A DNA stretch of 55,875 bases from Bacteroidales bacterium Bact_22. Lineage in GTDB: Bacteria; Bacteroidota; Bacteroidia; Bacteroidales; F082. Where the stretch lies: contig LUZN01000022.1 of assembly GCA_001603665.1 (NCBI GenBank), positions 1-55,875 of the forward strand, read 5' to 3'. The notes under the pieces are model-generated. The model saw only the letters and a program-made list of their open reading frames with translations. It was not told the origin of the DNA and made no database searches. The translations under genes were made by a program, and so were the position numbers. Of the stretch, positions 1-55,875 are shown in pieces. Every line of letters starts with the position of its first letter. Positions within the stretch are counted from its first letter, which is position 1.

Positions 1-108
1 AATGAATTACGTGCAAATAATCATTGAAAAAAGTATAAAAATCAATAAAAATATATCGTCTGACGAGGCATATTTCTACGCTTTTCGTCAAAAAATTTCT
101 TATTATTT

Positions 109-3027
109 TTATTCGATGACTATCTCATCGCAGAAAATCCAGGCCTTATCCCCTGCTCCGACGTGCCATTCAGGACAAATTCCTATGTTTTTGGCCACCA
201 TTCTAACGTAGCGGGCCTTGAATTTCTTTCTGATATCGAGTTCCTGGATGATGGCTTCATCGGTCTCAGGGTCGACTTCATTTTCGACCGTTCCTATCGA
301 CTTGAAGTTCTTTCCGTCGGTCGAGACGAAAAACTCCACCTCTGTCGGCATGAATATCCACGAGCCCTGGTCCTGCAGGAAGCTACCGGCCACACGGCTG
401 ACGTCGGTCACCTCGCCAAGGTCGACCGTGGCGTCGAGGTCGACACCATAGTAACCCTGCCACATGCCCACACGGAAGTTGTCGTTGCCGCGCTGCAGGT
501 CGATGAGTGCGATGCTGCCACCGCCATCATACTGGTCGCTGTGAGGATATTTTACCTTGACACTACGTCCTTCGGCTATCTTCTTGAACGACCCCGACGC
601 CACGGTCGACACGCACGACTTGCCTTCTTCGCAGTCGACGACAGCCACAGCGTTGACCTCGGTGGTAGCCTTGATGACAAACGGTCCCTCGTATTTCGAA
701 GCGCTGCGGATGGTGCCTGCCGACGGGTCGGTGATATCCAATGCGTAGTAGATCACGGCGCTGGCATCGGGATGAGCGATGCTCACAACGAGACTGTCGT
801 AAAACACATATTTGTCGACGTTGATGATAGGTGCCGGCACTATGGCATCGGCGTTGATACGCATCACCGGGCATTCATCGTCGGAAGTAGCCCAAGCGGT
901 GTTGCGGTCGTTGGTCATGATGAACTCGAGCTTGCCTCCCTTGAGCACCTCGTCGCAGTATAAATAGCTACGTTTCAACGACTTACCATTCAGCTTGACC
1001 GATGCAATATATCTGTTTTCGTGTGATAAGTTCTTGGCTTTGATGGTGAAATGTTTGCCATTCTCGAAGTTCAGCGTCATCTCCTCGAAATGAGGCACTC
1101 CGATGATGAACATGCCGCTTGCAGGCGTCACCGGGAAGAATCCCATGGCGCTCATCACGTACCATGCCGACATCTGACCACAGTCTTCGTTGCCGCAGAG
1201 GCCGTCAGGCTGGTCGGTGTAGAGCTCATCCATGATCTGGTTGACAGTTTTCTGAGTTCTTACCGGCTTTCCGACGAAGTTAAAGAGGTAAGCCATATGA
1301 TGTGACGGCTCATTGCCGTGGGCATACTGACCGATGAGACCGGTGATGTCGACCTGTGTGCGACCAGTGAGACTCGAGGTGTTGCTGAACAGCTGTCCGA
1401 GCATGTTTTCGTATTCTTCCTTGCCACCCATCATCTCGATATGGGTGTTCACATCTTGAGGAACGAAGAAGTTATACTGCCAGGTGTTAGCCTCTGTCAG
1501 CATGAAGTTGACCTGACGCGGGTCGAATGGCGACACGAAGCCGCCGTTTTTACGTCCGCGGAAGAACTTCGTCTCCGGATCGTATAGGTTTTTATAGTAT
1601 TGAGCGCGGGTGTAGAACTCGTCGGCGATGTCCTGTTTGCCCATCTTTTCGGCCATGCGTGCGATGCACCAGTCATCGTAGGCATATTCGAGTGTCGTCG
1701 ACACCGACTCGCCAGCCATGTCGGCCGGGATGAAGCCGTATTTCCTATATAAGTCGAGTCCCCAGATGTCCATATTGGCTCTCGCCACCATAGCTTCGAG
1801 CGCTTTCTCGGCGTCGAAACCTGTGACGCCGTTGATGTAAGCGTCGGCGATGACTGGGATTGAGTGATAGCCTATCATGCAGTGTGTCTCGTTGGCTGCG
1901 AGCTCCCATGTAGGAAGCATGCCACCTGTCTCGTAGTTATCGATGAAGGTGTTGATGATATCCACTGCGCGCTCGGTCTGTATCATGTCGAGCAGCGGGT
2001 TTTCGGTGCGGAAGGTATCCCACTGCGAGAATACGGTGTAGCGTGGGCGGTCCGACTGATGTATCTGCAGGTCGTGGGCGCGGTAGCGTCCGTCGATGTC
2101 AGAATAGAGGTTAGGCACGATAAACGAGTGATACAGAGCGGTGTAGAATATCTTTTTGTCGCGTTCGTTGTCGCTCTTCACTATGATGCGGCTCAGCTCT
2201 TTGTTCCATGTCTCATAGGTCTTGGCCGCGAGGGCGTCGAGGTCGAAGTCGGTAATCTCTGCTTCGAGGTTTTTCTTAGCGCCTTCCACGTCGACGGCCG
2301 AGATGCCGATGCGCATCACCAGCGGTGTGCCATCGTTTTCGAAGTCGAATCCGTAGACGAGGTTATTGTTGTCAAGCTCAACATACGCTATAGGTTTCGA
2401 GAACTCGGCGTAGAAGTAGAGGTATTGGTCGCGCGCCCAGTAGCCCGAGCGGCGGAATCCGCTGATGGCGTTTTCCGACTCCACTCTTGCCCAAGCCTCG
2501 TAGATCTTCTCATTCGACAGTGTCGACTCCTTGAGGTCGAGAATCACAGATGCGTTGCTGCTCTCAGGGAAGGTGTAGCGGTGCATGGCGGCACGTTCTC
2601 CGGCGGCCAGCTCCACCTTAATATTATAGTCGTCGAGCACCACGCTGTAGTAGCCTGGGCGCGCGACCTCGGTCTCATGGCGGAAGGCCGAACGGTATTC
2701 ATCGGATTTATAATGTTTTTCACCTGTAATCGGCATGAAACGGAAGTCACCGTAGTCGTTGCAGCCCGTACCGCTGAGGTGGGTGTGGCTGAAACCGAGG
2801 ATATGATCATCGGAGATATGGTAGCCCGAGCAGCCGTCCCAGTCGTCCATCCTGGTGTCGGGACTGAGCTGCACCATTCCGAAAGGAGCGGTGGCGCCTG
2901 GGTAAGTGTGGCCGTGGCCGCCTGTTCCGATAAAGGTATCGACATAAGAAACTACGTTTTGTGGCTCATCTTTTGTACATGATGCCATCATCAATGCGAT
3001 TGCAAGTAATAGAGTTAATCTTTTCAT
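109..3027 (-). CDS. GH92 family alpha-mannosidase lipoprotein with CHB_HEX_C-like and F5/8C-like tail
   Basis: Predicted calcium-dependent exo-alpha-mannosidase acting on host or yeast mannan/N-glycans at the cell surface. The start at 3027 is preferred over an upstream in-frame start at 3171 because it gives a clean lipoprotein signal (MKRLTLLLAIALMMASC, lipobox ending at Cys17); total 972 residues. GH92 signatures seen: GTGGHGHTYPGATAPFG near the N-terminus, GFSHTHLSGTGC, SQWDTFRTENPL, GNEPSHHMAYL and GNEDCGQMSAWYV, the last two carrying the acidic catalytic region of the family. After the catalytic part (roughly to residue 730) comes a segment resembling the beta-hexosaminidase C-terminal domain (PAPIINVDKYVFYDSLVVSI onward), then a discoidin/F5-8C-like beta-sandwich. 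It stands alone, without susC/susD neighbours, and is divergent from the next gene. The family call is firm; linkage specificity is not readable. Confidence 0.93.
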   Translation of the reverse strand: MKRLTLLLAIALMMASCTKDEPQNVVSYVDTFIGTGGHGHTYPGATAPFGMVQLSPDTRMDDWDGCSGYHISDDHILGFSHTHLSGTGCNDYGDFRFMPITGEKHYKSDEYRSAFRHETEVARPGYYSVVLDDYNIKVELAAGERAAMHRYTFPESSNASVILDLKESTLSNEKIYEAWARVESENAISGFRRSGYWARDQYLYFYAEFSKPIAYVELDNNNLVYGFDFENDGTPLVMRIGISAVDVEGAKKNLEAEITDFDLDALAAKTYETWNKELSRIIVKSDNERDKKIFYTALYHSFIVPNLYSDIDGRYRAHDLQIHQSDRPRYTVFSQWDTFRTENPLLDMIQTERAVDIINTFIDNYETGGMLPTWELAANETHCMIGYHSIPVIADAYINGVTGFDAEKALEAMVARANMDIWGLDLYRKYGFIPADMAGESVSTTLEYAYDDWCIARMAEKMGKQDIADEFYTRAQYYKNLYDPETKFFRGRKNGGFVSPFDPRQVNFMLTEANTWQYNFFVPQDVNTHIEMMGGKEEYENMLGQLFSNTSSLTGRTQVDITGLIGQYAHGNEPSHHMAYLFNFVGKPVRTQKTVNQIMDELYTDQPDGLCGNEDCGQMSAWYVMSAMGFFPVTPASGMFIIGVPHFEEMTLNFENGKHFTIKAKNLSHENRYIASVKLNGKSLKRSYLYCDEVLKGGKLEFIMTNDRNTAWATSDDECPVMRINADAIVPAPIINVDKYVFYDSLVVSIAHPDASAVIYYALDITDPSAGTIRSASKYEGPFVIKATTEVNAVAVVDCEEGKSCVSTVASGSFKKIAEGRSVKVKYPHSDQYDGGGSIALIDLQRGNDNFRVGMWQGYYGVDLDATVDLGEVTDVSRVAGSFLQDQGSWIFMPTEVEFFVSTDGKNFKSIGTVENEVDPETDEAIIQELDIRKKFKARYVRMVAKNIGICPEWHVGAGDKAWIFCDEIVIE

Positions 3028-3131
3028 TTCATCAAATATTTCAAGGCATAAAATTACATAATTTTTCAATATAATTTTAAAAAAATTAAACTTTTTTTGA
3101 CAAAAACAGACGCACCTATTATAAAAATGTA

Positions 3132-3139
3132 TATCTTTG
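3132..3139 (+). promoter_or_regulatory. Bacteroidota -7 box for the T9SS protein gene
   Basis: TATCTTTG matches the TAnnTTTG consensus and lies 47 bases before the ATG at 3187. A TTTG at 3096-3099 is too far upstream to be the usual -33 partner, so only the -7 box is claimed. Confidence 0.5.
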
Positions 3140-3186
3140 CATCCAAATTGGATATTTTGAATATTTAACAACTAAAATTATTAACA

Positions 3187-5184
3187 ATGAAAAAAGTATT
3201 TTTACTTTCTCTCGGCCTTATTTTAGGCGTAAGTGCTTTCGCACAGAGATTCGTCACCAAAAATGACGCAGTGAAGATGGAAGCCAACAGCAAAATCGTC
3301 GCTGTCGGTAATGAAATGACAACAGAAGCTTCAACTTATGCTCCTACAGCACAGAGAAGCGCTGTCATCAACAGATACGACGATATGGAAGATGGTGAGA
3401 CCATTTGGACATTCTATGATCTCCAGTCAAACCAGTATGTTGCAAACCGTATGTATCAGTTGCCAAACGGTAACGTGGGTATTGTAGCAACAATGTCACA
3501 CGAAAACAACGATATAGCTTCAGACCGTGGTACAGGTTACAACTTCTACGACGGCAGCGACTGGATGGATATGCCGGAAACACGCGTTGAGCCATTCAAG
3601 ACAGGTTGGCCATCAATTGCACAATATGGTGCAAACGGTGAAATCCTCCTCGCTCACGGCAATGGTCACATGCAGTGCTTCTTGAGAGAGACAGCAGGTG
3701 AAGGTGAGTGGACATATGTTGGTGCTCTTCCGGATTATCCAGAAGGATATATCTACACAACAGAATACCCAACATGGCCAAGAATCGTCACATGCGGTGA
3801 CAACCACAACATTGCTGTTGCAGCTGCTGTTCTTCAGCACTCAATCAGCTCAGACGAAACAGACCTTCAGACAGTGTTATGGCGTGCTGAAAACCCAGCC
3901 GACATCAACAGCTGGACAGTCAGCTACGGTCCTCTTCACGAGACAGGTTGGGATCACAACGCATTCTCAGCCGACGACTACTGCATGGCATCAAACGGCC
4001 ACAAAGTAGCTCTCCTTTACTCAGGTTGCTTGACAAACAGCGTGTGGCTGTTCACCTCAGAAGATGACGGTGCAACATGGGAGACAACAAGGGTTTGGGA
4101 AAACCCATACGAAGGTAGATCTTTCGAATACGAAAACGGACAACCTTGGGGCATGGAAGACACTCTGTTCATGCCTATGAACGGTGCTGTCGCTATCGAC
4201 AACAACGGTACTGTCCACGTAGCTCTCAACACATTTGAAATGATTCACACCACAGACAATGAGTCTGGTTACTATTCATACTGGTCAGGTCGTTCAGTCG
4301 ACGGTATCCTTTACTGGAACAGCACTCAGCCAGCTCCTATCGCTGACACAGAGCACCCAGAATACACAGACCCAGGCATGATTGGTCCTAACCCACACCA
4401 TGCTGCACGTCTCTGGTGGCCAATCGTTGGAGAGCCAGGTTATGTCCATATCGTAAACGACTCAACAAAGTGGATCGGTTACGTCCCAATGTACGAAGGC
4501 ATCGACTGGGATAACGACAAGTACTACATGTCAGGTACAGAGTACCTCAGCAAGTTGAATGGTGCTTCAGGTCATCCGGCACTTTCAATCGACCCACAGG
4601 GCAACATCGCATGCGCATTCTCATCACCTTGCACAAACCGTGTACATGGTACCCTCAACAAGTACTTCAGAAGCATCTATGTCAGCTATCGTAACGCTAT
4701 CGACGGATACTGGTTGCAGGATGAAGACGACCTCATGGATGGAGTTTTGTACATGTATCAGGAAGGTCTCTTCACAAACTCAGTTCTTAACACAGTTCAC
4801 AACGATGAGTTCTGGTTCGGCTTCCAGGCTGACGATGAGATCGGTTTCTACTGGGGCAGCAACGCCACACAGACTACAGGTACAGAAAACATCATCCACG
4901 GTGTTAAGGTTATCAAGTCATTAGGTGTTGAAGATACAGAGGCTCAGGATGTTGTTTATAGCATCTATCCTAACCCTGCTACAGACTACATTGTAGTTTC
5001 ATCAGCAATGGATGCTGACGCAACAATCACATTCACCAACATCGCTGGTCAGACAGTGAAGAGATTCAACAAGAACCTCACAACAGGTGATAACAGCATC
5101 AACATCGACCTCGAGAGCGGTGCATACTTCTGCACAATCAGCGCTAACGGCTTCGATAAGACTGTGAAAGTTATTGTTAAGTAA
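3187..5184 (+). CDS. secreted Asp-box protein with T9SS type A sorting domain
   Basis: 665-residue exported protein. The Sec signal is MKKVFLLSLGLILGVSAFAQ. The C-terminal 74 residues begin SIYPNPATDYIVVSS and end in TVKVIVK, a typical type A T9SS sorting domain, so the mature protein should cross the outer membrane by T9SS. In the middle, TSEDDGATWE (about residues 290-299) fits the Asp-box consensus of sialidase/BNR beta-propellers, but I see only one clear copy and no full sialidase catalytic set, so enzymatic activity is not claimed. Codon choice (ACA, TCA, CCA, GGT favoured) differs from housekeeping genes here and resembles the HU, exbB and TonB-receptor genes, suggesting high expression. 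It is monocistronic, followed by a strong terminator. Confidence 0.85.
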   Translation: MKKVFLLSLGLILGVSAFAQRFVTKNDAVKMEANSKIVAVGNEMTTEASTYAPTAQRSAVINRYDDMEDGETIWTFYDLQSNQYVANRMYQLPNGNVGIVATMSHENNDIASDRGTGYNFYDGSDWMDMPETRVEPFKTGWPSIAQYGANGEILLAHGNGHMQCFLRETAGEGEWTYVGALPDYPEGYIYTTEYPTWPRIVTCGDNHNIAVAAAVLQHSISSDETDLQTVLWRAENPADINSWTVSYGPLHETGWDHNAFSADDYCMASNGHKVALLYSGCLTNSVWLFTSEDDGATWETTRVWENPYEGRSFEYENGQPWGMEDTLFMPMNGAVAIDNNGTVHVALNTFEMIHTTDNESGYYSYWSGRSVDGILYWNSTQPAPIADTEHPEYTDPGMIGPNPHHAARLWWPIVGEPGYVHIVNDSTKWIGYVPMYEGIDWDNDKYYMSGTEYLSKLNGASGHPALSIDPQGNIACAFSSPCTNRVHGTLNKYFRSIYVSYRNAIDGYWLQDEDDLMDGVLYMYQEGLFTNSVLNTVHNDEFWFGFQADDEIGFYWGSNATQTTGTENIIHGVKVIKSLGVEDTEAQDVVYSIYPNPATDYIVVSSAMDADATITFTNIAGQTVKRFNKNLTTGDNSINIDLESGAYFCTISANGFDKTVKVIVK

Positions 5185-5202
5185 GCATTAACTGAAACAA
5201 AC

Positions 5203-5235
5203 AAAAAAGGCTTCGCGATTGCGAAGCCTTTTTTT
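5203..5235. terminator. bidirectional intrinsic terminator
   Basis: A perfect stem (AAAAAAGGCTTCGC at 5203-5216, 4-base loop GATT, complementary arm 5221-5234) is flanked by A and T runs, so it works on both strands. It sits between the convergent T9SS-protein gene and corA and probably ends both transcripts. Confidence 0.9.
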
Positions 5236-5239
5236 ATTA

Positions 5240-6163
5240 CTAGAACCACCATTTACGATGACGGAACAAGAGAGTCAATCCGACTCCCATCACTGTCATC
5301 ACTCCGACAATAATCCATATCGCAGAAGTGGAGCCTTCGGGGATGAACGGAAACACCACATTCATGCCGAAAATACCGGTGATAAACGTCAAAGGAAGTA
5401 TTATCGACGAAATCAGGGTGAGGATCTTCATGATTTCGTTGGTTTTGTTGGTCTGCATCGAGTCGAACGTCTTCGAGAGACCTTCAATCAAGTCCTCATA
5501 GTCCTCGGTCATATCCCATACCTTCTGGTAATAGTCGAGGATATTGCCCCAGTAGTCTTCCATGTACTCCAGGTCGCCGAAACCGCGGATTTGACCGGTC
5601 TCGAAGGAGTGGAACACCCTCAGCTGAGGCTTGAACAAAGTGTTTATGGTGATGATGTTCTTTCGTGTGACGCTGATTCTCTCAATAATCTTGACCTGTT
5701 TGGTACCGAAGAGCTCGCGGTTGATCAACTCGAGGTCCAATCCCACCTTTTTTAATAAATAGAGTGACTCCATCATCAGCTTTTCGAAGATACGATAAAG
5801 CAAGATATCGGAAGTCTTGAGGTTTTGCTCGAGTTCGGCCATGTCGCGCTCCTGATATTCGTTGAAGAGCTGGCTCACATACCAAGGCGATTTCTCGATG
5901 GTGATGATATAGTCCTTCCCCCAGAAAAACTTCACCTCTTTTGTCTTGATGAACTTATTCTGACGGTCGAAATTAGGATACTGAAGAATCAGGAAGTAAT
6001 AGTCGTCGTAGATATCTATCTTAGGGCGTTGGTTGACTGACTTACAGTCTTCAATGTCCAAGGGGTGGAAATGGAATTTCTCTTTTAAAAATTTGAAGTC
6101 TTCATCCGCCGGATTCGTCACATGACGCCATTTCAGCGAGCCGATTGTCAAGGTCTCAATCAT
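5240..6163 (-). CDS. corA: CorA family magnesium/divalent cation transporter
   Basis: 307 residues, the normal length for CorA. It has a long soluble N-terminal domain, then two transmembrane helices at the C-terminus. The signature GMN motif is present at the end of the first helix (TGIFGMNVVFPF), followed by a short periplasmic loop and a second helix ending in the basic tail RHRKWWF. Predicted homopentameric inner-membrane channel for Mg2+ or a related ion. It is transcribed alone from a good promoter at 6229-6260. Confidence 0.95.
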   Translation of the reverse strand: MIETLTIGSLKWRHVTNPADEDFKFLKEKFHFHPLDIEDCKSVNQRPKIDIYDDYYFLILQYPNFDRQNKFIKTKEVKFFWGKDYIITIEKSPWYVSQLFNEYQERDMAELEQNLKTSDILLYRIFEKLMMESLYLLKKVGLDLELINRELFGTKQVKIIERISVTRKNIITINTLFKPQLRVFHSFETGQIRGFGDLEYMEDYWGNILDYYQKVWDMTEDYEDLIEGLSKTFDSMQTNKTNEIMKILTLISSIILPLTFITGIFGMNVVFPFIPEGSTSAIWIIVGVMTVMGVGLTLLFRHRKWWF

Positions 6164-6228
6164 GCTTGTCCCCCTTTCTTTTTATTTAAATAGGATTCTA
6201 CATTCGATTACGATTTCTATTAAAAGTG

Positions 6229-6260
6229 CAAAATTACAACTTTTTTATTAAATAACACAA
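6229..6260 (-). promoter_or_regulatory. corA promoter
   Basis: Read on the minus strand: -33 TTG at 6260-6258, 21-base spacer, -7 TAATTTTG at 6236-6229. Both boxes and the spacing fit the Bacteroidota consensus. The corA ATG lies about 66 bases downstream. Confidence 0.65.
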
Positions 6261-6292
6261 TTTTTTTTTAAAAAAAGACGTGCCTAGTGGAG

Positions 6293-7954
6293 TCATCGTG
6301 CCTTTCTCAGGAACATTCCGGGTTGGACGTTGCAGCTGCCGGTGAACACCGTCTCGGTCACGCGAAGTCCGTCTTTGTCGCGCTTTTTCAGCTCTTCCGA
6401 CGATGCGGCGGCGGATCCTTGGCGGCTGTTGTAGAACATGTTATCCCAGACGTGGCCTTTCGACACGCGGACCACACCTTTTTTGATGAGTTTATCCGCC
6501 GCCGCATCGTATTGATACACGGCGTAGCTGTCGCCCTCCTCCACTCCTTCCTTTGTTCCGATGCGTGCCGCAATACGGTGTTTCTTCGGAGGCATGGGGT
6601 TGGTGAGTAGCAGTCCGGAATATATGTTTTTAGGTACTTTTCCTTTGAAAGTGGTGCTGGTGACGAGGTTGCCTTTCTTATCGACCTGAGGCTCATAGCA
6701 CTGCTGGGCGTCGGCGCCGATATCGTCGTTGTCGTTGTCCCACACCATGCCCGGCTGAGCCACGACGTAGCCATAAAACGTGCCGTAGTCGTCGACAAGG
6801 GCAAACTGCTCGCCTCCACGCAGACCCTCCTTAGTTCCGATCTTCGCTGTGATGACGCCGTTTTCCACCGATATCGGCGCCGACAGGTTCGGACTCACGA
6901 GGCTGTAGAAATCGAGGAGCGGAGTCCACACCTTGAACACGTCGTTACGGTCCTGAAGGTCGCGGAACACCTTGTTGAGGTTTCTCACCATGGTGAGGTC
7001 GATGATTTCTTCGAAACTCCTTGTCAGTGAGATGATTACGGTGCTTTGGTTGGCCTGACAGTCGACATATTCCATGCGGAAACGGTCGCTAAACTCGAGC
7101 AGCGTGGGGTCTTGCATCACCTGGGTGTTGAAATACTCTTCGGTCTTCTCGTCCCACACGAGTTTATACAGCCAGGTGTTCGACTTCAGCGTATATCCGT
7201 CTTTTGTCGAGTTGTATACTGCGTCGGCGGCTCCAACAAGCAGGTCGTATTTCAATCGGGCAATGGTCTTGTCGGCACCCGCTTTAAGGTTCTCTTCGTA
7301 TGCCGCATATGCCAAGGCGACGGCCCCGTCTCTTATCGCCCGGGCCACAGGCTCGTTTTCGTAGAAGTCGAACTTGGTGAACGTCATGAAGGTAAACGGG
7401 ATGAGCTTCATCGACAGGTCTTTGATCTGCGTGTCGCGATCGCGTTTCAACGCCGTCATCGTGACGCTCTCATCGCCTGCATTCACTGTATAATAGCCGC
7501 GTTCGAAGATGGTTCCCATGCTAATCATGGCATCGCGGTTCTCGGGGTTCTCGACATCGAACTCTATGCTACCTTTGGGGTTATAGTCGAACCAGCGCAT
7601 CACCAGCTTGTTGGCCATATGGTTTCTGTTGATGTACTGAAGAATGGCCTTTGCCATATCCTGGTCCGACATCTCCGAGTTGCCTCCCAGCGGCACCGTC
7701 CCGATATTGGCTCCGTGTTTGTTATACTGGTTCGGGAAGTTTTTATTCGGATCCATGTAGTCATTCCACGAGGCGTCGACGATGTCTTTGTTCGGGAAGT
7801 TCTCTGTGTCGATATACACCATCTCGAGCGAGCTACGCATGTAGAAATACTCGCCGTTTTCGCCCTGCGAGATCATGCCCGCATAGTTCTGCTGCTGCGC
7901 CAACACGTTGACTGTCAGCATTATAGCGATGATTATGGCATATATCTTCTTCAT
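6293..7954 (-). CDS. exported protein of unknown function with a C-terminal tandem repeat, in the gldD operon
   Basis: 553 residues with a Sec signal (MKKIYAIIIAIMLTVNVLAQ), so periplasmic or outer-membrane associated. I do not recognise a named family. The last ~190 residues are a tandem duplication: residues about 366-457 and 458-553 both contain an IGTKEG...G..(F/Y)A block, then a G..VWDN block, then a T.F.G segment and a final GL(L)/GMFL. The N-terminal ~360 residues look alpha/beta and hold no catalytic motif I can name. The gene begins one base after the gldD stop, so it is almost certainly co-transcribed with ssb-gldE-gldD. A role in the T9SS/gliding machinery or its lipoproteins is inference from position only. 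Confidence 0.85.
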   Translation of the reverse strand: MKKIYAIIIAIMLTVNVLAQQQNYAGMISQGENGEYFYMRSSLEMVYIDTENFPNKDIVDASWNDYMDPNKNFPNQYNKHGANIGTVPLGGNSEMSDQDMAKAILQYINRNHMANKLVMRWFDYNPKGSIEFDVENPENRDAMISMGTIFERGYYTVNAGDESVTMTALKRDRDTQIKDLSMKLIPFTFMTFTKFDFYENEPVARAIRDGAVALAYAAYEENLKAGADKTIARLKYDLLVGAADAVYNSTKDGYTLKSNTWLYKLVWDEKTEEYFNTQVMQDPTLLEFSDRFRMEYVDCQANQSTVIISLTRSFEEIIDLTMVRNLNKVFRDLQDRNDVFKVWTPLLDFYSLVSPNLSAPISVENGVITAKIGTKEGLRGGEQFALVDDYGTFYGYVVAQPGMVWDNDNDDIGADAQQCYEPQVDKKGNLVTSTTFKGKVPKNIYSGLLLTNPMPPKKHRIAARIGTKEGVEEGDSYAVYQYDAAADKLIKKGVVRVSKGHVWDNMFYNSRQGSAAASSEELKKRDKDGLRVTETVFTGSCNVQPGMFLRKAR

Positions 7955-7955
7955 C

Positions 7956-8537
7956 TTATTTCCATTCTAAAGTGGTGATGAGATGCCATACGTCGTCGGT
8001 AATGAAGTCGATGACCGGTTGCAGCGAGTCGTTGTTAGGATAGATGTTGAAATACAGCGATCCGCGAAGAAAATGCCGAGTGCTGTCGGTGACATAGAAC
8101 TGCAGCGGCGACGCAACTCCTTCACCTTCAAGGAAATACATCAGTCCGTAAACATTATGCTCATCATCGATGATAAGGCTGTCGCGTATGCCCGACGCCT
8201 TCTCGATGTGTTTTACTATCATCTTATGGGCATCTTCGACGTAATGCGGGAGGTTGTCGTCGACATTTTTATAAGAAATGTGGACAGTGCCTTTAAATGC
8301 CGGGAATTCCACGTTCACCCAATCGGTCTCATCGGGCGAATATTTGTCGGGGGTGATGGTGGCGTAGACGGGATATTCGAAGCAGTAACGCGCCATGGTA
8401 TCGAGCGTAACATATTGTTTTTCAGGCAGATCTATACGGAAATAGCCACGCGGTTTCGGTTGCGGATTTTTGTCGCCGCATGCCGTCACCAGCAGTAAGA
8501 GCAGCAGTGCCGCCAGGCTATTCGTCGTCTTTTTCAT
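7956..8537 (-). CDS. gldD: gliding motility/T9SS lipoprotein GldD
   Basis: 193 residues. The lipoprotein signal MKKTTNSLAALLLLLLVTAC has the acylated Cys at about position 20. The following segment, PKPRGYFRIDLPEKQY, plus the later FEYPVYATI, matches the N-terminal signature of GldD of Flavobacterium-type gliding and type IX secretion systems. GldD is needed for gliding and secretion in Flavobacterium; its biochemical role is unknown. Position directly downstream of gldE (20-base overlap of the coding regions) is the conserved arrangement and supports the call. Confidence 0.88.
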   Translation of the reverse strand: MKKTTNSLAALLLLLLVTACGDKNPQPKPRGYFRIDLPEKQYVTLDTMARYCFEYPVYATITPDKYSPDETDWVNVEFPAFKGTVHISYKNVDDNLPHYVEDAHKMIVKHIEKASGIRDSLIIDDEHNVYGLMYFLEGEGVASPLQFYVTDSTRHFLRGSLYFNIYPNNDSLQPVIDFITDDVWHLITTLEWK

Positions 8538-9828
8538 TATAAATCACCTTAATTTCAATAATTCTGCGCTTGTCGGCTTTTTCGATTTTAAAGACAAATT
8601 CCTTGTAAGATGTGGAGAATCCTGCATGCGGGATGCGGCCCTCCATCTCGAGGATGAGACCTGCGAGCGTGTCGGATTCGCCTTTTATATCTTCAAAATA
8701 TAACTCATTGATATCAAATACCTTACAGAAGTCGACCAGACTTGTCTGGGCTTGGAAGATATAGGTTTTATCGTTGAGTTTTTTATAGAATTTACTCTCT
8801 TCGACGGCGTCGAACTCATCGCTGATGTCGCCCACTATCTCTTCGAGGATGTCTTCCATGGTGACGAGTCCCGAGGTGCCGCCGTATTCATCTACCACGA
8901 TGGCGATATGGATCTTTTTGGCGCGGAAATCCTGGAACAGGTCGTTGATTTTCTTGTTTTCGGGTACGAAGAAAGCCGGACGGAGCAGTCCTTGCCATTG
9001 GAAGTCGGTGTCGTTGAGATGCGGCAGCAGATCTTTGACGTAAAGAATGCCCTTTATTTCGTCGAGAGTGTCTTCATATACTGGTATTCTCGAGAATCCA
9101 TTTTCGATGATAAGCTCGATCAGATGGTTGAATTTGGTGGTGTTTTTTATTGCGAATAGCTGCACGCGTGGCTGCATGATGTCGCTCACCTCTTTCTCGC
9201 CGAAGGTGGCTATGCCTTGGAGCATAGAGCGTTCCTCGTCGGGTGTCTCCTCGGCCGTAGTGATGTCGACTGCTGTAGTTAAATCACTGATTGACAGCGG
9301 GTTAGCGTTCTTTTTGGCCAGTTTTTTGTCGATTACTGCTGTCGATTTCACCAACAGGTTGCTGAGAGGTTTGAAAATTATGATCAGCACGCGTATCGAC
9401 GGGGCGAGGGCTGTGGAGAGGCTGCGGGCTTTTTTGGCTGCAGTGATCTTCGGTATCATCTCGCCAAAGATGAGGAGCAGCGATGTCACCACCACTACAT
9501 TAATAATAAATGCCCAAACAGGATTTGCTTCGAAGTTAAACATCCTGTTCATGATATACACCGAGAAGATGGTGATGGTAACGTTGACTAAATTATTGGT
9601 TATCAATATTGTAGCCAAGAACGTCTTAGGTTTGTTAAGCAGTTCGAGCACCAGTTTATCGGACCGGCGGTCGGAGTTCTCCATCTCGTTGGTGTCGTTG
9701 GGCAGCAGTGAAAAGAAGGCTGTCTCGCTTGCTGAGGCGAGTGCCGAAAAGAGCAGCATTACACACAGGATGACCAGACAAATTATCGTCACCGTGTCGA
9801 TGCCGAGAAAAAACGGAACGTCAGTCAT
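8518..9828 (-). CDS. gldE: GldE, CNNM/CorC-HlyC family transmembrane protein
   Basis: 436 residues. Order of parts: N-terminal CNNM/DUF21 membrane domain with about four helices (residues ~10-190, including FGEMIPKITAAKKA), a CBS-domain pair (about 205-340, with IMQPRVQLFAIKN and VVDEYGGTSGLVTMEDILEEIVGDI), and a C-terminal CorC/HlyC transporter-associated domain. The family includes Mg2+/Co2+ efflux proteins. In Bacteroidota the copy encoded next to gldD is named GldE and supports GldD in gliding and secretion. It starts 3 bases after ssb and its 3' end overlaps gldD by 20 bases. Confidence 0.9.
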   Translation of the reverse strand: MTDVPFFLGIDTVTIICLVILCVMLLFSALASASETAFFSLLPNDTNEMENSDRRSDKLVLELLNKPKTFLATILITNNLVNVTITIFSVYIMNRMFNFEANPVWAFIINVVVVTSLLLIFGEMIPKITAAKKARSLSTALAPSIRVLIIIFKPLSNLLVKSTAVIDKKLAKKNANPLSISDLTTAVDITTAEETPDEERSMLQGIATFGEKEVSDIMQPRVQLFAIKNTTKFNHLIELIIENGFSRIPVYEDTLDEIKGILYVKDLLPHLNDTDFQWQGLLRPAFFVPENKKINDLFQDFRAKKIHIAIVVDEYGGTSGLVTMEDILEEIVGDISDEFDAVEESKFYKKLNDKTYIFQAQTSLVDFCKVFDINELYFEDIKGESDTLAGLILEMEGRIPHAGFSTSYKEFVFKIEKADKRRIIEIKVIYNEKDDE

Positions 9829-9831
9829 GGT

Positions 9832-10317
9832 TTAGAATGGGAGGTCGTCGCCGTTGTAGTCCTGTGCCGGCATTGGGGCTTCGACAGGCTGTTGGTATTG
9901 CTGTTGTGGTTGCTGTTGTGGTTGCTGACCGGCGTAGGCGTTGTATGATGCGTTAGGGTTTTGCTGTTGTTGCTGGCGGTTTCCGCTGAGGCTCATCATC
10001 TTGTCGACGATGATCTCGGTGATATGACGTGTGACGTTTTGGTTGTCGACGTATTGGCGTGAGCGGATGCGGCCTTCGACATACATCTGGTCGCCCTTTG
10101 CGTAGTTGCGGCGTTTTTCGAAGATATCTTGAGCGAGGGTGCCCCAGCTGACGAGGTTATGCCATTCGGTTTGCTCCTGCCAGTTGCCGTCACGATCGCG
10201 GTAACGTTCTGTCGTTGCGAGAGATACTGTCATTTTCTTTGTCCCGTTATCGAATGAGATGACTTCGGGATCCTTACCCAAATTTCCGATTAAGATCACT
10301 TTGTTAAGACTTGCCAT
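9832..10317 (-). CDS. ssb: single-stranded DNA-binding protein
   Basis: 161 residues: an N-terminal OB fold (MASLNKVILIGNLGKDPE, then WHNLVSWG and YVEGRIRSRQY), a Gln/Pro-rich disordered linker, and the acidic tip DDLPF that recruits replication and repair partners. The tetrameric protein coats ssDNA at forks. It is the first gene of the ssb-gldE-gldD operon and divergent from HU. In related genomes mutY commonly precedes ssb in this operon; it is not here. Confidence 0.96.
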   Translation of the reverse strand: MASLNKVILIGNLGKDPEVISFDNGTKKMTVSLATTERYRDRDGNWQEQTEWHNLVSWGTLAQDIFEKRRNYAKGDQMYVEGRIRSRQYVDNQNVTRHITEIIVDKMMSLSGNRQQQQQNPNASYNAYAGQQPQQQPQQQYQQPVEAPMPAQDYNGDDLPF

Positions 10318-10359
10318 AGCTCTAAAATTTTACACAAAAATACATATGAATTAATAGTG

Positions 10360-10367
10360 CAAAGATA
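10360..10367 (-). promoter_or_regulatory. candidate ssb-gldE-gldD promoter (-7 box)
   Basis: On the minus strand TATCTTTG matches TAnnTTTG, about 43 bases before the ssb ATG. No clear -33 TTTG partner was found at the right distance. Confidence 0.45.
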
Positions 10368-10414
10368 AGAAAAAAAACGTATCTATAAGAAAATGAATGA
10401 AAAAAATTAATTTT

Positions 10415-10448
10415 TTTGTTCACAATTAAAAAAATCTTATTATTTTTG
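10415..10448 (+). promoter_or_regulatory. HU gene promoter
   Basis: -33 TTTG at 10415-10418, 22-base spacer, -7 TATTTTTG at 10441-10448. This is one of the best consensus matches in the window, in keeping with strong expression of HU. The leader to the ATG at 10493 is about 35-40 bases. Confidence 0.7.
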
Positions 10449-10492
10449 CACCCGAAAATGAAATCAATATTAACAATTAAAATATTAAAGTC

Positions 10493-10777
10493 ATGACAAA
10501 AGCTGAAATCGTAGCGAAAATCGCTGAAAAAACAGGTGTTGAAAAAGGTAACGCCCTGGTAGTAGTTGAGTCTTTCATGGAGATCGTGAAGGAAGCAGTT
10601 AAGAAGAATGAAGATGTGTATCTCAGAGGCTTTGGTAGCTTCAAGAGCAAGAAGAGAGCTGCTAAGAAGGGTAGAAACATCCGCGCTAACGGCGGTAAGG
10701 GTGCAACAATCGTTATCCCAGCACACAACGTTCCTGCTTTCAAGCCAGCTAAATCATTCATCAACGACCTCAAGTAA
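10493..10777 (+). CDS. HU family DNA-binding protein
   Basis: 94 residues, typical of HU/IHF. The dimerisation helices open with MTKAEIVAKIAEKTG, the DNA-binding beta arm region includes GFGSFKSKKRAAKKGRNI, and the C-terminus (VPAFKPAKSFINDLK) shows the FKPAK signature. It is a nucleoid-associated protein that bends and compacts DNA. Codon use is strongly biased, as expected for an abundant protein. It is followed after 22 bases by a very small basic gene and then rng, a grouping common in Bacteroidota. Confidence 0.95.
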   Translation: MTKAEIVAKIAEKTGVEKGNALVVVESFMEIVKEAVKKNEDVYLRGFGSFKSKKRAAKKGRNIRANGGKGATIVIPAHNVPAFKPAKSFINDLK

Positions 10778-10799
10778 TTTGGTTAAATAGTTTTGTATT

Positions 10800-10889
10800 A
10801 TGCCAAACGGTAAGAAACACAAAAGACACAAAATGTCTACCCATAAACGTAAAAAACGTCTCAGAAAGGATAGACATAAAAAGAAATAA
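10800..10889 (+). CDS. 29-residue basic protein, AURKAIP1/COX24 (mS38)-like
   Basis: Short gene translating to MPNGKKHKRHKMSTHKRKKR followed by LRKDRHKKK, then TAA. About two thirds of the residues are Lys, Arg or His. The pattern GKKxKRHKM...HKRKKRLRKxRHKKK is that of the bacterial AURKAIP1/COX24-domain proteins, related to the C-terminal helix of mitochondrial ribosomal protein mS38. A small-subunit ribosome association is therefore likely by family, not shown here. It lies between HU and rng on the same strand and is followed by a hairpin terminator at 10916-10958. It is easily missed by gene finders because of its size. Confidence 0.85.
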   Translation: MPNGKKHKRHKMSTHKRKKRLRKDRHKKK

Positions 10890-10915
10890 TCTTTAAGATT
10901 AATTTCTTACGGAAG

Positions 10916-10958
10916 AATAACACAGCATTGCGTATACCGATGTTGTGTTATTGTTTTT
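10916..10958 (+). terminator. intrinsic terminator or rng leader hairpin
   Basis: A 13-bp stem with a single G-U pair (AATAACACAGCAT at 10916-10928 with ATGTTGTGTTATT at 10940-10952), an 11-base loop, then GTTTTT. It lies after the small basic gene and only 28 bases before the rng ATG. It could end the HU transcript or act as an attenuator for rng. Confidence 0.7.
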
Positions 10959-10986
10959 AAAATGAAATTTAAACCTTTGTAATATT

Positions 10987-12564
10987 ATGGACAACACAAC
11001 AACAGTTCCGGCAGTCAACAGAGAGCTTGTTATAAGTTCCGATGTTTCAGAGGTTAATATTGTTTTGTTGGAAGACAAGCAGCTTGTTGAGCTCCACAAA
11101 GAGCAGATCAACAGTAATTTCGCTGTCGGCGACGTATATTTCGGCAGGGTGAAGAAGATTTTGCCGGGTTTGAACGCCGCTTTTGTCGACATCGGCAACC
11201 AGAAGGACGCTTTCCTTCACTATCTCGACCTCGGTCCGCAGATCAACTCCTTGCTTCAGTTTTCGAAGCTGGCGCAGGAGGGCAAGACCGCCCAGACGGT
11301 GATGAGCAAGTTCAAGTTATGTCCTGATATCGACAAGACGGGTAAGATCTCGGATTTCATCCAGGCCGGCGACCAGATTCCGGTGCAGATCGCGAAAGAG
11401 CCAATAAACACTAAAGGTCCGCGCATCTCGGCAGAGATTTCGTTTGCAGGACGTTACATAGTGTTGGTGCCTTTCTCGAACAGGGTGTCGGTGTCGCAGA
11501 AGATACGCAGCGGCGAAGAACGCGGTCGTCTTAAAAAACTCATTCAGAGCATCCGTCCGAACAATTTCGGCGTCATCATCCGCACAGTGGCGGAGGGGAA
11601 GAAGGTCGAAGACCTCGATGCCGATATGAAGTACTTGCTCGACAAATGGGAGCAGGTCACTGAGTCGTTATACGGAAGCAAGGCTCCGGCAAAGCTTGTG
11701 AGCGAACTTGACCGTACCTCGGCGATGCTGAGAGACATACTCAACGAGTCTTTTAACACGATAACTGTTGATAATCAACCGCTTTTTGATGAAGTCAAGA
11801 GCTACATCACCAAAATCGCTCCTCAGAAGACCGACATCGTGAAGCTCTACAAAGGCAAAGAGCCTATCTTTGAGCATTACGGCGTGGCGCGTCAGGTGAA
11901 GGGGTCGTTTGGTAGGATTGTCACAATCAGAAATGGTGTTTACCTCATCATTGAACACACCGAGGCCATGCACGTCATCGACGTCAACAGCGGGCATCGG
12001 TTGAACAAAGAAGCATCTCAGGAAGAGAATGCATTGGCTGTCAATCTGGAATCGGCAGTGGAGATAGCACGTCAGGTGCGCCTCCGTGACTTAGGCGGCA
12101 TCATCATCGTGGACTTCATCGACATGCACGAAGCGAAACATCGCAAAGAGCTGTTCGAGAAGCTCCAGCAGGAGATGGCGAAAGACCGCGCCAAGCACAC
12201 CATACTCCCTGCCACGAAATTCGGGCTCATCCAGATCACACGTCAGCGTGTGCGCCCGGCAACGGAAATCACCGTCCAGGAAAAATGTCCGGTTTGCGAC
12301 GGAACGGGCAAAATCAAACCGTCGCTCATCTACATCGACGAGATCGAAAGCAGCCTCAAGTACCTGTTACTCGACCAAAACGAGAACGAAGTGACGATAC
12401 AGGTTCATCCTTTCATCTACGCCTACTTGACTAAAGGATTTTTCTCCATCGCAAGAAAATGGAGATGGAAGTACCACAAGACGATACACGTCAAGGAAAT
12501 CAAGTCATTCCACGTCCTTCAGTACAATTTTCTGAACAAGAACGGTGATGACATTACATTCTAA
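10987..12564 (+). CDS. rng: ribonuclease E/G family endoribonuclease
   Basis: 525 residues. An S1-type RNA-binding domain lies near the N-terminus (VGDVYFGRVKKILPGLNAAF, then VDIGNQKDAFL), followed by the RNase H-like/DNase I-like catalytic core, including HVIDVNSGHR and GGIIIVDFIDM with its Mg2+-binding Asp residues. The zinc-link motif CPVCDGTG sits near residue 435. There is no long disordered degradosome scaffold, so it is closer to RNase G in architecture. Predicted role: 5'-monophosphate-dependent cleavage of mRNA and rRNA precursors. Confidence 0.95.
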   Translation: MDNTTTVPAVNRELVISSDVSEVNIVLLEDKQLVELHKEQINSNFAVGDVYFGRVKKILPGLNAAFVDIGNQKDAFLHYLDLGPQINSLLQFSKLAQEGKTAQTVMSKFKLCPDIDKTGKISDFIQAGDQIPVQIAKEPINTKGPRISAEISFAGRYIVLVPFSNRVSVSQKIRSGEERGRLKKLIQSIRPNNFGVIIRTVAEGKKVEDLDADMKYLLDKWEQVTESLYGSKAPAKLVSELDRTSAMLRDILNESFNTITVDNQPLFDEVKSYITKIAPQKTDIVKLYKGKEPIFEHYGVARQVKGSFGRIVTIRNGVYLIIEHTEAMHVIDVNSGHRLNKEASQEENALAVNLESAVEIARQVRLRDLGGIIIVDFIDMHEAKHRKELFEKLQQEMAKDRAKHTILPATKFGLIQITRQRVRPATEITVQEKCPVCDGTGKIKPSLIYIDEIESSLKYLLLDQNENEVTIQVHPFIYAYLTKGFFSIARKWRWKYHKTIHVKEIKSFHVLQYNFLNKNGDDITF

Positions 12565-12592
12565 TTGACAATTGACAGTTGACAATTGACGA
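12565..12592. repeat. tandem heptamer array (TTGACAN x4)
   Basis: Four back-to-back 7-base units, TTGACAA, TTGACAG, TTGACAA and TTGACGA, start immediately after the rng stop codon. The array is followed 7 bases later by the hairpin at 12600-12627. Confidence 0.9.
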
Positions 12593-12599
12593 TTAAATT

Positions 12600-12630
12600 G
12601 TAGGGACGTGGCGCGCCGCGTCCCTACTTT
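12600..12630 (+). terminator. GTAGGGACG hairpin, probable rng terminator
   Basis: Arms GTAGGGACG (12600-12608) and CGTCCCTAC (12619-12627) pair perfectly; the inner ten bases contain the self-complementary GGCGCGCC. Three T residues follow, so it may terminate rng. The arms match those of the hairpin at 19493-19521 (GTAGAGACG/CGTCTCTAC), marking a repeat family. Confidence 0.7.
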
Positions 12631-12649
12631 ATTTATCGAAAAAATCTCA

Positions 12650-12679
12650 TTGTTTATTGAAAAAGAATTAGTATATTTG
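12650..12679 (+). promoter_or_regulatory. trpS-hflX-tatD-ansA promoter
   Basis: -33 TTG near 12650-12652, a spacer of about 19-20 bases, -7 TATATTTG ending at about 12679, and the trpS ATG at 12699. Fits the TTTG/TAnnTTTG consensus. Confidence 0.6.
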
Positions 12680-12698
12680 CAAGTTTAAATATATTTCT

Positions 12699-13697
12699 AT
12701 GAAAGAAATCGTTTTGAGCGGCATCAGGCCGACAGGAAACTTACATCTAGGCAACTATTTCGGCGCGGTGAAGAACTTCATACGCCTCCAGGATAACTAT
12801 AACTGCTATTTCTTTATAGCTGATTATCATTCACTTACGACACATCCTCACCCAGATGACCTTCATGGAAGAGTGCGTCAGATCTTGGTGGAATACCTCG
12901 CTGCGGGCGTTGACCCGGAGAAAGCGACGTTGTATGTGCAGAGCGACGTGCCGGAGGTGGTAGAGCTGTATCTTTTCCTGAACATGAACGCTTACATCGG
13001 CGAACTCGAGCGCGTGACGACCTTCAAGGAGAAGGTGCGCAAGCAGCCCGACAACGTCAACGCAGGTCTCCTCACCTACCCGACCCTGATGGCAGCCGAT
13101 ATCTTGATTCATAAGTCGCAGTATGTGCCGGTTGGCAAGGACCAGGAGCAGAACCTCGAGAAAGCACGCGACTTTGCCGGACGTTTCAACAACATCTACG
13201 GCGTTGAATACTTCCCGATTCCACAGGCGTTTAACTTTGGTAATCAATTGGTTAAGGTACCTGGACTGGATGGTAACGGCAAGATGGGCAAGAGCGAAGG
13301 CGAAGGAAATGCGATATTCCTGGCTGAAGACGACGCCTCGATTCGCAAGAAAGTGATGCGCGCCAAGACCGACAGCGGTCCGACCGAGATGAACCAGGAG
13401 AAGCCGGAGCCGATTCAGAACCTGTTCCAGCTGATGAAGATTGTGTCGAAACCCGAGACGGTGCAGTTCTTTGACGACGCATACAACAATATGACCATCC
13501 GCTACGGCGACATGAAGAAACAACTCGCCGAGGACATGATACAGTTTGTGACCCCGATCCGCGAGAGAATCCGCGAGATTGACGCCAACGACGAGTATAT
13601 TAATAAGGTGGCTCGCATGGGAGCTGAAAAAGCTAGAGAAAGCGCGAGAAAGACCATCAAAGAAGTCAGAGAAATCATTGGATTTAAGCCATTCTAA
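12699..13697 (+). CDS. trpS: tryptophanyl-tRNA synthetase
   Basis: 332 residues, normal for bacterial TrpS (class Ic). The HIGH-type motif is seen as PTGNLHLGNYFG at the N-terminus and the KMSKS-type loop as GKMGKSEG around residue 195. It charges tRNA-Trp with tryptophan in the cytoplasm. Its stop overlaps the hflX start by one base (TAATG), implying translational coupling. Confidence 0.96.
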   Translation: MKEIVLSGIRPTGNLHLGNYFGAVKNFIRLQDNYNCYFFIADYHSLTTHPHPDDLHGRVRQILVEYLAAGVDPEKATLYVQSDVPEVVELYLFLNMNAYIGELERVTTFKEKVRKQPDNVNAGLLTYPTLMAADILIHKSQYVPVGKDQEQNLEKARDFAGRFNNIYGVEYFPIPQAFNFGNQLVKVPGLDGNGKMGKSEGEGNAIFLAEDDASIRKKVMRAKTDSGPTEMNQEKPEPIQNLFQLMKIVSKPETVQFFDDAYNNMTIRYGDMKKQLAEDMIQFVTPIRERIREIDANDEYINKVARMGAEKARESARKTIKEVREIIGFKPF

Positions 13698-14878
13698 TGA
13701 TAGAACACGAGCAGAAACAGGAACGTGCGGTTTTGGTGGCAGTGAGCACCTACGAGCAAAACCGTGAGCGCACGGAGGAATACCTCGACGAGCTGGAGTT
13801 TCTTTTGGAGACAGCCGGAGGCGTTGCCGTGGGACGTTTCGTACAGCCTTTGGATCGTCCGAACAGCGTAACATATCTGGGAACGGGCAAGCTCGAAGAG
13901 CTGAAGCAATATATCAAGGCGGAAGAGATCGACATGGCGATTTTCGACGATGAGTTGAGCGCCACGCAGATAAGAAACCTTGAAAACGAACTCGAGTGCC
14001 GCATCTTGGATAGAACCAACCTCATCCTCGACATTTTTGCCAAGAATGCGAAGACCGCCTACGCCAAGACGCAGGTGGAACTCGCTCAGTATCAATACAT
14101 GTTGCCTCGTCTGACCAGGATGTGGACACACTTGGAGCGTCAGCGAGGCGGTATCGGCATGAGAGGTCCGGGTGAGACGCAGATCGAGACCGACCGTAAG
14201 ATTATCCGTAATAAAATCGCTTCGCTGAAGGAGAAACTCGAAGAGATCGACATGCAGAAGTCGGTGCAGCGCAAAAACCGTCAGCAGATGGTACGCGTGG
14301 CGCTCGTCGGATACACCAACGTGGGCAAGTCGACGATAATGAACATGCTCAGCAAGAGCGATGTGTTTGCCGAAAACAAGCTTTTCGCCACTTTGGACAC
14401 CACGGTGAGGAAGGTGGTGATTGAAAATCTGCCGTTTTTGCTGTCAGATACCGTAGGTTTCATCAGAAAACTGCCGACACAGCTGGTTGAATCGTTCAAA
14501 TCGACCCTCGACGAGGTGCGGGAATCCGATATTTTGCTGCATGTTGTAGACATTTCGCATCCTGATTTCGAGTCACAGATTGAGACAGTGAACCAGACCT
14601 TGACCGACATAGGCGCAGGCGACAAAAAAGTGATAATGGTGTTCAACAAGATCGACGCTTATCATTATGAAGAGAAGGACGCCGATGATTTGACGCCAAT
14701 CACCAAGAAAAACTACACTTTGGACGACTGGAAGAAGACCTGGATGGCGAAGGGCAAGCCTTGTATTTTCATCTCGGCGGCGGAAAAGACTCATTATCAG
14801 GAGTTTAGAGACCTGCTTTACGCTGAGATTCGCGACATGCACGCCATCAGATACCCATACGACAACTTCCTTTACTAA
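13697..14878 (+). CDS. hflX: GTPase HflX
   Basis: 393 residues. The N-terminal HflX domain includes SVTYLGTGKLEEL and RGGIGMRGPGETQIETDRR-like residues (here RKII). It is followed by a TRAFAC-class G domain with G1 GYTNVGKST, G3 DTVGF and G4 NKID. HflX binds the 50S subunit and rescues stalled or heat-damaged ribosomes. It is coupled to trpS (one-base overlap) and followed after 9 bases by tatD. Confidence 0.95.
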   Translation: MIEHEQKQERAVLVAVSTYEQNRERTEEYLDELEFLLETAGGVAVGRFVQPLDRPNSVTYLGTGKLEELKQYIKAEEIDMAIFDDELSATQIRNLENELECRILDRTNLILDIFAKNAKTAYAKTQVELAQYQYMLPRLTRMWTHLERQRGGIGMRGPGETQIETDRKIIRNKIASLKEKLEEIDMQKSVQRKNRQQMVRVALVGYTNVGKSTIMNMLSKSDVFAENKLFATLDTTVRKVVIENLPFLLSDTVGFIRKLPTQLVESFKSTLDEVRESDILLHVVDISHPDFESQIETVNQTLTDIGAGDKKVIMVFNKIDAYHYEEKDADDLTPITKKNYTLDDWKKTWMAKGKPCIFISAAEKTHYQEFRDLLYAEIRDMHAIRYPYDNFLY

Positions 14879-14887
14879 CGTAACACT

Positions 14888-15670
14888 ATGATTATCAACA
14901 CACATAGCCACATCTACGACGGAGCCTTCGACTTCGACAGAGAAGAAGCTTTTCAGCGTGCGATGGAGGCCGGTGTGACGATGCTGTTGCTGCCGAACTG
15001 CGATGAAAGAAGCATAGCGCCGATGATGCGGTTTTACGAGCAACATCCTGATAATGTGAGAGTTATGATGGGATTGCATCCGGAGGAGGTGAGAGAGGAT
15101 TATAAGACGAAGCTGGCTGTGATTGAAAATGAGGTTCCTCGCTGCGCTCGGAATGACAGCGGTGCTGTTGTGGGAATTGGGGAAATCGGTTTGGATTTTT
15201 ACTGGGACGATACGTTCAAGAAAGAGCAGATTGAGGTGTTGAGCGAGCAGCTGCAATGGGCGAAGGAGTTGGGATTGCCAGTGTCTATTCACACTCGCAA
15301 CGCTTTTCAAGAGATGTTTAAAATCCTTGACCACGAGCAAGACGGCCGCCTCGCTGGCGTGATGCATTGTTTCAACGGCACACTCGATGAGGCAAAAACG
15401 GCCCTCTCCTACGGGTTCCATCTCGGGCTCGGCGGCGTCATCACCTATAAAAACTGCGCCGTGAAGGACTTTTTGCCCGAAATCCCGATGGAAAGAATCG
15501 TTTTGGAGACCGACGACCCTTACTTGCCTCCTGTTCCGTACCGCGGACAGCGCAACGAGCCGGCATACATCGTCAAGACAGCGGAGAAAATCGCCGAAAT
15601 ATACGGTTTGACAACCGAAGAAATAATAAACAAGACAACGGAAAATGCTAAGAGATTGTTCAAGTTATAA
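14888..15670 (+). CDS. tatD: TatD family metal-dependent hydrolase (DNase)
   Basis: 260 residues, TIM-barrel amidohydrolase-like fold. Metal-site motifs seen: NTHSHIYD at the start, GEIGLDFY (Glu ligand), SIHTRNA, HCFNGT and ETDDPYLPP. Predicted 3'-5' exonuclease/deoxyribonuclease. Oddity: residues 82-91 (EVPRCARNDS), just before VVGIGEIGLD, are the in-frame translation of a dispersed palindromic repeat (15131-15160), lengthening the loop before the Glu motif by about six residues compared with family members I remember. All metal-binding motifs remain intact, so function is probably retained. A second copy of the repeat follows the stop codon. Confidence 0.94.
   Translation: MIINTHSHIYDGAFDFDREEAFQRAMEAGVTMLLLPNCDERSIAPMMRFYEQHPDNVRVMMGLHPEEVREDYKTKLAVIENEVPRCARNDSGAVVGIGEIGLDFYWDDTFKKEQIEVLSEQLQWAKELGLPVSIHTRNAFQEMFKILDHEQDGRLAGVMHCFNGTLDEAKTALSYGFHLGLGGVITYKNCAVKDFLPEIPMERIVLETDDPYLPPVPYRGQRNEPAYIVKTAEKIAEIYGLTTEEIINKTTENAKRLFKL
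15131..15160. repeat. palindromic repeat element, in frame inside tatD
   Basis: The sequence GAGGTTCCTCGC...GCTCGGAATGACAGC is related to the copy at 15672-15706 just after the gene and shares its GGAATGAC end with the priA copy. It encodes residues 82-91 of TatD without breaking the frame. Confidence 0.75.
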
Positions 15671-15671
15671 G

Positions 15672-15706
15672 GAGATTCCTCGCATCTACGATGCTCGGAA
15701 TGACAT
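15672..15706. repeat. palindromic repeat element between tatD and ansA
   Basis: GAGATTCCTCGC, a GCATC-TAC-GATGC stem-loop, then GCTCGGAATGACA. It starts two bases after the tatD stop and shares both ends with the copy inside tatD; only the central stem differs. Confidence 0.8.
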
Positions 15707-15736
15707 GGATAAACTCGGAGCAACAAACATAATATT

Positions 15737-16762
15737 ATGAGAAGACCAAAGATTTTAGTGCTTTACACAGGTGGCACGATAGGAATGATGAAAGACCAGA
15801 AGACCGGGAGTCTGGTGCCTTTTAACTTCGGCAATATTTACGAGCACTTGCCAGTGCTTCGCACTCTCGATTACACCATCGACATGTATTCGTTTGAGCA
15901 TCTCATCGACTCGTCGAACATGACGCCTGAGGTGTGGGTCGAGCTGGCCGAAAAGATTGAGGAAAACTACGAGAAATATGACGGTTTCGTGGTTTTGCAC
16001 GGCTCCGACACCATGGCTTACAGTGCCTCGGCATTGAGTTTCATGCTTGAAAACCTTGCCAAGCCTATCATCTTCACCGGCTCGCAGCTGCCGATGGGCA
16101 TGGTCCGCAGCGACGCGCGCGAGAACTTCATAACTTCGGTAGAGATTGCCGCCTCGAAGATGGATGGCGAGCCGAGTGTTCCGGAGGTGTGCATACTCTT
16201 TGAGAATCATTTACTTAGAGGCAACAGGTCGACGAAGTTCAACGCCGAGAACTTCAACGCTTTCTCGTCGGGCAACTACCCTACCTTGGCTGATGTGGGC
16301 ATCAAGATCAAGTACAACCGTGAGTTCATCATGGAGCCGACGGGCAGGCCGCTCATTGTCCACAAGCAGTTCAACACCAACGTGGGCATTTTGAAGCTTT
16401 TCCCAGGAATCACTCACAATTACGTAAAACACATATTGAACACGCCGGGCATGAAGGGACTCATCATGGAGACTTTCGGATCGGGCAACGCGCCTACTTC
16501 GGAATGGTTCCTCGACGAGCTGGCCGAAGCCATCAAGAAGGGGCTCATCATCTACAACGTGACACAGTGCAAGTCGGGATCGGTGGAGATGGGACGTTAC
16601 GAGACGAGCTTAGATCTCACAAACATTGGCGTTATCAGCGGTTACGACATCACAACTGAGTCGGCCTTGGCGAAGATGATGTACTTGTTGGGCACGCAGA
16701 TGGGGCGCAGGGAAATCAAGAGATATCTGCAGACACCGCTACGTGGTGAGATGACAGTGTGA
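15737..16762 (+). CDS. ansA: type I L-asparaginase
   Basis: 341 residues without a signal peptide, so the cytoplasmic (type I, AnsA-like) enzyme that hydrolyses L-asparagine to aspartate and ammonia. The first catalytic Thr motif is LYTGGTIGMM near residue 12, the second is VLHGSDTMAYSASAL near residue 88, and FTGSQLPMG follows. The C-terminal smaller domain is complete. It is the last gene of the trpS-hflX-tatD-ansA run, separated from tatD by a 66-base gap that holds a repeat. Confidence 0.94.
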   Translation: MRRPKILVLYTGGTIGMMKDQKTGSLVPFNFGNIYEHLPVLRTLDYTIDMYSFEHLIDSSNMTPEVWVELAEKIEENYEKYDGFVVLHGSDTMAYSASALSFMLENLAKPIIFTGSQLPMGMVRSDARENFITSVEIAASKMDGEPSVPEVCILFENHLLRGNRSTKFNAENFNAFSSGNYPTLADVGIKIKYNREFIMEPTGRPLIVHKQFNTNVGILKLFPGITHNYVKHILNTPGMKGLIMETFGSGNAPTSEWFLDELAEAIKKGLIIYNVTQCKSGSVEMGRYETSLDLTNIGVISGYDITTESALAKMMYLLGTQMGRREIKRYLQTPLRGEMTV

Positions 16763-16768
16763 TCAGTG

Positions 16769-16803
16769 TAGAGTTTAGAGTTTAGAGTGTAGAGTTTAGA
16801 GCT
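16769..16803. repeat. tandem heptamer array (TAGAGTT-type x5)
   Basis: Units TAGAGTT, TAGAGTT, TAGAGTG, TAGAGTT and TAGAGCT, exactly 7 bases each, start seven bases after the ansA stop codon. The rest of the gap to the tRNA is AT-rich and holds only the tRNA promoter. Confidence 0.9.
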
Positions 16804-16870
16804 GTAAAATATTGAAAATGTTACGCTTTAATTCTTTTTTTAAAAAAAATGAAATATTGTCATAAATTTC

Positions 16871-16903
16871 TTGTTATTTAAAAAGAAAAATTTTGTAATT
16901 TTG
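16871..16903 (+). promoter_or_regulatory. tRNA-Ser promoter
   Basis: -33 TTG at 16871-16873, 22-base spacer, -7 TAATTTTG at 16896-16903. The mature tRNA starts 33 bases further on. Confidence 0.65.
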
Positions 16904-16936
16904 ACACGATTTTTTGTGGAGTAGAAAAAATCCCCG

Positions 16937-17024
16937 GGAGAGATGTCCGAGTGGTTTAAGGAGCACGCCTGGAAAGTGTGTGTACTTCAAAAGGGTACCG
17001 CGGGTTCGAATCCCGCTCTCTCCG
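16937..17024 (+). tRNA. tRNA-Ser(GGA)
   Basis: Acceptor arms GGAGAGA (16937-16943) and TCTCTCC (17017-17023) pair perfectly. The anticodon stem CACGC/GTGTG encloses CTGGAAA with anticodon GGA. A long variable arm (GTAC...GGGTAC region) is typical of class II tRNA-Ser, and the T arm GCGGG-TTCGAAT-CCCGC is perfect. The discriminator is G; no CCA is encoded. Confidence 0.97.
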
Positions 17025-17034
17025 CAGTGAAAAT

Positions 17035-17062
17035 GGTTATAGGTTATTGGTTATAGGTTATT
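17035..17062. repeat. tandem heptamer array (GGTTATW x4)
   Basis: Units GGTTATA, GGTTATT, GGTTATA and GGTTATT begin 10 bases after the tRNA. They are followed by looser 7-base pairs (AAAATTA/AAAATTG at 17064-17077; ATTCAAA twice at 17114-17127) before exbB. Confidence 0.9.
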
Positions 17063-17129
17063 GAAAATTAAAAATTGAAATTAAAATAAATATTAACAAA
17101 TTAAAAAGTAGTAATTCAAAATTCAAATC

Positions 17130-17957
17130 ATGAAAAAATTAATTGCTTTACTGACAGTTGCCGGTTTTTTGACATTTGGAATCAGCAACTACCTTCTTGC
17201 ACAAGAAGAAAATGCACAACCTGTTGAGGAACAGACAGAACAAGTCGAGGCTGCTGCACCAGCAGAAGAACCAGCTGAGACAGTCGCTACAACCACAATG
17301 GAAACAGAAGAGGTTGCAGATCCAACATTCCACGAGGTTTTGAAGAAACAGTTCATCGATGGTGGCTGGGAGTTCATGAGCATCATCCTTTTGATTTTGG
17401 TACTCGGTCTCGCAGTGTCAATCGAGAGAATCATTTATTTGACATTAAGCACAACAAACACCAAGAAGCTTCTTGTTGAGTTAGAAGAAACTTTGAACAA
17501 GGGTGGTATTGAGAAGGCAAAGGATCTCTGCCGTGACACACGCGGTCCTATCGCCGGCATCTTCTACCAAGGTTTGATGCGTTACAACGAAGGTCTTGAA
17601 GAAGTTGAAAAATCAATCGTTTCATACGGTTCAGTTATGACAGGTAACCTTGAGAGCGGCGCAAGCTGGATTTCATTGTTCATCGCATTAGGACCTATGT
17701 TGGGATTTATGGGTACTGTTATCGGTATGATCGCTGCATTCGATGCTATCGCAGCAGCAGGTGACATCAGCCCAACAGTTGTTGCAGGCGGTATGAAGGT
17801 CGCTTTGTTGACAACCGTGTTCGGTCTTATCGTCGCTGTTATCCTCCAGATCTGCTACAACTTCATCCTTAACAAGATCGAAGGTATCGTCAACGATATG
17901 GAAGATTCTTCAATCACATTCATGGACATGCTCCACGCTTATTCAAAGAAAAACTAA
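17130..17957 (+). CDS. exbB: MotA/TolQ/ExbB proton channel family protein
   Basis: 275 residues. N-terminal signal-like helix (MKKLIALLTVAGFLTFGISN), an acidic Ala/Pro/Glu-rich linker (about 25-70), a first channel helix (WEFMSIILLILVLGLAVSIE), a cytoplasmic domain, then two helices (SLFIALGPMLGFMGTVIGMI and VALLTTVFGLIVAVILQI). The TVIGMI and LLTTVFGLIVA segments are the proton-channel core. With the ExbD proteins downstream it should energise TonB-dependent transport, or possibly another envelope machine. The extra signal/linker is usual in Bacteroidota ExbB. Codon use suggests high expression. Confidence 0.92.
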   Translation: MKKLIALLTVAGFLTFGISNYLLAQEENAQPVEEQTEQVEAAAPAEEPAETVATTTMETEEVADPTFHEVLKKQFIDGGWEFMSIILLILVLGLAVSIERIIYLTLSTTNTKKLLVELEETLNKGGIEKAKDLCRDTRGPIAGIFYQGLMRYNEGLEEVEKSIVSYGSVMTGNLESGASWISLFIALGPMLGFMGTVIGMIAAFDAIAAAGDISPTVVAGGMKVALLTTVFGLIVAVILQICYNFILNKIEGIVNDMEDSSITFMDMLHAYSKKN

Positions 17958-17975
17958 TCTAACAAAACAAGAATC

Positions 17976-18401
17976 ATGGTCGACAAATTAACAAAATATT
18001 GCAAATATGTGCTGATAGCCTTGATGGTTCTCAACGTCGTCTTCGGTATCCTTACCATCATCGGTGGTGAGTCAAGCGTCGGAACATTCATGGGCTTTGC
18101 ATATTGCATGCTTGGATTGACTGTGGTTGCGATTTTGTTTGCACCTATCTATGGGATTATCATCAATCCAAAGAGTGTAAAATCAATTGGTTTTGTTGTG
18201 GCTATCGTAGCAGTCCTTGCCATCATCGCATTGCTGTTATCAAAAGGCGCAACACTTCCTGTGGAGTATCTTGAATCAATGGGAGTGACAAAAGGCACTG
18301 AGTCCTTCGTCGACTTCTTCATGGTATTCACATACATTGTTGTAGGCGGCACAATCGCAGCTGTAATCTATTCAGCAGTATCGAAACTCATTAATAAATA
18401 A
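17976..18401 (+). CDS. small multi-pass membrane protein of the exbB-exbD operon
   Basis: 141 residues with four hydrophobic segments (about 11-29, 38-61, 69-90 and 110-135). No enzymatic motif. It sits between exbB (18 bases downstream of it) and the first exbD (17 bases upstream), so it is co-transcribed. Proteins of this size are common at this position in Bacteroidota Exb operons but have no assigned role. An accessory subunit of the Exb complex is a reasonable inference, no more. Confidence 0.8.
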   Translation: MVDKLTKYCKYVLIALMVLNVVFGILTIIGGESSVGTFMGFAYCMLGLTVVAILFAPIYGIIINPKSVKSIGFVVAIVAVLAIIALLLSKGATLPVEYLESMGVTKGTESFVDFFMVFTYIVVGGTIAAVIYSAVSKLINK

Positions 18402-18418
18402 TAAGGAAGGAATTTATC

Positions 18419-18994
18419 ATGGCCCGTAAGAAAAAGAAAGTACCGGAAATCAACGCCAGTTCAATGGCTGATATCTCTTTCTTGCTGTTGATATTCTTCC
18501 TCGTTACCACTACGATGGACACTGACAGCGGTATCTTCCGTCGTCTGCCACCACCAGTAGAAAACCCCGACATGGATGTCAAAGTGAAAGAAAGAAACAT
18601 TTTGAACGTCATGATCAATAAGTACGACAAGTTGATGGTTAATGGAAAACCTTGCGACATTGCCGATTTGAAGGACAAGACAAGAGATTTCATCACTCCT
18701 AAACCGAATGATGAGAAGGCTCCTGAAGTCGAAGTCAAGGAAATCGATATGATTGGCAACTTCATGACCAACAAAGGCGTCGTATCACTTAAGAATGACC
18801 GCGGTACTTCATATCAGATGTACATTGCAGTTCAAAATGAATTGGCAAAAGCTTTCAATGAACTCAGGGAAGAGGTCGCAATGACATACTTCAAGCAGCA
18901 TTATAACGACATGACCGACAAAGACAAGGTCGATGCCGTCAACAAGGCTGTTCCTGTGCGTATCTCAGAGGCTGAACCTGAAGAAATCAAATAA
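18419..18994 (+). CDS. exbD: ExbD/TolR family biopolymer transport protein (first copy)
   Basis: 191 residues: a short basic cytoplasmic N-terminus (MARKKKKVPEINASSMAD), a single transmembrane helix holding the essential Asp (MADISFLLLIFFLVTTT), and a periplasmic domain. It is longer than typical ExbD (about 140) because of an extra acidic/Lys-rich periplasmic portion ending SEAEPEEIK. It functions with ExbB to convert proton flow into work at the outer membrane. It is followed after 14 bases by a second ExbD. Confidence 0.92.
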   Translation: MARKKKKVPEINASSMADISFLLLIFFLVTTTMDTDSGIFRRLPPPVENPDMDVKVKERNILNVMINKYDKLMVNGKPCDIADLKDKTRDFITPKPNDEKAPEVEVKEIDMIGNFMTNKGVVSLKNDRGTSYQMYIAVQNELAKAFNELREEVAMTYFKQHYNDMTDKDKVDAVNKAVPVRISEAEPEEIK

Positions 18995-19008
18995 TAGGAG
19001 AGACGATT

Positions 19009-19467
19009 ATGGCAAAATTCAGAAAAGGTGGATCAAAAGAAGTTCCGGCTATCTCAACCGGATCAATGCCTGACATTATCTTCATGTTGATTTTCTTCTT
19101 CATGGTTACAACCTCAATGCGCGAGACCACATTGAAAGTCAAGATGAAATTACCAGCAGCGACGGAAGTCCAGAAACTCGAGAAGAAATCACTCGTGAGT
19201 TTCATCTACATCGGACCTCCGACGAATACCAAACTCTATGGTACAGAACCACGTTTGCAGCTCAACGACTCATACGCACGTATCGACGACATTATTCCGT
19301 TTGTCGAACAGGAACGTATGGACCGCGCCGAGGCTGACCGTCAGAAACTCACCACATCACTCAAGATTCATGAGGAGGTGAGAATGGGATTGGTCACCGA
19401 CGTGAAGCAAGAACTGCGTAAATGCGGTGCATTCCGTATCAGCTATTCGACACGAAAAGGAGAATAG
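19009..19467 (+). CDS. exbD: ExbD/TolR family biopolymer transport protein (second copy)
   Basis: 152 residues: the N-terminus MAKFRKGGSKEVPAISTGSM leads into the helix PDIIFMLIFFFMVTTSM with the conserved Asp, then a periplasmic domain. It diverges from the first copy outside the helix, so the two probably form a heteromeric pair rather than a simple duplicate. It is the last gene of the operon; a terminator hairpin follows. Confidence 0.92.
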   Translation: MAKFRKGGSKEVPAISTGSMPDIIFMLIFFFMVTTSMRETTLKVKMKLPAATEVQKLEKKSLVSFIYIGPPTNTKLYGTEPRLQLNDSYARIDDIIPFVEQERMDRAEADRQKLTTSLKIHEEVRMGLVTDVKQELRKCGAFRISYSTRKGE

Positions 19468-19473
19468 AAACCT

Positions 19474-19528
19474 GGTCATAGGGTAATAATTTGTAGAGAC
19501 GCCATAATATGACGTCTCTACATTTTTT
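19474..19528. terminator. heptamer remnant plus GTAGAGACG hairpin, bidirectional terminator
   Basis: Two degenerate heptamers (GGTCATA, GGGTAAT) precede a perfect 10-bp stem, TGTAGAGACG (19492-19501) with CGTCTCTACA (19513-19522), followed by six T residues. It lies between the convergent exbD and priA and overlaps the priA stop codon. Its arms match the hairpin at 12600-12627. Confidence 0.8.
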
Positions 19529-22007
19529 ATATTGGGTCGACGTCGATGGAGACGTTGACTGCTTTGAAATCGTTGTTTCGTTTGAACGATTCGATTTCAG
19601 TTTTTATCAAATCCTTGATTTTCATCGAGTTGTCGTTGCGGTCGAACTTGATGAGGATTTGTTTGATGTATTGATTTTTGACCCTCGACACCACGGGGTA
19701 TTCGGGGCCGAGGAGGTTGTTTTTGAACACTGGACGCAGCCGCTTGGCGAACGACTCGGCTGCGGTGTTGAGTTTGTTATAGTCGGAATGACGTAACTTA
19801 ATCATTATCAAGCGATAATACGGCGGATAGCAGAACTGCCTGCGGATTGGCATCTGTTCCTCGTAGAAGCGCACGTAGTCGTGGTTGACGACGTTGAGGA
19901 TCACCGGATGTGTGGGCTGGTACGTCTGGATGATGACCTTACCCTTCTCCCCTTTTCTGCCCGCTCGACCGCTGACCTGTTCCATGAGCTGGAAGCTGCG
20001 TTCGAAAGCCCTGAAATCGGGGAATGAGAGCATGTTGTCGGCATCGAGTATTCCCACCGTCTTCACGCAGTCGAAGTCGAGGCCTTTCGTTACCATCTGA
20101 GTGCCCACGAGCACATCGGTCTCGCGGTTTTTAAAGCTATCGAGGATGTTTTGGTAGCTGTTTTTCGACCTCGTGGTGTCGAGGTCGAGGCGAGCGCAGC
20201 GAGCCTCGGGAATGACGGAAGAAAGGTCTTCCTCGACTCGTTCCGTACCGAAGCCATGCATCTTAAGGTCGGTGCTATGACATGAGGGGCATTCGGACGG
20301 GACAGCCATCGTGTAGCCGCAGTAGTGGCATTTCATGATGTTCTGCGACTTATGGTAAGTCATCGACACGTCGCAGTTGATGCACTGCGGCACCCAGTGA
20401 CAGACGCCGCATTCGAGGCGTAGCGAGAAGCCACGGCGGTTTTGGAAGAGTATCACCTGGTTTTTGTCGGCCAGGGTGCCGCGCATGGCGTCGACGAGCA
20501 CGCTGCCGAAGTTGGCCTGCATGAGTTTACGTTTGCGCTCGATGCGCATGTCGTCGACTATGATCTCGGGCATTTCGACGCCTCCGAAGCGTTGTGTGAG
20601 CGAGACGAGGTGGTAACGGCCCTGCCGAGCGTTGTAGTAACTCTCGAACGACGGCGTGGCGGAGCCAAGGATGACGTCGGCGTTATGAAAACGGCCGAGG
20701 ATCATGCTGAGGTCGCGGGCGTTGTAACGCGGCGCAGGGTCAATCTGCTTGAACGAGGTGTCGTGCTCCTCGTCGACGATGATGAGTCCGAGGTTTGAGA
20801 ACGGCAGCAAGATGGCCGAACGCGAGCCTATAATCACCTGATACTTAGAGCTTTGCGTCTTTTCAAACTCCAAAACCTGCTCCCAGATCTCGACGCGTTC
20901 CATGTCGCTATAGCGCGAATGATAAACGCCGACTTTGTCGCCGAAATATTTCTTCAAACGGTTGATAATCTGTTCGGTAAGGGCTATCTCGGGCAGCAGA
21001 TACAGCACCTGACGGCCTTTGTCGAGCGCTTCCTGAATCAGTTTTATGTAGATCTCGGTCTTTCCCGATGAGGTAACGCCATGCAGAAGCACGGGCTTGC
21101 TGTCGACGAAGCCTTGATGAATCTCGTCGAATGCAACTTGTTGTTTATCAGTGAGTTTTATCGTGTCAACGTCGGTCAGGGCGTTGAAACTCTTGAGTCG
21201 GCTGACACGTTTTTGGTAGACCTTAAACACTCCTTTGTTGACGAGAGCCTTCAGGACGGTGCTGTTGGCATTGGATTTAGCGAGAACTTCGGATGCGATG
21301 ATGTCGTGCTCGGCATCGCCGCCAAGGACGAAGAACGACATCACCACCTCGAGCTGTTTGTAGGCTCGCTTGGTGAGCTCGTCCATGAGCTCATGCATCT
21401 TCTCATCGCTATGATATTCCTCAGCAAGTGCCACAAAACGCTCGTATTTTGCCTTGAATTTAGCATCGAGCTCCTCCTCCATCACCACAATCTTCTTCTC
21501 GATCATCGTCTTGATGAGCGGCATCACCTTTTTGTAGCCGATGATCTTGCTCACCTCGCTAATCGTCAGCTTAGGCTGCACCTGCAGAGCCTCTACTATG
21601 AGATATTCGAAGTCGTTGAGTGCCATGGTGTCGAGTTCAAACTCGTCGGAAAGCTTTATCTTCGACTCGCTCGAGAGCTTCATGGCCGAAGGAAGAGCAG
21701 CCTGCATCACCTCGCCTTCGTAGCAGAGGTAATAATCGCAAATCCACTGCCAGAATTTCAGCTGTAGCCGGTTGACGACAGGATTCTCGTCAAGAATGCC
21801 AAGGATATACTTAACTTGCTCAAAATCAGGCACTTTCTCCGTCACTTCGCTTATCAGTCCGGACATAATCTTTGTGCGGCCGAACTGCACCACGGCGCGC
21901 TGTCCGACCTTCACGCTGTCGTTCAGTTCCATCGGGACACGATAGGAAAACGTGCCTGGTACAGGCAGCGGCAAGATCACATTAACAAATAATGTTTTTC
22001 TGTCCAT
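19527..22007 (-). CDS. priA: primosomal protein N' (replication restart helicase PriA)
   Basis: 826 residues from the ATG at 22007; an upstream in-frame start at 22025 adds six residues but the family N-terminus begins near MDRKTLFVNVILPLPVPGTF. It has a 3'-DNA-binding domain, then a DEAH-type helicase: Walker A GVTSSGKTE, Walker B IIVDEEHD, motif III LGSATPSFESYYN, and motif VI QVSGRAGRKG. Two zinc-binding clusters are present between the helicase lobes (CGVCHWVPQCINCD and CHYCGY...CPSCHS). It restarts stalled forks. Residues around 597-607 (SVIPEARCARL) coincide with a palindromic repeat in the DNA. Divergent from the Plug gene. Confidence 0.95.
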   Translation of the reverse strand: MDRKTLFVNVILPLPVPGTFSYRVPMELNDSVKVGQRAVVQFGRTKIMSGLISEVTEKVPDFEQVKYILGILDENPVVNRLQLKFWQWICDYYLCYEGEVMQAALPSAMKLSSESKIKLSDEFELDTMALNDFEYLIVEALQVQPKLTISEVSKIIGYKKVMPLIKTMIEKKIVVMEEELDAKFKAKYERFVALAEEYHSDEKMHELMDELTKRAYKQLEVVMSFFVLGGDAEHDIIASEVLAKSNANSTVLKALVNKGVFKVYQKRVSRLKSFNALTDVDTIKLTDKQQVAFDEIHQGFVDSKPVLLHGVTSSGKTEIYIKLIQEALDKGRQVLYLLPEIALTEQIINRLKKYFGDKVGVYHSRYSDMERVEIWEQVLEFEKTQSSKYQVIIGSRSAILLPFSNLGLIIVDEEHDTSFKQIDPAPRYNARDLSMILGRFHNADVILGSATPSFESYYNARQGRYHLVSLTQRFGGVEMPEIIVDDMRIERKRKLMQANFGSVLVDAMRGTLADKNQVILFQNRRGFSLRLECGVCHWVPQCINCDVSMTYHKSQNIMKCHYCGYTMAVPSECPSCHSTDLKMHGFGTERVEEDLSSVIPEARCARLDLDTTRSKNSYQNILDSFKNRETDVLVGTQMVTKGLDFDCVKTVGILDADNMLSFPDFRAFERSFQLMEQVSGRAGRKGEKGKVIIQTYQPTHPVILNVVNHDYVRFYEEQMPIRRQFCYPPYYRLIMIKLRHSDYNKLNTAAESFAKRLRPVFKNNLLGPEYPVVSRVKNQYIKQILIKFDRNDNSMKIKDLIKTEIESFKRNNDFKAVNVSIDVDPI
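20187..20218. repeat. palindromic repeat-like sequence within priA
   Basis: Palindrome GAGGC...GCCTC around GAGCGCAGCGA, followed by GGGAATGACGG: the same signature end as the copies at tatD. It is read in the opposite orientation relative to the gene. The encoded residues also resemble what PriA normally has here, so this may be partly chance. Confidence 0.45.
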
Positions 22008-22022
22008 AACTAAAATATGTAA

Positions 22023-22030
22023 CAAAATTA
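22023..22030 (-). promoter_or_regulatory. candidate priA -7 box
   Basis: Minus-strand TAATTTTG, 15 bases before the priA ATG; fits TAnnTTTG but no -33 partner was found, and the implied leader would be very short. Confidence 0.35.
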
Positions 22031-22099
22031 AAAAATTTCCGTTTATAAAAATGGTTATTCTAAAATTATTAATTTTACAAAAAATAAAATTATAATTGA

Positions 22100-23368
22100 A
22101 TGAGATTTAAGTCATTGATAATCATATTGTTAGTTTTTGTAATAAACGTTTCGGGACAGAACTTGAAATCGTTTGGCGACATAAACTACAAGGACGAGGT
22201 GCAGACAGTGTTACTTCATCCGAAGGATTTTGAGCTCGACAAGCCGATAATTTACCTCAACAATATGAAGGAGCAGCTGCATCTGCAGTTCGACCTACTT
22301 ACCGACGACGCACCTTATCTTTACTACACTTTCGTGCATTGCGACAACCAATGGCGGCCGACCGATTTGCCGAAAAATGAATATCTCAACGGTTATTTTC
22401 AGGAGGAAATCGACCAGTTTTCCTTTTCGGTCAACACTTTTGTGAATTATGTTCATTACGACCTGCTCTTCCCCACCACCGACATGATGCCGAAGATATC
22501 GGGCAACTACTTACTCGTCGTGACTGGCGAAAACCCCAATGATATCTACTTCACCCGCAGATTTTATGTCGTGCACGACATATCTCAGATTCGTGCCGCG
22601 GTGCCGCGTTATCCTTATGATTTGAATCTTGGCGACAACAAACAGGAAATCGATCTTGAGATAAGCTATCCTGACATGTTCAACTCGCGTGCCGACCAGT
22701 ATTCCAACGTCACAATACAGCAGAACGGTCGCTGGGACAATGCCGTTTTCGGACTGAAGCCGACATATGTTTATCCTGAGAAATTGTCGTATACCAACAA
22801 TCCGAAGACAGTGTTTGAGTCTGGTAATCAATTCCTTAGGATAAATACAAGCAATTTCGACAACCGTCCGGAGAAGACCAGAAGCGTGTACCGCGAGGAG
22901 GATTATTACGTAGTGACGCTTTATGCCGATGCGAAACGCAGCGTGCATAACTACATCGACGATGAGGATTTGTATGGCGAAAAATATATCTATCTGGAGC
23001 GCGATAATCTTAACGCCGCTAACGAAGCCGACTACGCCATGGTTGATTTTTTCCTGCAGTGGCCACAATACATGATTGACAAAGATGTTTATATCATCGG
23101 TGCTATTACAGACTGGCGTTTGGATGAAAATGCGAAGATGGAATACAATCCGCAGCTTCGCGGTTATCAGAAGGGATTGCTGCTGAAACAAGGCTATTGC
23201 GATTATATGTATGCCGTGAAGGACAACGCCACTGGTATCACTTCGGTGGCGCCGGTTAATGGCGATTTTTGGGAAACGAATAATGTTTATCATGTTTTTG
23301 TTTATTTGTTTGATCCGATTCAAAATTATGATAAACTGATAGGATATACTTCGATTAAATCGCACTGA
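22100..23368 (+). CDS. T9SS Plug-type protein (DUF5103)
   Basis: 422 residues with a signal peptide (MRFKSLIIILLVFVINVSGQ). The sequence shows the DUF5103 pattern: FGDINYKDEVQTVLLHPKDF, then YTFVHCDNQWRPTDLPKNEY, FPTTDMMPKISGNYLLVV and a C-terminal carbohydrate-binding-like sandwich (DVYIIGAITDW). DUF5103 proteins include the Plug that closes the SprA translocon of type IX secretion in Flavobacterium, which implies a periplasmic/outer-membrane site. Together with gldD/gldE and PorV/PorQ-type genes it supports a T9SS in this organism. Its stop overlaps the apbE start by one base. Confidence 0.85.
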   Translation: MRFKSLIIILLVFVINVSGQNLKSFGDINYKDEVQTVLLHPKDFELDKPIIYLNNMKEQLHLQFDLLTDDAPYLYYTFVHCDNQWRPTDLPKNEYLNGYFQEEIDQFSFSVNTFVNYVHYDLLFPTTDMMPKISGNYLLVVTGENPNDIYFTRRFYVVHDISQIRAAVPRYPYDLNLGDNKQEIDLEISYPDMFNSRADQYSNVTIQQNGRWDNAVFGLKPTYVYPEKLSYTNNPKTVFESGNQFLRINTSNFDNRPEKTRSVYREEDYYVVTLYADAKRSVHNYIDDEDLYGEKYIYLERDNLNAANEADYAMVDFFLQWPQYMIDKDVYIIGAITDWRLDENAKMEYNPQLRGYQKGLLLKQGYCDYMYAVKDNATGITSVAPVNGDFWETNNVYHVFVYLFDPIQNYDKLIGYTSIKSH

Positions 23369-24333
23369 TGAAGAGAGTTTTATATATAGTTCTAGGTGTT
23401 ATATTGATTTCTTGTAGTAAGCAACCGCAGAAAATCAATTATTCAGGCGTGACGCAGGGGTCGTATTTCTCGATTACCTATTTTGATGAAGAAAATAGGC
23501 ATTTTGAGGCGGATTTTGACTCGATTTTCAGGGAAGTAGACAATTCGGTGTCGCTTTGGAATGAAAATTCTATTATCAGAAAGGTGAATCGGAATGAAGA
23601 TGTCGTTGTAAATCAGATATTTAAGGATAATTTCGAGTGGGCGCGGAAGGCTTCGGAGTTTTCCGACGGCGCCTTCGATGCAACCATCGGTCCGTTGGTC
23701 TCGGCTTGGGGTTTTCATTACAAAAAAGAACTCGAAATGACTCCCGAGATGGTCGATTCAATACGCCAACTCGTTGATTATCACAAAGTTGAAATCATCG
23801 ATAATAAAGTCGTGAAAGCCAACCCCAATATGACATTGGATTTCAACGCCGTGGCACAAGGCTACACCACCGATTTGATTGGTAAGTTCCTGGAAACCAA
23901 AGGAATTTGTAACTATTTGGTCGATGTCGGGGGCGAGATTATGGCTCGCGGAACAAAGCCGAATGGCGAAATGTGGACCATCGGAATTGAAAAACCGGCC
24001 GAAAACTACGATTCAGAGCGCTCAGTGCAAATCAAGATTAACCTCAAGGACAAAGGCATTGTGACTTCTGGAAACTACAGGAAATACATTGAAAAAGATG
24101 GCGTCCGTTACTCGCACAGCATCGATCCGAAGACGGGATATCCTGTCGAGCACAATCTCTTGAGCGCCACCGTCATAGCCGACAATGCCTCGTGGGCCGA
24201 CTGTCTGACCACTATCTGCATGCTCGTAGGCAAAGAAAAAGCCTCGGAACTGCTTGAAAACCAAGATGTCGAGGCGTATTTTATATATGTCGATAATGAC
24301 AATATGATTCAATCTGAGTGGTTGGGACACTGA
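23368..24333 (+). CDS. apbE: FAD:protein FMN transferase (ApbE)
   Basis: 321 residues, lipoprotein (MKRVLYIVLGVILISC). ApbE motifs: GVTQGSYFSITYF, DGAFDATIGPLVSAWGF, LDFNAVAQGYTTDLI, YLVDVGGEIMARG and YSHSIDPKTGYPV. It attaches FMN covalently to Thr/Ser of flavoproteins such as NqrB/NqrC and RnfD/RnfG at the outer face of the inner membrane, using FAD and Mg2+. It is translationally coupled to the Plug gene (TGATG), an unexpected partner, and its 3' end overlaps the convergent NqrM-like gene by 25 bases. Confidence 0.95.
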   Translation: MKRVLYIVLGVILISCSKQPQKINYSGVTQGSYFSITYFDEENRHFEADFDSIFREVDNSVSLWNENSIIRKVNRNEDVVVNQIFKDNFEWARKASEFSDGAFDATIGPLVSAWGFHYKKELEMTPEMVDSIRQLVDYHKVEIIDNKVVKANPNMTLDFNAVAQGYTTDLIGKFLETKGICNYLVDVGGEIMARGTKPNGEMWTIGIEKPAENYDSERSVQIKINLKDKGIVTSGNYRKYIEKDGVRYSHSIDPKTGYPVEHNLLSATVIADNASWADCLTTICMLVGKEKASELLENQDVEAYFIYVDNDNMIQSEWLGH

Positions 24334-24491
24334 GTTTCGTCACCACCGCAGACGCATTTTGCATCAGGGTCGAGTGAGTGAGCGCATTTGCGTTCGAATT
24401 TGCCGTTTTTCTTCACAATAGCCTTGATTCCTATCGCCGCAAAGGCCAACAGGACGAGAAACAGCGTAGGAATCAGGAAAATCCAATACAT
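24309..24491 (-). CDS. small Cys-rich membrane protein, NqrM-like
   Basis: 60 residues: one N-terminal transmembrane helix ([20 protein letters not shown]), a basic stretch KKNGKFERK, then four Cys in the pattern CAHSLDP...CVCGG...C. This layout (helix, short basic linker, C...CxCG...C) resembles NqrM/DUF539 proteins, which assist iron insertion into Na+-translocating NADH:quinone reductase. In Vibrio, nqrM follows apbE, and here it abuts apbE convergently. It is coupled to tyrS on the same strand (one-base overlap). The assignment is by pattern and context, not full alignment; it might instead be an unrelated redox-active small protein. Confidence 0.65.
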   Translation of the reverse strand: MYWIFLIPTLFLVLLAFAAIGIKAIVKKNGKFERKCAHSLDPDAKCVCGGDETQCPNHSD

Positions 24492-25786
24492 TATTCGCAG
24501 ACTATTAAGTAATAGTTCTTCTTGCCTTTCTGCACTAGGATGTATTTGCCGTTGAGGAGGTCAGCAGTGCCGACGGTCTTCTGCTCGGTCACCTTGTCTT
24601 TGTTGACCGACACGCCGTTGCCCTGGACCATCTTACGAGCCTCGCCCTTCGACGGAAACACTCCTGTCTGTACTAGGAAGTCGACGATGCCGACGCCTGC
24701 GCTCAACGCATCCTTTGAGAAGTTAGCCTGTGGCACTCCGTCGAAGATGCTCAACAATGTGGCCTCATCGAACTTATGCAATGCCTCGGCTGTGCCTTTT
24801 CCGAAGAGGATCTGTGTGGCTTCTTCGGCCATCTCGAGATCTTCTTTCGAGTGGACGACCAATGTCAGTTCGCGCGCCAGCGTGCGCTGCAGCTCGCGGA
24901 GATGCGGCTCGGCAGTGTGACGAGCGATAAGAGCGTCGATCTCTTCCTTGCTGAGCAGGGTGAAGATCTTAATGTAGCGAGCTGCATCTTCGTCGGTGCA
25001 GTTCATCCAGAACTGGTAGAACGCATACGGCGAGGTCTTCTCAGGGTCGAGCCAGATGTTACCTTTCTCGGTCTTGCCGAACTTGCCGCCATCAGCCTTG
25101 GTGATGAGGTTGCAAGTCAAGGCAAATGCTTCTTTGTCGGCGCCGAGTTTGCGGCGGATGAGCTCTGTGCCGGTGGTGATGTTACCCCACTGGTCGGAGC
25201 CACCCATCTGCAGTTTGCAGTTTTTATGTTCAAAGAGATAGAGGAAGTCGTAGCCCTGCACGAGTTGGTAGCTGAACTCTGTGAACGACATGCCTTCGCC
25301 TTCGCCGTTGAAACGTTTCTTCACCGAATCCTTCGCCATCATGTAGTTGACGGTGATGTGCTTGCCGATGTCACGGATGAAATGCAGGAAGGTGTAATCC
25401 TTCATCCAGTCGTAGTTGTTGACGAGTTCGGCCTTATTCGGTTTGTCGCTGTCGAAATCCAAGAACTTAGCCAGCTGCTTCTTGATGCAAGCCTGGTTAT
25501 GCTGTAAAGTCTCATCGTTCAACAGGTTACGCTCAGCCGACTTGCCCGACGGGTCGCCAATCATGCCGGTGGCACCGCCGAGGAGCGCTAGAGGTTTATG
25601 CCCTGCAGCTTGGAAATGACGCAACATCATGATGCCGCAGAGGTGTCCGATATGCAGCGAGTCGGCGGTGGGGTCGATGCCCAAGTAAGCCGTGGTCATT
25701 TCTTTCTTCAACTGTTCTTCTGTGCCTGGTGTCATGTTGTTCAACATTCCGCGCCAGCGCAATTCTTCTACGAAATCTTCCTTCAT
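24491..25786 (-). CDS. tyrS: tyrosyl-tRNA synthetase
   Basis: 431 residues, standard TyrS length. HIGH-type motif [10 protein letters not shown] around residue 40; tyrosine-pocket region [27 protein letters not shown]-type loop as [11 protein letters not shown]-terminal S4-like RNA-binding domain ([15 protein letters not shown]). Class Ic synthetase charging tRNA-Tyr. It is followed immediately by the small Cys-rich gene, which it appears to drive. Confidence 0.96.
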
Positions 25787-25822
25787 ATTTTGATAATATT
25801 ATTTTCTTTTTTATGAGATTTA

Positions 25823-25892
25823 TTCGCCTTGGCGAATGCTTTCGCTTCGCTCAGGTCTCCACTCCGCTTCGCTCAGGTCGAAATGACGGGGA
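25823..25892. repeat. composite palindromic repeat upstream of tyrS
   Basis: The perfect inverted repeat TTCGCC-TT-GGCGAA (25823-25836) is followed by two direct copies of CGCTTCGCTCAGGTC (25843-25857 and 25865-25879) and then GAAATGACGGGG. It shares the AATGAC end with the other palindromic elements. It lies between the tyrS start and its candidate promoter, so it would be in the tyrS leader RNA. Confidence 0.8.
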
Positions 25893-25904
25893 GAAATTAG
25901 TTTG

Positions 25905-25912
25905 CAAAAATA
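25905..25912 (-). promoter_or_regulatory. candidate tyrS -7 box
   Basis: Minus-strand TATTTTTG matches TAnnTTTG; it lies 118 bases before the tyrS ATG, leaving a leader that contains the composite repeat. Confidence 0.4.
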
Positions 25913-25947
25913 GTCATTTTTGACTAAACTTTATTGATATTTTTTCA

Positions 25948-25955
25948 TAATTTTG
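25948..25955 (+). promoter_or_regulatory. candidate MBOAT gene -7 box
   Basis: TAATTTTG, with TTTG at 25919-25922 as a possible but rather distant -33 partner; only 15 bases separate it from the GTG start. Confidence 0.4.
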
Positions 25956-25970
25956 CAAAAAATATAAAGC

Positions 25971-27389
25971 GTGCTCTTCAATTCCATAGAATATGTCATC
26001 TTTTTACCCATTGTGGTGATGCTGTTTTATCTGCTGCCGCAAAGGTATCGCTGGATGATGCTCTTGGTCGCCAGCTGCACGTTTTATATGTGGTTTGTCC
26101 CAGCCTATATCCTGATACTTCTCGGTACGATAATAATCGATTATTCGGCTGGTATTTTAATGGAGAAACATGCTGATAATCACAAACTTAAGAAACGTTA
26201 TTTTGTAATAAGCATAGTCTCCACCTGCTTGGTGCTTTTCATTTTCAAATATCTCGGATTCGTTAACGACAATTTTGTCGCACTATGCCAAGCTTTAAGC
26301 CTTAACGTCAACACCACTGTCGATTTGATATTGCCGATAGGTCTCTCGTTTCACACCTTCCAGAGCATGAGTTACGTTATCGAGGTGTATCGCGGCAACC
26401 AGAAAGCCGAGCGTAACTTCGGGATTTACTCGCTTTACGTGATGTTTTTCCCTCAGCTCGTCACCGGCCCTATCGAACGTCCAGGCAACCTCCTGCGGCA
26501 GCTCCACGAAGAGAAAAAATTTGAATACGATAATATTTCCAAGGGTTTCCGACTCATCATCTTCGGACTTTTCATCAAGATGGTGGTGGCCGACAACGTG
26601 GGCGCCTACGTCGACATGATTTATGCCGATCCAGGCAAATACAGCTCTTGGGATATCCTCATCGGGATGTTTTTCTATTCATTCCAGATCTATGGCGACT
26701 TCTTCGGCTATTCGACCATAGCGTTGGGAAGCGCCAAGCTCATGGGGTTCTGCATCAGCGACAACTTTAACACGCCTTATCTCTCGAAGAGCATCGCCGA
26801 GTTCTGGCATCGCTGGCACATCTCGCTCTCGACGTGGTTCCGCGACTATGTTTACTTCCCGTTGGGCGGCAGTCGCGTGAAGTTCGGTCGTTGGGCCTAC
26901 AACATCATGGTGGTGTTTATCCTAAGCGGAATATGGCATGGCGCGGCGTGGAACTTCCTCATCTGGGGTGCGGCTCACGGCTTGCTTCACATCGTCGAAA
27001 AAGCCATTTTGAATCATATTCCTGAAAAGGAAAACAGAGGCCGACTGGAAAAAATCATCGTCGACGGCTTCAAGATTGCCAAGACGTTCCTACTTGTGAC
27101 GCTATTTTGGTCGATATTCCGCGCCACCAGCTTCGCCAACATCAGCGAGCTGTTCCAGGCGCTGTTCAACAATTTCGGCGTGACCGAACATCTCGGCATC
27201 GAAAGCAGCATATGGGTTTACCTCGGGCTGTTCATCGTGATGGACATACTGCTGTTTAACAGTCGCTTCGACAGATGGTGCGACAAGCGTCCGGCCGTTG
27301 TGCGTTGGGCCATCTATTTCGTATTGATTTTCATGATAATAGCCTGCTCGAGTGTCAATAATTTCCCGTTTATTTATTTCCAATTCTGA
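25971..27389 (+). CDS. MBOAT family O-acyltransferase (first)
   Basis: 472 residues, starting at GTG, where the protein begins (M)LFNSIEYVIFLPIVV as in AlgI/DltB/PatA-type MBOATs. About 10-12 transmembrane segments. Diagnostic stretches: LPIGLSFHTFQSMSYVIEVY, FPQLVTGPIERP, SIAEFWHRWHISLSTWFRDY and SGIWHGAAWNFLIWGAAHG, the last with the invariant MBOAT His. It moves acyl (usually acetyl) groups across the inner membrane for O-acylation of an extracytoplasmic polymer, and normally needs an SGNH partner, here the next gene 5 bases downstream. First gene of the surface-glycan modification locus. Confidence 0.93.
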   Translation: MLFNSIEYVIFLPIVVMLFYLLPQRYRWMMLLVASCTFYMWFVPAYILILLGTIIIDYSAGILMEKHADNHKLKKRYFVISIVSTCLVLFIFKYLGFVNDNFVALCQALSLNVNTTVDLILPIGLSFHTFQSMSYVIEVYRGNQKAERNFGIYSLYVMFFPQLVTGPIERPGNLLRQLHEEKKFEYDNISKGFRLIIFGLFIKMVVADNVGAYVDMIYADPGKYSSWDILIGMFFYSFQIYGDFFGYSTIALGSAKLMGFCISDNFNTPYLSKSIAEFWHRWHISLSTWFRDYVYFPLGGSRVKFGRWAYNIMVVFILSGIWHGAAWNFLIWGAAHGLLHIVEKAILNHIPEKENRGRLEKIIVDGFKIAKTFLLVTLFWSIFRATSFANISELFQALFNNFGVTEHLGIESSIWVYLGLFIVMDILLFNSRFDRWCDKRPAVVRWAIYFVLIFMIIACSSVNNFPFIYFQF

Positions 27390-27394
27390 TTGCC

Positions 27395-28414
27395 ATGAAG
27401 AAGCTTTTATATAAATTCGCCCTGCTCGCCGCACTTCTGGTTCTGATGAATTGGATTTACGGAAAGTTTTTCTTTAAAAACGACCTTTTGAAACACTCCG
27501 ACGAGGTGCAGCTCGCGTGGAATATCGCCCACGACAGCTGCGCGATGGTGTACACCGGCGAGTCGTCGAACCACACCTTTGCGTGGGCTGACAAGGACAG
27601 GCGTAAAATCAGCGACTTCATCTTCGACCAATTCCCCGAGATGCGCTGCGGCGACATTACAAAAGACGCGTCGCATGCCGAGGTGTACTACTACCTGCTC
27701 AAACATATCCCCGACGACTCGCCGGTGGAGACCGTCATAGTGACTATGAACCTGCGTTCATTCGGGTACAACTGGATTGAGTCGAACCTCGAGACTCCGA
27801 TTCAGAAACAACTGGTGCTCCTGAAAGACAACCCACCGCTCGTGAACCGCTTCAAGCTGGCATTCAAAGCCTACGACATGTCGACAAATGCCGAACGTGC
27901 CGAGCATAGAGTATATCACCGCAACCACGACACCCTAGTGTTTCCTTATAATTTCGAGTATCACACCAACTACGAGTGGGACTACAACACCAACAGAAAA
28001 GGCATAATGAATGCCGACGGCACGCGCAACCAGGAGAAGACGCTGTTGGCAATCACATTCATCCAGCAATATGCCTTCCAGATTCACGATGACAACCCTC
28101 GGGTGAAGGATTTTGACAACATTGTGGAATTGGCCAGACAACGCGGCTGGAACCTGATTTTCAATATCTTAGCTGAAAATACCGAGCAGGCGCAGAACCT
28201 TCTCGGCAATGATCTGGTGTTTTTGATGCGTCAAAATCGCGATTATCTCGTCAACAGATACGGCAACCTGGAGAACGTCACCGTGGTCGACAACCTCGAG
28301 GCTGTTCCCGATCAGTATTTCATCGACCGCACCTTCACCACCGAGCATTACACCGAGGCAGGACGGCGAAGCATCGGTGACAATGTAGCAGAGGCCGTTA
28401 AAAAGTATTATTAG
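27395..28414 (+). CDS. SGNH-hydrolase-like partner of the first MBOAT
   Basis: 339 residues anchored by an N-terminal helix (LYKFALLAALLVLMNWIYG), body periplasmic. No close family name comes to mind, but YTGESSNHTF near residue 55 resembles an SGNH block I (GES nucleophile), and the C-terminal TEHYTEAGRRSIGDNVA resembles block V (His plus following Gly). The organisation is that of DltD/AlgJ-like partners that take an acyl group from the MBOAT and pass it to the polymer. Five bases separate it from the MBOAT; its end overlaps the convergent LTA-synthase-like gene by 17 bases. Confidence 0.75.
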   Translation: MKKLLYKFALLAALLVLMNWIYGKFFFKNDLLKHSDEVQLAWNIAHDSCAMVYTGESSNHTFAWADKDRRKISDFIFDQFPEMRCGDITKDASHAEVYYYLLKHIPDDSPVETVIVTMNLRSFGYNWIESNLETPIQKQLVLLKDNPPLVNRFKLAFKAYDMSTNAERAEHRVYHRNHDTLVFPYNFEYHTNYEWDYNTNRKGIMNADGTRNQEKTLLAITFIQQYAFQIHDDNPRVKDFDNIVELARQRGWNLIFNILAENTEQAQNLLGNDLVFLMRQNRDYLVNRYGNLENVTVVDNLEAVPDQYFIDRTFTTEHYTEAGRRSIGDNVAEAVKKYY

Positions 28415-30806
28415 GCAAGCCTTCGACCTTGATTTTCAAGTCTTTGTATTCTATTTCAAGCTTTTCGGCCGAGAAAAGCCTCATATACATCGGCAGGTCG
28501 ACAATATTTTTTCCGTTAAGGAAGAAAGTGGTCCTCGCTTTAAAGAATTTGTATCCGCCGGCAGACTTAGAACTCATCTCCGAAAAACGGAATGATTTGT
28601 ATAACAACGAGTTACCTTTATTATCGTTAATCTTACATACCACAAATGTCTCATTCGGGTCGGCGTTGTTCTTGATTTTGTAGTCGAACGAGAGTTCGAT
28701 GTACACTTTTTCATAATTACGGTCAAAAATGACAGGTTCTTCGAGTGTGATAGCGCCTCTTTCGGCAGCTTCGGCTGAGACCGTGGCATCTTTCTCGGTC
28801 ACCAGCAAGACATTGAGATTATCCGGTTTTTTCAGCAGAAAATCATTACGGGTGGCGTACCAGTCGATATTTTTATACTGTCGCAGATACTCTTTCATCT
28901 GGTTTTTTATCGAATCGTCGTCAATCTCATCGGCGTAAAGCGTGGAGTCAACGACATAGATACGTTCGCGGTCGAGCATGTAGTTTTTGTGCAGATACTG
29001 CACCACATCCCTGTTGTTGCGCATAAACGCCACCGACTGGTTGCAACGGTACACCGACGATGTGTCAAGCGAGGTGCCGAGCCAATGGCATTCGCTATCA
29101 ACTTGAAATTCATAGTTGCTATGCAAATAAGCATCTAATGTAGGCGCAATGTCATGATGTGTCACTACGCCTTTGAACGTTTTTGGCGTTTTCACCAAAG
29201 GCGAATAGATTATCAGCGGCACGTTATACACCAGCATCGGGTTTGAGTTCACCAGCACGCAGCCCGTGCGGTGGTCGCCGACTATGACAAACACCGTATT
29301 TTCAAACTCAGGCAATGTCTTGTAATAATCGAAAAGCTCTTTTATACAATCATCAGCATACAGATATGTGGCGTACATATAGTCGTTTTTCGTGACATAA
29401 TCTTTCTCACCAGGACCAAATTCCGTCGTCTCGGCAAGCATCTTTTTCACACGTTTGATATATGGCTCCTGACCTTTGAAATAAAACGGTTCGTGTGTCG
29501 ACAAAGTTATGTAAATATCAGTGTTGGGACGGTTGCGCGGCACCGTGTCACGATGCTTGATTGCTGCATTGAACATATCTCTGTCGTACATGCCCCAACT
29601 TTGGTTGTTTTTCATCTCTTCTTTGTTTTCCTGATCGAAGTCGGCCTCCTGAGGATTCATCAGATAACCCACTCCGTTGGCTTCGAAATAGGTGTCTTGC
29701 CCGTCGAAAGCGGCATTTCCGCCATAATAAAACGACAGCGAATAACCGTTTTTCGACATATCTTTAAGGATGGAGTTATGATCAGGGATGGGCCACCAGA
29801 CACGCGCAAAGCCAAGCTTATCGTAAGGTGCCGATGAGAACACGTTGGGCACCACGCCGAATGTACGCTCGGCAAGTGCCAGACAGTTAGGCCAGTAAAG
29901 ACTCTCTTTTTTCAAGCTGTCGAGGAATGGGGTGAACGACATCTTCGGATTCGAGGAACTCAAACGCTGACCGAGGCTCTCGACGATAAGAAACACAAAG
30001 TCAGGAGCTTTGCCGTCGGTGGTTCGGTTGAGAAATCCGCCCAAGACATCAGGGTCGTCGTTAGCGCGCAAGAACGGATAATGTATATCGACGTAGTTGT
30101 AATTCGGGAAACGGCTCTGATACTCCACCGCGTCTTTGAGCACGTTTTCATCGTATGTGCTATAGTCTTCCTCTTGATTTTGCAGGTGATACTGGTAAAA
30201 ATCGTTGACTGTGTATGCAATCTGATTCACAGCCATACAGTAATCCTGATGCGATTTGTAATGTTTTTCCTTGGTTATCAGCGATTTATAATTAAAGAAT
30301 ATCACAAACAGAATCACGATGGCGGTGTATGAGCCGGCAAGCCACGGCGCAATATTCACCTTTCGGTTCCAGAAGCGGAGCAGCAACGAATACGCGACAA
30401 CCGCCGCCAGCACGCCAAACAGGGGCCAGAAAGAGAACTTCACCGAAGAGACCACAATGTTGTACAGTTCTTCGGGCGAATAGATGAAAAACACACGGTC
30501 GAGGGGCTGCGTCACGTTGGCATAATAGCCCATCAGGCAACAGTAGACCACCACGTAGAGCGTGATGAAAACCATCGAGAGCACTCGTGTCGTCTTAGGT
30601 AGAAAATAATCGAGCACCAGATACGGCACCAACAATATAGCATCCACAAAAAACACCACAGTGATATCGAAATACACGCCCGAGAGTATTGTCAGAAACG
30701 CAGGCCAGCCCACGGTTCCGGCTATTTTAAGCATAAAAAAGAACACTATCCGCAGCACAAATGCCAGCGAAAGCCACAAGAGTCCGTATTTGGCAAAATT
30801 TTTCAT
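28398..30806 (-). CDS. LTA synthase/phosphoglycerol transferase family protein (Thr nucleophile)
   Basis: 802 residues. Five transmembrane helices (to about residue 175), a linker, then an extracytoplasmic alkaline-phosphatase-like domain: metal-site VFLIVESLG (Glu276), nucleophile region AERTFGVVP (Thr315), later IYITLSTHEPF and FVIVGDHRTG (Asp/His metal ligands). C-terminal ~110 residues form an extra beta-rich domain absent from classical LtaS. Gram-negative members move phosphoglycerol or phosphoethanolamine to glycans or lipids; the acceptor here is unknown. It is coupled (6-base gap) to the GH16-like lipoprotein upstream. A paralogue lies at 42015-44426. Confidence 0.9.
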   Translation of the reverse strand: MKNFAKYGLLWLSLAFVLRIVFFFMLKIAGTVGWPAFLTILSGVYFDITVVFFVDAILLVPYLVLDYFLPKTTRVLSMVFITLYVVVYCCLMGYYANVTQPLDRVFFIYSPEELYNIVVSSVKFSFWPLFGVLAAVVAYSLLLRFWNRKVNIAPWLAGSYTAIVILFVIFFNYKSLITKEKHYKSHQDYCMAVNQIAYTVNDFYQYHLQNQEEDYSTYDENVLKDAVEYQSRFPNYNYVDIHYPFLRANDDPDVLGGFLNRTTDGKAPDFVFLIVESLGQRLSSSNPKMSFTPFLDSLKKESLYWPNCLALAERTFGVVPNVFSSAPYDKLGFARVWWPIPDHNSILKDMSKNGYSLSFYYGGNAAFDGQDTYFEANGVGYLMNPQEADFDQENKEEMKNNQSWGMYDRDMFNAAIKHRDTVPRNRPNTDIYITLSTHEPFYFKGQEPYIKRVKKMLAETTEFGPGEKDYVTKNDYMYATYLYADDCIKELFDYYKTLPEFENTVFVIVGDHRTGCVLVNSNPMLVYNVPLIIYSPLVKTPKTFKGVVTHHDIAPTLDAYLHSNYEFQVDSECHWLGTSLDTSSVYRCNQSVAFMRNNRDVVQYLHKNYMLDRERIYVVDSTLYADEIDDDSIKNQMKEYLRQYKNIDWYATRNDFLLKKPDNLNVLLVTEKDATVSAEAAERGAITLEEPVIFDRNYEKVYIELSFDYKIKNNADPNETFVVCKINDNKGNSLLYKSFRFSEMSSKSAGGYKFFKARTTFFLNGKNIVDLPMYMRLFSAEKLEIEYKDLKIKVEGLPNNTF

Positions 30807-30812
30807 CTCAAA

Positions 30813-32735
30813 CTATTCTATCACAATTTCAAAAACTTTTCCTTCGATATCGGTTTTATTATAAGGTATCAGGCCTTGCCAGAACACCACCGGCGCCCAC
30901 CATTCCGAGTAATGATACTCTTGGGTGACGATGCAGAGCATCTGGTTGTCAGGAATGCTGGAGTAGTCGTCGCACATATATCCCACCACCGTCATGTTGT
31001 CGGGCGATGGTCCTAGCCTCCAGGTGATGGATGTGGGCTCCCAGTCAATCTCATAATAATAGTAGTCGTTTTTAAAGACATCGTTGCTTATCGGCGTTCT
31101 TATTGTCATGGCCTGCATCACAGGGTTCCAGCGCATCGCCTCGTAGGTGCCGTTGCCGTATGGCATACGGAACACGCCAGCGTCATATTTTCTGGGGTCG
31201 CGACATGCCATATCCCAGTTGGTGCATCCGAAGATCACGTCGCTGTTGAGAGTCGCGTCTTCGACTTTCGAGCCACGCTCCCATTCTTTATAGTATTGTT
31301 TAGGCCAAAACTTCGATGCTTTAGCTATCTCGATGTCGATTTCCGAGTAGTAATACTCTGTAAAGCGTTCAGGGTCAAGGCTCATGCTCTCTTTTCTGAC
31401 ATATCCTGTCTTGCTCGGGCGTCGGTTGTTCCATTCATGGCTAGCCTGGTGAATGAGCCAGAACGCATTGGTGAGTCCGTCCCAGATGTTTTCGTCGTTG
31501 AGCATGACCGGGAACTTGATTTTGCCACGGAATTTGCCATAGGTGAAGCCCAGTCGCGTACGTATGCCTGTCGATTCTTTCTTCAGATTATTGATGTCGT
31601 CGTTGCCTGGATTTATCAAGACGATGCTGTTGTCGTTTTTGTCAATCATGACGGTCTTTCCGGGAGTGTCGCTCACCACCGGCCAGTCGTAGAGCAGCTG
31701 CGTGCTGTCGAAACGTGTCTTGTTGGCCTCGTACTGAGCGCGTGTGTACGGGTTCTCATCACTGACAACGTCTTGAATCACAGGGATGTTGCGCAAGCAA
31801 TACTGACGGCTCACATCGCTGAAAAACTGCTCAAACAGTGCGTCGGAATAAATCGAATCGGTAGAGGCGGTAACATCGTTGTACAAGCCATATTCAGGCG
31901 TGATTACGGCTCTGGTCTTCAAAATGCGGTCGCTGACAATCACGTCGACACCTTTAATGTTTTTATTGGTAAAATAAGAATACGGATTCACAAACCGGCC
32001 GTTTTCGTCAGTCATACCGATGTTTTTCACGTATTCGGGGATATGGCTCAGCGCTTCTTCGTCGCACACCACGAGCATAAACGAGTAGCAGCCCACGCGC
32101 GGGTTGCGTTTCCAACGGTTGTTGCAGTCGCCATTGTTGATTTGCGATGCCACTATCCACTTGGCATCCAGACGCAGCTGTGTCTCGACGCTGTTGCGGT
32201 TCACCGCCGCCTTCTCAACCACCGACTGATACCATTCCTGCACATTTTTAATATTATTGATAATCGACTCGATATTCTCTTCCGAATACGGGTTTTCGGT
32301 CATGTCCTGTCCATAAAAACGACGCTCATCACGAGGATTTCCAACAATCCGCACAGCATCGACCACCTTGCCGTTTTTCTCGATCTTCTTGAATCCGACG
32401 CTCACATCCTCCCAACTGCCATAAAAATTTTCATAGCTTAACTCATTGTTATTGGGGAACTTATAGCTTTCATTCTGATAAAAAATCTTATAATAATAGT
32501 TTTTCTTCCCGTCAAATTCAAATACAAACATCCCGTCATCGCATTGTCTCACCGAAGGAATCACAATACCTTGATTTACAACGTTTTTCAGGTCCATATC
32601 AAGCACCACGGTGTCGCCTTCCGGGAAATTCACCATAGGATTAAAGCCCAAATCATTGCAATTCTTTGATTTTTCACATCCCGTCAAGGTAAAAGCCAGG
32701 ACAATCGCACAAAATAAGTATTTTAAATATCTCAT
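30813..32735 (-). CDS. lipoprotein with C-terminal GH16-like catalytic domain
   Basis: 640 residues from the ATG at 32735 (alternatives at 32741 and 32750); the signal MRYLKYLFCAIVLAFTLTGC ends in a lipobox Cys20. Residues ~164-198 carry a W...KA...DAkW motif shared with the AlgJ-like protein at 35615-37153. The last ~250 residues look like a GH16 jelly roll: FTYGKFRGKIKFPV (cf. GH16 'TYGRFEARIK'), NAFWLI, the catalytic box SEIDIEI (E-x-D-x-E, Glu465/Glu469) and YYEIDWEPTSITWRL (cf. 'YAIEWTPDRIRWYV'). Predicted outer-membrane or periplasmic endo-glycanase/transglycosylase acting on the locus's polymer. The N-terminal half is unlike known domains. The GH16 call rests on motif pattern. Confidence 0.75.
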   Translation of the reverse strand: MRYLKYLFCAIVLAFTLTGCEKSKNCNDLGFNPMVNFPEGDTVVLDMDLKNVVNQGIVIPSVRQCDDGMFVFEFDGKKNYYYKIFYQNESYKFPNNNELSYENFYGSWEDVSVGFKKIEKNGKVVDAVRIVGNPRDERRFYGQDMTENPYSEENIESIINNIKNVQEWYQSVVEKAAVNRNSVETQLRLDAKWIVASQINNGDCNNRWKRNPRVGCYSFMLVVCDEEALSHIPEYVKNIGMTDENGRFVNPYSYFTNKNIKGVDVIVSDRILKTRAVITPEYGLYNDVTASTDSIYSDALFEQFFSDVSRQYCLRNIPVIQDVVSDENPYTRAQYEANKTRFDSTQLLYDWPVVSDTPGKTVMIDKNDNSIVLINPGNDDINNLKKESTGIRTRLGFTYGKFRGKIKFPVMLNDENIWDGLTNAFWLIHQASHEWNNRRPSKTGYVRKESMSLDPERFTEYYYSEIDIEIAKASKFWPKQYYKEWERGSKVEDATLNSDVIFGCTNWDMACRDPRKYDAGVFRMPYGNGTYEAMRWNPVMQAMTIRTPISNDVFKNDYYYYEIDWEPTSITWRLGPSPDNMTVVGYMCDDYSSIPDNQMLCIVTQEYHYSEWWAPVVFWQGLIPYNKTDIEGKVFEIVIE

Positions 32736-32759
32736 AATCATAATATTCATTAATTCTTG

Positions 32760-32767
32760 CAAAGGTA
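32760..32767 (-). promoter_or_regulatory. -7 box for the GH16-like/LTA-synthase operon
   Basis: Minus-strand TACCTTTG fits TAnnTTTG, about 25 bases before the ATG at 32735. It lies 43 bases from the divergent box at 32811-32818. Confidence 0.55.
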
Positions 32768-32810
32768 CAAAATATTTAGAAATCTTGGCATTCCATATCG
32801 GAAAAAACTT

Positions 32811-32818
32811 TAATTTTG
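32811..32818 (+). promoter_or_regulatory. -7 box for the AlgJ-MBOAT-AlgJ operon
   Basis: TAATTTTG, with TTG at 32785-32787 as a -33 candidate 23 bases upstream. The ATG is at 32838. Confidence 0.55.
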
Positions 32819-32837
32819 CAGTAATTATTATAAGTTG

Positions 32838-34181
32838 ATGAAAGAAGTTTTTCATAAAATATTATTTGTCATCACGATAGCGGTTTTGGTTCTCATTTTT
32901 GTCCAAACCATGACTGGTTTCATAAAGATCAAACCATTGAATGGTGCTGTGGTCAAGACCGAGATGCCCAAACTGACTTATAATAATTATGCCAACAGCT
33001 CGTTTCAGAGAGATTTCGAGAATTATTGCCGTGCCAATTTCGGTTTTCGAGAGTTCTCGCTGCGTTTATACAACCAACATCTCTGGGATTTTTACCGTAC
33101 CACGCGCAATAAAACCGTCGTGATAGGTCGTAGCGACTGGCTTTTCGGGAAACGTGAGGCGCGTGACTATTATATCAGTGGCACCTACGACTACACCAAC
33201 GACACTATGGTCATGAAACGTCAGTTTTACCAAGAGGCGCTGCGTCTTTACAAGGTCCAAAATATTTTGGAAGAATATAACACATTCATATTCACCACAT
33301 TACTACCAGGAAAAACATTCGTTTTCAACGAATATCTTCCTGAGAATCCGGGGCCATATATGAAGCCGTTTCATGCAGTTTACTATTTTGCACAGGTGTT
33401 CGACAGTCTCGGAATCAATTATATTGATTTGCAAAAAGACTATGAGTATCATAAGGAAAAGACCGACTATCCTTTGTTCCCGAAGACTGGCATGCATTGG
33501 ACGTATATTGCAGCAGAGCATTCATTCGACAGCATTTTGCGTTACATCGAGCACAAAACCGACATAAACCTGCACAACTATACAATAGGCGAGAAATACA
33601 TAGACAAGCCACATCATCCCGACACAGACCTTGAAGACGTGCTCAACCTCCTGCGTCCCATCCGGCCAAACACAAACTACTATGCTGATGTGACTGTCGA
33701 CGACGACACTACAGCAACCAGACCGGTCTTCATCCTTGTAGGCGACTCGTATTTCTGGAACATCAACAATTCCATACCTTTACATTCGATATTCAGCAAA
33801 TACGCATATTGGTATTACAACAGCACTATCTATTTCAATCCAAGCTGCAATCATACAAGCAAAATCGACATCCTTGAGGAACTTATCAACACCGACATCA
33901 TAAACCTTTCATATTCTCCAAGGCAGCTTTATGTTTTCAGCAACAAATTCTTGCCAAAGGCTCTGCTTTATCTGACACACGACGACAGTGAAATTGACAG
34001 CACTTTGCAAGTTATAGCCTCATCCGTAAAAAAAGATACGGACGAAGAACGGCTGAAAGACGCCAAAGACATACTTTTTGCCGACCCCGAAAAGTATTTC
34101 CCTGATTTGGGCGGCAGCGACATTCCGACAACAAGAAACAAACGCATAAACGACATAATTATCAACAATTTAAACAAATAA
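32838..34181 (+). CDS. AlgJ/AlgX-like SGNH O-acetyltransferase (first paralogue)
   Basis: 447 residues from the ATG at 32838 (a TTG lies one codon upstream). N-terminal membrane anchor (ILFVITIAVLVLIFVQTMTG), then a periplasmic SGNH-like domain. AlgJ/AlgX landmarks: FGFREFSLRLYN, SDWLFGK, LFPKTGMHWTYIA with the catalytic-type His, and ILVGDSYFWN with the nucleophile Ser (about residue 304). The Asp of the usual DxHW motif is replaced by Gly (GMHW). Predicted to transfer acetyl from the adjacent MBOAT to an exopolysaccharide. Two bases separate it from the MBOAT. It aligns along its length with the paralogue at 35615-37153. Confidence 0.87.
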   Translation: MKEVFHKILFVITIAVLVLIFVQTMTGFIKIKPLNGAVVKTEMPKLTYNNYANSSFQRDFENYCRANFGFREFSLRLYNQHLWDFYRTTRNKTVVIGRSDWLFGKREARDYYISGTYDYTNDTMVMKRQFYQEALRLYKVQNILEEYNTFIFTTLLPGKTFVFNEYLPENPGPYMKPFHAVYYFAQVFDSLGINYIDLQKDYEYHKEKTDYPLFPKTGMHWTYIAAEHSFDSILRYIEHKTDINLHNYTIGEKYIDKPHHPDTDLEDVLNLLRPIRPNTNYYADVTVDDDTTATRPVFILVGDSYFWNINNSIPLHSIFSKYAYWYYNSTIYFNPSCNHTSKIDILEELINTDIINLSYSPRQLYVFSNKFLPKALLYLTHDDSEIDSTLQVIASSVKKDTDEERLKDAKDILFADPEKYFPDLGGSDIPTTRNKRINDIIINNLNK

Positions 34182-34183
34182 AT

Positions 34184-35602
34184 ATGGTTTTCAGTAGCAA
34201 CGTATTCCTTATATTTTTTCTGCCGGCATTCCTGATATGCTATTTTATCAGTCCAAAAAGCTGGCGAAACATTATACTTTTGTTGTTTTCCATAGTTTTT
34301 TATGCTTACGGAGCTCCGGATTTCATTCTCTTGCTCCTTGGCTCGACCGTCATCAATTATTACATTGTAAAATTGATGTACAAAACTGACAATCAACGAC
34401 TTAAGAAGCTTTATTGCGGCTTGGCGATAACTGTCAGTCTCGGCCTGTTGGTATATTTCAAATACGCCAATTTCTTTGTTGACAACTTCAATACCATCTT
34501 GAGTGCTATTGGTTTGAGGACTTTCACCTTCACGAAAGTTTTGCTGCCTATCGGAATATCGTTTTTCTCATTCCAGTCGGTGACGTATGTCATTGACACT
34601 TATCGTGGTAACAACAAGCCGATGGACCGTCTCACCGATTATGTGCTGTACATCATCATGTTTCCGCAGCTCATCGCCGGACCTATCGTGCGCTACTGCG
34701 ACATCGAGGGCGAGATACGGCAGAGAGATTACCGTTGGTCGGAGTGCCTGCAGGGTTTCTACCGTTTTATTATTGGTCTCTCAAAGAAGATTCTCATCGC
34801 CGATGTCATTGGCGCTCAAGTGGATACGCTTCTGGGCGGTGACTTAAGCCTCATGAACAGCGGCACCGCATGGATCACCATTGCCGCATACACCATGCAG
34901 CTCTATTTCGACTTCTCGGGTTATTCCGACATGGCCATCGGTCTTGGCAAAATCATGGGATTCCACTTCCCCGAGAACTTCGACAACCCCTATAACTCCG
35001 CCAGCATCACCGAGTTCTGGAGGAGATGGCATATGACTTTAGGTGCCTTCATGCGCAACTACCTGTACATCCCGCTGGGCGGCAACCGCTGCTCGAAGTC
35101 GAGGATGTATTTCAACCTCTGGGTGGTGTTCCTGCTCTCAGGATTCTGGCACGGCGCCAACTGGAACTTCATCATCTGGGGTGCCTACCACGGTGTGTGG
35201 CTCGTGCTCGAGCGCATGGGACTGAGCAAATTCTATGAGAAGATAGGCAAGGTGCCAAGCGTCATCATCACCTTTATCATCGCGATGGTGGGCTGGGCTG
35301 TCTTCCGCATCGAGGACCTCAACGATGCCTGGACATTCATCACGCGCCTCTTCGCCTTCGATTTCCAGTCGTTTGCATGGTCACAAGGACCGCAGTTCTA
35401 CACCACGCTCATCGTAGCCCTGGCATTTGCGTTCGTCGGACTGCTCCCTTTCGGCAAAAAGCTTATAAACTTCACATTTTACACCGATTACTCGATAAAA
35501 CAGCACCTCGTGGTATGGCCGATAGCAATATTCATGCTGCTGTTCTGCCTCGGCGCGCTCAACTCGGTAGGCTTCAGCCCATTCATATATTTCAGATTTT
35601 AA
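34184..35602 (+). CDS. MBOAT family O-acyltransferase (second)
   Basis: 472 residues, the same length as the first MBOAT but clearly diverged. Motifs: LPIGISFFSFQSVTYVIDTY, FPQLIAGPIVRY, SITEFWRRWHMTLGAFMRNY and SGFWHGANWNFIIWGAYHG with the invariant His. Multi-pass inner-membrane AlgI-like enzyme. It is the middle gene of an AlgJ-like/MBOAT/AlgJ-like operon, an arrangement with one channel and two potential transferases. Confidence 0.94.
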   Translation: MVFSSNVFLIFFLPAFLICYFISPKSWRNIILLLFSIVFYAYGAPDFILLLLGSTVINYYIVKLMYKTDNQRLKKLYCGLAITVSLGLLVYFKYANFFVDNFNTILSAIGLRTFTFTKVLLPIGISFFSFQSVTYVIDTYRGNNKPMDRLTDYVLYIIMFPQLIAGPIVRYCDIEGEIRQRDYRWSECLQGFYRFIIGLSKKILIADVIGAQVDTLLGGDLSLMNSGTAWITIAAYTMQLYFDFSGYSDMAIGLGKIMGFHFPENFDNPYNSASITEFWRRWHMTLGAFMRNYLYIPLGGNRCSKSRMYFNLWVVFLLSGFWHGANWNFIIWGAYHGVWLVLERMGLSKFYEKIGKVPSVIITFIIAMVGWAVFRIEDLNDAWTFITRLFAFDFQSFAWSQGPQFYTTLIVALAFAFVGLLPFGKKLINFTFYTDYSIKQHLVVWPIAIFMLLFCLGALNSVGFSPFIYFRF

Positions 35603-35614
35603 CGTGATGATGTC

Positions 35615-37153
35615 ATGAAGAAAGACTTCCATAAAATAATGTTTGTCGCGACAATCGTTCTAATGGCATTGTTGACAGTCCAGACCTTGACGGGATTTAT
35701 CCACCTGAAGCCGTTGAAAGGCGCCATGACGTTGTCGGAGATGCCGAAACTGACCTACAAGAGCTACGTCGACAACACGTTCCAGCGCGAGTTTGAGCAG
35801 TATGCCAAAGACCATCTGGGCTTCCGCGAATGGGCTCTTCGCCTTTATAACCAATATGTTTGGAGCTGCTACCACACAAACAGCAACTCATGGGTGCTCG
35901 TCGGCGACGACAACTGGCTCTATGAGTCGGAGTTCGTGATGGACCACTACGAAAGCGCCATGTACAAATACACCAACGACCCCGAGGTGATGAAAGAGAC
36001 ATTCGAGAAAGAAGCTCTCCGCCTCTGGAAAGTGCAGGAATTGCTGAAAGAACACGATGTGCATATCTTCGTCAACATGATTCCAGGCAAAGACGTCATC
36101 TTCCCCGAACACCTTCCGGAAAACACCGAATATTTTGAGCCCGACGGCGTCCACGCTTACGATTATTACAAAAAACGCTTCGACGAACTCGGAATAAACT
36201 ATATCGACAATGTTGAAATTTTTAAGAAATTAAAAAACAACGTTGACTATCAGTTATTTACAAAAACAGGCACACACTGGTCGAACATAGCCTCCGACTA
36301 CGTCTTCGATTCAATCATAAATTATATGGAAGTCCTTGGAAACAAGAACATTACGAATATCGCGATAGGCGAAAAATATCAGGCACGGACCCGTGAGCCC
36401 GACGACGACCTCGGACAGCTTCTCAACCTCACTTTCCGAATAAAATCAGAGCCCAACCTCTATGCCGATGTCACTGCAATCGATGATTCAACGGCTCTAA
36501 AGCCTTATTTTATTACCATCGGTGACTCATATTACTGGAATTTCGTGTACAACATCCCGTTGGATAAGATCTTTGCGAAACATCCTTATTGGTATTACAA
36601 CAGCACTATCTATTTCGACAACGAGCATACCTCGACTGTCGAGCTCGATTTGGACCAAGAGCTGATGCGTGCCGACTTCATCATGCTGAATTATTGCACC
36701 GTACAGCTTTATAAACTAGGTAACTTCTTCATTGCCAAGGCGTTGACTCATCTCTGCTACGACAAGCAAACCATCGACTCGGTAGCCGCGAATGTGATCA
36801 ACGGCATAAAATCGAATCCAGAATGGTATCAAAGCATAGTCGAAAAAGCCCAAAACAACCATGTCAGCGTGGAGGAAGCGTTGTATAACGACGCCATTTA
36901 CGTCATCAATCTCGAACCCGAGAGGTATTTTGAAGAGCTGAGAGGCGAGAAAATGCCCGTCTCACGCAACAAAGACCTAGTCAAGACAAGCGACAATGCG
37001 ACGGCAGCCCCCAACGACCTTCAGAATATGATAAACTTCATCTATTCCGACCAAAACTGGCTCGAAGATCTGAAGAAAAAAGCCGAACAGAATGGGATCA
37101 CGCTTCAAGAACAGGTCGAACTCGACGCCCGTTGGATGCTTGAGCATCAATAA
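35615..37153 (+). CDS. AlgJ/AlgX-like SGNH O-acetyltransferase (second paralogue) with repeat tail
   Basis: 512 residues. N-terminal anchor (IMFVATIVLMALLTVQTLTG), periplasmic SGNH domain with HLGFREWALRLYNQ, LFTKTGTHWSNIA and ITIGDSYYWN (Ser305). As in the first paralogue the DxHW Asp is Gly/Thr-flanked (GTHW). It differs by an expanded C-terminus with two copies of a ~33-residue W...KA...DA module (about 401-431 and 479-511), the second ending the protein (ELDARWMLEHQ). The same module occurs in the GH16-like lipoprotein, linking the two products. A 30-base stretch at 36587-36616 is identical to the first paralogue, suggesting gene conversion or a constrained segment. Confidence 0.87.
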   Translation: MKKDFHKIMFVATIVLMALLTVQTLTGFIHLKPLKGAMTLSEMPKLTYKSYVDNTFQREFEQYAKDHLGFREWALRLYNQYVWSCYHTNSNSWVLVGDDNWLYESEFVMDHYESAMYKYTNDPEVMKETFEKEALRLWKVQELLKEHDVHIFVNMIPGKDVIFPEHLPENTEYFEPDGVHAYDYYKKRFDELGINYIDNVEIFKKLKNNVDYQLFTKTGTHWSNIASDYVFDSIINYMEVLGNKNITNIAIGEKYQARTREPDDDLGQLLNLTFRIKSEPNLYADVTAIDDSTALKPYFITIGDSYYWNFVYNIPLDKIFAKHPYWYYNSTIYFDNEHTSTVELDLDQELMRADFIMLNYCTVQLYKLGNFFIAKALTHLCYDKQTIDSVAANVINGIKSNPEWYQSIVEKAQNNHVSVEEALYNDAIYVINLEPERYFEELRGEKMPVSRNKDLVKTSDNATAAPNDLQNMINFIYSDQNWLEDLKKKAEQNGITLQEQVELDARWMLEHQ

Positions 37154-37156
37154 ATC

Positions 37157-38722
37157 CTAATAATTCAAGGATATCTCGGCGTTTTCAAACCGCATCGAAC
37201 CGTGTTTTCTGTTCCAGAAATACATATTCACGTTTTTACCTTTCAATGACTTGTTGAAAGGCGTCAAATAACGGTATGAGAACTCGAATTTCTGGGTTTC
37301 GCCGTTATTAAAACTCTTAGGAATCTCTATCCGATCCCAGATAACACCCGGGATATCCAGCACCAGCCACGGCAAGTCGGCCGAAGTGTCGAGACTCGTG
37401 ATGTCGACGCTTCCGTTGATGCTTAGCACTATCATCCTCTCTTCGAAATCCGTTTTTGCAAAATTATAATACTCAGCATCGCTCGCAATCACGCCCGACA
37501 CCGTATTGTCTTCAAAAGCTGAGGTGTTTTCCAATCGGTCAAGGTTTTGGGCGATGAAATAGCCGAAGACATACACGAAAAATGCCAAGAAAAAGGTTTT
37601 TGCGACTATTCCGGCATAATGTGTCGCCTTGTTTTCACGGATATGAATCCTGTCGAGCAATGCTATCACATTGTCATACAACGCTTTAGCAGCTATAGCA
37701 ACGGCCCAGACTATCAGCAGAAACATCACGCCCGACCACAAATGGCCCCAAGCACCCGTGTAAGTGTTGGCGACTTTCAGGACTGGGCTCCTGAAGATGG
37801 CATGGGTGGCAAACAAGACCATCGAGATACCGCCAAAATACTCAAGAAACACCGCGAGTTCCTTCTTCCTGACAGGCACTGCCTTCAAGCCCTGATATGC
37901 GAAAACCATTATCAAGGTCAGCGACAGGAAGGTAAACGGATAAAATGCCGCATAATAATTTCCGAGACAGAATGCCGTCACTGCCAGAAGCAGCCATAAC
38001 GCATTGATTCTCTTATCATTACTGAAAGCCAGCAATATTCCAAGACAGAACTCCGGCAGATGTCCAGGCACATTTTGCATGATAATGGTGCCACCGTATA
38101 ACGTCAAGACCTCCCTAAACAGGAAAATCAGCGAATACGACACGACACAGATGACGGCGAATGCCTTCCAGCGCCATTTTTCAATGATTTTGAAAAGAAA
38201 CGGAAACACCAGATAACACTGGAATATCAGGCCGAAGAACCACCACGGTCCGTTGACGCTGAGACCCGATTTTGGCAGTAAAGTATGTATCAGCAGCAGC
38301 TTGTAGCCTATCTCGCGCTTGTCGTAATCGCTAATCATCGCGCCTTCGATCAGCACTTTCGAGAAAATGAAAAACACCACGCCTATAAGCAGCAGCGGAT
38401 ACAGCTTTTTCAACCTGACGACGACAAACGACTCCCACGAGCGCTGATGCCGCATCATCGACACCGCCAAGCCGAAGCCGCTTATGAAGATAAACAGCTG
38501 CACTCCGTAATGTCCCAGATAGCTGAACAGGATATTAACGAATTCGCCCGGTTTGTTGCCAAGAAGAGCAAAGAAATTAGTCACCCGGTCAGGTGAGAAC
38601 TCAAATTCATTCTCACCTGGCGCAGGTATTAACCAATGAAAATAGTTGTGAAGAACTATGCAAAGGATGCCAAATCCCTTGATAATCGAAGTATCACGTT
38701 TGGTATATCCTTTGAAAACCAT
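37157..38722 (-). CDS. acyltransferase-3 family membrane protein with C-terminal beta domain
   Basis: 521 residues from the ATG at 38722; an in-frame start at 38746 would overlap the upstream gene by 20 bases. N-terminal acyltransferase-3 (OafA/NodX-like) membrane domain of about 10 helices: TSIIKGFGILCIVLHNYFHW holds the family's conserved His, and YGVQLFIFISGFGLAVSMM follows. After the last helix (about residue 400) is a ~115-residue extracytoplasmic segment ending FRFENAEISLNY-like (MRFENAEISLNY), predicted beta-sandwich. It probably acylates a lipid-linked or surface saccharide. It lies 4 bases downstream of the oxidoreductase gene and meets the AlgJ-like gene tail to tail (3-base gap). 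Confidence 0.87.
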   Translation of the reverse strand: MVFKGYTKRDTSIIKGFGILCIVLHNYFHWLIPAPGENEFEFSPDRVTNFFALLGNKPGEFVNILFSYLGHYGVQLFIFISGFGLAVSMMRHQRSWESFVVVRLKKLYPLLLIGVVFFIFSKVLIEGAMISDYDKREIGYKLLLIHTLLPKSGLSVNGPWWFFGLIFQCYLVFPFLFKIIEKWRWKAFAVICVVSYSLIFLFREVLTLYGGTIIMQNVPGHLPEFCLGILLAFSNDKRINALWLLLAVTAFCLGNYYAAFYPFTFLSLTLIMVFAYQGLKAVPVRKKELAVFLEYFGGISMVLFATHAIFRSPVLKVANTYTGAWGHLWSGVMFLLIVWAVAIAAKALYDNVIALLDRIHIRENKATHYAGIVAKTFFLAFFVYVFGYFIAQNLDRLENTSAFEDNTVSGVIASDAEYYNFAKTDFEERMIVLSINGSVDITSLDTSADLPWLVLDIPGVIWDRIEIPKSFNNGETQKFEFSYRYLTPFNKSLKGKNVNMYFWNRKHGSMRFENAEISLNY

Positions 38723-38726
38723 AATC

Positions 38727-41700
38727 TTACTTAAATGCGTTCTCACTCAAGCCTTTGCCTGTGATGGCGAGGTCTTTCATATAACCTGGGACCGGCTTGC
38801 CGAGATATTTGTCGACGTAAATCTTAGCCAGATACTGGCCAAGCATGAATCCGTGACCGCGCAAGCCTGTCAACAGACCGACCTCCGGGTCGACGATGTA
38901 ACGCGGCTCGGTGTAGCGGCCAGCCCAGCAAGCTAAGAAGCTCACTTCGCCGAGGTTCGGGATCCACTCTGCGAAGACCTCAGAAACGATCTCCAAGAAC
39001 TCCTTGCTGTTATACTTAATGTTCTGACGTGCCTCGTAAGCGTCGGTGTCAGGGCTGGCACAGCCGATGATCTGGCCTGTGTGTGCCCACTGCTGTCCAT
39101 AAACAGCGCTGAAGCCTTTGTAGTGACGACGGTCGATGATCATGTCGAGCGGACCTCCGTTGGGTCCCATCATCGGCAAACGGCGTGTGATAAACGCCTG
39201 GTGTTTGACAGGATACAAGCCTGTGTCTAATCCGAGCATGTCGTTGAACTTCTCGGCGCCCCATCCCATCGCGTTGACGAAGTGGTCGCAGGTGTATTCA
39301 ACGTAAGCGCCTTCGTGGGTGCGCACCAAGGTAATATAATGTCCGCCGACTTTTTGCACGTGCAGCAGCTCGCAGTCTTCAAAGTAACGACCGCCATTCT
39401 GCACGCCGATGCCACGGATGTAGTCGATAACTCTACCAGGTGTTGCCTGCCAGCAGTCACGGGTAATCAAAGCATGGCTGTAAGTGTCTTTTTTATCGTC
39501 CCACAACGGTGAAATCTCTTTCTTGAAGTCCTTGCGGTCGATCATATATGCATCGCTCCAAGCGCGCGAGGCGTCGAGTGATTTATAGGTTGCCTCATCA
39601 TGCACCAGGTTGACGTAATGTGTCAGGTGGTAGTTGATGTTGTGAACCTTCTGCATGTTCTTGAAGATCTCGTGGTTGTGCACCGCGATATCTGCGATAT
39701 CAGGGTTTGAGAACGCCGGACGGCCGCCACCGATGCAACGCCACGAAGCACCACGGCTATAGTTGATCATCACAGGCTTCTTGCCTGCCTCCGAGAAGTA
39801 GCGGAACAAAGCACTACCAGCGATACCGCCACCTGCGATAAACACCTCGACCCTCTCTTTCTTCACGTCGTTCATCTTCGGGAACACGAATGTTTCCTTA
39901 GTCTTCGGGTTGTACAAGTCATCCAGGCTCACCTGATTCGACAGAGGAGCACGCGGTGTGGCATCGCCAACAAGCTCGATGCCGTAGGTGCGCAAAATCT
40001 GACGTGCACGTGGAATACATCTCTTTCCGCGGCATGGACCCATACCCATACGTGTGATGTGCTTCAACTCGTCGACAGAGATGGTCTTGCGGTCACCGAT
40101 GACACTCAAAACTTTGTCTAACTTGATATCTTCGCAGTGGCAGACGTATGTCTCTGATTCCACTTCCTTCAATGGCTTGAATTCTATCGGTTTCGGATAG
40201 TTTTCCTTGACGATGAAGCCACGAGCCTCGACCAGTTTACTCTTATCAATATCTTTTGCGATGACACGCGCCACGTTGGTCTTGTTGTTCTTCTTCAAAA
40301 CCTTCTCCACAACGCCCTCGCCTACTTTCTTGCCGTTGTCGTCGACAAGGAACACCTCAACGCCTTCGTTTACCTCATATTCCACAGGCAGGAACAGCGT
40401 ATTCTTATTCATGTCGTAGCCGAAGATTGCCAAGCCTGGGCAGTGGTTCACGCAGTTCATACAGCCTATGCACTTGTCGTAATCGATAACCGGCACCGTG
40501 TTTGTGCTCGACTTGGTGATGGCACCTTGCGGACAGCTGAACGAGCAAGGATTACAAGCGAATCCGTAGACGCAGTCGGCGATGACAAACGGCTTTGCCA
40601 CCATTCTCTCTGCCGTCGGCTTGTTAGGCTCCTGTAACACTCTGATCGGGTGCTGCTGCGACTCGATATATTGCTTCGAAACCTCGAGATATTCATCATA
40701 ATTGAATCTCAAGCCCATGTTCTGTGCCACTTCGAAGGCGACTTGTTTTCCGCGTAAAACGGCGCTTGTACCTTCACCGATACGGATTGCATCGCCTGCA
40801 CCGTAGGTGTTCAAGCCAAACACCTCGCGACCCTTGACGAGCAGCTGACTGTCAGGAATCAAACCTGTGCAGATATTGATGATGTCGATGTCGTCAATCA
40901 CCTGTTCAGTTCCTGGAATCGGCTTGAAATTCTCGCATTTTGCGATGACCGCGCCCACAACGCCTGTATGGTCTTTGTTCGGAATAGCCTTCAACAAAAC
41001 ATGCGATGTCATGATCGGGATGCCGAGTCTACGCACGCGGTTTGCCTGCACCGGGAAGCCGCCTTCATGGTCCATACCTTCAATGATAGCCTTGATATGG
41101 GCGCCGGCTTGCATGCCCTGATATGATGTGAGATAGCCTATGTTGCCGGCGCCTACCGTCAACACTTTCTTACCCAAAAGAGTGTGCTCCTGGTTCATCA
41201 TCTTCTGGAACACTGCAGCGGTATACACTCCCGGGAGGTCATCGTTTTCAAATGTCGGCATAAACGGCACGGCACCTGTTGCAACCACAAGATGCTCTGC
41301 GTCGATATACGCCACCTCACCAGTCACTATATTCTTGATAGCTATGCGTTTGCCTTCAAGCAAGTCCCAAACCACATTATTCAACAAAATTCCTTCGTGG
41401 TTGTCGCCAGCAAGGGTCTTAGCGATGTCAAAGCCACGCATTCCACCGAACTTCTGCTCCTTCTCGAAGAAGAAGAACTGGTGTGTCTGCATGTTAAACT
41501 GTCCGCCTATCTTTGCATTATTATCCACAACAACATTGCTGATGCCCAGTTTGTTCAGCTGTTCACGACAAGCCAAGCCCGCAGGACCTGCGCCGATGAT
41601 GGCGACCTGAGTCTTGTAAACCTTCACCTCGCGCGGCTGAAGCTCTTTAGCGTCAGGAAGCACGTTAGCCTCGTTGTTTATGGGCTTCACTTCCTTCACT

Positions 41701-41957
41701 CCGTCAACCAAAGTGATGCAGATACGGCGAATCTTGCCGTCGACCAGCATCTCGCAGGCGCCGCACTTACCGATACCGCAGTTAAGGCTTCGGTTACGTC
41801 CGTCAAGACTGTGGCTGTGAACCGGAAAACCAGCCTGATGCAAAGCGGCAGCGATGGTATAGCCTTTCTTGCCAACCACTTTTTTGCCATCATAAATAAA
41901 CTCTACTGACTCGCCCTCGGCGATGTCAAGAATAGGATGTTTGGTGATTTTATACAT
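38727..41957 (-). CDS. multi-domain FAD/Fe-S oxidoreductase, HcnA-HcnB-HcnC-like fusion
   Basis: 1076 residues from the ATG at 41957 (a TTG three codons upstream is possible). Domains in order: Fer2-type [2Fe-2S] domain (Cys60, Cys65, Cys68, Cys80; CGIGKCGACEM); pyridine-nucleotide/FAD oxidoreductase (VAIIGAGPAGLACREQL at ~118-134); a 2x[4Fe-4S] ferredoxin insert (CNPCSFSCP and CIGCMNCVNHCP); a BFD-like [2Fe-2S] domain (CHCEDI...GPCRGKRC); and a C-terminal DAO-type FAD oxidase/dehydrogenase (VFIAGGGIAGSALFRYF). This joins in one chain what HcnA, HcnB and HcnC (or opine/proline dehydrogenase alpha/beta subunits) provide separately. The substrate is probably an imino or amino acid; which one cannot be read. 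It has its own promoter at 41996-42026. Confidence 0.88.
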   Translation of the reverse strand: MYKITKHPILDIAEGESVEFIYDGKKVVGKKGYTIAAALHQAGFPVHSHSLDGRNRSLNCGIGKCGACEMLVDGKIRRICITLVDGVKEVKPINNEANVLPDAKELQPREVKVYKTQVAIIGAGPAGLACREQLNKLGISNVVVDNNAKIGGQFNMQTHQFFFFEKEQKFGGMRGFDIAKTLAGDNHEGILLNNVVWDLLEGKRIAIKNIVTGEVAYIDAEHLVVATGAVPFMPTFENDDLPGVYTAAVFQKMMNQEHTLLGKKVLTVGAGNIGYLTSYQGMQAGAHIKAIIEGMDHEGGFPVQANRVRRLGIPIMTSHVLLKAIPNKDHTGVVGAVIAKCENFKPIPGTEQVIDDIDIINICTGLIPDSQLLVKGREVFGLNTYGAGDAIRIGEGTSAVLRGKQVAFEVAQNMGLRFNYDEYLEVSKQYIESQQHPIRVLQEPNKPTAERMVAKPFVIADCVYGFACNPCSFSCPQGAITKSSTNTVPVIDYDKCIGCMNCVNHCPGLAIFGYDMNKNTLFLPVEYEVNEGVEVFLVDDNGKKVGEGVVEKVLKKNNKTNVARVIAKDIDKSKLVEARGFIVKENYPKPIEFKPLKEVESETYVCHCEDIKLDKVLSVIGDRKTISVDELKHITRMGMGPCRGKRCIPRARQILRTYGIELVGDATPRAPLSNQVSLDDLYNPKTKETFVFPKMNDVKKERVEVFIAGGGIAGSALFRYFSEAGKKPVMINYSRGASWRCIGGGRPAFSNPDIADIAVHNHEIFKNMQKVHNINYHLTHYVNLVHDEATYKSLDASRAWSDAYMIDRKDFKKEISPLWDDKKDTYSHALITRDCWQATPGRVIDYIRGIGVQNGGRYFEDCELLHVQKVGGHYITLVRTHEGAYVEYTCDHFVNAMGWGAEKFNDMLGLDTGLYPVKHQAFITRRLPMMGPNGGPLDMIIDRRHYKGFSAVYGQQWAHTGQIIGCASPDTDAYEARQNIKYNSKEFLEIVSEVFAEWIPNLGEVSFLACWAGRYTEPRYIVDPEVGLLTGLRGHGFMLGQYLAKIYVDKYLGKPVPGYMKDLAITGKGLSENAFK

Positions 41958-41995
41958 ACCTTTCAATTTTGCTAATCATTTCCTAAAATGAAATG

Positions 41996-42026
41996 CAAAG
42001 TTAATAAGGTGTTTTTATAAAAACAA
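41996..42026 (-). promoter_or_regulatory. promoter of the fusion oxidoreductase gene
   Basis: Minus strand: -33 TTG at 42026-42024, 20-base spacer, -7 TAACTTTG at 42003-41996, ATG at 41957. The -33 box lies inside the last codons of the upstream LTA-synthase-like gene. Confidence 0.65.
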
Positions 42027-44426
42027 GAAAATTTTGATTTTTTTCAAAGTCACAGTGTGCTCCGGATCCCACCACGCATCCCATTCGGCCGGGACGAGAT
42101 ACATTTCCAGCTGCGTTTCATCCGAATTATTGGTAGGAAACATCATCGAAAGTTCCATTTTCTCCCACGTATCGGCTTGATAATCATAGTTTTTGATGTA
42201 TTTTGAAACACAATCCGAAAACTCAGTGCTGTTCATCTTATCGCCCGAGCAACGCATTCCGATATGAATGAAATGATGAATCGGCACCTGCTTGGTGAAT
42301 TTCACGTCGGCCTCAACGACAATTTTCATCACCGAAGGCATGTTTTCAAATTTTTCTTTGAAAAAGAATAATGTATCAGGGGTGTGAACGCTGGGTCTTT
42401 CAGCATTTGTAGCACAAAAAACGGAATCGGGCAGACTTATTTCCTTTACAGTTTTAAAATCTCTAGAAGAAAAAATAGGATTTCTGATGATTTTATTATT
42501 CAGATAAACATAATTATCGACATAAACCAAGGCATCGAAACGCTCTTTATAATATTCAAAATCAACGTTGTCGGCCTCCGAAAGCTTAAGGCTGTCGCCG
42601 ATATGATAAGCTTTCCCGTCTTTAAAATTCAAGAAAACATCATTATCGACAAAAGCCACAGGATGTATCGAATAGGTAAACAGATATCCGATATAATTAG
42701 ATTTCACATCGCTCAGCGTATCGAGTCCATCCGACATCCAGTGCACCGTCTCGGGAGTCCTCACACCAAAATTCTCGCGCAACAGAGCCACCAACGATGG
42801 CGTGATGTCGTCGTGCGACACCAGCGAATTAAACCGTTTCGCACTTTTCAGCAGCGGCGACCAGATAATCAGCGGCACGTTGTAGGCGTCGAGGTACGAA
42901 TCCTTCTTCAATCCCATATTATGGTCGCCAGTAATCACGAAAATGGTGTTGCCATCTGAATGTAACTCATTGTAACTCTTGAAGAAACGTCGCACAGCAT
43001 CGTCGGCATACAGCGTGGCAGCCAGCTTGCCGATATTGCCCTTCTCAGCCTTCCTCACCTTCTTGGGCAAATCCGACATTATCCGCTTCGTCTCGTCGTA
43101 ATAATACTTATTGAGTTTTTTATCTTTCAAAGCTAACTTCTCATGCTGCGTTATCGTGATGAAAAGATCCAGCTCTGGTTTGTTATCATTTTGATTTTCA
43201 AGAACTTGCAACGACTTGTCAAACATCGTCATGTCGTTGTAACCCCAGAAATCGCCATCTTTGTTTCCCGACCTGTCGGCCTGAAATTCCTCGTAAAACG
43301 GCGACAGATAATCGACTCGCTGCGCAACGAGATAGTCGTAAACCTTGTCGAAGGTAAACAGGCCCGAATAGAACGCGTTGGTACGATAACCGTTGGCCTT
43401 CAAAATCGTGAAAAGACTGTTATGATCGGGGATTTCGCCAAACTGGAAGCCTCTTACACCATGCGGTACCGATCCCGTTATCGACGGCACAGCACCGAAA
43501 CTGCGCGGCGTGGTCGACAGACAGTTGGTCCACAGCAGCGACGACCTCGACAACGAATCCAAAAACGGCGTGTAACAAACGCCGTAATCGTTGATGCCAA
43601 ACAAATCGGAGCCCAGCGACTCGACAATGATTATCACCACGTTGACTTTCTCGTCTGATTTCTCGAAATATGGCCCAAGGACGTTTTCTGTATTGTCTTT
43701 ACGCTCTATAACAAACTCATTATCAACACTTTCACGATTCGGAAACATCCGACGGTAAATCTCCAGATACTCGTCGTGTGACTTCACACTGCTCATGAAC
43801 TCGGCATTTTGAACCGTATTATTGGCATCGGCCGACTTGATTTTCAAAATATCGTCAACGCAATACCATATCTTATTCGCCACATACTCATCCTGATGTG
43901 GTTTCGCCAGCAGAACCACCGGAATCGACACCAACATCAAGCCGATCGTGACGTACGACAGCATCCTGCTCGACAGCTTCTTCGAATACCAGTCCATAAA
44001 TGCGATATAAGCCGCAAAAACCACGAAAATAAGCGATATCAGAGCCGGACTGAGGAAACTTCTTACCGTGAACCAAGTCTCCCACAATGGCCTGTAAACC
44101 ATCTCCTGGCCCATCATCAATCCTGTTGAATGATGATAGATGACAAAGCCCATCTCAGTGAACGCCAGAATGGCAAACAGCAGCAGCGCCAAAGCCTTCG
44201 CCAATTGTTTTGAAAGGAAGAAAAATGCCGCAAATACTATAAAAACGACGAAAACCTGACAGCCGCAAGCCACCAGATTTGCCCATAGAAAACCACTATA
44301 TGATTCTATCTTGATATCGCCCGACCATGCCATTATCAGCTCCACAGCCCTCTCGACGAAAATCGTCGCCAGAAACAGCAACGACATCCTCGAAAATTTC
44401 CTCAGCATGGTGGTTATATTATTCAT
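42015..44426 (-). CDS. LTA synthase/phosphoglycerol transferase family protein (Ser at nucleophile position)
   Basis: 803 residues with the same plan as the protein at 28398-30806: five N-terminal helices, then a sulfatase/alkaline-phosphatase fold with VNVVIIIVESLGSD (Glu269), TPRSFGAVPS and FVITGDHNMG, and a C-terminal beta-rich extension of about 110 residues (from DTLFFFKEKFE). The position of the Thr nucleophile is Ser309 (AGT codon at 43500-43502). A Ser could still act as nucleophile, but the substitution may alter substrate or rate. It starts 11 bases after the RNA methyltransferase gene, so it probably lies at the end of the greA operon. Confidence 0.9.
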   Translation of the reverse strand: MNNITTMLRKFSRMSLLFLATIFVERAVELIMAWSGDIKIESYSGFLWANLVACGCQVFVVFIVFAAFFFLSKQLAKALALLLFAILAFTEMGFVIYHHSTGLMMGQEMVYRPLWETWFTVRSFLSPALISLIFVVFAAYIAFMDWYSKKLSSRMLSYVTIGLMLVSIPVVLLAKPHQDEYVANKIWYCVDDILKIKSADANNTVQNAEFMSSVKSHDEYLEIYRRMFPNRESVDNEFVIERKDNTENVLGPYFEKSDEKVNVVIIIVESLGSDLFGINDYGVCYTPFLDSLSRSSLLWTNCLSTTPRSFGAVPSITGSVPHGVRGFQFGEIPDHNSLFTILKANGYRTNAFYSGLFTFDKVYDYLVAQRVDYLSPFYEEFQADRSGNKDGDFWGYNDMTMFDKSLQVLENQNDNKPELDLFITITQHEKLALKDKKLNKYYYDETKRIMSDLPKKVRKAEKGNIGKLAATLYADDAVRRFFKSYNELHSDGNTIFVITGDHNMGLKKDSYLDAYNVPLIIWSPLLKSAKRFNSLVSHDDITPSLVALLRENFGVRTPETVHWMSDGLDTLSDVKSNYIGYLFTYSIHPVAFVDNDVFLNFKDGKAYHIGDSLKLSEADNVDFEYYKERFDALVYVDNYVYLNNKIIRNPIFSSRDFKTVKEISLPDSVFCATNAERPSVHTPDTLFFFKEKFENMPSVMKIVVEADVKFTKQVPIHHFIHIGMRCSGDKMNSTEFSDCVSKYIKNYDYQADTWEKMELSMMFPTNNSDETQLEMYLVPAEWDAWWDPEHTVTLKKIKIFLFL

Positions 44427-44437
44427 TTTTCAATGAT

Positions 44438-45628
44438 TTACGACGGACGCGGTCCATCGCTACCTTCATATTCTTTTATTTTTTTGTCCTTATAAGAACC
44501 CTCAAAAACTTCGAATTTCTCGAATTTGCACTCCAGCGGACCGTTATACACGTCGATTTTCTTCGAAGGCTTCAATCCGATGAGTTTTAAGGCGTCTTTG
44601 TTGGAGCTGATGATCCAAGCCTCATAGCCCTTGAAGTTCTTCTTCAGCGCGTCGCCGATGCCCTTGTAGAGCTTTACGATGTCTCTCTCCTCCAGACGTT
44701 CTCCGTAAGGCGGGTTGATGATCATGAGGCCGGCGCCGGGTGGCGGCACCATCTCAAACATATCCTGCTTCGTCAGCTTGATGTCGTGATGCAGATGCGC
44801 GTTCTCGATGTTGGCCTTTGCTATCTCCACAGCCTTGGCCGAGCGGTCAGATGCGACGATCTCATAGTCAAACTCTTCCATCTCGGCGCCGGCCTCGAGG
44901 ACGACGTTCTGCCACAGCTCCTTGTCGAAGTCGTGCCACGTCATGAAACCCCATTTCTTTCTGAAGAACCCTGCCGGGATGCCGAGAGCCTGCATCGCCG
45001 CCTCAATCGGGATAGTTCCCGAGCCGCACATGCAGTCGACGAAGTTACAGTCGTACTTCCAGCCCGTGAGCTTGATCAGGCCGGCGGCTAGCACCTCGTT
45101 CATCGGAGCCTTGTCGACCGACTTCCTGTAACCTCTTTTATGTAACGACTCGCCCGAGCTGTCGAACGACACCGTCACCTTCTCGTTTTCGATGTGCACG
45201 TTGATTCTCAAGTCGGGATTCTCGACGTCGACCGACGGCCTTGCGCCAAAATGCTCGCGGAACTCGTCGGCGACGGCGTCTTTAACCTTCAGCGCCGCAT
45301 ATTGTGAATGGGTGAAGTAGTTGCCACTCGTCACCGCGTCGATGGCGAAAGTCTCGTTGATATTGAAAATCTCGTGCCATTTTATCTTGAAAATGTTGTT
45401 GTAGAGTGCCAGCTCGTTGCGCGCCACGAAGCTCGTGATAGGCTTCAGGATGCGCAAGGCCGTGCGACAGCAGTAGTTGGCCCTGTACATCATCGCCTTG
45501 TCGCCTTCAAAACTTACGGCACGGTACAGCGGCTCAACATTCTGCGCACCAATGGATGTCAGTTCCTCGGCGAGCACTCCCTCGAGCCCCGCCATAGTCT
45601 TGGCAACCATTTTAAAAGTGTCTTCCAT
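44438..45628 (-). CDS. THUMP-domain class I RNA methyltransferase (RlmL N-terminal-like)
   Basis: 396 residues. An N-terminal THUMP-type RNA-binding region (MVAKTMAGLEGVLAEELTSI onward) is followed by a Rossmann SAM-binding domain with VDCMCGSGTIPIEAA (motif I) and the N6/N2-methyltransferase motif IINPPYGERL. It matches the single-domain RlmL/YcbY-type 23S rRNA guanine-N2 methyltransferases. Stop and start codons of neighbours are within 2 to 11 bases (HIT gene upstream, LTA-synthase-like gene downstream). The final residues KIKEYEGSDGPRPS form a short acidic tail. Confidence 0.92.
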   Translation of the reverse strand: MEDTFKMVAKTMAGLEGVLAEELTSIGAQNVEPLYRAVSFEGDKAMMYRANYCCRTALRILKPITSFVARNELALYNNIFKIKWHEIFNINETFAIDAVTSGNYFTHSQYAALKVKDAVADEFREHFGARPSVDVENPDLRINVHIENEKVTVSFDSSGESLHKRGYRKSVDKAPMNEVLAAGLIKLTGWKYDCNFVDCMCGSGTIPIEAAMQALGIPAGFFRKKWGFMTWHDFDKELWQNVVLEAGAEMEEFDYEIVASDRSAKAVEIAKANIENAHLHHDIKLTKQDMFEMVPPPGAGLMIINPPYGERLEERDIVKLYKGIGDALKKNFKGYEAWIISSNKDALKLIGLKPSKKIDVYNGPLECKFEKFEVFEGSYKDKKIKEYEGSDGPRPS

Positions 45629-45630
45629 CT

Positions 45631-46023
45631 CTACAGATTCTCAACGATTTTCTTCTGCCATTCCTTGAACTGCTCCTCTGTCGGGTGCATCTTCTCGCGA
45701 CGGAAGTCGAGGTCGCCCTCTTTCTGCATAGGCACGAGGTGGATGTGGGCGTGAGGCACTTCGAGGCCTATCACCGCCACTCCGACTTTCTTGCATGGGA
45801 TGGCTTTCTTTATCGCCACAGCGATCTTCTTGGCAAAAACAATCATCTCAGCCAGGTCGGCATCCGAAATGTCGAAGATGTAGTCTTCTTCCTTCTTAGG
45901 GATGACCAAAGTGTGACCCGGGACGAGCGGACTGATGTCGAAGAACGCGAAAAACTTGTCGTTTTCAGCGATTTTGTAGCATGGAATCTCACCTGCCACT
46001 ATTCTTGAAAAGATAGATGCCAT
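45631..46023 (-). CDS. HIT family nucleotide-binding protein
   Basis: 130 residues, Hint-type. It opens with SIFSRIVAGEIPCYKIAEND and carries the histidine triad HAHIHLVPM near residue 91, where the central His is the nucleophile in nucleoside phosphoramidate or dinucleotide hydrolysis. LVIPKKE precedes it as usual. It starts one base after the greA stop, so the two are co-transcribed; the pairing is common in Bacteroidota. Confidence 0.93.
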   Translation of the reverse strand: MASIFSRIVAGEIPCYKIAENDKFFAFFDISPLVPGHTLVIPKKEEDYIFDISDADLAEMIVFAKKIAVAIKKAIPCKKVGVAVIGLEVPHAHIHLVPMQKEGDLDFRREKMHPTEEQFKEWQKKIVENL

Positions 46024-46024
46024 T

Positions 46025-46501
46025 TTATTCTCTTGTTATTTCAACGATATCAAACAAAAGTTTTCCTGCTGGGACCTGAATCTCGACTTGCTCACCCACT
46101 GCCTTGCCGAGCAATCCCTTGGCGATAGGCGATGTGATGGAGATCTTTCCTGCCTTCAGGTTAGCTTCCTTCTCAGGGACGATGGTATATGTCATCATCT
46201 GTTTTGTCTTCACGTTTCTGATCTTCACAGTCGAGAGAATCAAAACCTTCGAGGTGTCCATCTTCGATTCGTCGATGATACGCGCGTTGGCAATGGTGAG
46301 CTGAAGCTTCACTATCTTCATCTCGAGAAGCTGCTGAGCCTCTTTTGCCGCGTCGTATTCGGCGTTTTCCGACAAATCACCCTTATCGCGAGCCTCTGCT
46401 ATTGCCGCCGCGATTTTCGGACGCTCGTTGACACACAGGTTCTCCAATTCGTCCTTCAGTTTCTGTAGTCCAGCTTGTGTAAAGTATTCTACGTCTGCCA
46501 T
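46025..46501 (-). CDS. greA: transcription elongation factor GreA
   Basis: 158 residues. The N-terminal coiled coil has the acidic tip region RDKGDLSENAEYDAAKEAQ, whose Asp/Glu residues coordinate Mg2+ in the RNA polymerase active site; the C-terminal FKBP-like domain includes SPIAKGLLGKAVGEQVEI. It stimulates cleavage of backtracked RNA. First gene of greA-HIT-methyltransferase(-LTA synthase-like). A terminator-like hairpin lies between its likely promoter (46576-46604) and its start codon. Confidence 0.96.
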   Translation of the reverse strand: MADVEYFTQAGLQKLKDELENLCVNERPKIAAAIAEARDKGDLSENAEYDAAKEAQQLLEMKIVKLQLTIANARIIDESKMDTSKVLILSTVKIRNVKTKQMMTYTIVPEKEANLKAGKISITSPIAKGLLGKAVGEQVEIQVPAGKLLFDIVEITRE

Positions 46502-46521
46502 AACTGTAATTTTTAAATTGT

Positions 46522-46561
46522 AAAAAAAGAGACCCTTACGTTAAATAAGGGCTCTTTTTTT
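46522..46561 (-). terminator. terminator-like hairpin in the greA leader
   Basis: CCCTTA/TAAGGG plus GAG/CTC with one bulged A, extended by seven A-T pairs, around the 7-base loop CGTTAAA; a run of T follows on the minus strand. It can end the PorV/PorQ-family transcript, but it lies downstream of the greA promoter candidate, so it may also attenuate greA. Confidence 0.8.
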
Positions 46562-46575
46562 CGTAAAATTGTATG

Positions 46576-46604
46576 CAAAGATACAACTTTTTTTTGAGAT
46601 ACAA
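46576..46604 (-). promoter_or_regulatory. greA promoter
   Basis: Minus strand: -33 TTG at 46604-46602, 18-base spacer, -7 TATCTTTG at 46583-46576. The start of transcription would be near 46570, upstream of the hairpin at 46522-46561. Confidence 0.6.
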
Positions 46605-46613
46605 GAATTTTTT

Positions 46614-47681
46614 TTAGAATATTATTCTTGCGCCTACAGAATGTGTACCTTTCCAGTGTTTTGTGTTGCGGTATGCGTAATCGAGACAAACCTTCACACC
46701 CTTCTCCTTGCTGAGAGGAGCTTGGACTGAAGCACCGAGTGACAAACCTTTGTAAACGTTTGTGCAGTCGGCGTCTTCGATATTCTTCAGCAAACCGGCC
46801 TCGTAGGTGTAACCTCCACGGAGCATGAGGATGTCACGGAATGAACCCTCAACACCGAAGATGAACTGGTCCTTCGAGAATGCGTTTGAGTTGAAGTTGG
46901 CTGCCAATGTCAAACGGCTGGCGTTATCGAAGTTGAAATCGTACGCTGCAGCAATGTTCAACTGGGTAGGAAGCTCGAACTCATCAGCACGGTTCACCAC
47001 TGTGAGACTTGACTGCATCCATGAAAGATTCACTTGCATTGCAAGACCGTCGCCATGGTATTTGATGGTAGGTCCGATGTTCTTCAAGGCGATACCGAAG
47101 TGGATGTTATCGGTAATACCTGTCACATACTGGATACCAGCGTCGATGGCAACGCCTGTACCTGTCATATCAGCAATAGACTCACTGATGATCTTCAACA
47201 CAAATCCGCCGTGGATACTGTTTGAGAACGACTTTGCAACAGCAATGTTGATGTTCATCAAACTCGGTTTGTATGTACCGATACCACCGTCCGGGTGTTC
47301 TGTATCTGTTCTGTCAATCTCGCCAAAACTCATCGACATAACTGATAAACCAGCGACCACTGATTCTGAAACACGTGCCAGCATACCGAATGATACTACT
47401 GTTGTTCCCGAACCGGCGAGCCAGTTGGTGTATGAGAAGTTAAGATCCATGGTGTTTACAAACGAGATACCTGCCACGTTACTCCACATAGCGTCAACAC
47501 CCTTGATGCAAGCCATACCGGCGTTGCCCCAACCTGATGATGCCGCCCATGGGTTAACCAAAAGCTCATTTGCACCTGCTTGACCTGCTCTATCCTTATT
47601 ACCTGCGAATGCTTGTGTGCTCGTAAATCCAATGATGATTGTCAAGCTTGCTATTACGATAGTTCTAAATAACTTTTTCAT
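46614..47681 (-). CDS. PorV/PorQ family outer-membrane beta-barrel protein
   Basis: 355 residues with a Sec signal (to about ...STQAFAG). The mature protein begins GANELLVNPWAASSGWGNAG, the PorV/PorQ-family start, followed by a series of amphipathic strands and the terminal strand HSVGARIIF ending in Phe. PorV/LptO shuttles T9SS cargo from the translocon to the attachment complex; PorQ-like paralogues exist, so the exact role is open. Third gene of a unit with a TonB-dependent receptor and a giant exported protein, 33 bases after the latter's stop. Codon use points to high expression. Confidence 0.85.
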   Translation of the reverse strand: MKKLFRTIVIASLTIIIGFTSTQAFAGNKDRAGQAGANELLVNPWAASSGWGNAGMACIKGVDAMWSNVAGISFVNTMDLNFSYTNWLAGSGTTVVSFGMLARVSESVVAGLSVMSMSFGEIDRTDTEHPDGGIGTYKPSLMNINIAVAKSFSNSIHGGFVLKIISESIADMTGTGVAIDAGIQYVTGITDNIHFGIALKNIGPTIKYHGDGLAMQVNLSWMQSSLTVVNRADEFELPTQLNIAAAYDFNFDNASRLTLAANFNSNAFSKDQFIFGVEGSFRDILMLRGGYTYEAGLLKNIEDADCTNVYKGLSLGASVQAPLSKEKGVKVCLDYAYRNTKHWKGTHSVGARIIF

Positions 47682-47714
47682 GATCGTGTACTTTTAATTT
47701 GTTCGCAAATAATT

Positions 47715-50700
47715 TTAGAATGTATTTAAGTCAACTTGACGCATTGCGCAATAGAACTTAACAGTGTGTTCACCTCCGTTTACATTATCTTTCACATGGA
47801 TGATGTAGATACCGCTCGCGATAGGTGTGTTAGCATGGTTGGTCAAATCCCAATCTATTGATGTCACCGACGAGTCGTCCTTCTTGAACTGACGAATCTT
47901 GTTACCATTTACTGTGTAGATGGTCACCACGCACTTGTCAGGAAGGTTGGCGATCTTCACCTTGTGGGTAAGAGCATTCAACTCGTAGTTGTCGTATGCA
48001 TAGTATGGGTTTGGAATAACTTTGATGAGGTCGAGATCCGATTCGCCCTTATCAGCGTTGTTGAGGGTCGGGCCATATCCCTTAGTTGTGAAGGTGTAGT
48101 ATGGCAAGTAACCCTTGTGGTTGACAGTGTCGTAAAGGTCATCTGTAACGACTTCAAGCGGAATATGGGCATAACCTTCTTTGTAAGGTTTTGCAATACG
48201 GATTGAAATCTTAACAGGGTTGTTCTTCGGCAACCATTCTTTGCCTGCGACAGCCATTGGCATACCGACCCATCCTGGAAGTGCCCAGTAGGTGACTCTA
48301 AACACCTTCTGCAACGCCTCTCTTGTGATGTTGTCGATGTAATGCAGACCATCGTGCAAGAACTTACCACCGTCGTAAGCAGGGACTTTGAAATCCAATG
48401 AGTAACCGCTTGATGCCAAGCTTGTGCCAGTGTGCATCTGGAAGATATACACATAATGCTTACCACCGAACAACGGGGTTCCGCTCAACTGGTCGAAGAT
48501 AACCTCATCGCCGAACAATGAGCCGCCTTCTGCCGATGCTTCTGAGAGCGCTGGTGGGTTGAACATCATGTCACGTCCGTTGAGGCCCGGATAGAACGAG
48601 TCTTCACCGAAACCAAGGTTCAAACGAACACCTGTCTCAATCTCATAAGCGTAGCCTGGGAACCAACCCATACCGAAAGCGCTGATGTAGTTGGCTGCCT
48701 CCGGATCATCGCTTGGATCCATTGTCAAAGCTGTAGCATAGTCAGCAGCTGCTGGATTACCGTTCTTGTCAACTGACGGAGCTCTACGCAAAGCGAATGG
48801 TTTTGCACCGTTTTGCGACAGGTTCTGGTTCTGACACATCTCAAACACCGGGCAACGTGTCCACTTCGACTGATCTGCCGTGAGAACGATATCGATTGAA
48901 CCGATTCTCTGGAAGATTGAGTCTGAACGGCTGTTACCATCGAAGAGAGGTGCAGGGTTTGCAGCACCGCCATTGAGGCATGTCAACATGTATGGAGCCC
49001 ATGAACCTTCAGCAATGCTTTCGTAATTGGCATCTGGGTCGTATGGCTTCGAAGTACCTGATGATGATGAGCTCATGCTAAAGTCGTTGTTAGCACCATT
49101 ATCCTGGTCGACATACGTACCAGAACGGATCCAGTTCAACGGATTCGAAGGAATAGCATCACTGTCTCTGATACCTGCGAGCCAACGGTTCGAACTGTCG
49201 GCGTAAGTCACAGATGTTGTGATAAGACCATTCTTCGGAGCAAGAACTTTGTAAGTTGATTTATCATTTGTCGTACCGATGCTGTACGGACCAATCTCCC
49301 ATGGCTGTAAGATGTTGACAGAAATACCTCTGTCGATGAATATCTTCTCGTTTGCAAGCTGGGTGGTTGTGTCTGACTCGAACTCTTCGCCAGTTGTAAG
49401 GTCTTTCAAAGTCCACTTGAAGGCCTTCTTCGTGGCGTGGTCGCCTGTGATAGCAGCATCACCAGTAAGATGTTCAACAGTGATATCCTGGAAGTCATGA
49501 TACCAGATAGCATAATCGGTAGGTTTGACATTCAACGGGTCGACAATCTTCACATTGACAGGACCATAGCCTCTCTTGTATGTCGGGTGATAGATAATCG
49601 GGTAGGTAGGATCACCAAACTGGTTGTCGGCGCTTGCAATTGGGCGTGACAACAGTTCTTGGACGTCGGCATCCGACATCTCAACATGGTTGCCACCGTT
49701 ACCGTAACCAGTCCAACGTGTGATGACCGGCTGGTCGCCATATGATGAGTTGATGATGGTACCATTCACAATCTTATGTGGAATAGCTGAATACAACTTG
49801 ATGTTCTTACGACCTGCGAGGTAAGGCAGTTTCTGGCCTTCGCCTTGGGTCTGATCAGGAATGTACTCCGAATAATTATTATAGGAGTAAGCTATTGCCA
49901 TAAAGTAGTAGGTGTGGTGGTTGACCAGAGTTGGGTCATTGTTCATAGTGAACTGGTCTTGTGTCACCACGAATGAGTGTGAAATACCGTTATCACCGCC
50001 TTCAACCATGATGGTAGGAACACTGTATCCGATATGGTCGTTGTAGATGAAGTTGACGATTCTTGAAACGCTGTTCTTAACGTCGCACTGGAAGATCAGA
50101 CGAGCTTTCGACTCATCGGTGAGCTGGTCGACACTGACCTCAGCATCGGCGAGCTGATAGATCTGATAACCTTCGAAACGGAAATATCTGTCGTAAGGAT
50201 TTCCGAGTGAATCGTGTTCTGGGATGTTAGGATCGATTTCAGCATAATCCTCATGTGCGTTGTTCGATGTCTCTGAGTTCGACAGATAGATGATGAGTTT
50301 CTTGTCGAGTTCGCGGATTGTCAAATCCGGAGCTGTAGGACCATCAAGAACTTTGAAGCAGTTATCGAACATCGACTGGCACTTATCGTCGACCTTACGG
50401 AGAAGTTCGACTGATGACCATGGCTTACCTGTGGTAGCACGTGCCCACGGCACACCGAATGTGATGTAGTTAACAGCACCTGATCTCAAGGTGAAAGGAC
50501 CAGCTGACTGCATGAAACGACGGTCGTTAACAGGGTTAGGCTGACCGTTGTTACCTGTTTCCTCACTCCAGTAGAAGCCGTTCTGGTTGAAGCCGCCACC
50601 AGGAGTCTGACCACCTGTACCCCAGTTACATGGGTCGGAGTCGTATGGGAACATGAAGTCGCAAGCAGGACCTACTGTACCGGCAGCGCCTGGAACAGCT

Positions 50701-52049
50701 GTACCGCCGTACTGCATCTTAGCACCGTTTTTCCAGATACCTCTAAGGAGGAGGTAGTACTCAGGAGCTGTCTTAGGGTCACCGTTGATTGATGATGAGG
50801 TGTTATCGTGATACACGAAACGACGCATACCGTAACGTTCATCATCGACGATGCCGTTGCCGAAGTTCACACCGTTGATACTCTCATCACAGAGTTGGTT
50901 TCCTAATGAGTCGTATTTAGGGTTATCAATTCCATCTGGATCGAGGTAAGGGCCCTGGAAGAAGTCGACACCGACCGCTGGAGGGTTGGCACCGTAAGCT
51001 TCTGTCTGACCGCTACCATCGATGGCGGCACCGTTGTAACCGTAACCGAGACCACGGCTCACGTCGCAACCAACGTAGTCGTCCTTAGCATAACCAAGGT
51101 CAACGTCGGTCCAAGGTGAGAAGTATGTGTTGGTCAAGGTGTAAGTTGAACGGTTGATGATCTCGTAGCTGTAGAAAGTCATGTTGTTGATCTCATCATT
51201 TGTTGCGAAAGCAAATGCTTGAGCTCTGATTTCCATACCGATAGCATCACCGCCTGTCTCAGTGTGTGAGTTACCTTTATCGTTGAACACCCACCAGATT
51301 GTCTGGTCACCCTTGATCACCTGGTCGGAAAGGATTGAACCGTAAACTGTTCCGGCATAAATCTCTTCCATTGTAGGAGTCTGAGTGTGGCAGAGTTCAT
51401 TGGTGATGTCATAATAAGGATAGTCACCCTGTGTCGGGTCGTAAGTACCATCATTGTCTCTATCATAGAAAGGAGCCAGATAGTAGCTCATTCCTCTTGA
51501 CGGGTCGCCGTGAGCTGGCCAGTTCATGATGTTAGCCGGGATTTCATAACCTGGAACCGGAATACCGTTGTCGTCGCAGTTCTGGAGGAAATCGTCGACT
51601 TCAGCACGAGTGATGTTGTACATCTTATCGTATTCCATACATGTAGCGGCGTCGATAGATGCTGTACCATCAACTGTAAGAGGACCAGTCCAGAAGTCGT
51701 TACCTTCCTGACGGAAACGGATAGCGGCGCACTTCAACTGGTTGTTGACGTCCATACCTGCAATCCAAAGAGAACCGGCATACAATGATGTTGCGGAACC
51801 GTTGGCAGGGATGTAGTATTTAGCACCTGAACCGCCCGGAAGATCCCACCACATATCACCACCGGCGTTGACACGCACTCTAGCGTTGTTGATGTTCAAC
51901 CAAGCATACGTTGAAGATGGTGTACATCCAGCAGTGGTTTGTTTCAGATTCCGAGACTGAGGGCCATTCATCTGAACCTTCTCGGCTCTTACTTCAGTTA
52001 CACTTGCAATAAGAAATGCAACAGTTAATAAACGAATTATAGTCTTCAT
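47715..52049 (-). CDS. 1444-residue exported protein with T9SS-like C-terminal tail
   Basis: Signal peptide MKTIIRLLTVAFLIASVTEVRA. The body is Asp/Gly/Tyr/Trp-rich with many small calcium-site-like turns (for example DRDNDGTYDPTQGDYPYYD) and no enzyme motif that I recognise. The C-terminus reads VIPNPYYAYDNYELN, then VVTIYTVNGNKIRQF, IDWDLTNHANTPIASGIYII and FYCAMRQVDLNTF, the strand pattern of a T9SS/por sorting domain in the variant often seen near PorV-like genes. It is predicted to be exported to the surface and either anchored or part of an outer-membrane assembly. It lies between the TonB receptor (22-base gap) and the PorV/PorQ-family gene (33-base gap). Codons are of the high-expression type. 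Confidence 0.85.
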   Translation of the reverse strand: MKTIIRLLTVAFLIASVTEVRAEKVQMNGPQSRNLKQTTAGCTPSSTYAWLNINNARVRVNAGGDMWWDLPGGSGAKYYIPANGSATSLYAGSLWIAGMDVNNQLKCAAIRFRQEGNDFWTGPLTVDGTASIDAATCMEYDKMYNITRAEVDDFLQNCDDNGIPVPGYEIPANIMNWPAHGDPSRGMSYYLAPFYDRDNDGTYDPTQGDYPYYDITNELCHTQTPTMEEIYAGTVYGSILSDQVIKGDQTIWWVFNDKGNSHTETGGDAIGMEIRAQAFAFATNDEINNMTFYSYEIINRSTYTLTNTYFSPWTDVDLGYAKDDYVGCDVSRGLGYGYNGAAIDGSGQTEAYGANPPAVGVDFFQGPYLDPDGIDNPKYDSLGNQLCDESINGVNFGNGIVDDERYGMRRFVYHDNTSSSINGDPKTAPEYYLLLRGIWKNGAKMQYGGTAVPGAAGTVGPACDFMFPYDSDPCNWGTGGQTPGGGFNQNGFYWSEETGNNGQPNPVNDRRFMQSAGPFTLRSGAVNYITFGVPWARATTGKPWSSVELLRKVDDKCQSMFDNCFKVLDGPTAPDLTIRELDKKLIIYLSNSETSNNAHEDYAEIDPNIPEHDSLGNPYDRYFRFEGYQIYQLADAEVSVDQLTDESKARLIFQCDVKNSVSRIVNFIYNDHIGYSVPTIMVEGGDNGISHSFVVTQDQFTMNNDPTLVNHHTYYFMAIAYSYNNYSEYIPDQTQGEGQKLPYLAGRKNIKLYSAIPHKIVNGTIINSSYGDQPVITRWTGYGNGGNHVEMSDADVQELLSRPIASADNQFGDPTYPIIYHPTYKRGYGPVNVKIVDPLNVKPTDYAIWYHDFQDITVEHLTGDAAITGDHATKKAFKWTLKDLTTGEEFESDTTTQLANEKIFIDRGISVNILQPWEIGPYSIGTTNDKSTYKVLAPKNGLITTSVTYADSSNRWLAGIRDSDAIPSNPLNWIRSGTYVDQDNGANNDFSMSSSSSGTSKPYDPDANYESIAEGSWAPYMLTCLNGGAANPAPLFDGNSRSDSIFQRIGSIDIVLTADQSKWTRCPVFEMCQNQNLSQNGAKPFALRRAPSVDKNGNPAAADYATALTMDPSDDPEAANYISAFGMGWFPGYAYEIETGVRLNLGFGEDSFYPGLNGRDMMFNPPALSEASAEGGSLFGDEVIFDQLSGTPLFGGKHYVYIFQMHTGTSLASSGYSLDFKVPAYDGGKFLHDGLHYIDNITREALQKVFRVTYWALPGWVGMPMAVAGKEWLPKNNPVKISIRIAKPYKEGYAHIPLEVVTDDLYDTVNHKGYLPYYTFTTKGYGPTLNNADKGESDLDLIKVIPNPYYAYDNYELNALTHKVKIANLPDKCVVTIYTVNGNKIRQFKKDDSSVTSIDWDLTNHANTPIASGIYIIHVKDNVNGGEHTVKFYCAMRQVDLNTF

Positions 52050-52071
52050 ATTACCAGTATTTATTTTCTGT

Positions 52072-55000
52072 TTAGAAGTTAAAGATCATACCAATTCTAA
52101 TCTGACGAGGCTTTGAATAGTGACCCGGGTCGTTGACATACAAGCTGTACAACTCGCGGTATGAATCAGCATTTGTCTGATTTTGAATTTCACGCTGCCA
52201 TTCTGGAGCTGAGAGGTAACCGTCATCATCAGGGTTACCGGTTGCATGGTAAACACCTATGATATTCTTCGCGTTAAGCACGTTGAGCACTTGGAAATAG
52301 ACGTTGAGGTAAGCTGGACGCTTGTCGCCGTCTTTCTTTCCGATGTTAAGGTCGAAGTCTCTGTCGATCTTCATATCGAAACGGAATGCCCAAGGCATAC
52401 GTGAGCCGTAGAATGAACCCTTCAAGATGTTGGTTGAGTTACCTTGAGGTGAGTTGATGTTGCTTGCTGCAGTGTAAGGAGTACCTGAACCACCCTGCAT
52501 TGTGATAGCGACACCTGTGTTGGCGAGCCACTGGATAGGCTTCTTGCCTGACTTCTCGCGTTTCGAGACAGGACCGTTGTAGTCCTTGCCGTCAGCGAAG
52601 CGGTAATCCAAAGTCACGTTGAACTGGTGACGACGGTCCCAAGGCATTGGGAAGGTTGAACGCAAGTTAGGAACACCAGCTGCAATCAAAGCACTCATGG
52701 TTGATGTTGAAGCACCTGTAGCGTTGGTATATTGTAAGGTGTAAGAAGCACGCAGACGAACGTTCTTGGTTCTACGTAAGTCGTATGATGCTGTGATACC
52801 CTTAACAGTACCGAAGTCTAAGTTACTGTATGATGTATAATCCTTAGGATAAGCACCTGTGTAACGGTACATCTGGATCATGTTACGCAACTCCTTATAA
52901 TATGCTGTGATTGTCATTGACGATGTGTTGGTCAGCTTCTGGGTGAAACCGAGCTCATAGTCGATGGTCTGCGACGGCTTCAAAGCAGGGTTGTTGAGAG
53001 TACCGCTCTCCTGCTCGAAGTAGTAGTAATCATAGATATTGGTGTGGATGTTCGAAGGACGCTGTGTCAAGACGTCGTAGTGAGCGAAGAACAAAGCGTC
53101 GTCGGAAATCGGGAATGAGAAGGAGATACGTGGCATCACTGTCCATTGTGGGCTGTAGTCCTTGAATGAGTTGATGTCGACATGTGACTGATCTTTATCC
53201 TTGACCCATGCTGTGACACCGCTACCGGCGTTCAAAGTGGTCGGGTCGCTGATTTCAGCACCTTCTGCATTGTACCAAGTGTTCTCGTAACGATAACCCA
53301 TGACTTGGGTAATATCCTTAATATTATTAACGTACACTGCGTAGTCCTCACCGATGTTACCAGGAACGTCGACTGTTGAACCGTTAGGAAGGACGATCTT
53401 ACCATTGCTGATCTTATCGCCTACTGTGTAGTAATCATAAAGGATATATGGGTCTTTCAAGACTTTCTGGTTAGCATCGAAACGGTCGACACGGACACCG
53501 ACGTTGAAGATGAGGTCTTTGAATGCGAACTTATCCTGGAGGTAACCAGCCATGTAGATAGGTCTGAACGAACCCACCGGACGTGTGTAGTTACCGTTTT
53601 CATCGGTCTCTGTGAAGAAGTCTTCAAAGCTCGGCTGTTTCTTGAGTTTCTTACCAAGGTAATCATAGCCGTAGTATCCGACATATGAGTTACCGTCCTG
53701 TGTCAACTCGTCAGGAGTGAACATGCTGATATCGAAGCCATCGTTGAGATAAGCCTTGTGCATGACACCGTCTTTATCGTAGTATTCGATTGAGTTGTCG
53801 TTGAAGTCGTATGAGTCGGTGTTAATCCAATCGACGCCTGTGACGCTGAGTCCGAGAGCTGAACGGAGGTTCTTGTCGAACTGATACTGGTCGGCGGCGT
53901 TGTACATTCTGTAGTACTTGATTGTATCGACGAAGCCGTCGTAACTCACGATTTCAGGATGGTTAACATCCAACTGGTCGATGTGGAAGTTAGCGAGGTT
54001 TCTCATGAGGTACCACAAGCTACGACCACCAATGCTCCATGATCTGCTGTTACGCTGCTCATACTGGAGACCGAACTTGATTTCGTGGTTACCGACTGTC
54101 ATAGCTGTTGCGAGGTTGACACCAAACTGGTCGCTCTCGCTGTATCCGTAGTTCGACTGGATTGTACCAGGAGCATAATACATTCCGTAGAATGCTGATG
54201 GCGACTGTGAGTTAAGCAAGCCGTGGCTCAACTGGAGGTAGTCGAAGTTGGTGTAGTGACCTGCCGGATCATCATACAAATCGTAAACCATCGAGGTATA
54301 GTTGGCCAGCAACGGGTTGTAGTCGGCTGGACGGAATGCTACCAATGTATCATAGTCCCATGAGTTGGTGTGCCACACGTTGGTGTATGTGTGACCGTTG
54401 ACTGTGATAGCTGTATCCATCTGGTAGGTAGGGGTCTTGTAGATGGTATATTTACCAAGGTAACCATACTTCCAGATATCCTTCTTGTGATCAGGATCGT
54501 AGCTCTTACCATTAACTCTCGAGTAGTCGATCTGCAAGCTGTAGTAGAAGTTCTTGATCAGTGAGGTGCTTTCAGGAGCCGTTGGGAATCTCTGGGTGAA
54601 ACGACCGTAGACACGCCAGTTCTGGTAGTCGTACATGCCGTTTTTCTCGTAGTTGAAGTATTCATGATTACGGCTTCCATCGTGTTCTCTCGATCTGATG
54701 TAACTACCACCCACTGTGAGGTTGATGGTCTCAGTTGTACGGATACTGATGTTACCTGTTGTATTGATTGTCCAGTTTGAAGTGTTCTGTGAGTTCTTCA
54801 CATACTCCATCGAGCCCATTCTGGTAAATTCACCGTTCGGGTAAACACCTTCACCGTCAGCACCGACGCGAAGCGGGTGCTCCTTGATGTAATCGAGCCA
54901 GCTGTCACTTGCTTTGTAGTGACCGATTGCTGTGATCCATCCGTCTTTGTTACGGGTGAACTCACCTGACACGAAGAATCCCAAGAGAGCTGTCTCTGAC

Positions 55001-55782
55001 TTCTTACCCTTGATGAGCGGACCCTGAGCGTTGACGCCAACTCTGGTGTGGCCGTAGCCGTCGAGTGACTGCTCAACTTCCAAGCCTGCGCCGAATGTTC
55101 TCGAAGGGCCTTTAGTGGTCATGTTGATGATACCACCAGTCACGTCACCGTACATAGCCGGAGTACCGGAAAGCATAACCTCGACCTGGTCGATAGCCGA
55201 CTGAGGGACCGAGTGGCTTCCGATGACGCGGACACCGTCGATGTAGTAGACTGTACCTTCAGAACGGGCACCACGCATGTTGCCGACCTCACCGTCTTGC
55301 GAGAACACACCACCGACGGTGGCCGCGACTGCTTCTGCCGAACGGTTAGGCATCTTCGCGATTTCCTCTGCGGTGATGGTAGCACCAGCCGATGTCTGGT
55401 CCTTTGAGATCAAAGGCACCTTGTAGTCGACGATCTCAACAGCATCCAGCACTTCCGACTGCATGCTCATCTTGATGTCCTGGAAGGTGATTTTGTTACC
55501 TGAAATCACAACGCCCTTCATGACGAAGGTGTTGTAACCAACGAATGTTGCTCTCAGGTCGTACGTTCCCGGAGGAATAGGGTTGATGTCGTAGTTACCG
55601 TCAAAGTCGGTACTGGCACCTCCCACCTGCGTACCGCCGTTCTCCAAAACGACGTTGGCAAATGCGATAGGCTCGCCAGTGTCTTTGTCAGTAATGACAC
55701 CCTTCAGACGACCTTGCTGTGCAAGCGCTAACGACCACGACGTCAGCACAATGCAGAATAAAAATAGTAATTTTTTTAACAT
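52072..55782 (-). CDS. TonB-dependent receptor with N-terminal carboxypeptidase-regulatory-like domain
   Basis: 1236 residues, complete. Signal peptide (LLFLFCIVLTSWSLALAQ); CarboxypepD_reg-like domain (GRLKGVITDKDTGEPIAFAN to about residue 110); plug domain (SAEAVAATVGGVFSQDGEVG, RGARSEGTVYYIDGVRV, YGDVTGGIINMTTKG); then a 22-strand barrel ending in QIRIGMIFNF with the terminal Phe. No susD-like partner follows; instead a giant exported protein and a PorV/PorQ-family barrel do. This suggests it is not a classical glycan SusC. Candidate promoter -7 box at 55846-55853. Confidence 0.94.
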   Translation of the reverse strand: MLKKLLFLFCIVLTSWSLALAQQGRLKGVITDKDTGEPIAFANVVLENGGTQVGGASTDFDGNYDINPIPPGTYDLRATFVGYNTFVMKGVVISGNKITFQDIKMSMQSEVLDAVEIVDYKVPLISKDQTSAGATITAEEIAKMPNRSAEAVAATVGGVFSQDGEVGNMRGARSEGTVYYIDGVRVIGSHSVPQSAIDQVEVMLSGTPAMYGDVTGGIINMTTKGPSRTFGAGLEVEQSLDGYGHTRVGVNAQGPLIKGKKSETALLGFFVSGEFTRNKDGWITAIGHYKASDSWLDYIKEHPLRVGADGEGVYPNGEFTRMGSMEYVKNSQNTSNWTINTTGNISIRTTETINLTVGGSYIRSREHDGSRNHEYFNYEKNGMYDYQNWRVYGRFTQRFPTAPESTSLIKNFYYSLQIDYSRVNGKSYDPDHKKDIWKYGYLGKYTIYKTPTYQMDTAITVNGHTYTNVWHTNSWDYDTLVAFRPADYNPLLANYTSMVYDLYDDPAGHYTNFDYLQLSHGLLNSQSPSAFYGMYYAPGTIQSNYGYSESDQFGVNLATAMTVGNHEIKFGLQYEQRNSRSWSIGGRSLWYLMRNLANFHIDQLDVNHPEIVSYDGFVDTIKYYRMYNAADQYQFDKNLRSALGLSVTGVDWINTDSYDFNDNSIEYYDKDGVMHKAYLNDGFDISMFTPDELTQDGNSYVGYYGYDYLGKKLKKQPSFEDFFTETDENGNYTRPVGSFRPIYMAGYLQDKFAFKDLIFNVGVRVDRFDANQKVLKDPYILYDYYTVGDKISNGKIVLPNGSTVDVPGNIGEDYAVYVNNIKDITQVMGYRYENTWYNAEGAEISDPTTLNAGSGVTAWVKDKDQSHVDINSFKDYSPQWTVMPRISFSFPISDDALFFAHYDVLTQRPSNIHTNIYDYYYFEQESGTLNNPALKPSQTIDYELGFTQKLTNTSSMTITAYYKELRNMIQMYRYTGAYPKDYTSYSNLDFGTVKGITASYDLRRTKNVRLRASYTLQYTNATGASTSTMSALIAAGVPNLRSTFPMPWDRRHQFNVTLDYRFADGKDYNGPVSKREKSGKKPIQWLANTGVAITMQGGSGTPYTAASNINSPQGNSTNILKGSFYGSRMPWAFRFDMKIDRDFDLNIGKKDGDKRPAYLNVYFQVLNVLNAKNIIGVYHATGNPDDDGYLSAPEWQREIQNQTNADSYRELYSLYVNDPGHYSKPRQIRIGMIFNF

Positions 55783-55845
55783 ACCTTGAATTTTTATGTT
55801 ATACTATCAAATAATTTGCTTTTTTCAGTGCACATTTTTAGGGTT

Positions 55846-55853
55846 CAAAAGTA
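55846..55853 (-). promoter_or_regulatory. -7 box for the TonB-receptor operon
   Basis: Minus-strand TACTTTTG matches TAnnTTTG, 63 bases before the ATG at 55782. The -33 region falls at the edge of the window and cannot be judged. Confidence 0.5.
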
Positions 55854-55875
55854 CAACAATTTTTTCATTCCCACA

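Follow-up and report, generated by a model that had tools for sequence, protein, structure and literature searches.

A probable glycan-decoration island whose gene content varies at one fixed chromosomal site in a gut Bacteroidales genus

Closest described systems and the locus

The described systems that most resemble the locus reported here are PatA/PatB, AlgI/AlgJ/AlgX and WssH/WssI, in which an MBOAT protein with a WHG histidine and an FXYXXF C-terminus stands next to an SGNH-type protein with an N-terminal hydrophobic segment and conserved Ser and His residues. FXYXXF acts as a shuttle peptide in PatA and DltX, and DltB relies on a separate DltX (PMC12148441); WssI has Asp205/His207 (PMC10302187). 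Further counterparts are DltB/DltD, which combine an MBOAT with a DltD partner; LtaS/VP1736-type enzymes, with five N-terminal hydrophobic segments, an extracytoplasmic sulfatase-fold domain, a Thr/Ser nucleophile position and metal-site residues; the OPG enzymes OpgB/OpgE and OpgC, which pair a phospho-group transferase with an AT3 succinyltransferase on one glycan; and GH16 hydrolases, recognisable by an ExDxE motif with its surrounding segments and a W-x-P-x-x-I-x-W motif. An AT3 review poses as an open question whether stand-alone AT3 proteins depend on a partner, be it of SGNH type or another (PMC9558356).

Apart from the WssI Asp and a separate DltX, these traits recur at positions 25971-44426 of the window, the whole 55,875-nt stretch analysed, from Bacteroidales bacterium Bact_22, where g1 has a DltD-like candidate partner, g2, and where the predicted phospho-group transferases and AT3 would act on one glycan. 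The locus and its flanks comprise the following features.

24491..25786, minus strand: tyrosyl-tRNA synthetase tyrS, flank at one slot edge (PF00579; edge shared with relatives)
25971..27389, plus strand: g1, MBOAT acyltransferase 1 of PatA/AlgI type, 472 aa (PF03062 4.9e-25; FIYFQF C-terminus; WHGAAW)
27395..28414, plus strand: g2, partner of g1, DltD-like SGNH candidate, 339 aa, one N-terminal hydrophobic segment
28398..30806, minus strand: g3, LtaS/OpgB-like transferase 1, 802 aa (PF00884 8.1e-25; PDB 3lxq 8.7e-16)
30813..32735, minus strand: g4, GH16-like lipoprotein, 640 aa, lipobox LTGC, EIDIE, one repeat copy (start by alignment)
32838..34181, plus strand: g5, AlgX-like SGNH protein 1, about 447 aa, N-terminal hydrophobic segment (PF16822 7.3e-10)
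34184..35602, plus strand: g6, MBOAT acyltransferase 2, 472 aa (PF03062 1.3e-27; C-terminus FIYFRF)
35615..37153, plus strand: g7, AlgX-like SGNH protein 2, 512 aa, two C-terminal repeat copies (PF16822 8.4e-12)
37157..38746, minus strand: g8, acyltransferase-3 (AT3) with a C-terminal beta domain (PF01757 2.6e-29)
38727..41966, minus strand: g9, FAD/Fe-S oxidoreductase, 1079 aa (PF01266, PF07992, Fe-S domains)
42015..44426, minus strand: g10, LtaS/OpgB-like transferase 2, 803 aa (PF00884 2.1e-34; PDB 3lxq 3e-9)
44438..45628, minus strand: RlmL-like methyltransferase, flank at the other slot edge (PF01170, THUMP; edge shared with relatives)

The island thus holds two MBOATs, two AlgX-like proteins, one DltD-like candidate, two LtaS/OpgB-like proteins, one AT3 and one GH16-like lipoprotein. 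The enzyme types named in the original prediction are present (matches to PF03062, PF16822, PF00884 and PF01757, with GH16 recognised by EIDIE and profile), and its observation on this stretch is confirmed; its inventory had passed over the 1079-aa oxidoreductase that lies inside. Apart from a paper on a peptidoglycan esterase, no literature on this enzyme composition was found in open-licence PMC papers.

Enzymes of the island and their relatives

Both MBOATs pass the PF03062 cut-off, and WHGxxW and the C-terminus PFIYF[RQK]F each occur in 49/49 collected MBOAT sequences, a set from which exact duplicates only were removed. The catalytic candidates of g5 and g7 are H221 (77/77) and S305 (75/77); across the AlgX-like alignment, His and Trp are found in 77/77 and Ser in 75/77. 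Unlike WssI, both island copies have Gly in place of Asp at His minus 2, where Asp occurs in 11 of the 77 AlgX-like sequences. The locus also departs from PatA/PatB, AlgI/AlgJ/AlgX and WssH/WssI in that its AlgX-like family mostly carries C-terminal repeats in common with the GH16 lipoprotein, with LTAS-like and AT3 genes nearby. Since MBOAT and SGNH pairs with FXYXXF reproduce the PatAB architecture (PMC12148441), the locus could represent PatAB-type O-acetylation of peptidoglycan beside unrelated neighbours. However, MBOATs number 0 to 10 per genome among the 29 genus genomes searched, and several stand in arrays with different AlgX-like proteins, which one conserved substrate would not lead us to expect; nor are GH16 and LTAS in keeping with peptidoglycan, and we consider this explanation quite improbable.

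The partner of g1 matches nothing in Pfam above cut-off, nothing in NCBIfam at E 0.001 and nothing credible among PDB sequences; its G55-E56-S57 and T316-E317-H318 are invariant in an alignment of 18 sequences, its own included. The best Foldseek match of its structure model (mean pLDDT 53.5) is DltD at E 0.019 and probability 0.96, with none at E 0.001 and with GDSL also among the matches of this low-confidence model; its SGNH/DltD-like character is that of a candidate. Among the three SGNH-type proteins originally proposed, g5 and g7 are borne out by PF16822, while g2 depends on that model. Many g2 relatives are about 490 aa long with a C-terminal extension, which gave 20.6% against the LTAS domain in hhalign and 79.8% with roles swapped. 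A g1-like MBOAT adjoins a g2 relative in 19 of 20 loci, its own included.

The two LTAS-like proteins each have five hydrophobic segments, followed in g3 by a sulfatase-fold domain and a C-terminal beta domain. In g3 the nucleophile position reads RT, within a set of residues comprising E276, R314, T315, H438, D511 and H512, and in g10 it is Ser309; the columns of E276, H438, D511 and H512 are conserved in 16/16 sequences, with T as nucleophile in 13 and S in 3. We take the aligned residues to be the LtaS nucleophile and metal site. The LTAS profile matches solved LtaS structures (4uoo 9.4e-8) and VP1736 (6.5e-25), and sulfatases too. Unlike LtaS/VP1736-type enzymes, these proteins have an extra C-terminal beta domain, and Ser occupies the nucleophile position in g10. 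The island proteins are far below the curated LtaS/OpgB cut-offs where bit scores are shown, that is, for g3 (30.1 bits against an OpgB cut-off of 574); g10 matches no LtaS or OpgB model at E 0.001, and of 13 LTAS-like proteins five match the LtaS model (best E 2.9e-13) and five the OpgB model (best 1.7e-11). By family resemblance, g3 and g10 would transfer a phospho-group, most likely phosphoglycerol, and the 'phospho-polyol' transfer originally proposed is to be read at that strength.

The same LtaS matches, together with a DltB model (TIGR04091) that matches both MBOATs and the weak resemblance of the g2 model to DltD, raise a teichoic-acid-like explanation, in which polymerisation of glycerol phosphate would fall to the LTAS-like proteins and its D-alanylation to the MBOAT/SGNH pairs, on the model of LtaS and Dlt in Firmicutes. 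Unlike in DltB/DltD systems, however, no DltA scores above cut-off in the genome, where the six matches are weak (12 of 14 control genomes also give matches, 2 of them over cut-off), the MBOATs carry their own C-terminal shuttle peptide, and g1 and g6 reach 166.9 and 169.8 bits, below half the DltB cut-off of 375. On these three results a D-alanylated teichoic acid was rejected. We know of no place for a GH16 glycanase in the LtaS/Dlt pathway, and we judge a teichoic-acid-like scheme very improbable.

The AT3 protein scores 102.8 bits against PF01757, above the cut-off of 31. Its pairing with LTAS-like enzymes recalls periplasmic glucans of the OPG type, with the LTAS-like proteins in the role of OpgB or OpgE, AT3 in that of OpgC and the GH16-like protein trimming a beta-glucan; beta-glucans are often cut by GH16 enzymes. 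To our knowledge, however, OPGs involve no MBOAT/SGNH step, and the island adds such sets and the GH16-like protein itself. OpgG (PF04349) gives no match in the genome at E 0.001, with a positive E. coli control, and a complete OPG system was rejected on this result; the AT3 and LTAS proteins also differ from OPG enzymes in their common C-terminal domain and in being fused to each other in two genomes. In favour of an OPG-like scheme, E. coli OPGs bear phosphoglycerol, phosphoethanolamine and succinyl groups (PMC3818809), and both MdoC and OpgC belong to the stand-alone AT3 proteins (PMC9558356); on the whole, we judge it improbable.

For g4 the likely start is near 32735, at Met41 of the mechanical ORF and with the lipobox LTGC, and not at 32855. 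Unlike typical GH16 hydrolases, g4 is a lipoprotein, falls below the Pfam cut-off (PF00722, 19.3 bits against 22), contains large insertions and has a long N-terminal region with the shared repeat; PF00722 matches 17 of 26 GH16-like members at E up to 0.1 (best 1.6e-4). The motif EID[IF]E is present in 32/32 GH16-like sequences. In hhalign, the g4-type profile aligns with canonical GH16 (11 sequences picked by motif from 25 PF00722 loci) at 93% and E 3.2e-7 with the motif columns in register, and five other profiles reach at most 0.53% against the GH16-like profile. PDB sequence searches gave no credible match for g4, and a structure model built from a three-sequence alignment had a pLDDT of 34. 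From motif and profile, g4 is a probable sugar-cutting lipoprotein, a predicted glycanase.

Slot, linkage and shared modules

The island occupies a slot bounded by tyrS on one side and g9-rlmL on the other. An island stands at the tyrS slot in 12 genomes, with content that varies between them, and a GH5-like lipoprotein replaces the GH16-like one in some of these islands. The oxidoreductase g9 lies at the slot edge and, in contrast to most island genes, is 98% identical in the four compared loci where it occurs; on these grounds it is counted with the conserved flank and is probably no member of the system. A repeat scan of 25700-44700 returned three matches due to paralogy, two between the AlgX genes (D1 and D5) and one between the MBOAT genes (D2). 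The scan also gave a 25-nt inverted pair within g2, along with shorter matches taken as chance; invertible promoters were rejected on this outcome.

No glycosyltransferase family match was obtained for the ten island proteins in a Pfam search, as originally predicted. Another contig of the same genome carries glycosyltransferases along with an initiating sugar transferase and a flippase-like gene, which fits decoration of a polymer that is made elsewhere. The genome has no more than two MBOATs (E 0.001) and three copies of the shared repeat (E 0.05), and all of them fall within the island, so their grouping there is more than chance. We regard the locus as probably a glycan-decoration island with varying content, set in a fixed slot of the chromosome in this gut Bacteroidales genus and acting on a polymer made elsewhere. 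The idea of decoration fits the evidence, whereas the originally proposed self-contained single unit does not, with slot content varying and the MBOAT1-g2 pair being a separable cassette that shares a contig with GH16 in no more than 2 of the 8 genomes having both.

Linkage was followed in 20 GH16 loci (14-20 kb), drawn from 20 of 22 genomes with strong matches, the genome itself aside and G018 and G060 left out. MBOAT is present in 17 of these loci, an AlgX-like gene in 16 and LTAS in 9; 11 are without LTAS, and 15 without an AT3 recognised by blast. Outside the genus, MBOAT and AlgX genes occur in the fetched stretch of only 4 of 10 GH16 loci, one of which (L189) was chosen for its AlgX match; a compact version of the set exists in one other family (L177). 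One locus (L132 = L182, G074) belongs to both the set of 20 and the set of 10 and enters each a single time. Judged by their equal lengths, the pairs L040/L123 (G002:C16), L042/L127 (G010:C76) and L033/L247 (G040:C50) are apparently the same contigs, and the AlgX and MBOAT ORF counts contain some duplicates from doubly fetched contigs. With E 1e-20 as the threshold across 80 genomes, AT3 lies within 6.5 kb of LTAS, or is fused to it, in 15 of 17. Co-occurrence in relatives, which the original prediction had named as its check, shows a core that is not scattered, and the set is linked without being fixed.

Two modules cross the boundaries between enzyme families. The first is a repeat of about 40 aa common to the AlgX-like proteins and the GH16 lipoprotein (98% between profiles), found at three places in the island:

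32142..32261, minus strand: copy in g4 (E 2.8e-18)
36797..36913, plus strand: copy 1 in g7 (E 4.5e-20)
37031..37150, plus strand: copy 2 in g7 (E 1.3e-19)

The repeat model was seeded by pattern from AlgX and GH16 proteins and then iterated. No copy was found in g5, one of 11 among 76 AlgX-like ORFs without the repeat, and in the 29 loci where carriers were classified it also occurs on membrane proteins of GT-C type, so that AlgX and GH16 are not its exclusive carriers. The second module is a related C-terminal beta domain in LTAS and AT3 (97.7%, E 1.1e-11 by profile comparison), and two AT3-LTAS fusions join these proteins outright (L124_3, 1155 aa; L235_2, 1207 aa). Repeat, domain and fusions are newly recognised here; open-licence PMC literature yielded no account of the repeat and no work combining AT3 with a phosphoglycerol transferase in a fusion. 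The repeat on the one hand, and the LTAS/AT3 domain with the fusions on the other, suggest a common substrate.

These modules bear on the alternative that the slot is a hotspot gathering unrelated envelope-modification cassettes, each with its own substrate (peptidoglycan; LPS or capsule; lipids), so that an address is shared and a function is not. The separability of MBOAT1-g2, the differing slot content and the resemblance of g9 at the slot edge to a metabolic enzyme favour it; the AlgX-like/GH16 repeat, the LTAS/AT3 domain, the two fusions and the compact set in another family count against it. We consider a hotspot doubtful but a real possibility. The probabilities given to the alternatives overlap and need not sum to one with that of the best explanation.

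Inferred working and a tentative trans-envelope assembly

Established directly are the genes present, with their motifs intact, the linkage between genomes, the modules in common and the AT3-LTAS fusions. A bolder reading than our best explanation, offered tentatively and on balance unlikely, is a modular trans-envelope assembly in which the repeat docks or hands over substrate between the inner-membrane AlgX-type acyltransferases and the lipoprotein glycanase, AT3 and LTAS act as one machine making an acylated phosphoglycerol-type substituent, with AT3 acylating the LTAS-added group, and modules are swapped at one slot, changing surface chemistry.

For our best explanation, the probable decoration island, we infer the reactions, donors, common polymer, location and order of steps. 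Each MBOAT would take an acyl group from cytoplasmic acyl-CoA and, outside the inner membrane, load it onto the tyrosine within its own FIYFxF C-terminus, from which the SGNH partner (g2 for g1; g5 or g7 for g6) would accept it on its serine and then hand it to an envelope polysaccharide. Through their Thr or Ser nucleophile, the proteins g3 and g10 would transfer a phospho-group, which is most likely phosphoglycerol supplied by phosphatidylglycerol, and AT3 would put a further acyl group beside, or onto, the substituent added by LTAS. The GH16-like lipoprotein may trim or remodel the same polymer as a glycanase, brought to the same substrate or assembly by the repeat it has in common with the AlgX-like proteins.

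If this is right, the repeat shared with the glycanase and the AT3-LTAS fusions would offer two handles on partner choice, for MBOAT-SGNH systems and for AT3 proteins, and a gut Bacteroidales genus would vary the chemistry of its surface polymer without changing the polymer genes.

Gene content and linkage of the island

The source genome of the window (2.06 Mb in 83 contigs, 99% complete; the window is its contig C64) carries ten genes between tyrS and an RlmL-like gene, in the following order:

24491-25786: tyrS
g1: MBOAT
g2: candidate partner of g1
g3: LTAS-like protein
g4: GH16-like lipoprotein
g5: AlgX-like protein
g6: MBOAT
g7: AlgX-like protein
g8: AT3
g9: FAD/Fe-S oxidoreductase
g10: LTAS-like protein
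44438-45628: RlmL-like gene

The enzyme types listed in the original prediction are correct, but g9 had been omitted and the start of g4 probably lies 120 bases further in. No MBOAT other than g1 and g6 was detected in this genome at E 0.001. The g2 coding sequence contains an inverted pair of 25 nt (27544-27736; 88% complementary, spacing 143 nt). Elsewhere in the window, a protein of GH92 type with an F5/8 C domain is encoded at 109-3171, and a sub-threshold PorV/PorP-like protein adjoins a 1444-aa protein lacking a Pfam match at 46614-52049.

Stretches of 14-20 kb surrounding GH16 were fetched in 20 of the 22 genomes with strong GH16 matches, and MBOAT (17/20), AlgX-like (16/20) and LTAS-like (9/20) genes were found at these loci, with AT3 recognised by blast in five of the 20. 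Among the three loci without an MBOAT, L124 contains LTAS genes and an AT3-LTAS fusion, L132, which belongs to another family, contains no member of the set, and L130, from genome G004, stops at a contig end. Another contig of G004 (L248), not joined to that of L130, opens with a GH16 end fragment followed by AT3, MBOAT, AlgX and LTAS genes. When loci were counted from AT3, an LTAS-like gene was fused to it or lay within 6.5 kb in 15 of 17 genomes, and was absent by this measure in G009 and G077. Outside the genus, MBOAT and AlgX both occurred at 4/10 GH16 loci (L174, L177, L178 and L189) and not at 6/10, with 3/9 being the fairer count because L189 was fetched for its AlgX match. L177 represents a compact version, in which GDPD-like, AT3 and LTAS genes are set against AlgX, MBOAT and GH16 genes. 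At L034 (Candidatus Colimorpha merdihippi) and L036 the MBOAT, AlgX and GH16 genes all lie on one strand.

The MBOAT1-g2 pair was found together at 19/20 loci, own locus counted, yet on the same contig as GH16 in only two of the eight genomes having both; unlike the rest of the set, it is a cassette of its own. Contigs C74 of G008, C76 of G010 and C27 of G020 each show repeated acyltransferase cassettes, with four MBOATs packed into about 8-15 kb; on the G008 and G010 contigs, AlgX-like genes are interspersed with them.

Catalytic features and domain fusions

Besides five hydrophobic segments, the LTAS-like proteins show E276, H438, D511 and H512, which are retained in 16/16 aligned sequences. 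The residue after an invariant Arg is Thr in 13 of the 16 and Ser in three, including g10, and we take this Thr position to be that of the LtaS nucleophile. Their profile matches VP1736 (6.5e-25) and solved LtaS proteins (4uoo, 9.4e-8) as well as sulfatases, and g3 falls far below the curated OpgB cut-off. The motif EID[IF]E is kept in all 32 GH16-like proteins, g4 included. In hhalign comparisons, the g4 family matched a canonical GH16 profile, made from 11 sequences chosen by motif out of 25 PF00722 loci, at 93% (E 3.2e-7), against at most 0.53% for five control profiles; the score of g4 against Pfam GH16 was under the cut-off.

C-terminal FIYFxF together with WHGxxW is present in g1 and g6, and in 49/49 MBOATs of the collected set, from which exact duplicates had been removed. 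According to PMC12148441, the tyrosine of a C-terminal FXYXXF motif in PatA is the carrier that delivers acyl groups to the SGNH partner, whereas in Dlt the same role is filled by the separate DltX; g1 and g6 differ from Dlt in carrying the shuttle-type motif on the MBOAT C-terminus. All 77 aligned AlgX-like proteins have His221 and Trp222, and 75 of them have Ser305. Two residues ahead of this His, g5 and g7 have Gly in place of the Asp described for WssI (PMC10302187); Asp232 and Asn271, which are invariant, may compensate for it. No sequence match was obtained for g2; the top-ranked matches of its low-confidence structure model are DltD and GDSL hydrolases, none of them at E 0.001.

LTAS and AT3 have C-terminal domains that are related to each other (hhalign 97.7%, E 1.1e-11), and AT3-LTAS fusions occur in G036 (1155 aa) and, from another family, in G067 (1207 aa). 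In the available part of a review of AT3 proteins, SGNH is the commonest fusion partner and alanine racemase the second, and the word sulfatase is absent (PMC9558356). The boldest reading is that AT3 would acylate the phospho-substituent that LTAS would add; a precedent is WcjE, an AT3 for which the same review reports O-acetylation of 1-phosphoglycerol in pneumococcal capsule (PMC9558356).

A shared repeat and a candidate polymer source

A repeat of ~40 aa, with a consensus near IRNDPEWMEALKEKAEKNGISLEEALELDAEWV, is found in one to three C-terminal copies on 65/76 AlgX-like ORFs (some of them duplicates) and on 21/23 GH16 ORFs of the collected loci. The only other carrier among the 441 ORFs is a 125-aa fragment that borders the end of a fetched stretch and presumably represents an AlgX-like tail. 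A model built on AlgX copies only recovers 21/23 GH16 proteins and one built on GH16 copies only recovers 56/76 AlgX-like proteins, while reversed sequences gave 1 match. The source genome holds three repeats, all within the island, and the repeat was found in 39/119 genomes of the order. At 29 examined loci, its carriers were 18 AlgX-like proteins (one broken), eight GH16 proteins and three others, including one membrane protein of PMT_2 type. Repeat-bearing GT-C-type membrane proteins adjoin GH16 too, at L175 (GT-C by our own reading) and L176 (PMT_2).

More broadly, GT-C-type membrane proteins, mostly with GT2 genes and some repeat-bearing, lie near GH16 or AT3/LTAS genes at L175, L176, L189, L246 and L235; L176 and one L235 protein match PMT_2, and the other assignments are our own reading.

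A candidate polymer source exists outside the island, on contig C60 of the same genome, where a flippase-like gene (PF13440), an initiating sugar transferase (PF02397) and four glycosyltransferases are predicted. The Dlt system was rejected on the absence of DltA above cut-off, and a complete OPG system on the failure to find OpgG. Nearly every part is already known at family level; within the literature searched, we regard the gene combination, the shared repeat, the AT3-LTAS fusions and the exchange slot as new.

The chromosomal slot and its contents

The tyrS edge with an island behind it is present in 12 genomes (G000, G042, G016, G025, G031, G005, G038, G011, G024, G034, G045 and G040), and the opposite edge is g9 or rlmL in those fetched stretches that reach that far. 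Between these edges, AlgX-like genes vary from 0 to 4 and MBOAT genes from 0 to 2, and GH16 is present or absent.

Two further protein families were observed at the loci examined. A ~610-aa family directly adjoins the GH16 lipoprotein in 11/20 loci (L119, L120 and L122-L130); the one member scanned, from L125, combines a CotH kinase domain (PF08757, 8.8e-36) with a type IX secretion tail, and no such protein is among the island genes of the window. A ~240-aa lipoprotein, often near LTAS-like genes, is found in the islands of L033 (= L247), L114, L115, L116, L124, L177, L239, L241 and L245; its motifs, in our own reading, resemble those of a GDPD/PLC-type phosphodiesterase, and the one protein scanned had no Pfam match above cut-off.

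In G038, G011 and G045, another lipoprotein takes the place of GH16, and G034, also without GH16, has one of the same kind on a separate contig beside g9. Three of the five non-GH16 lipoproteins scanned match GH5 (PF00150) above cut-off; those of L244 and L240 do not reach it, though alike by eye. These five GH5-like lipoproteins lie near AT3 or LTAS genes at loci without GH16 (L237, L238, L244, L246 and L240). It is likely that the decoration enzymes are exchanged together with a glycosidase lipoprotein that matches them.
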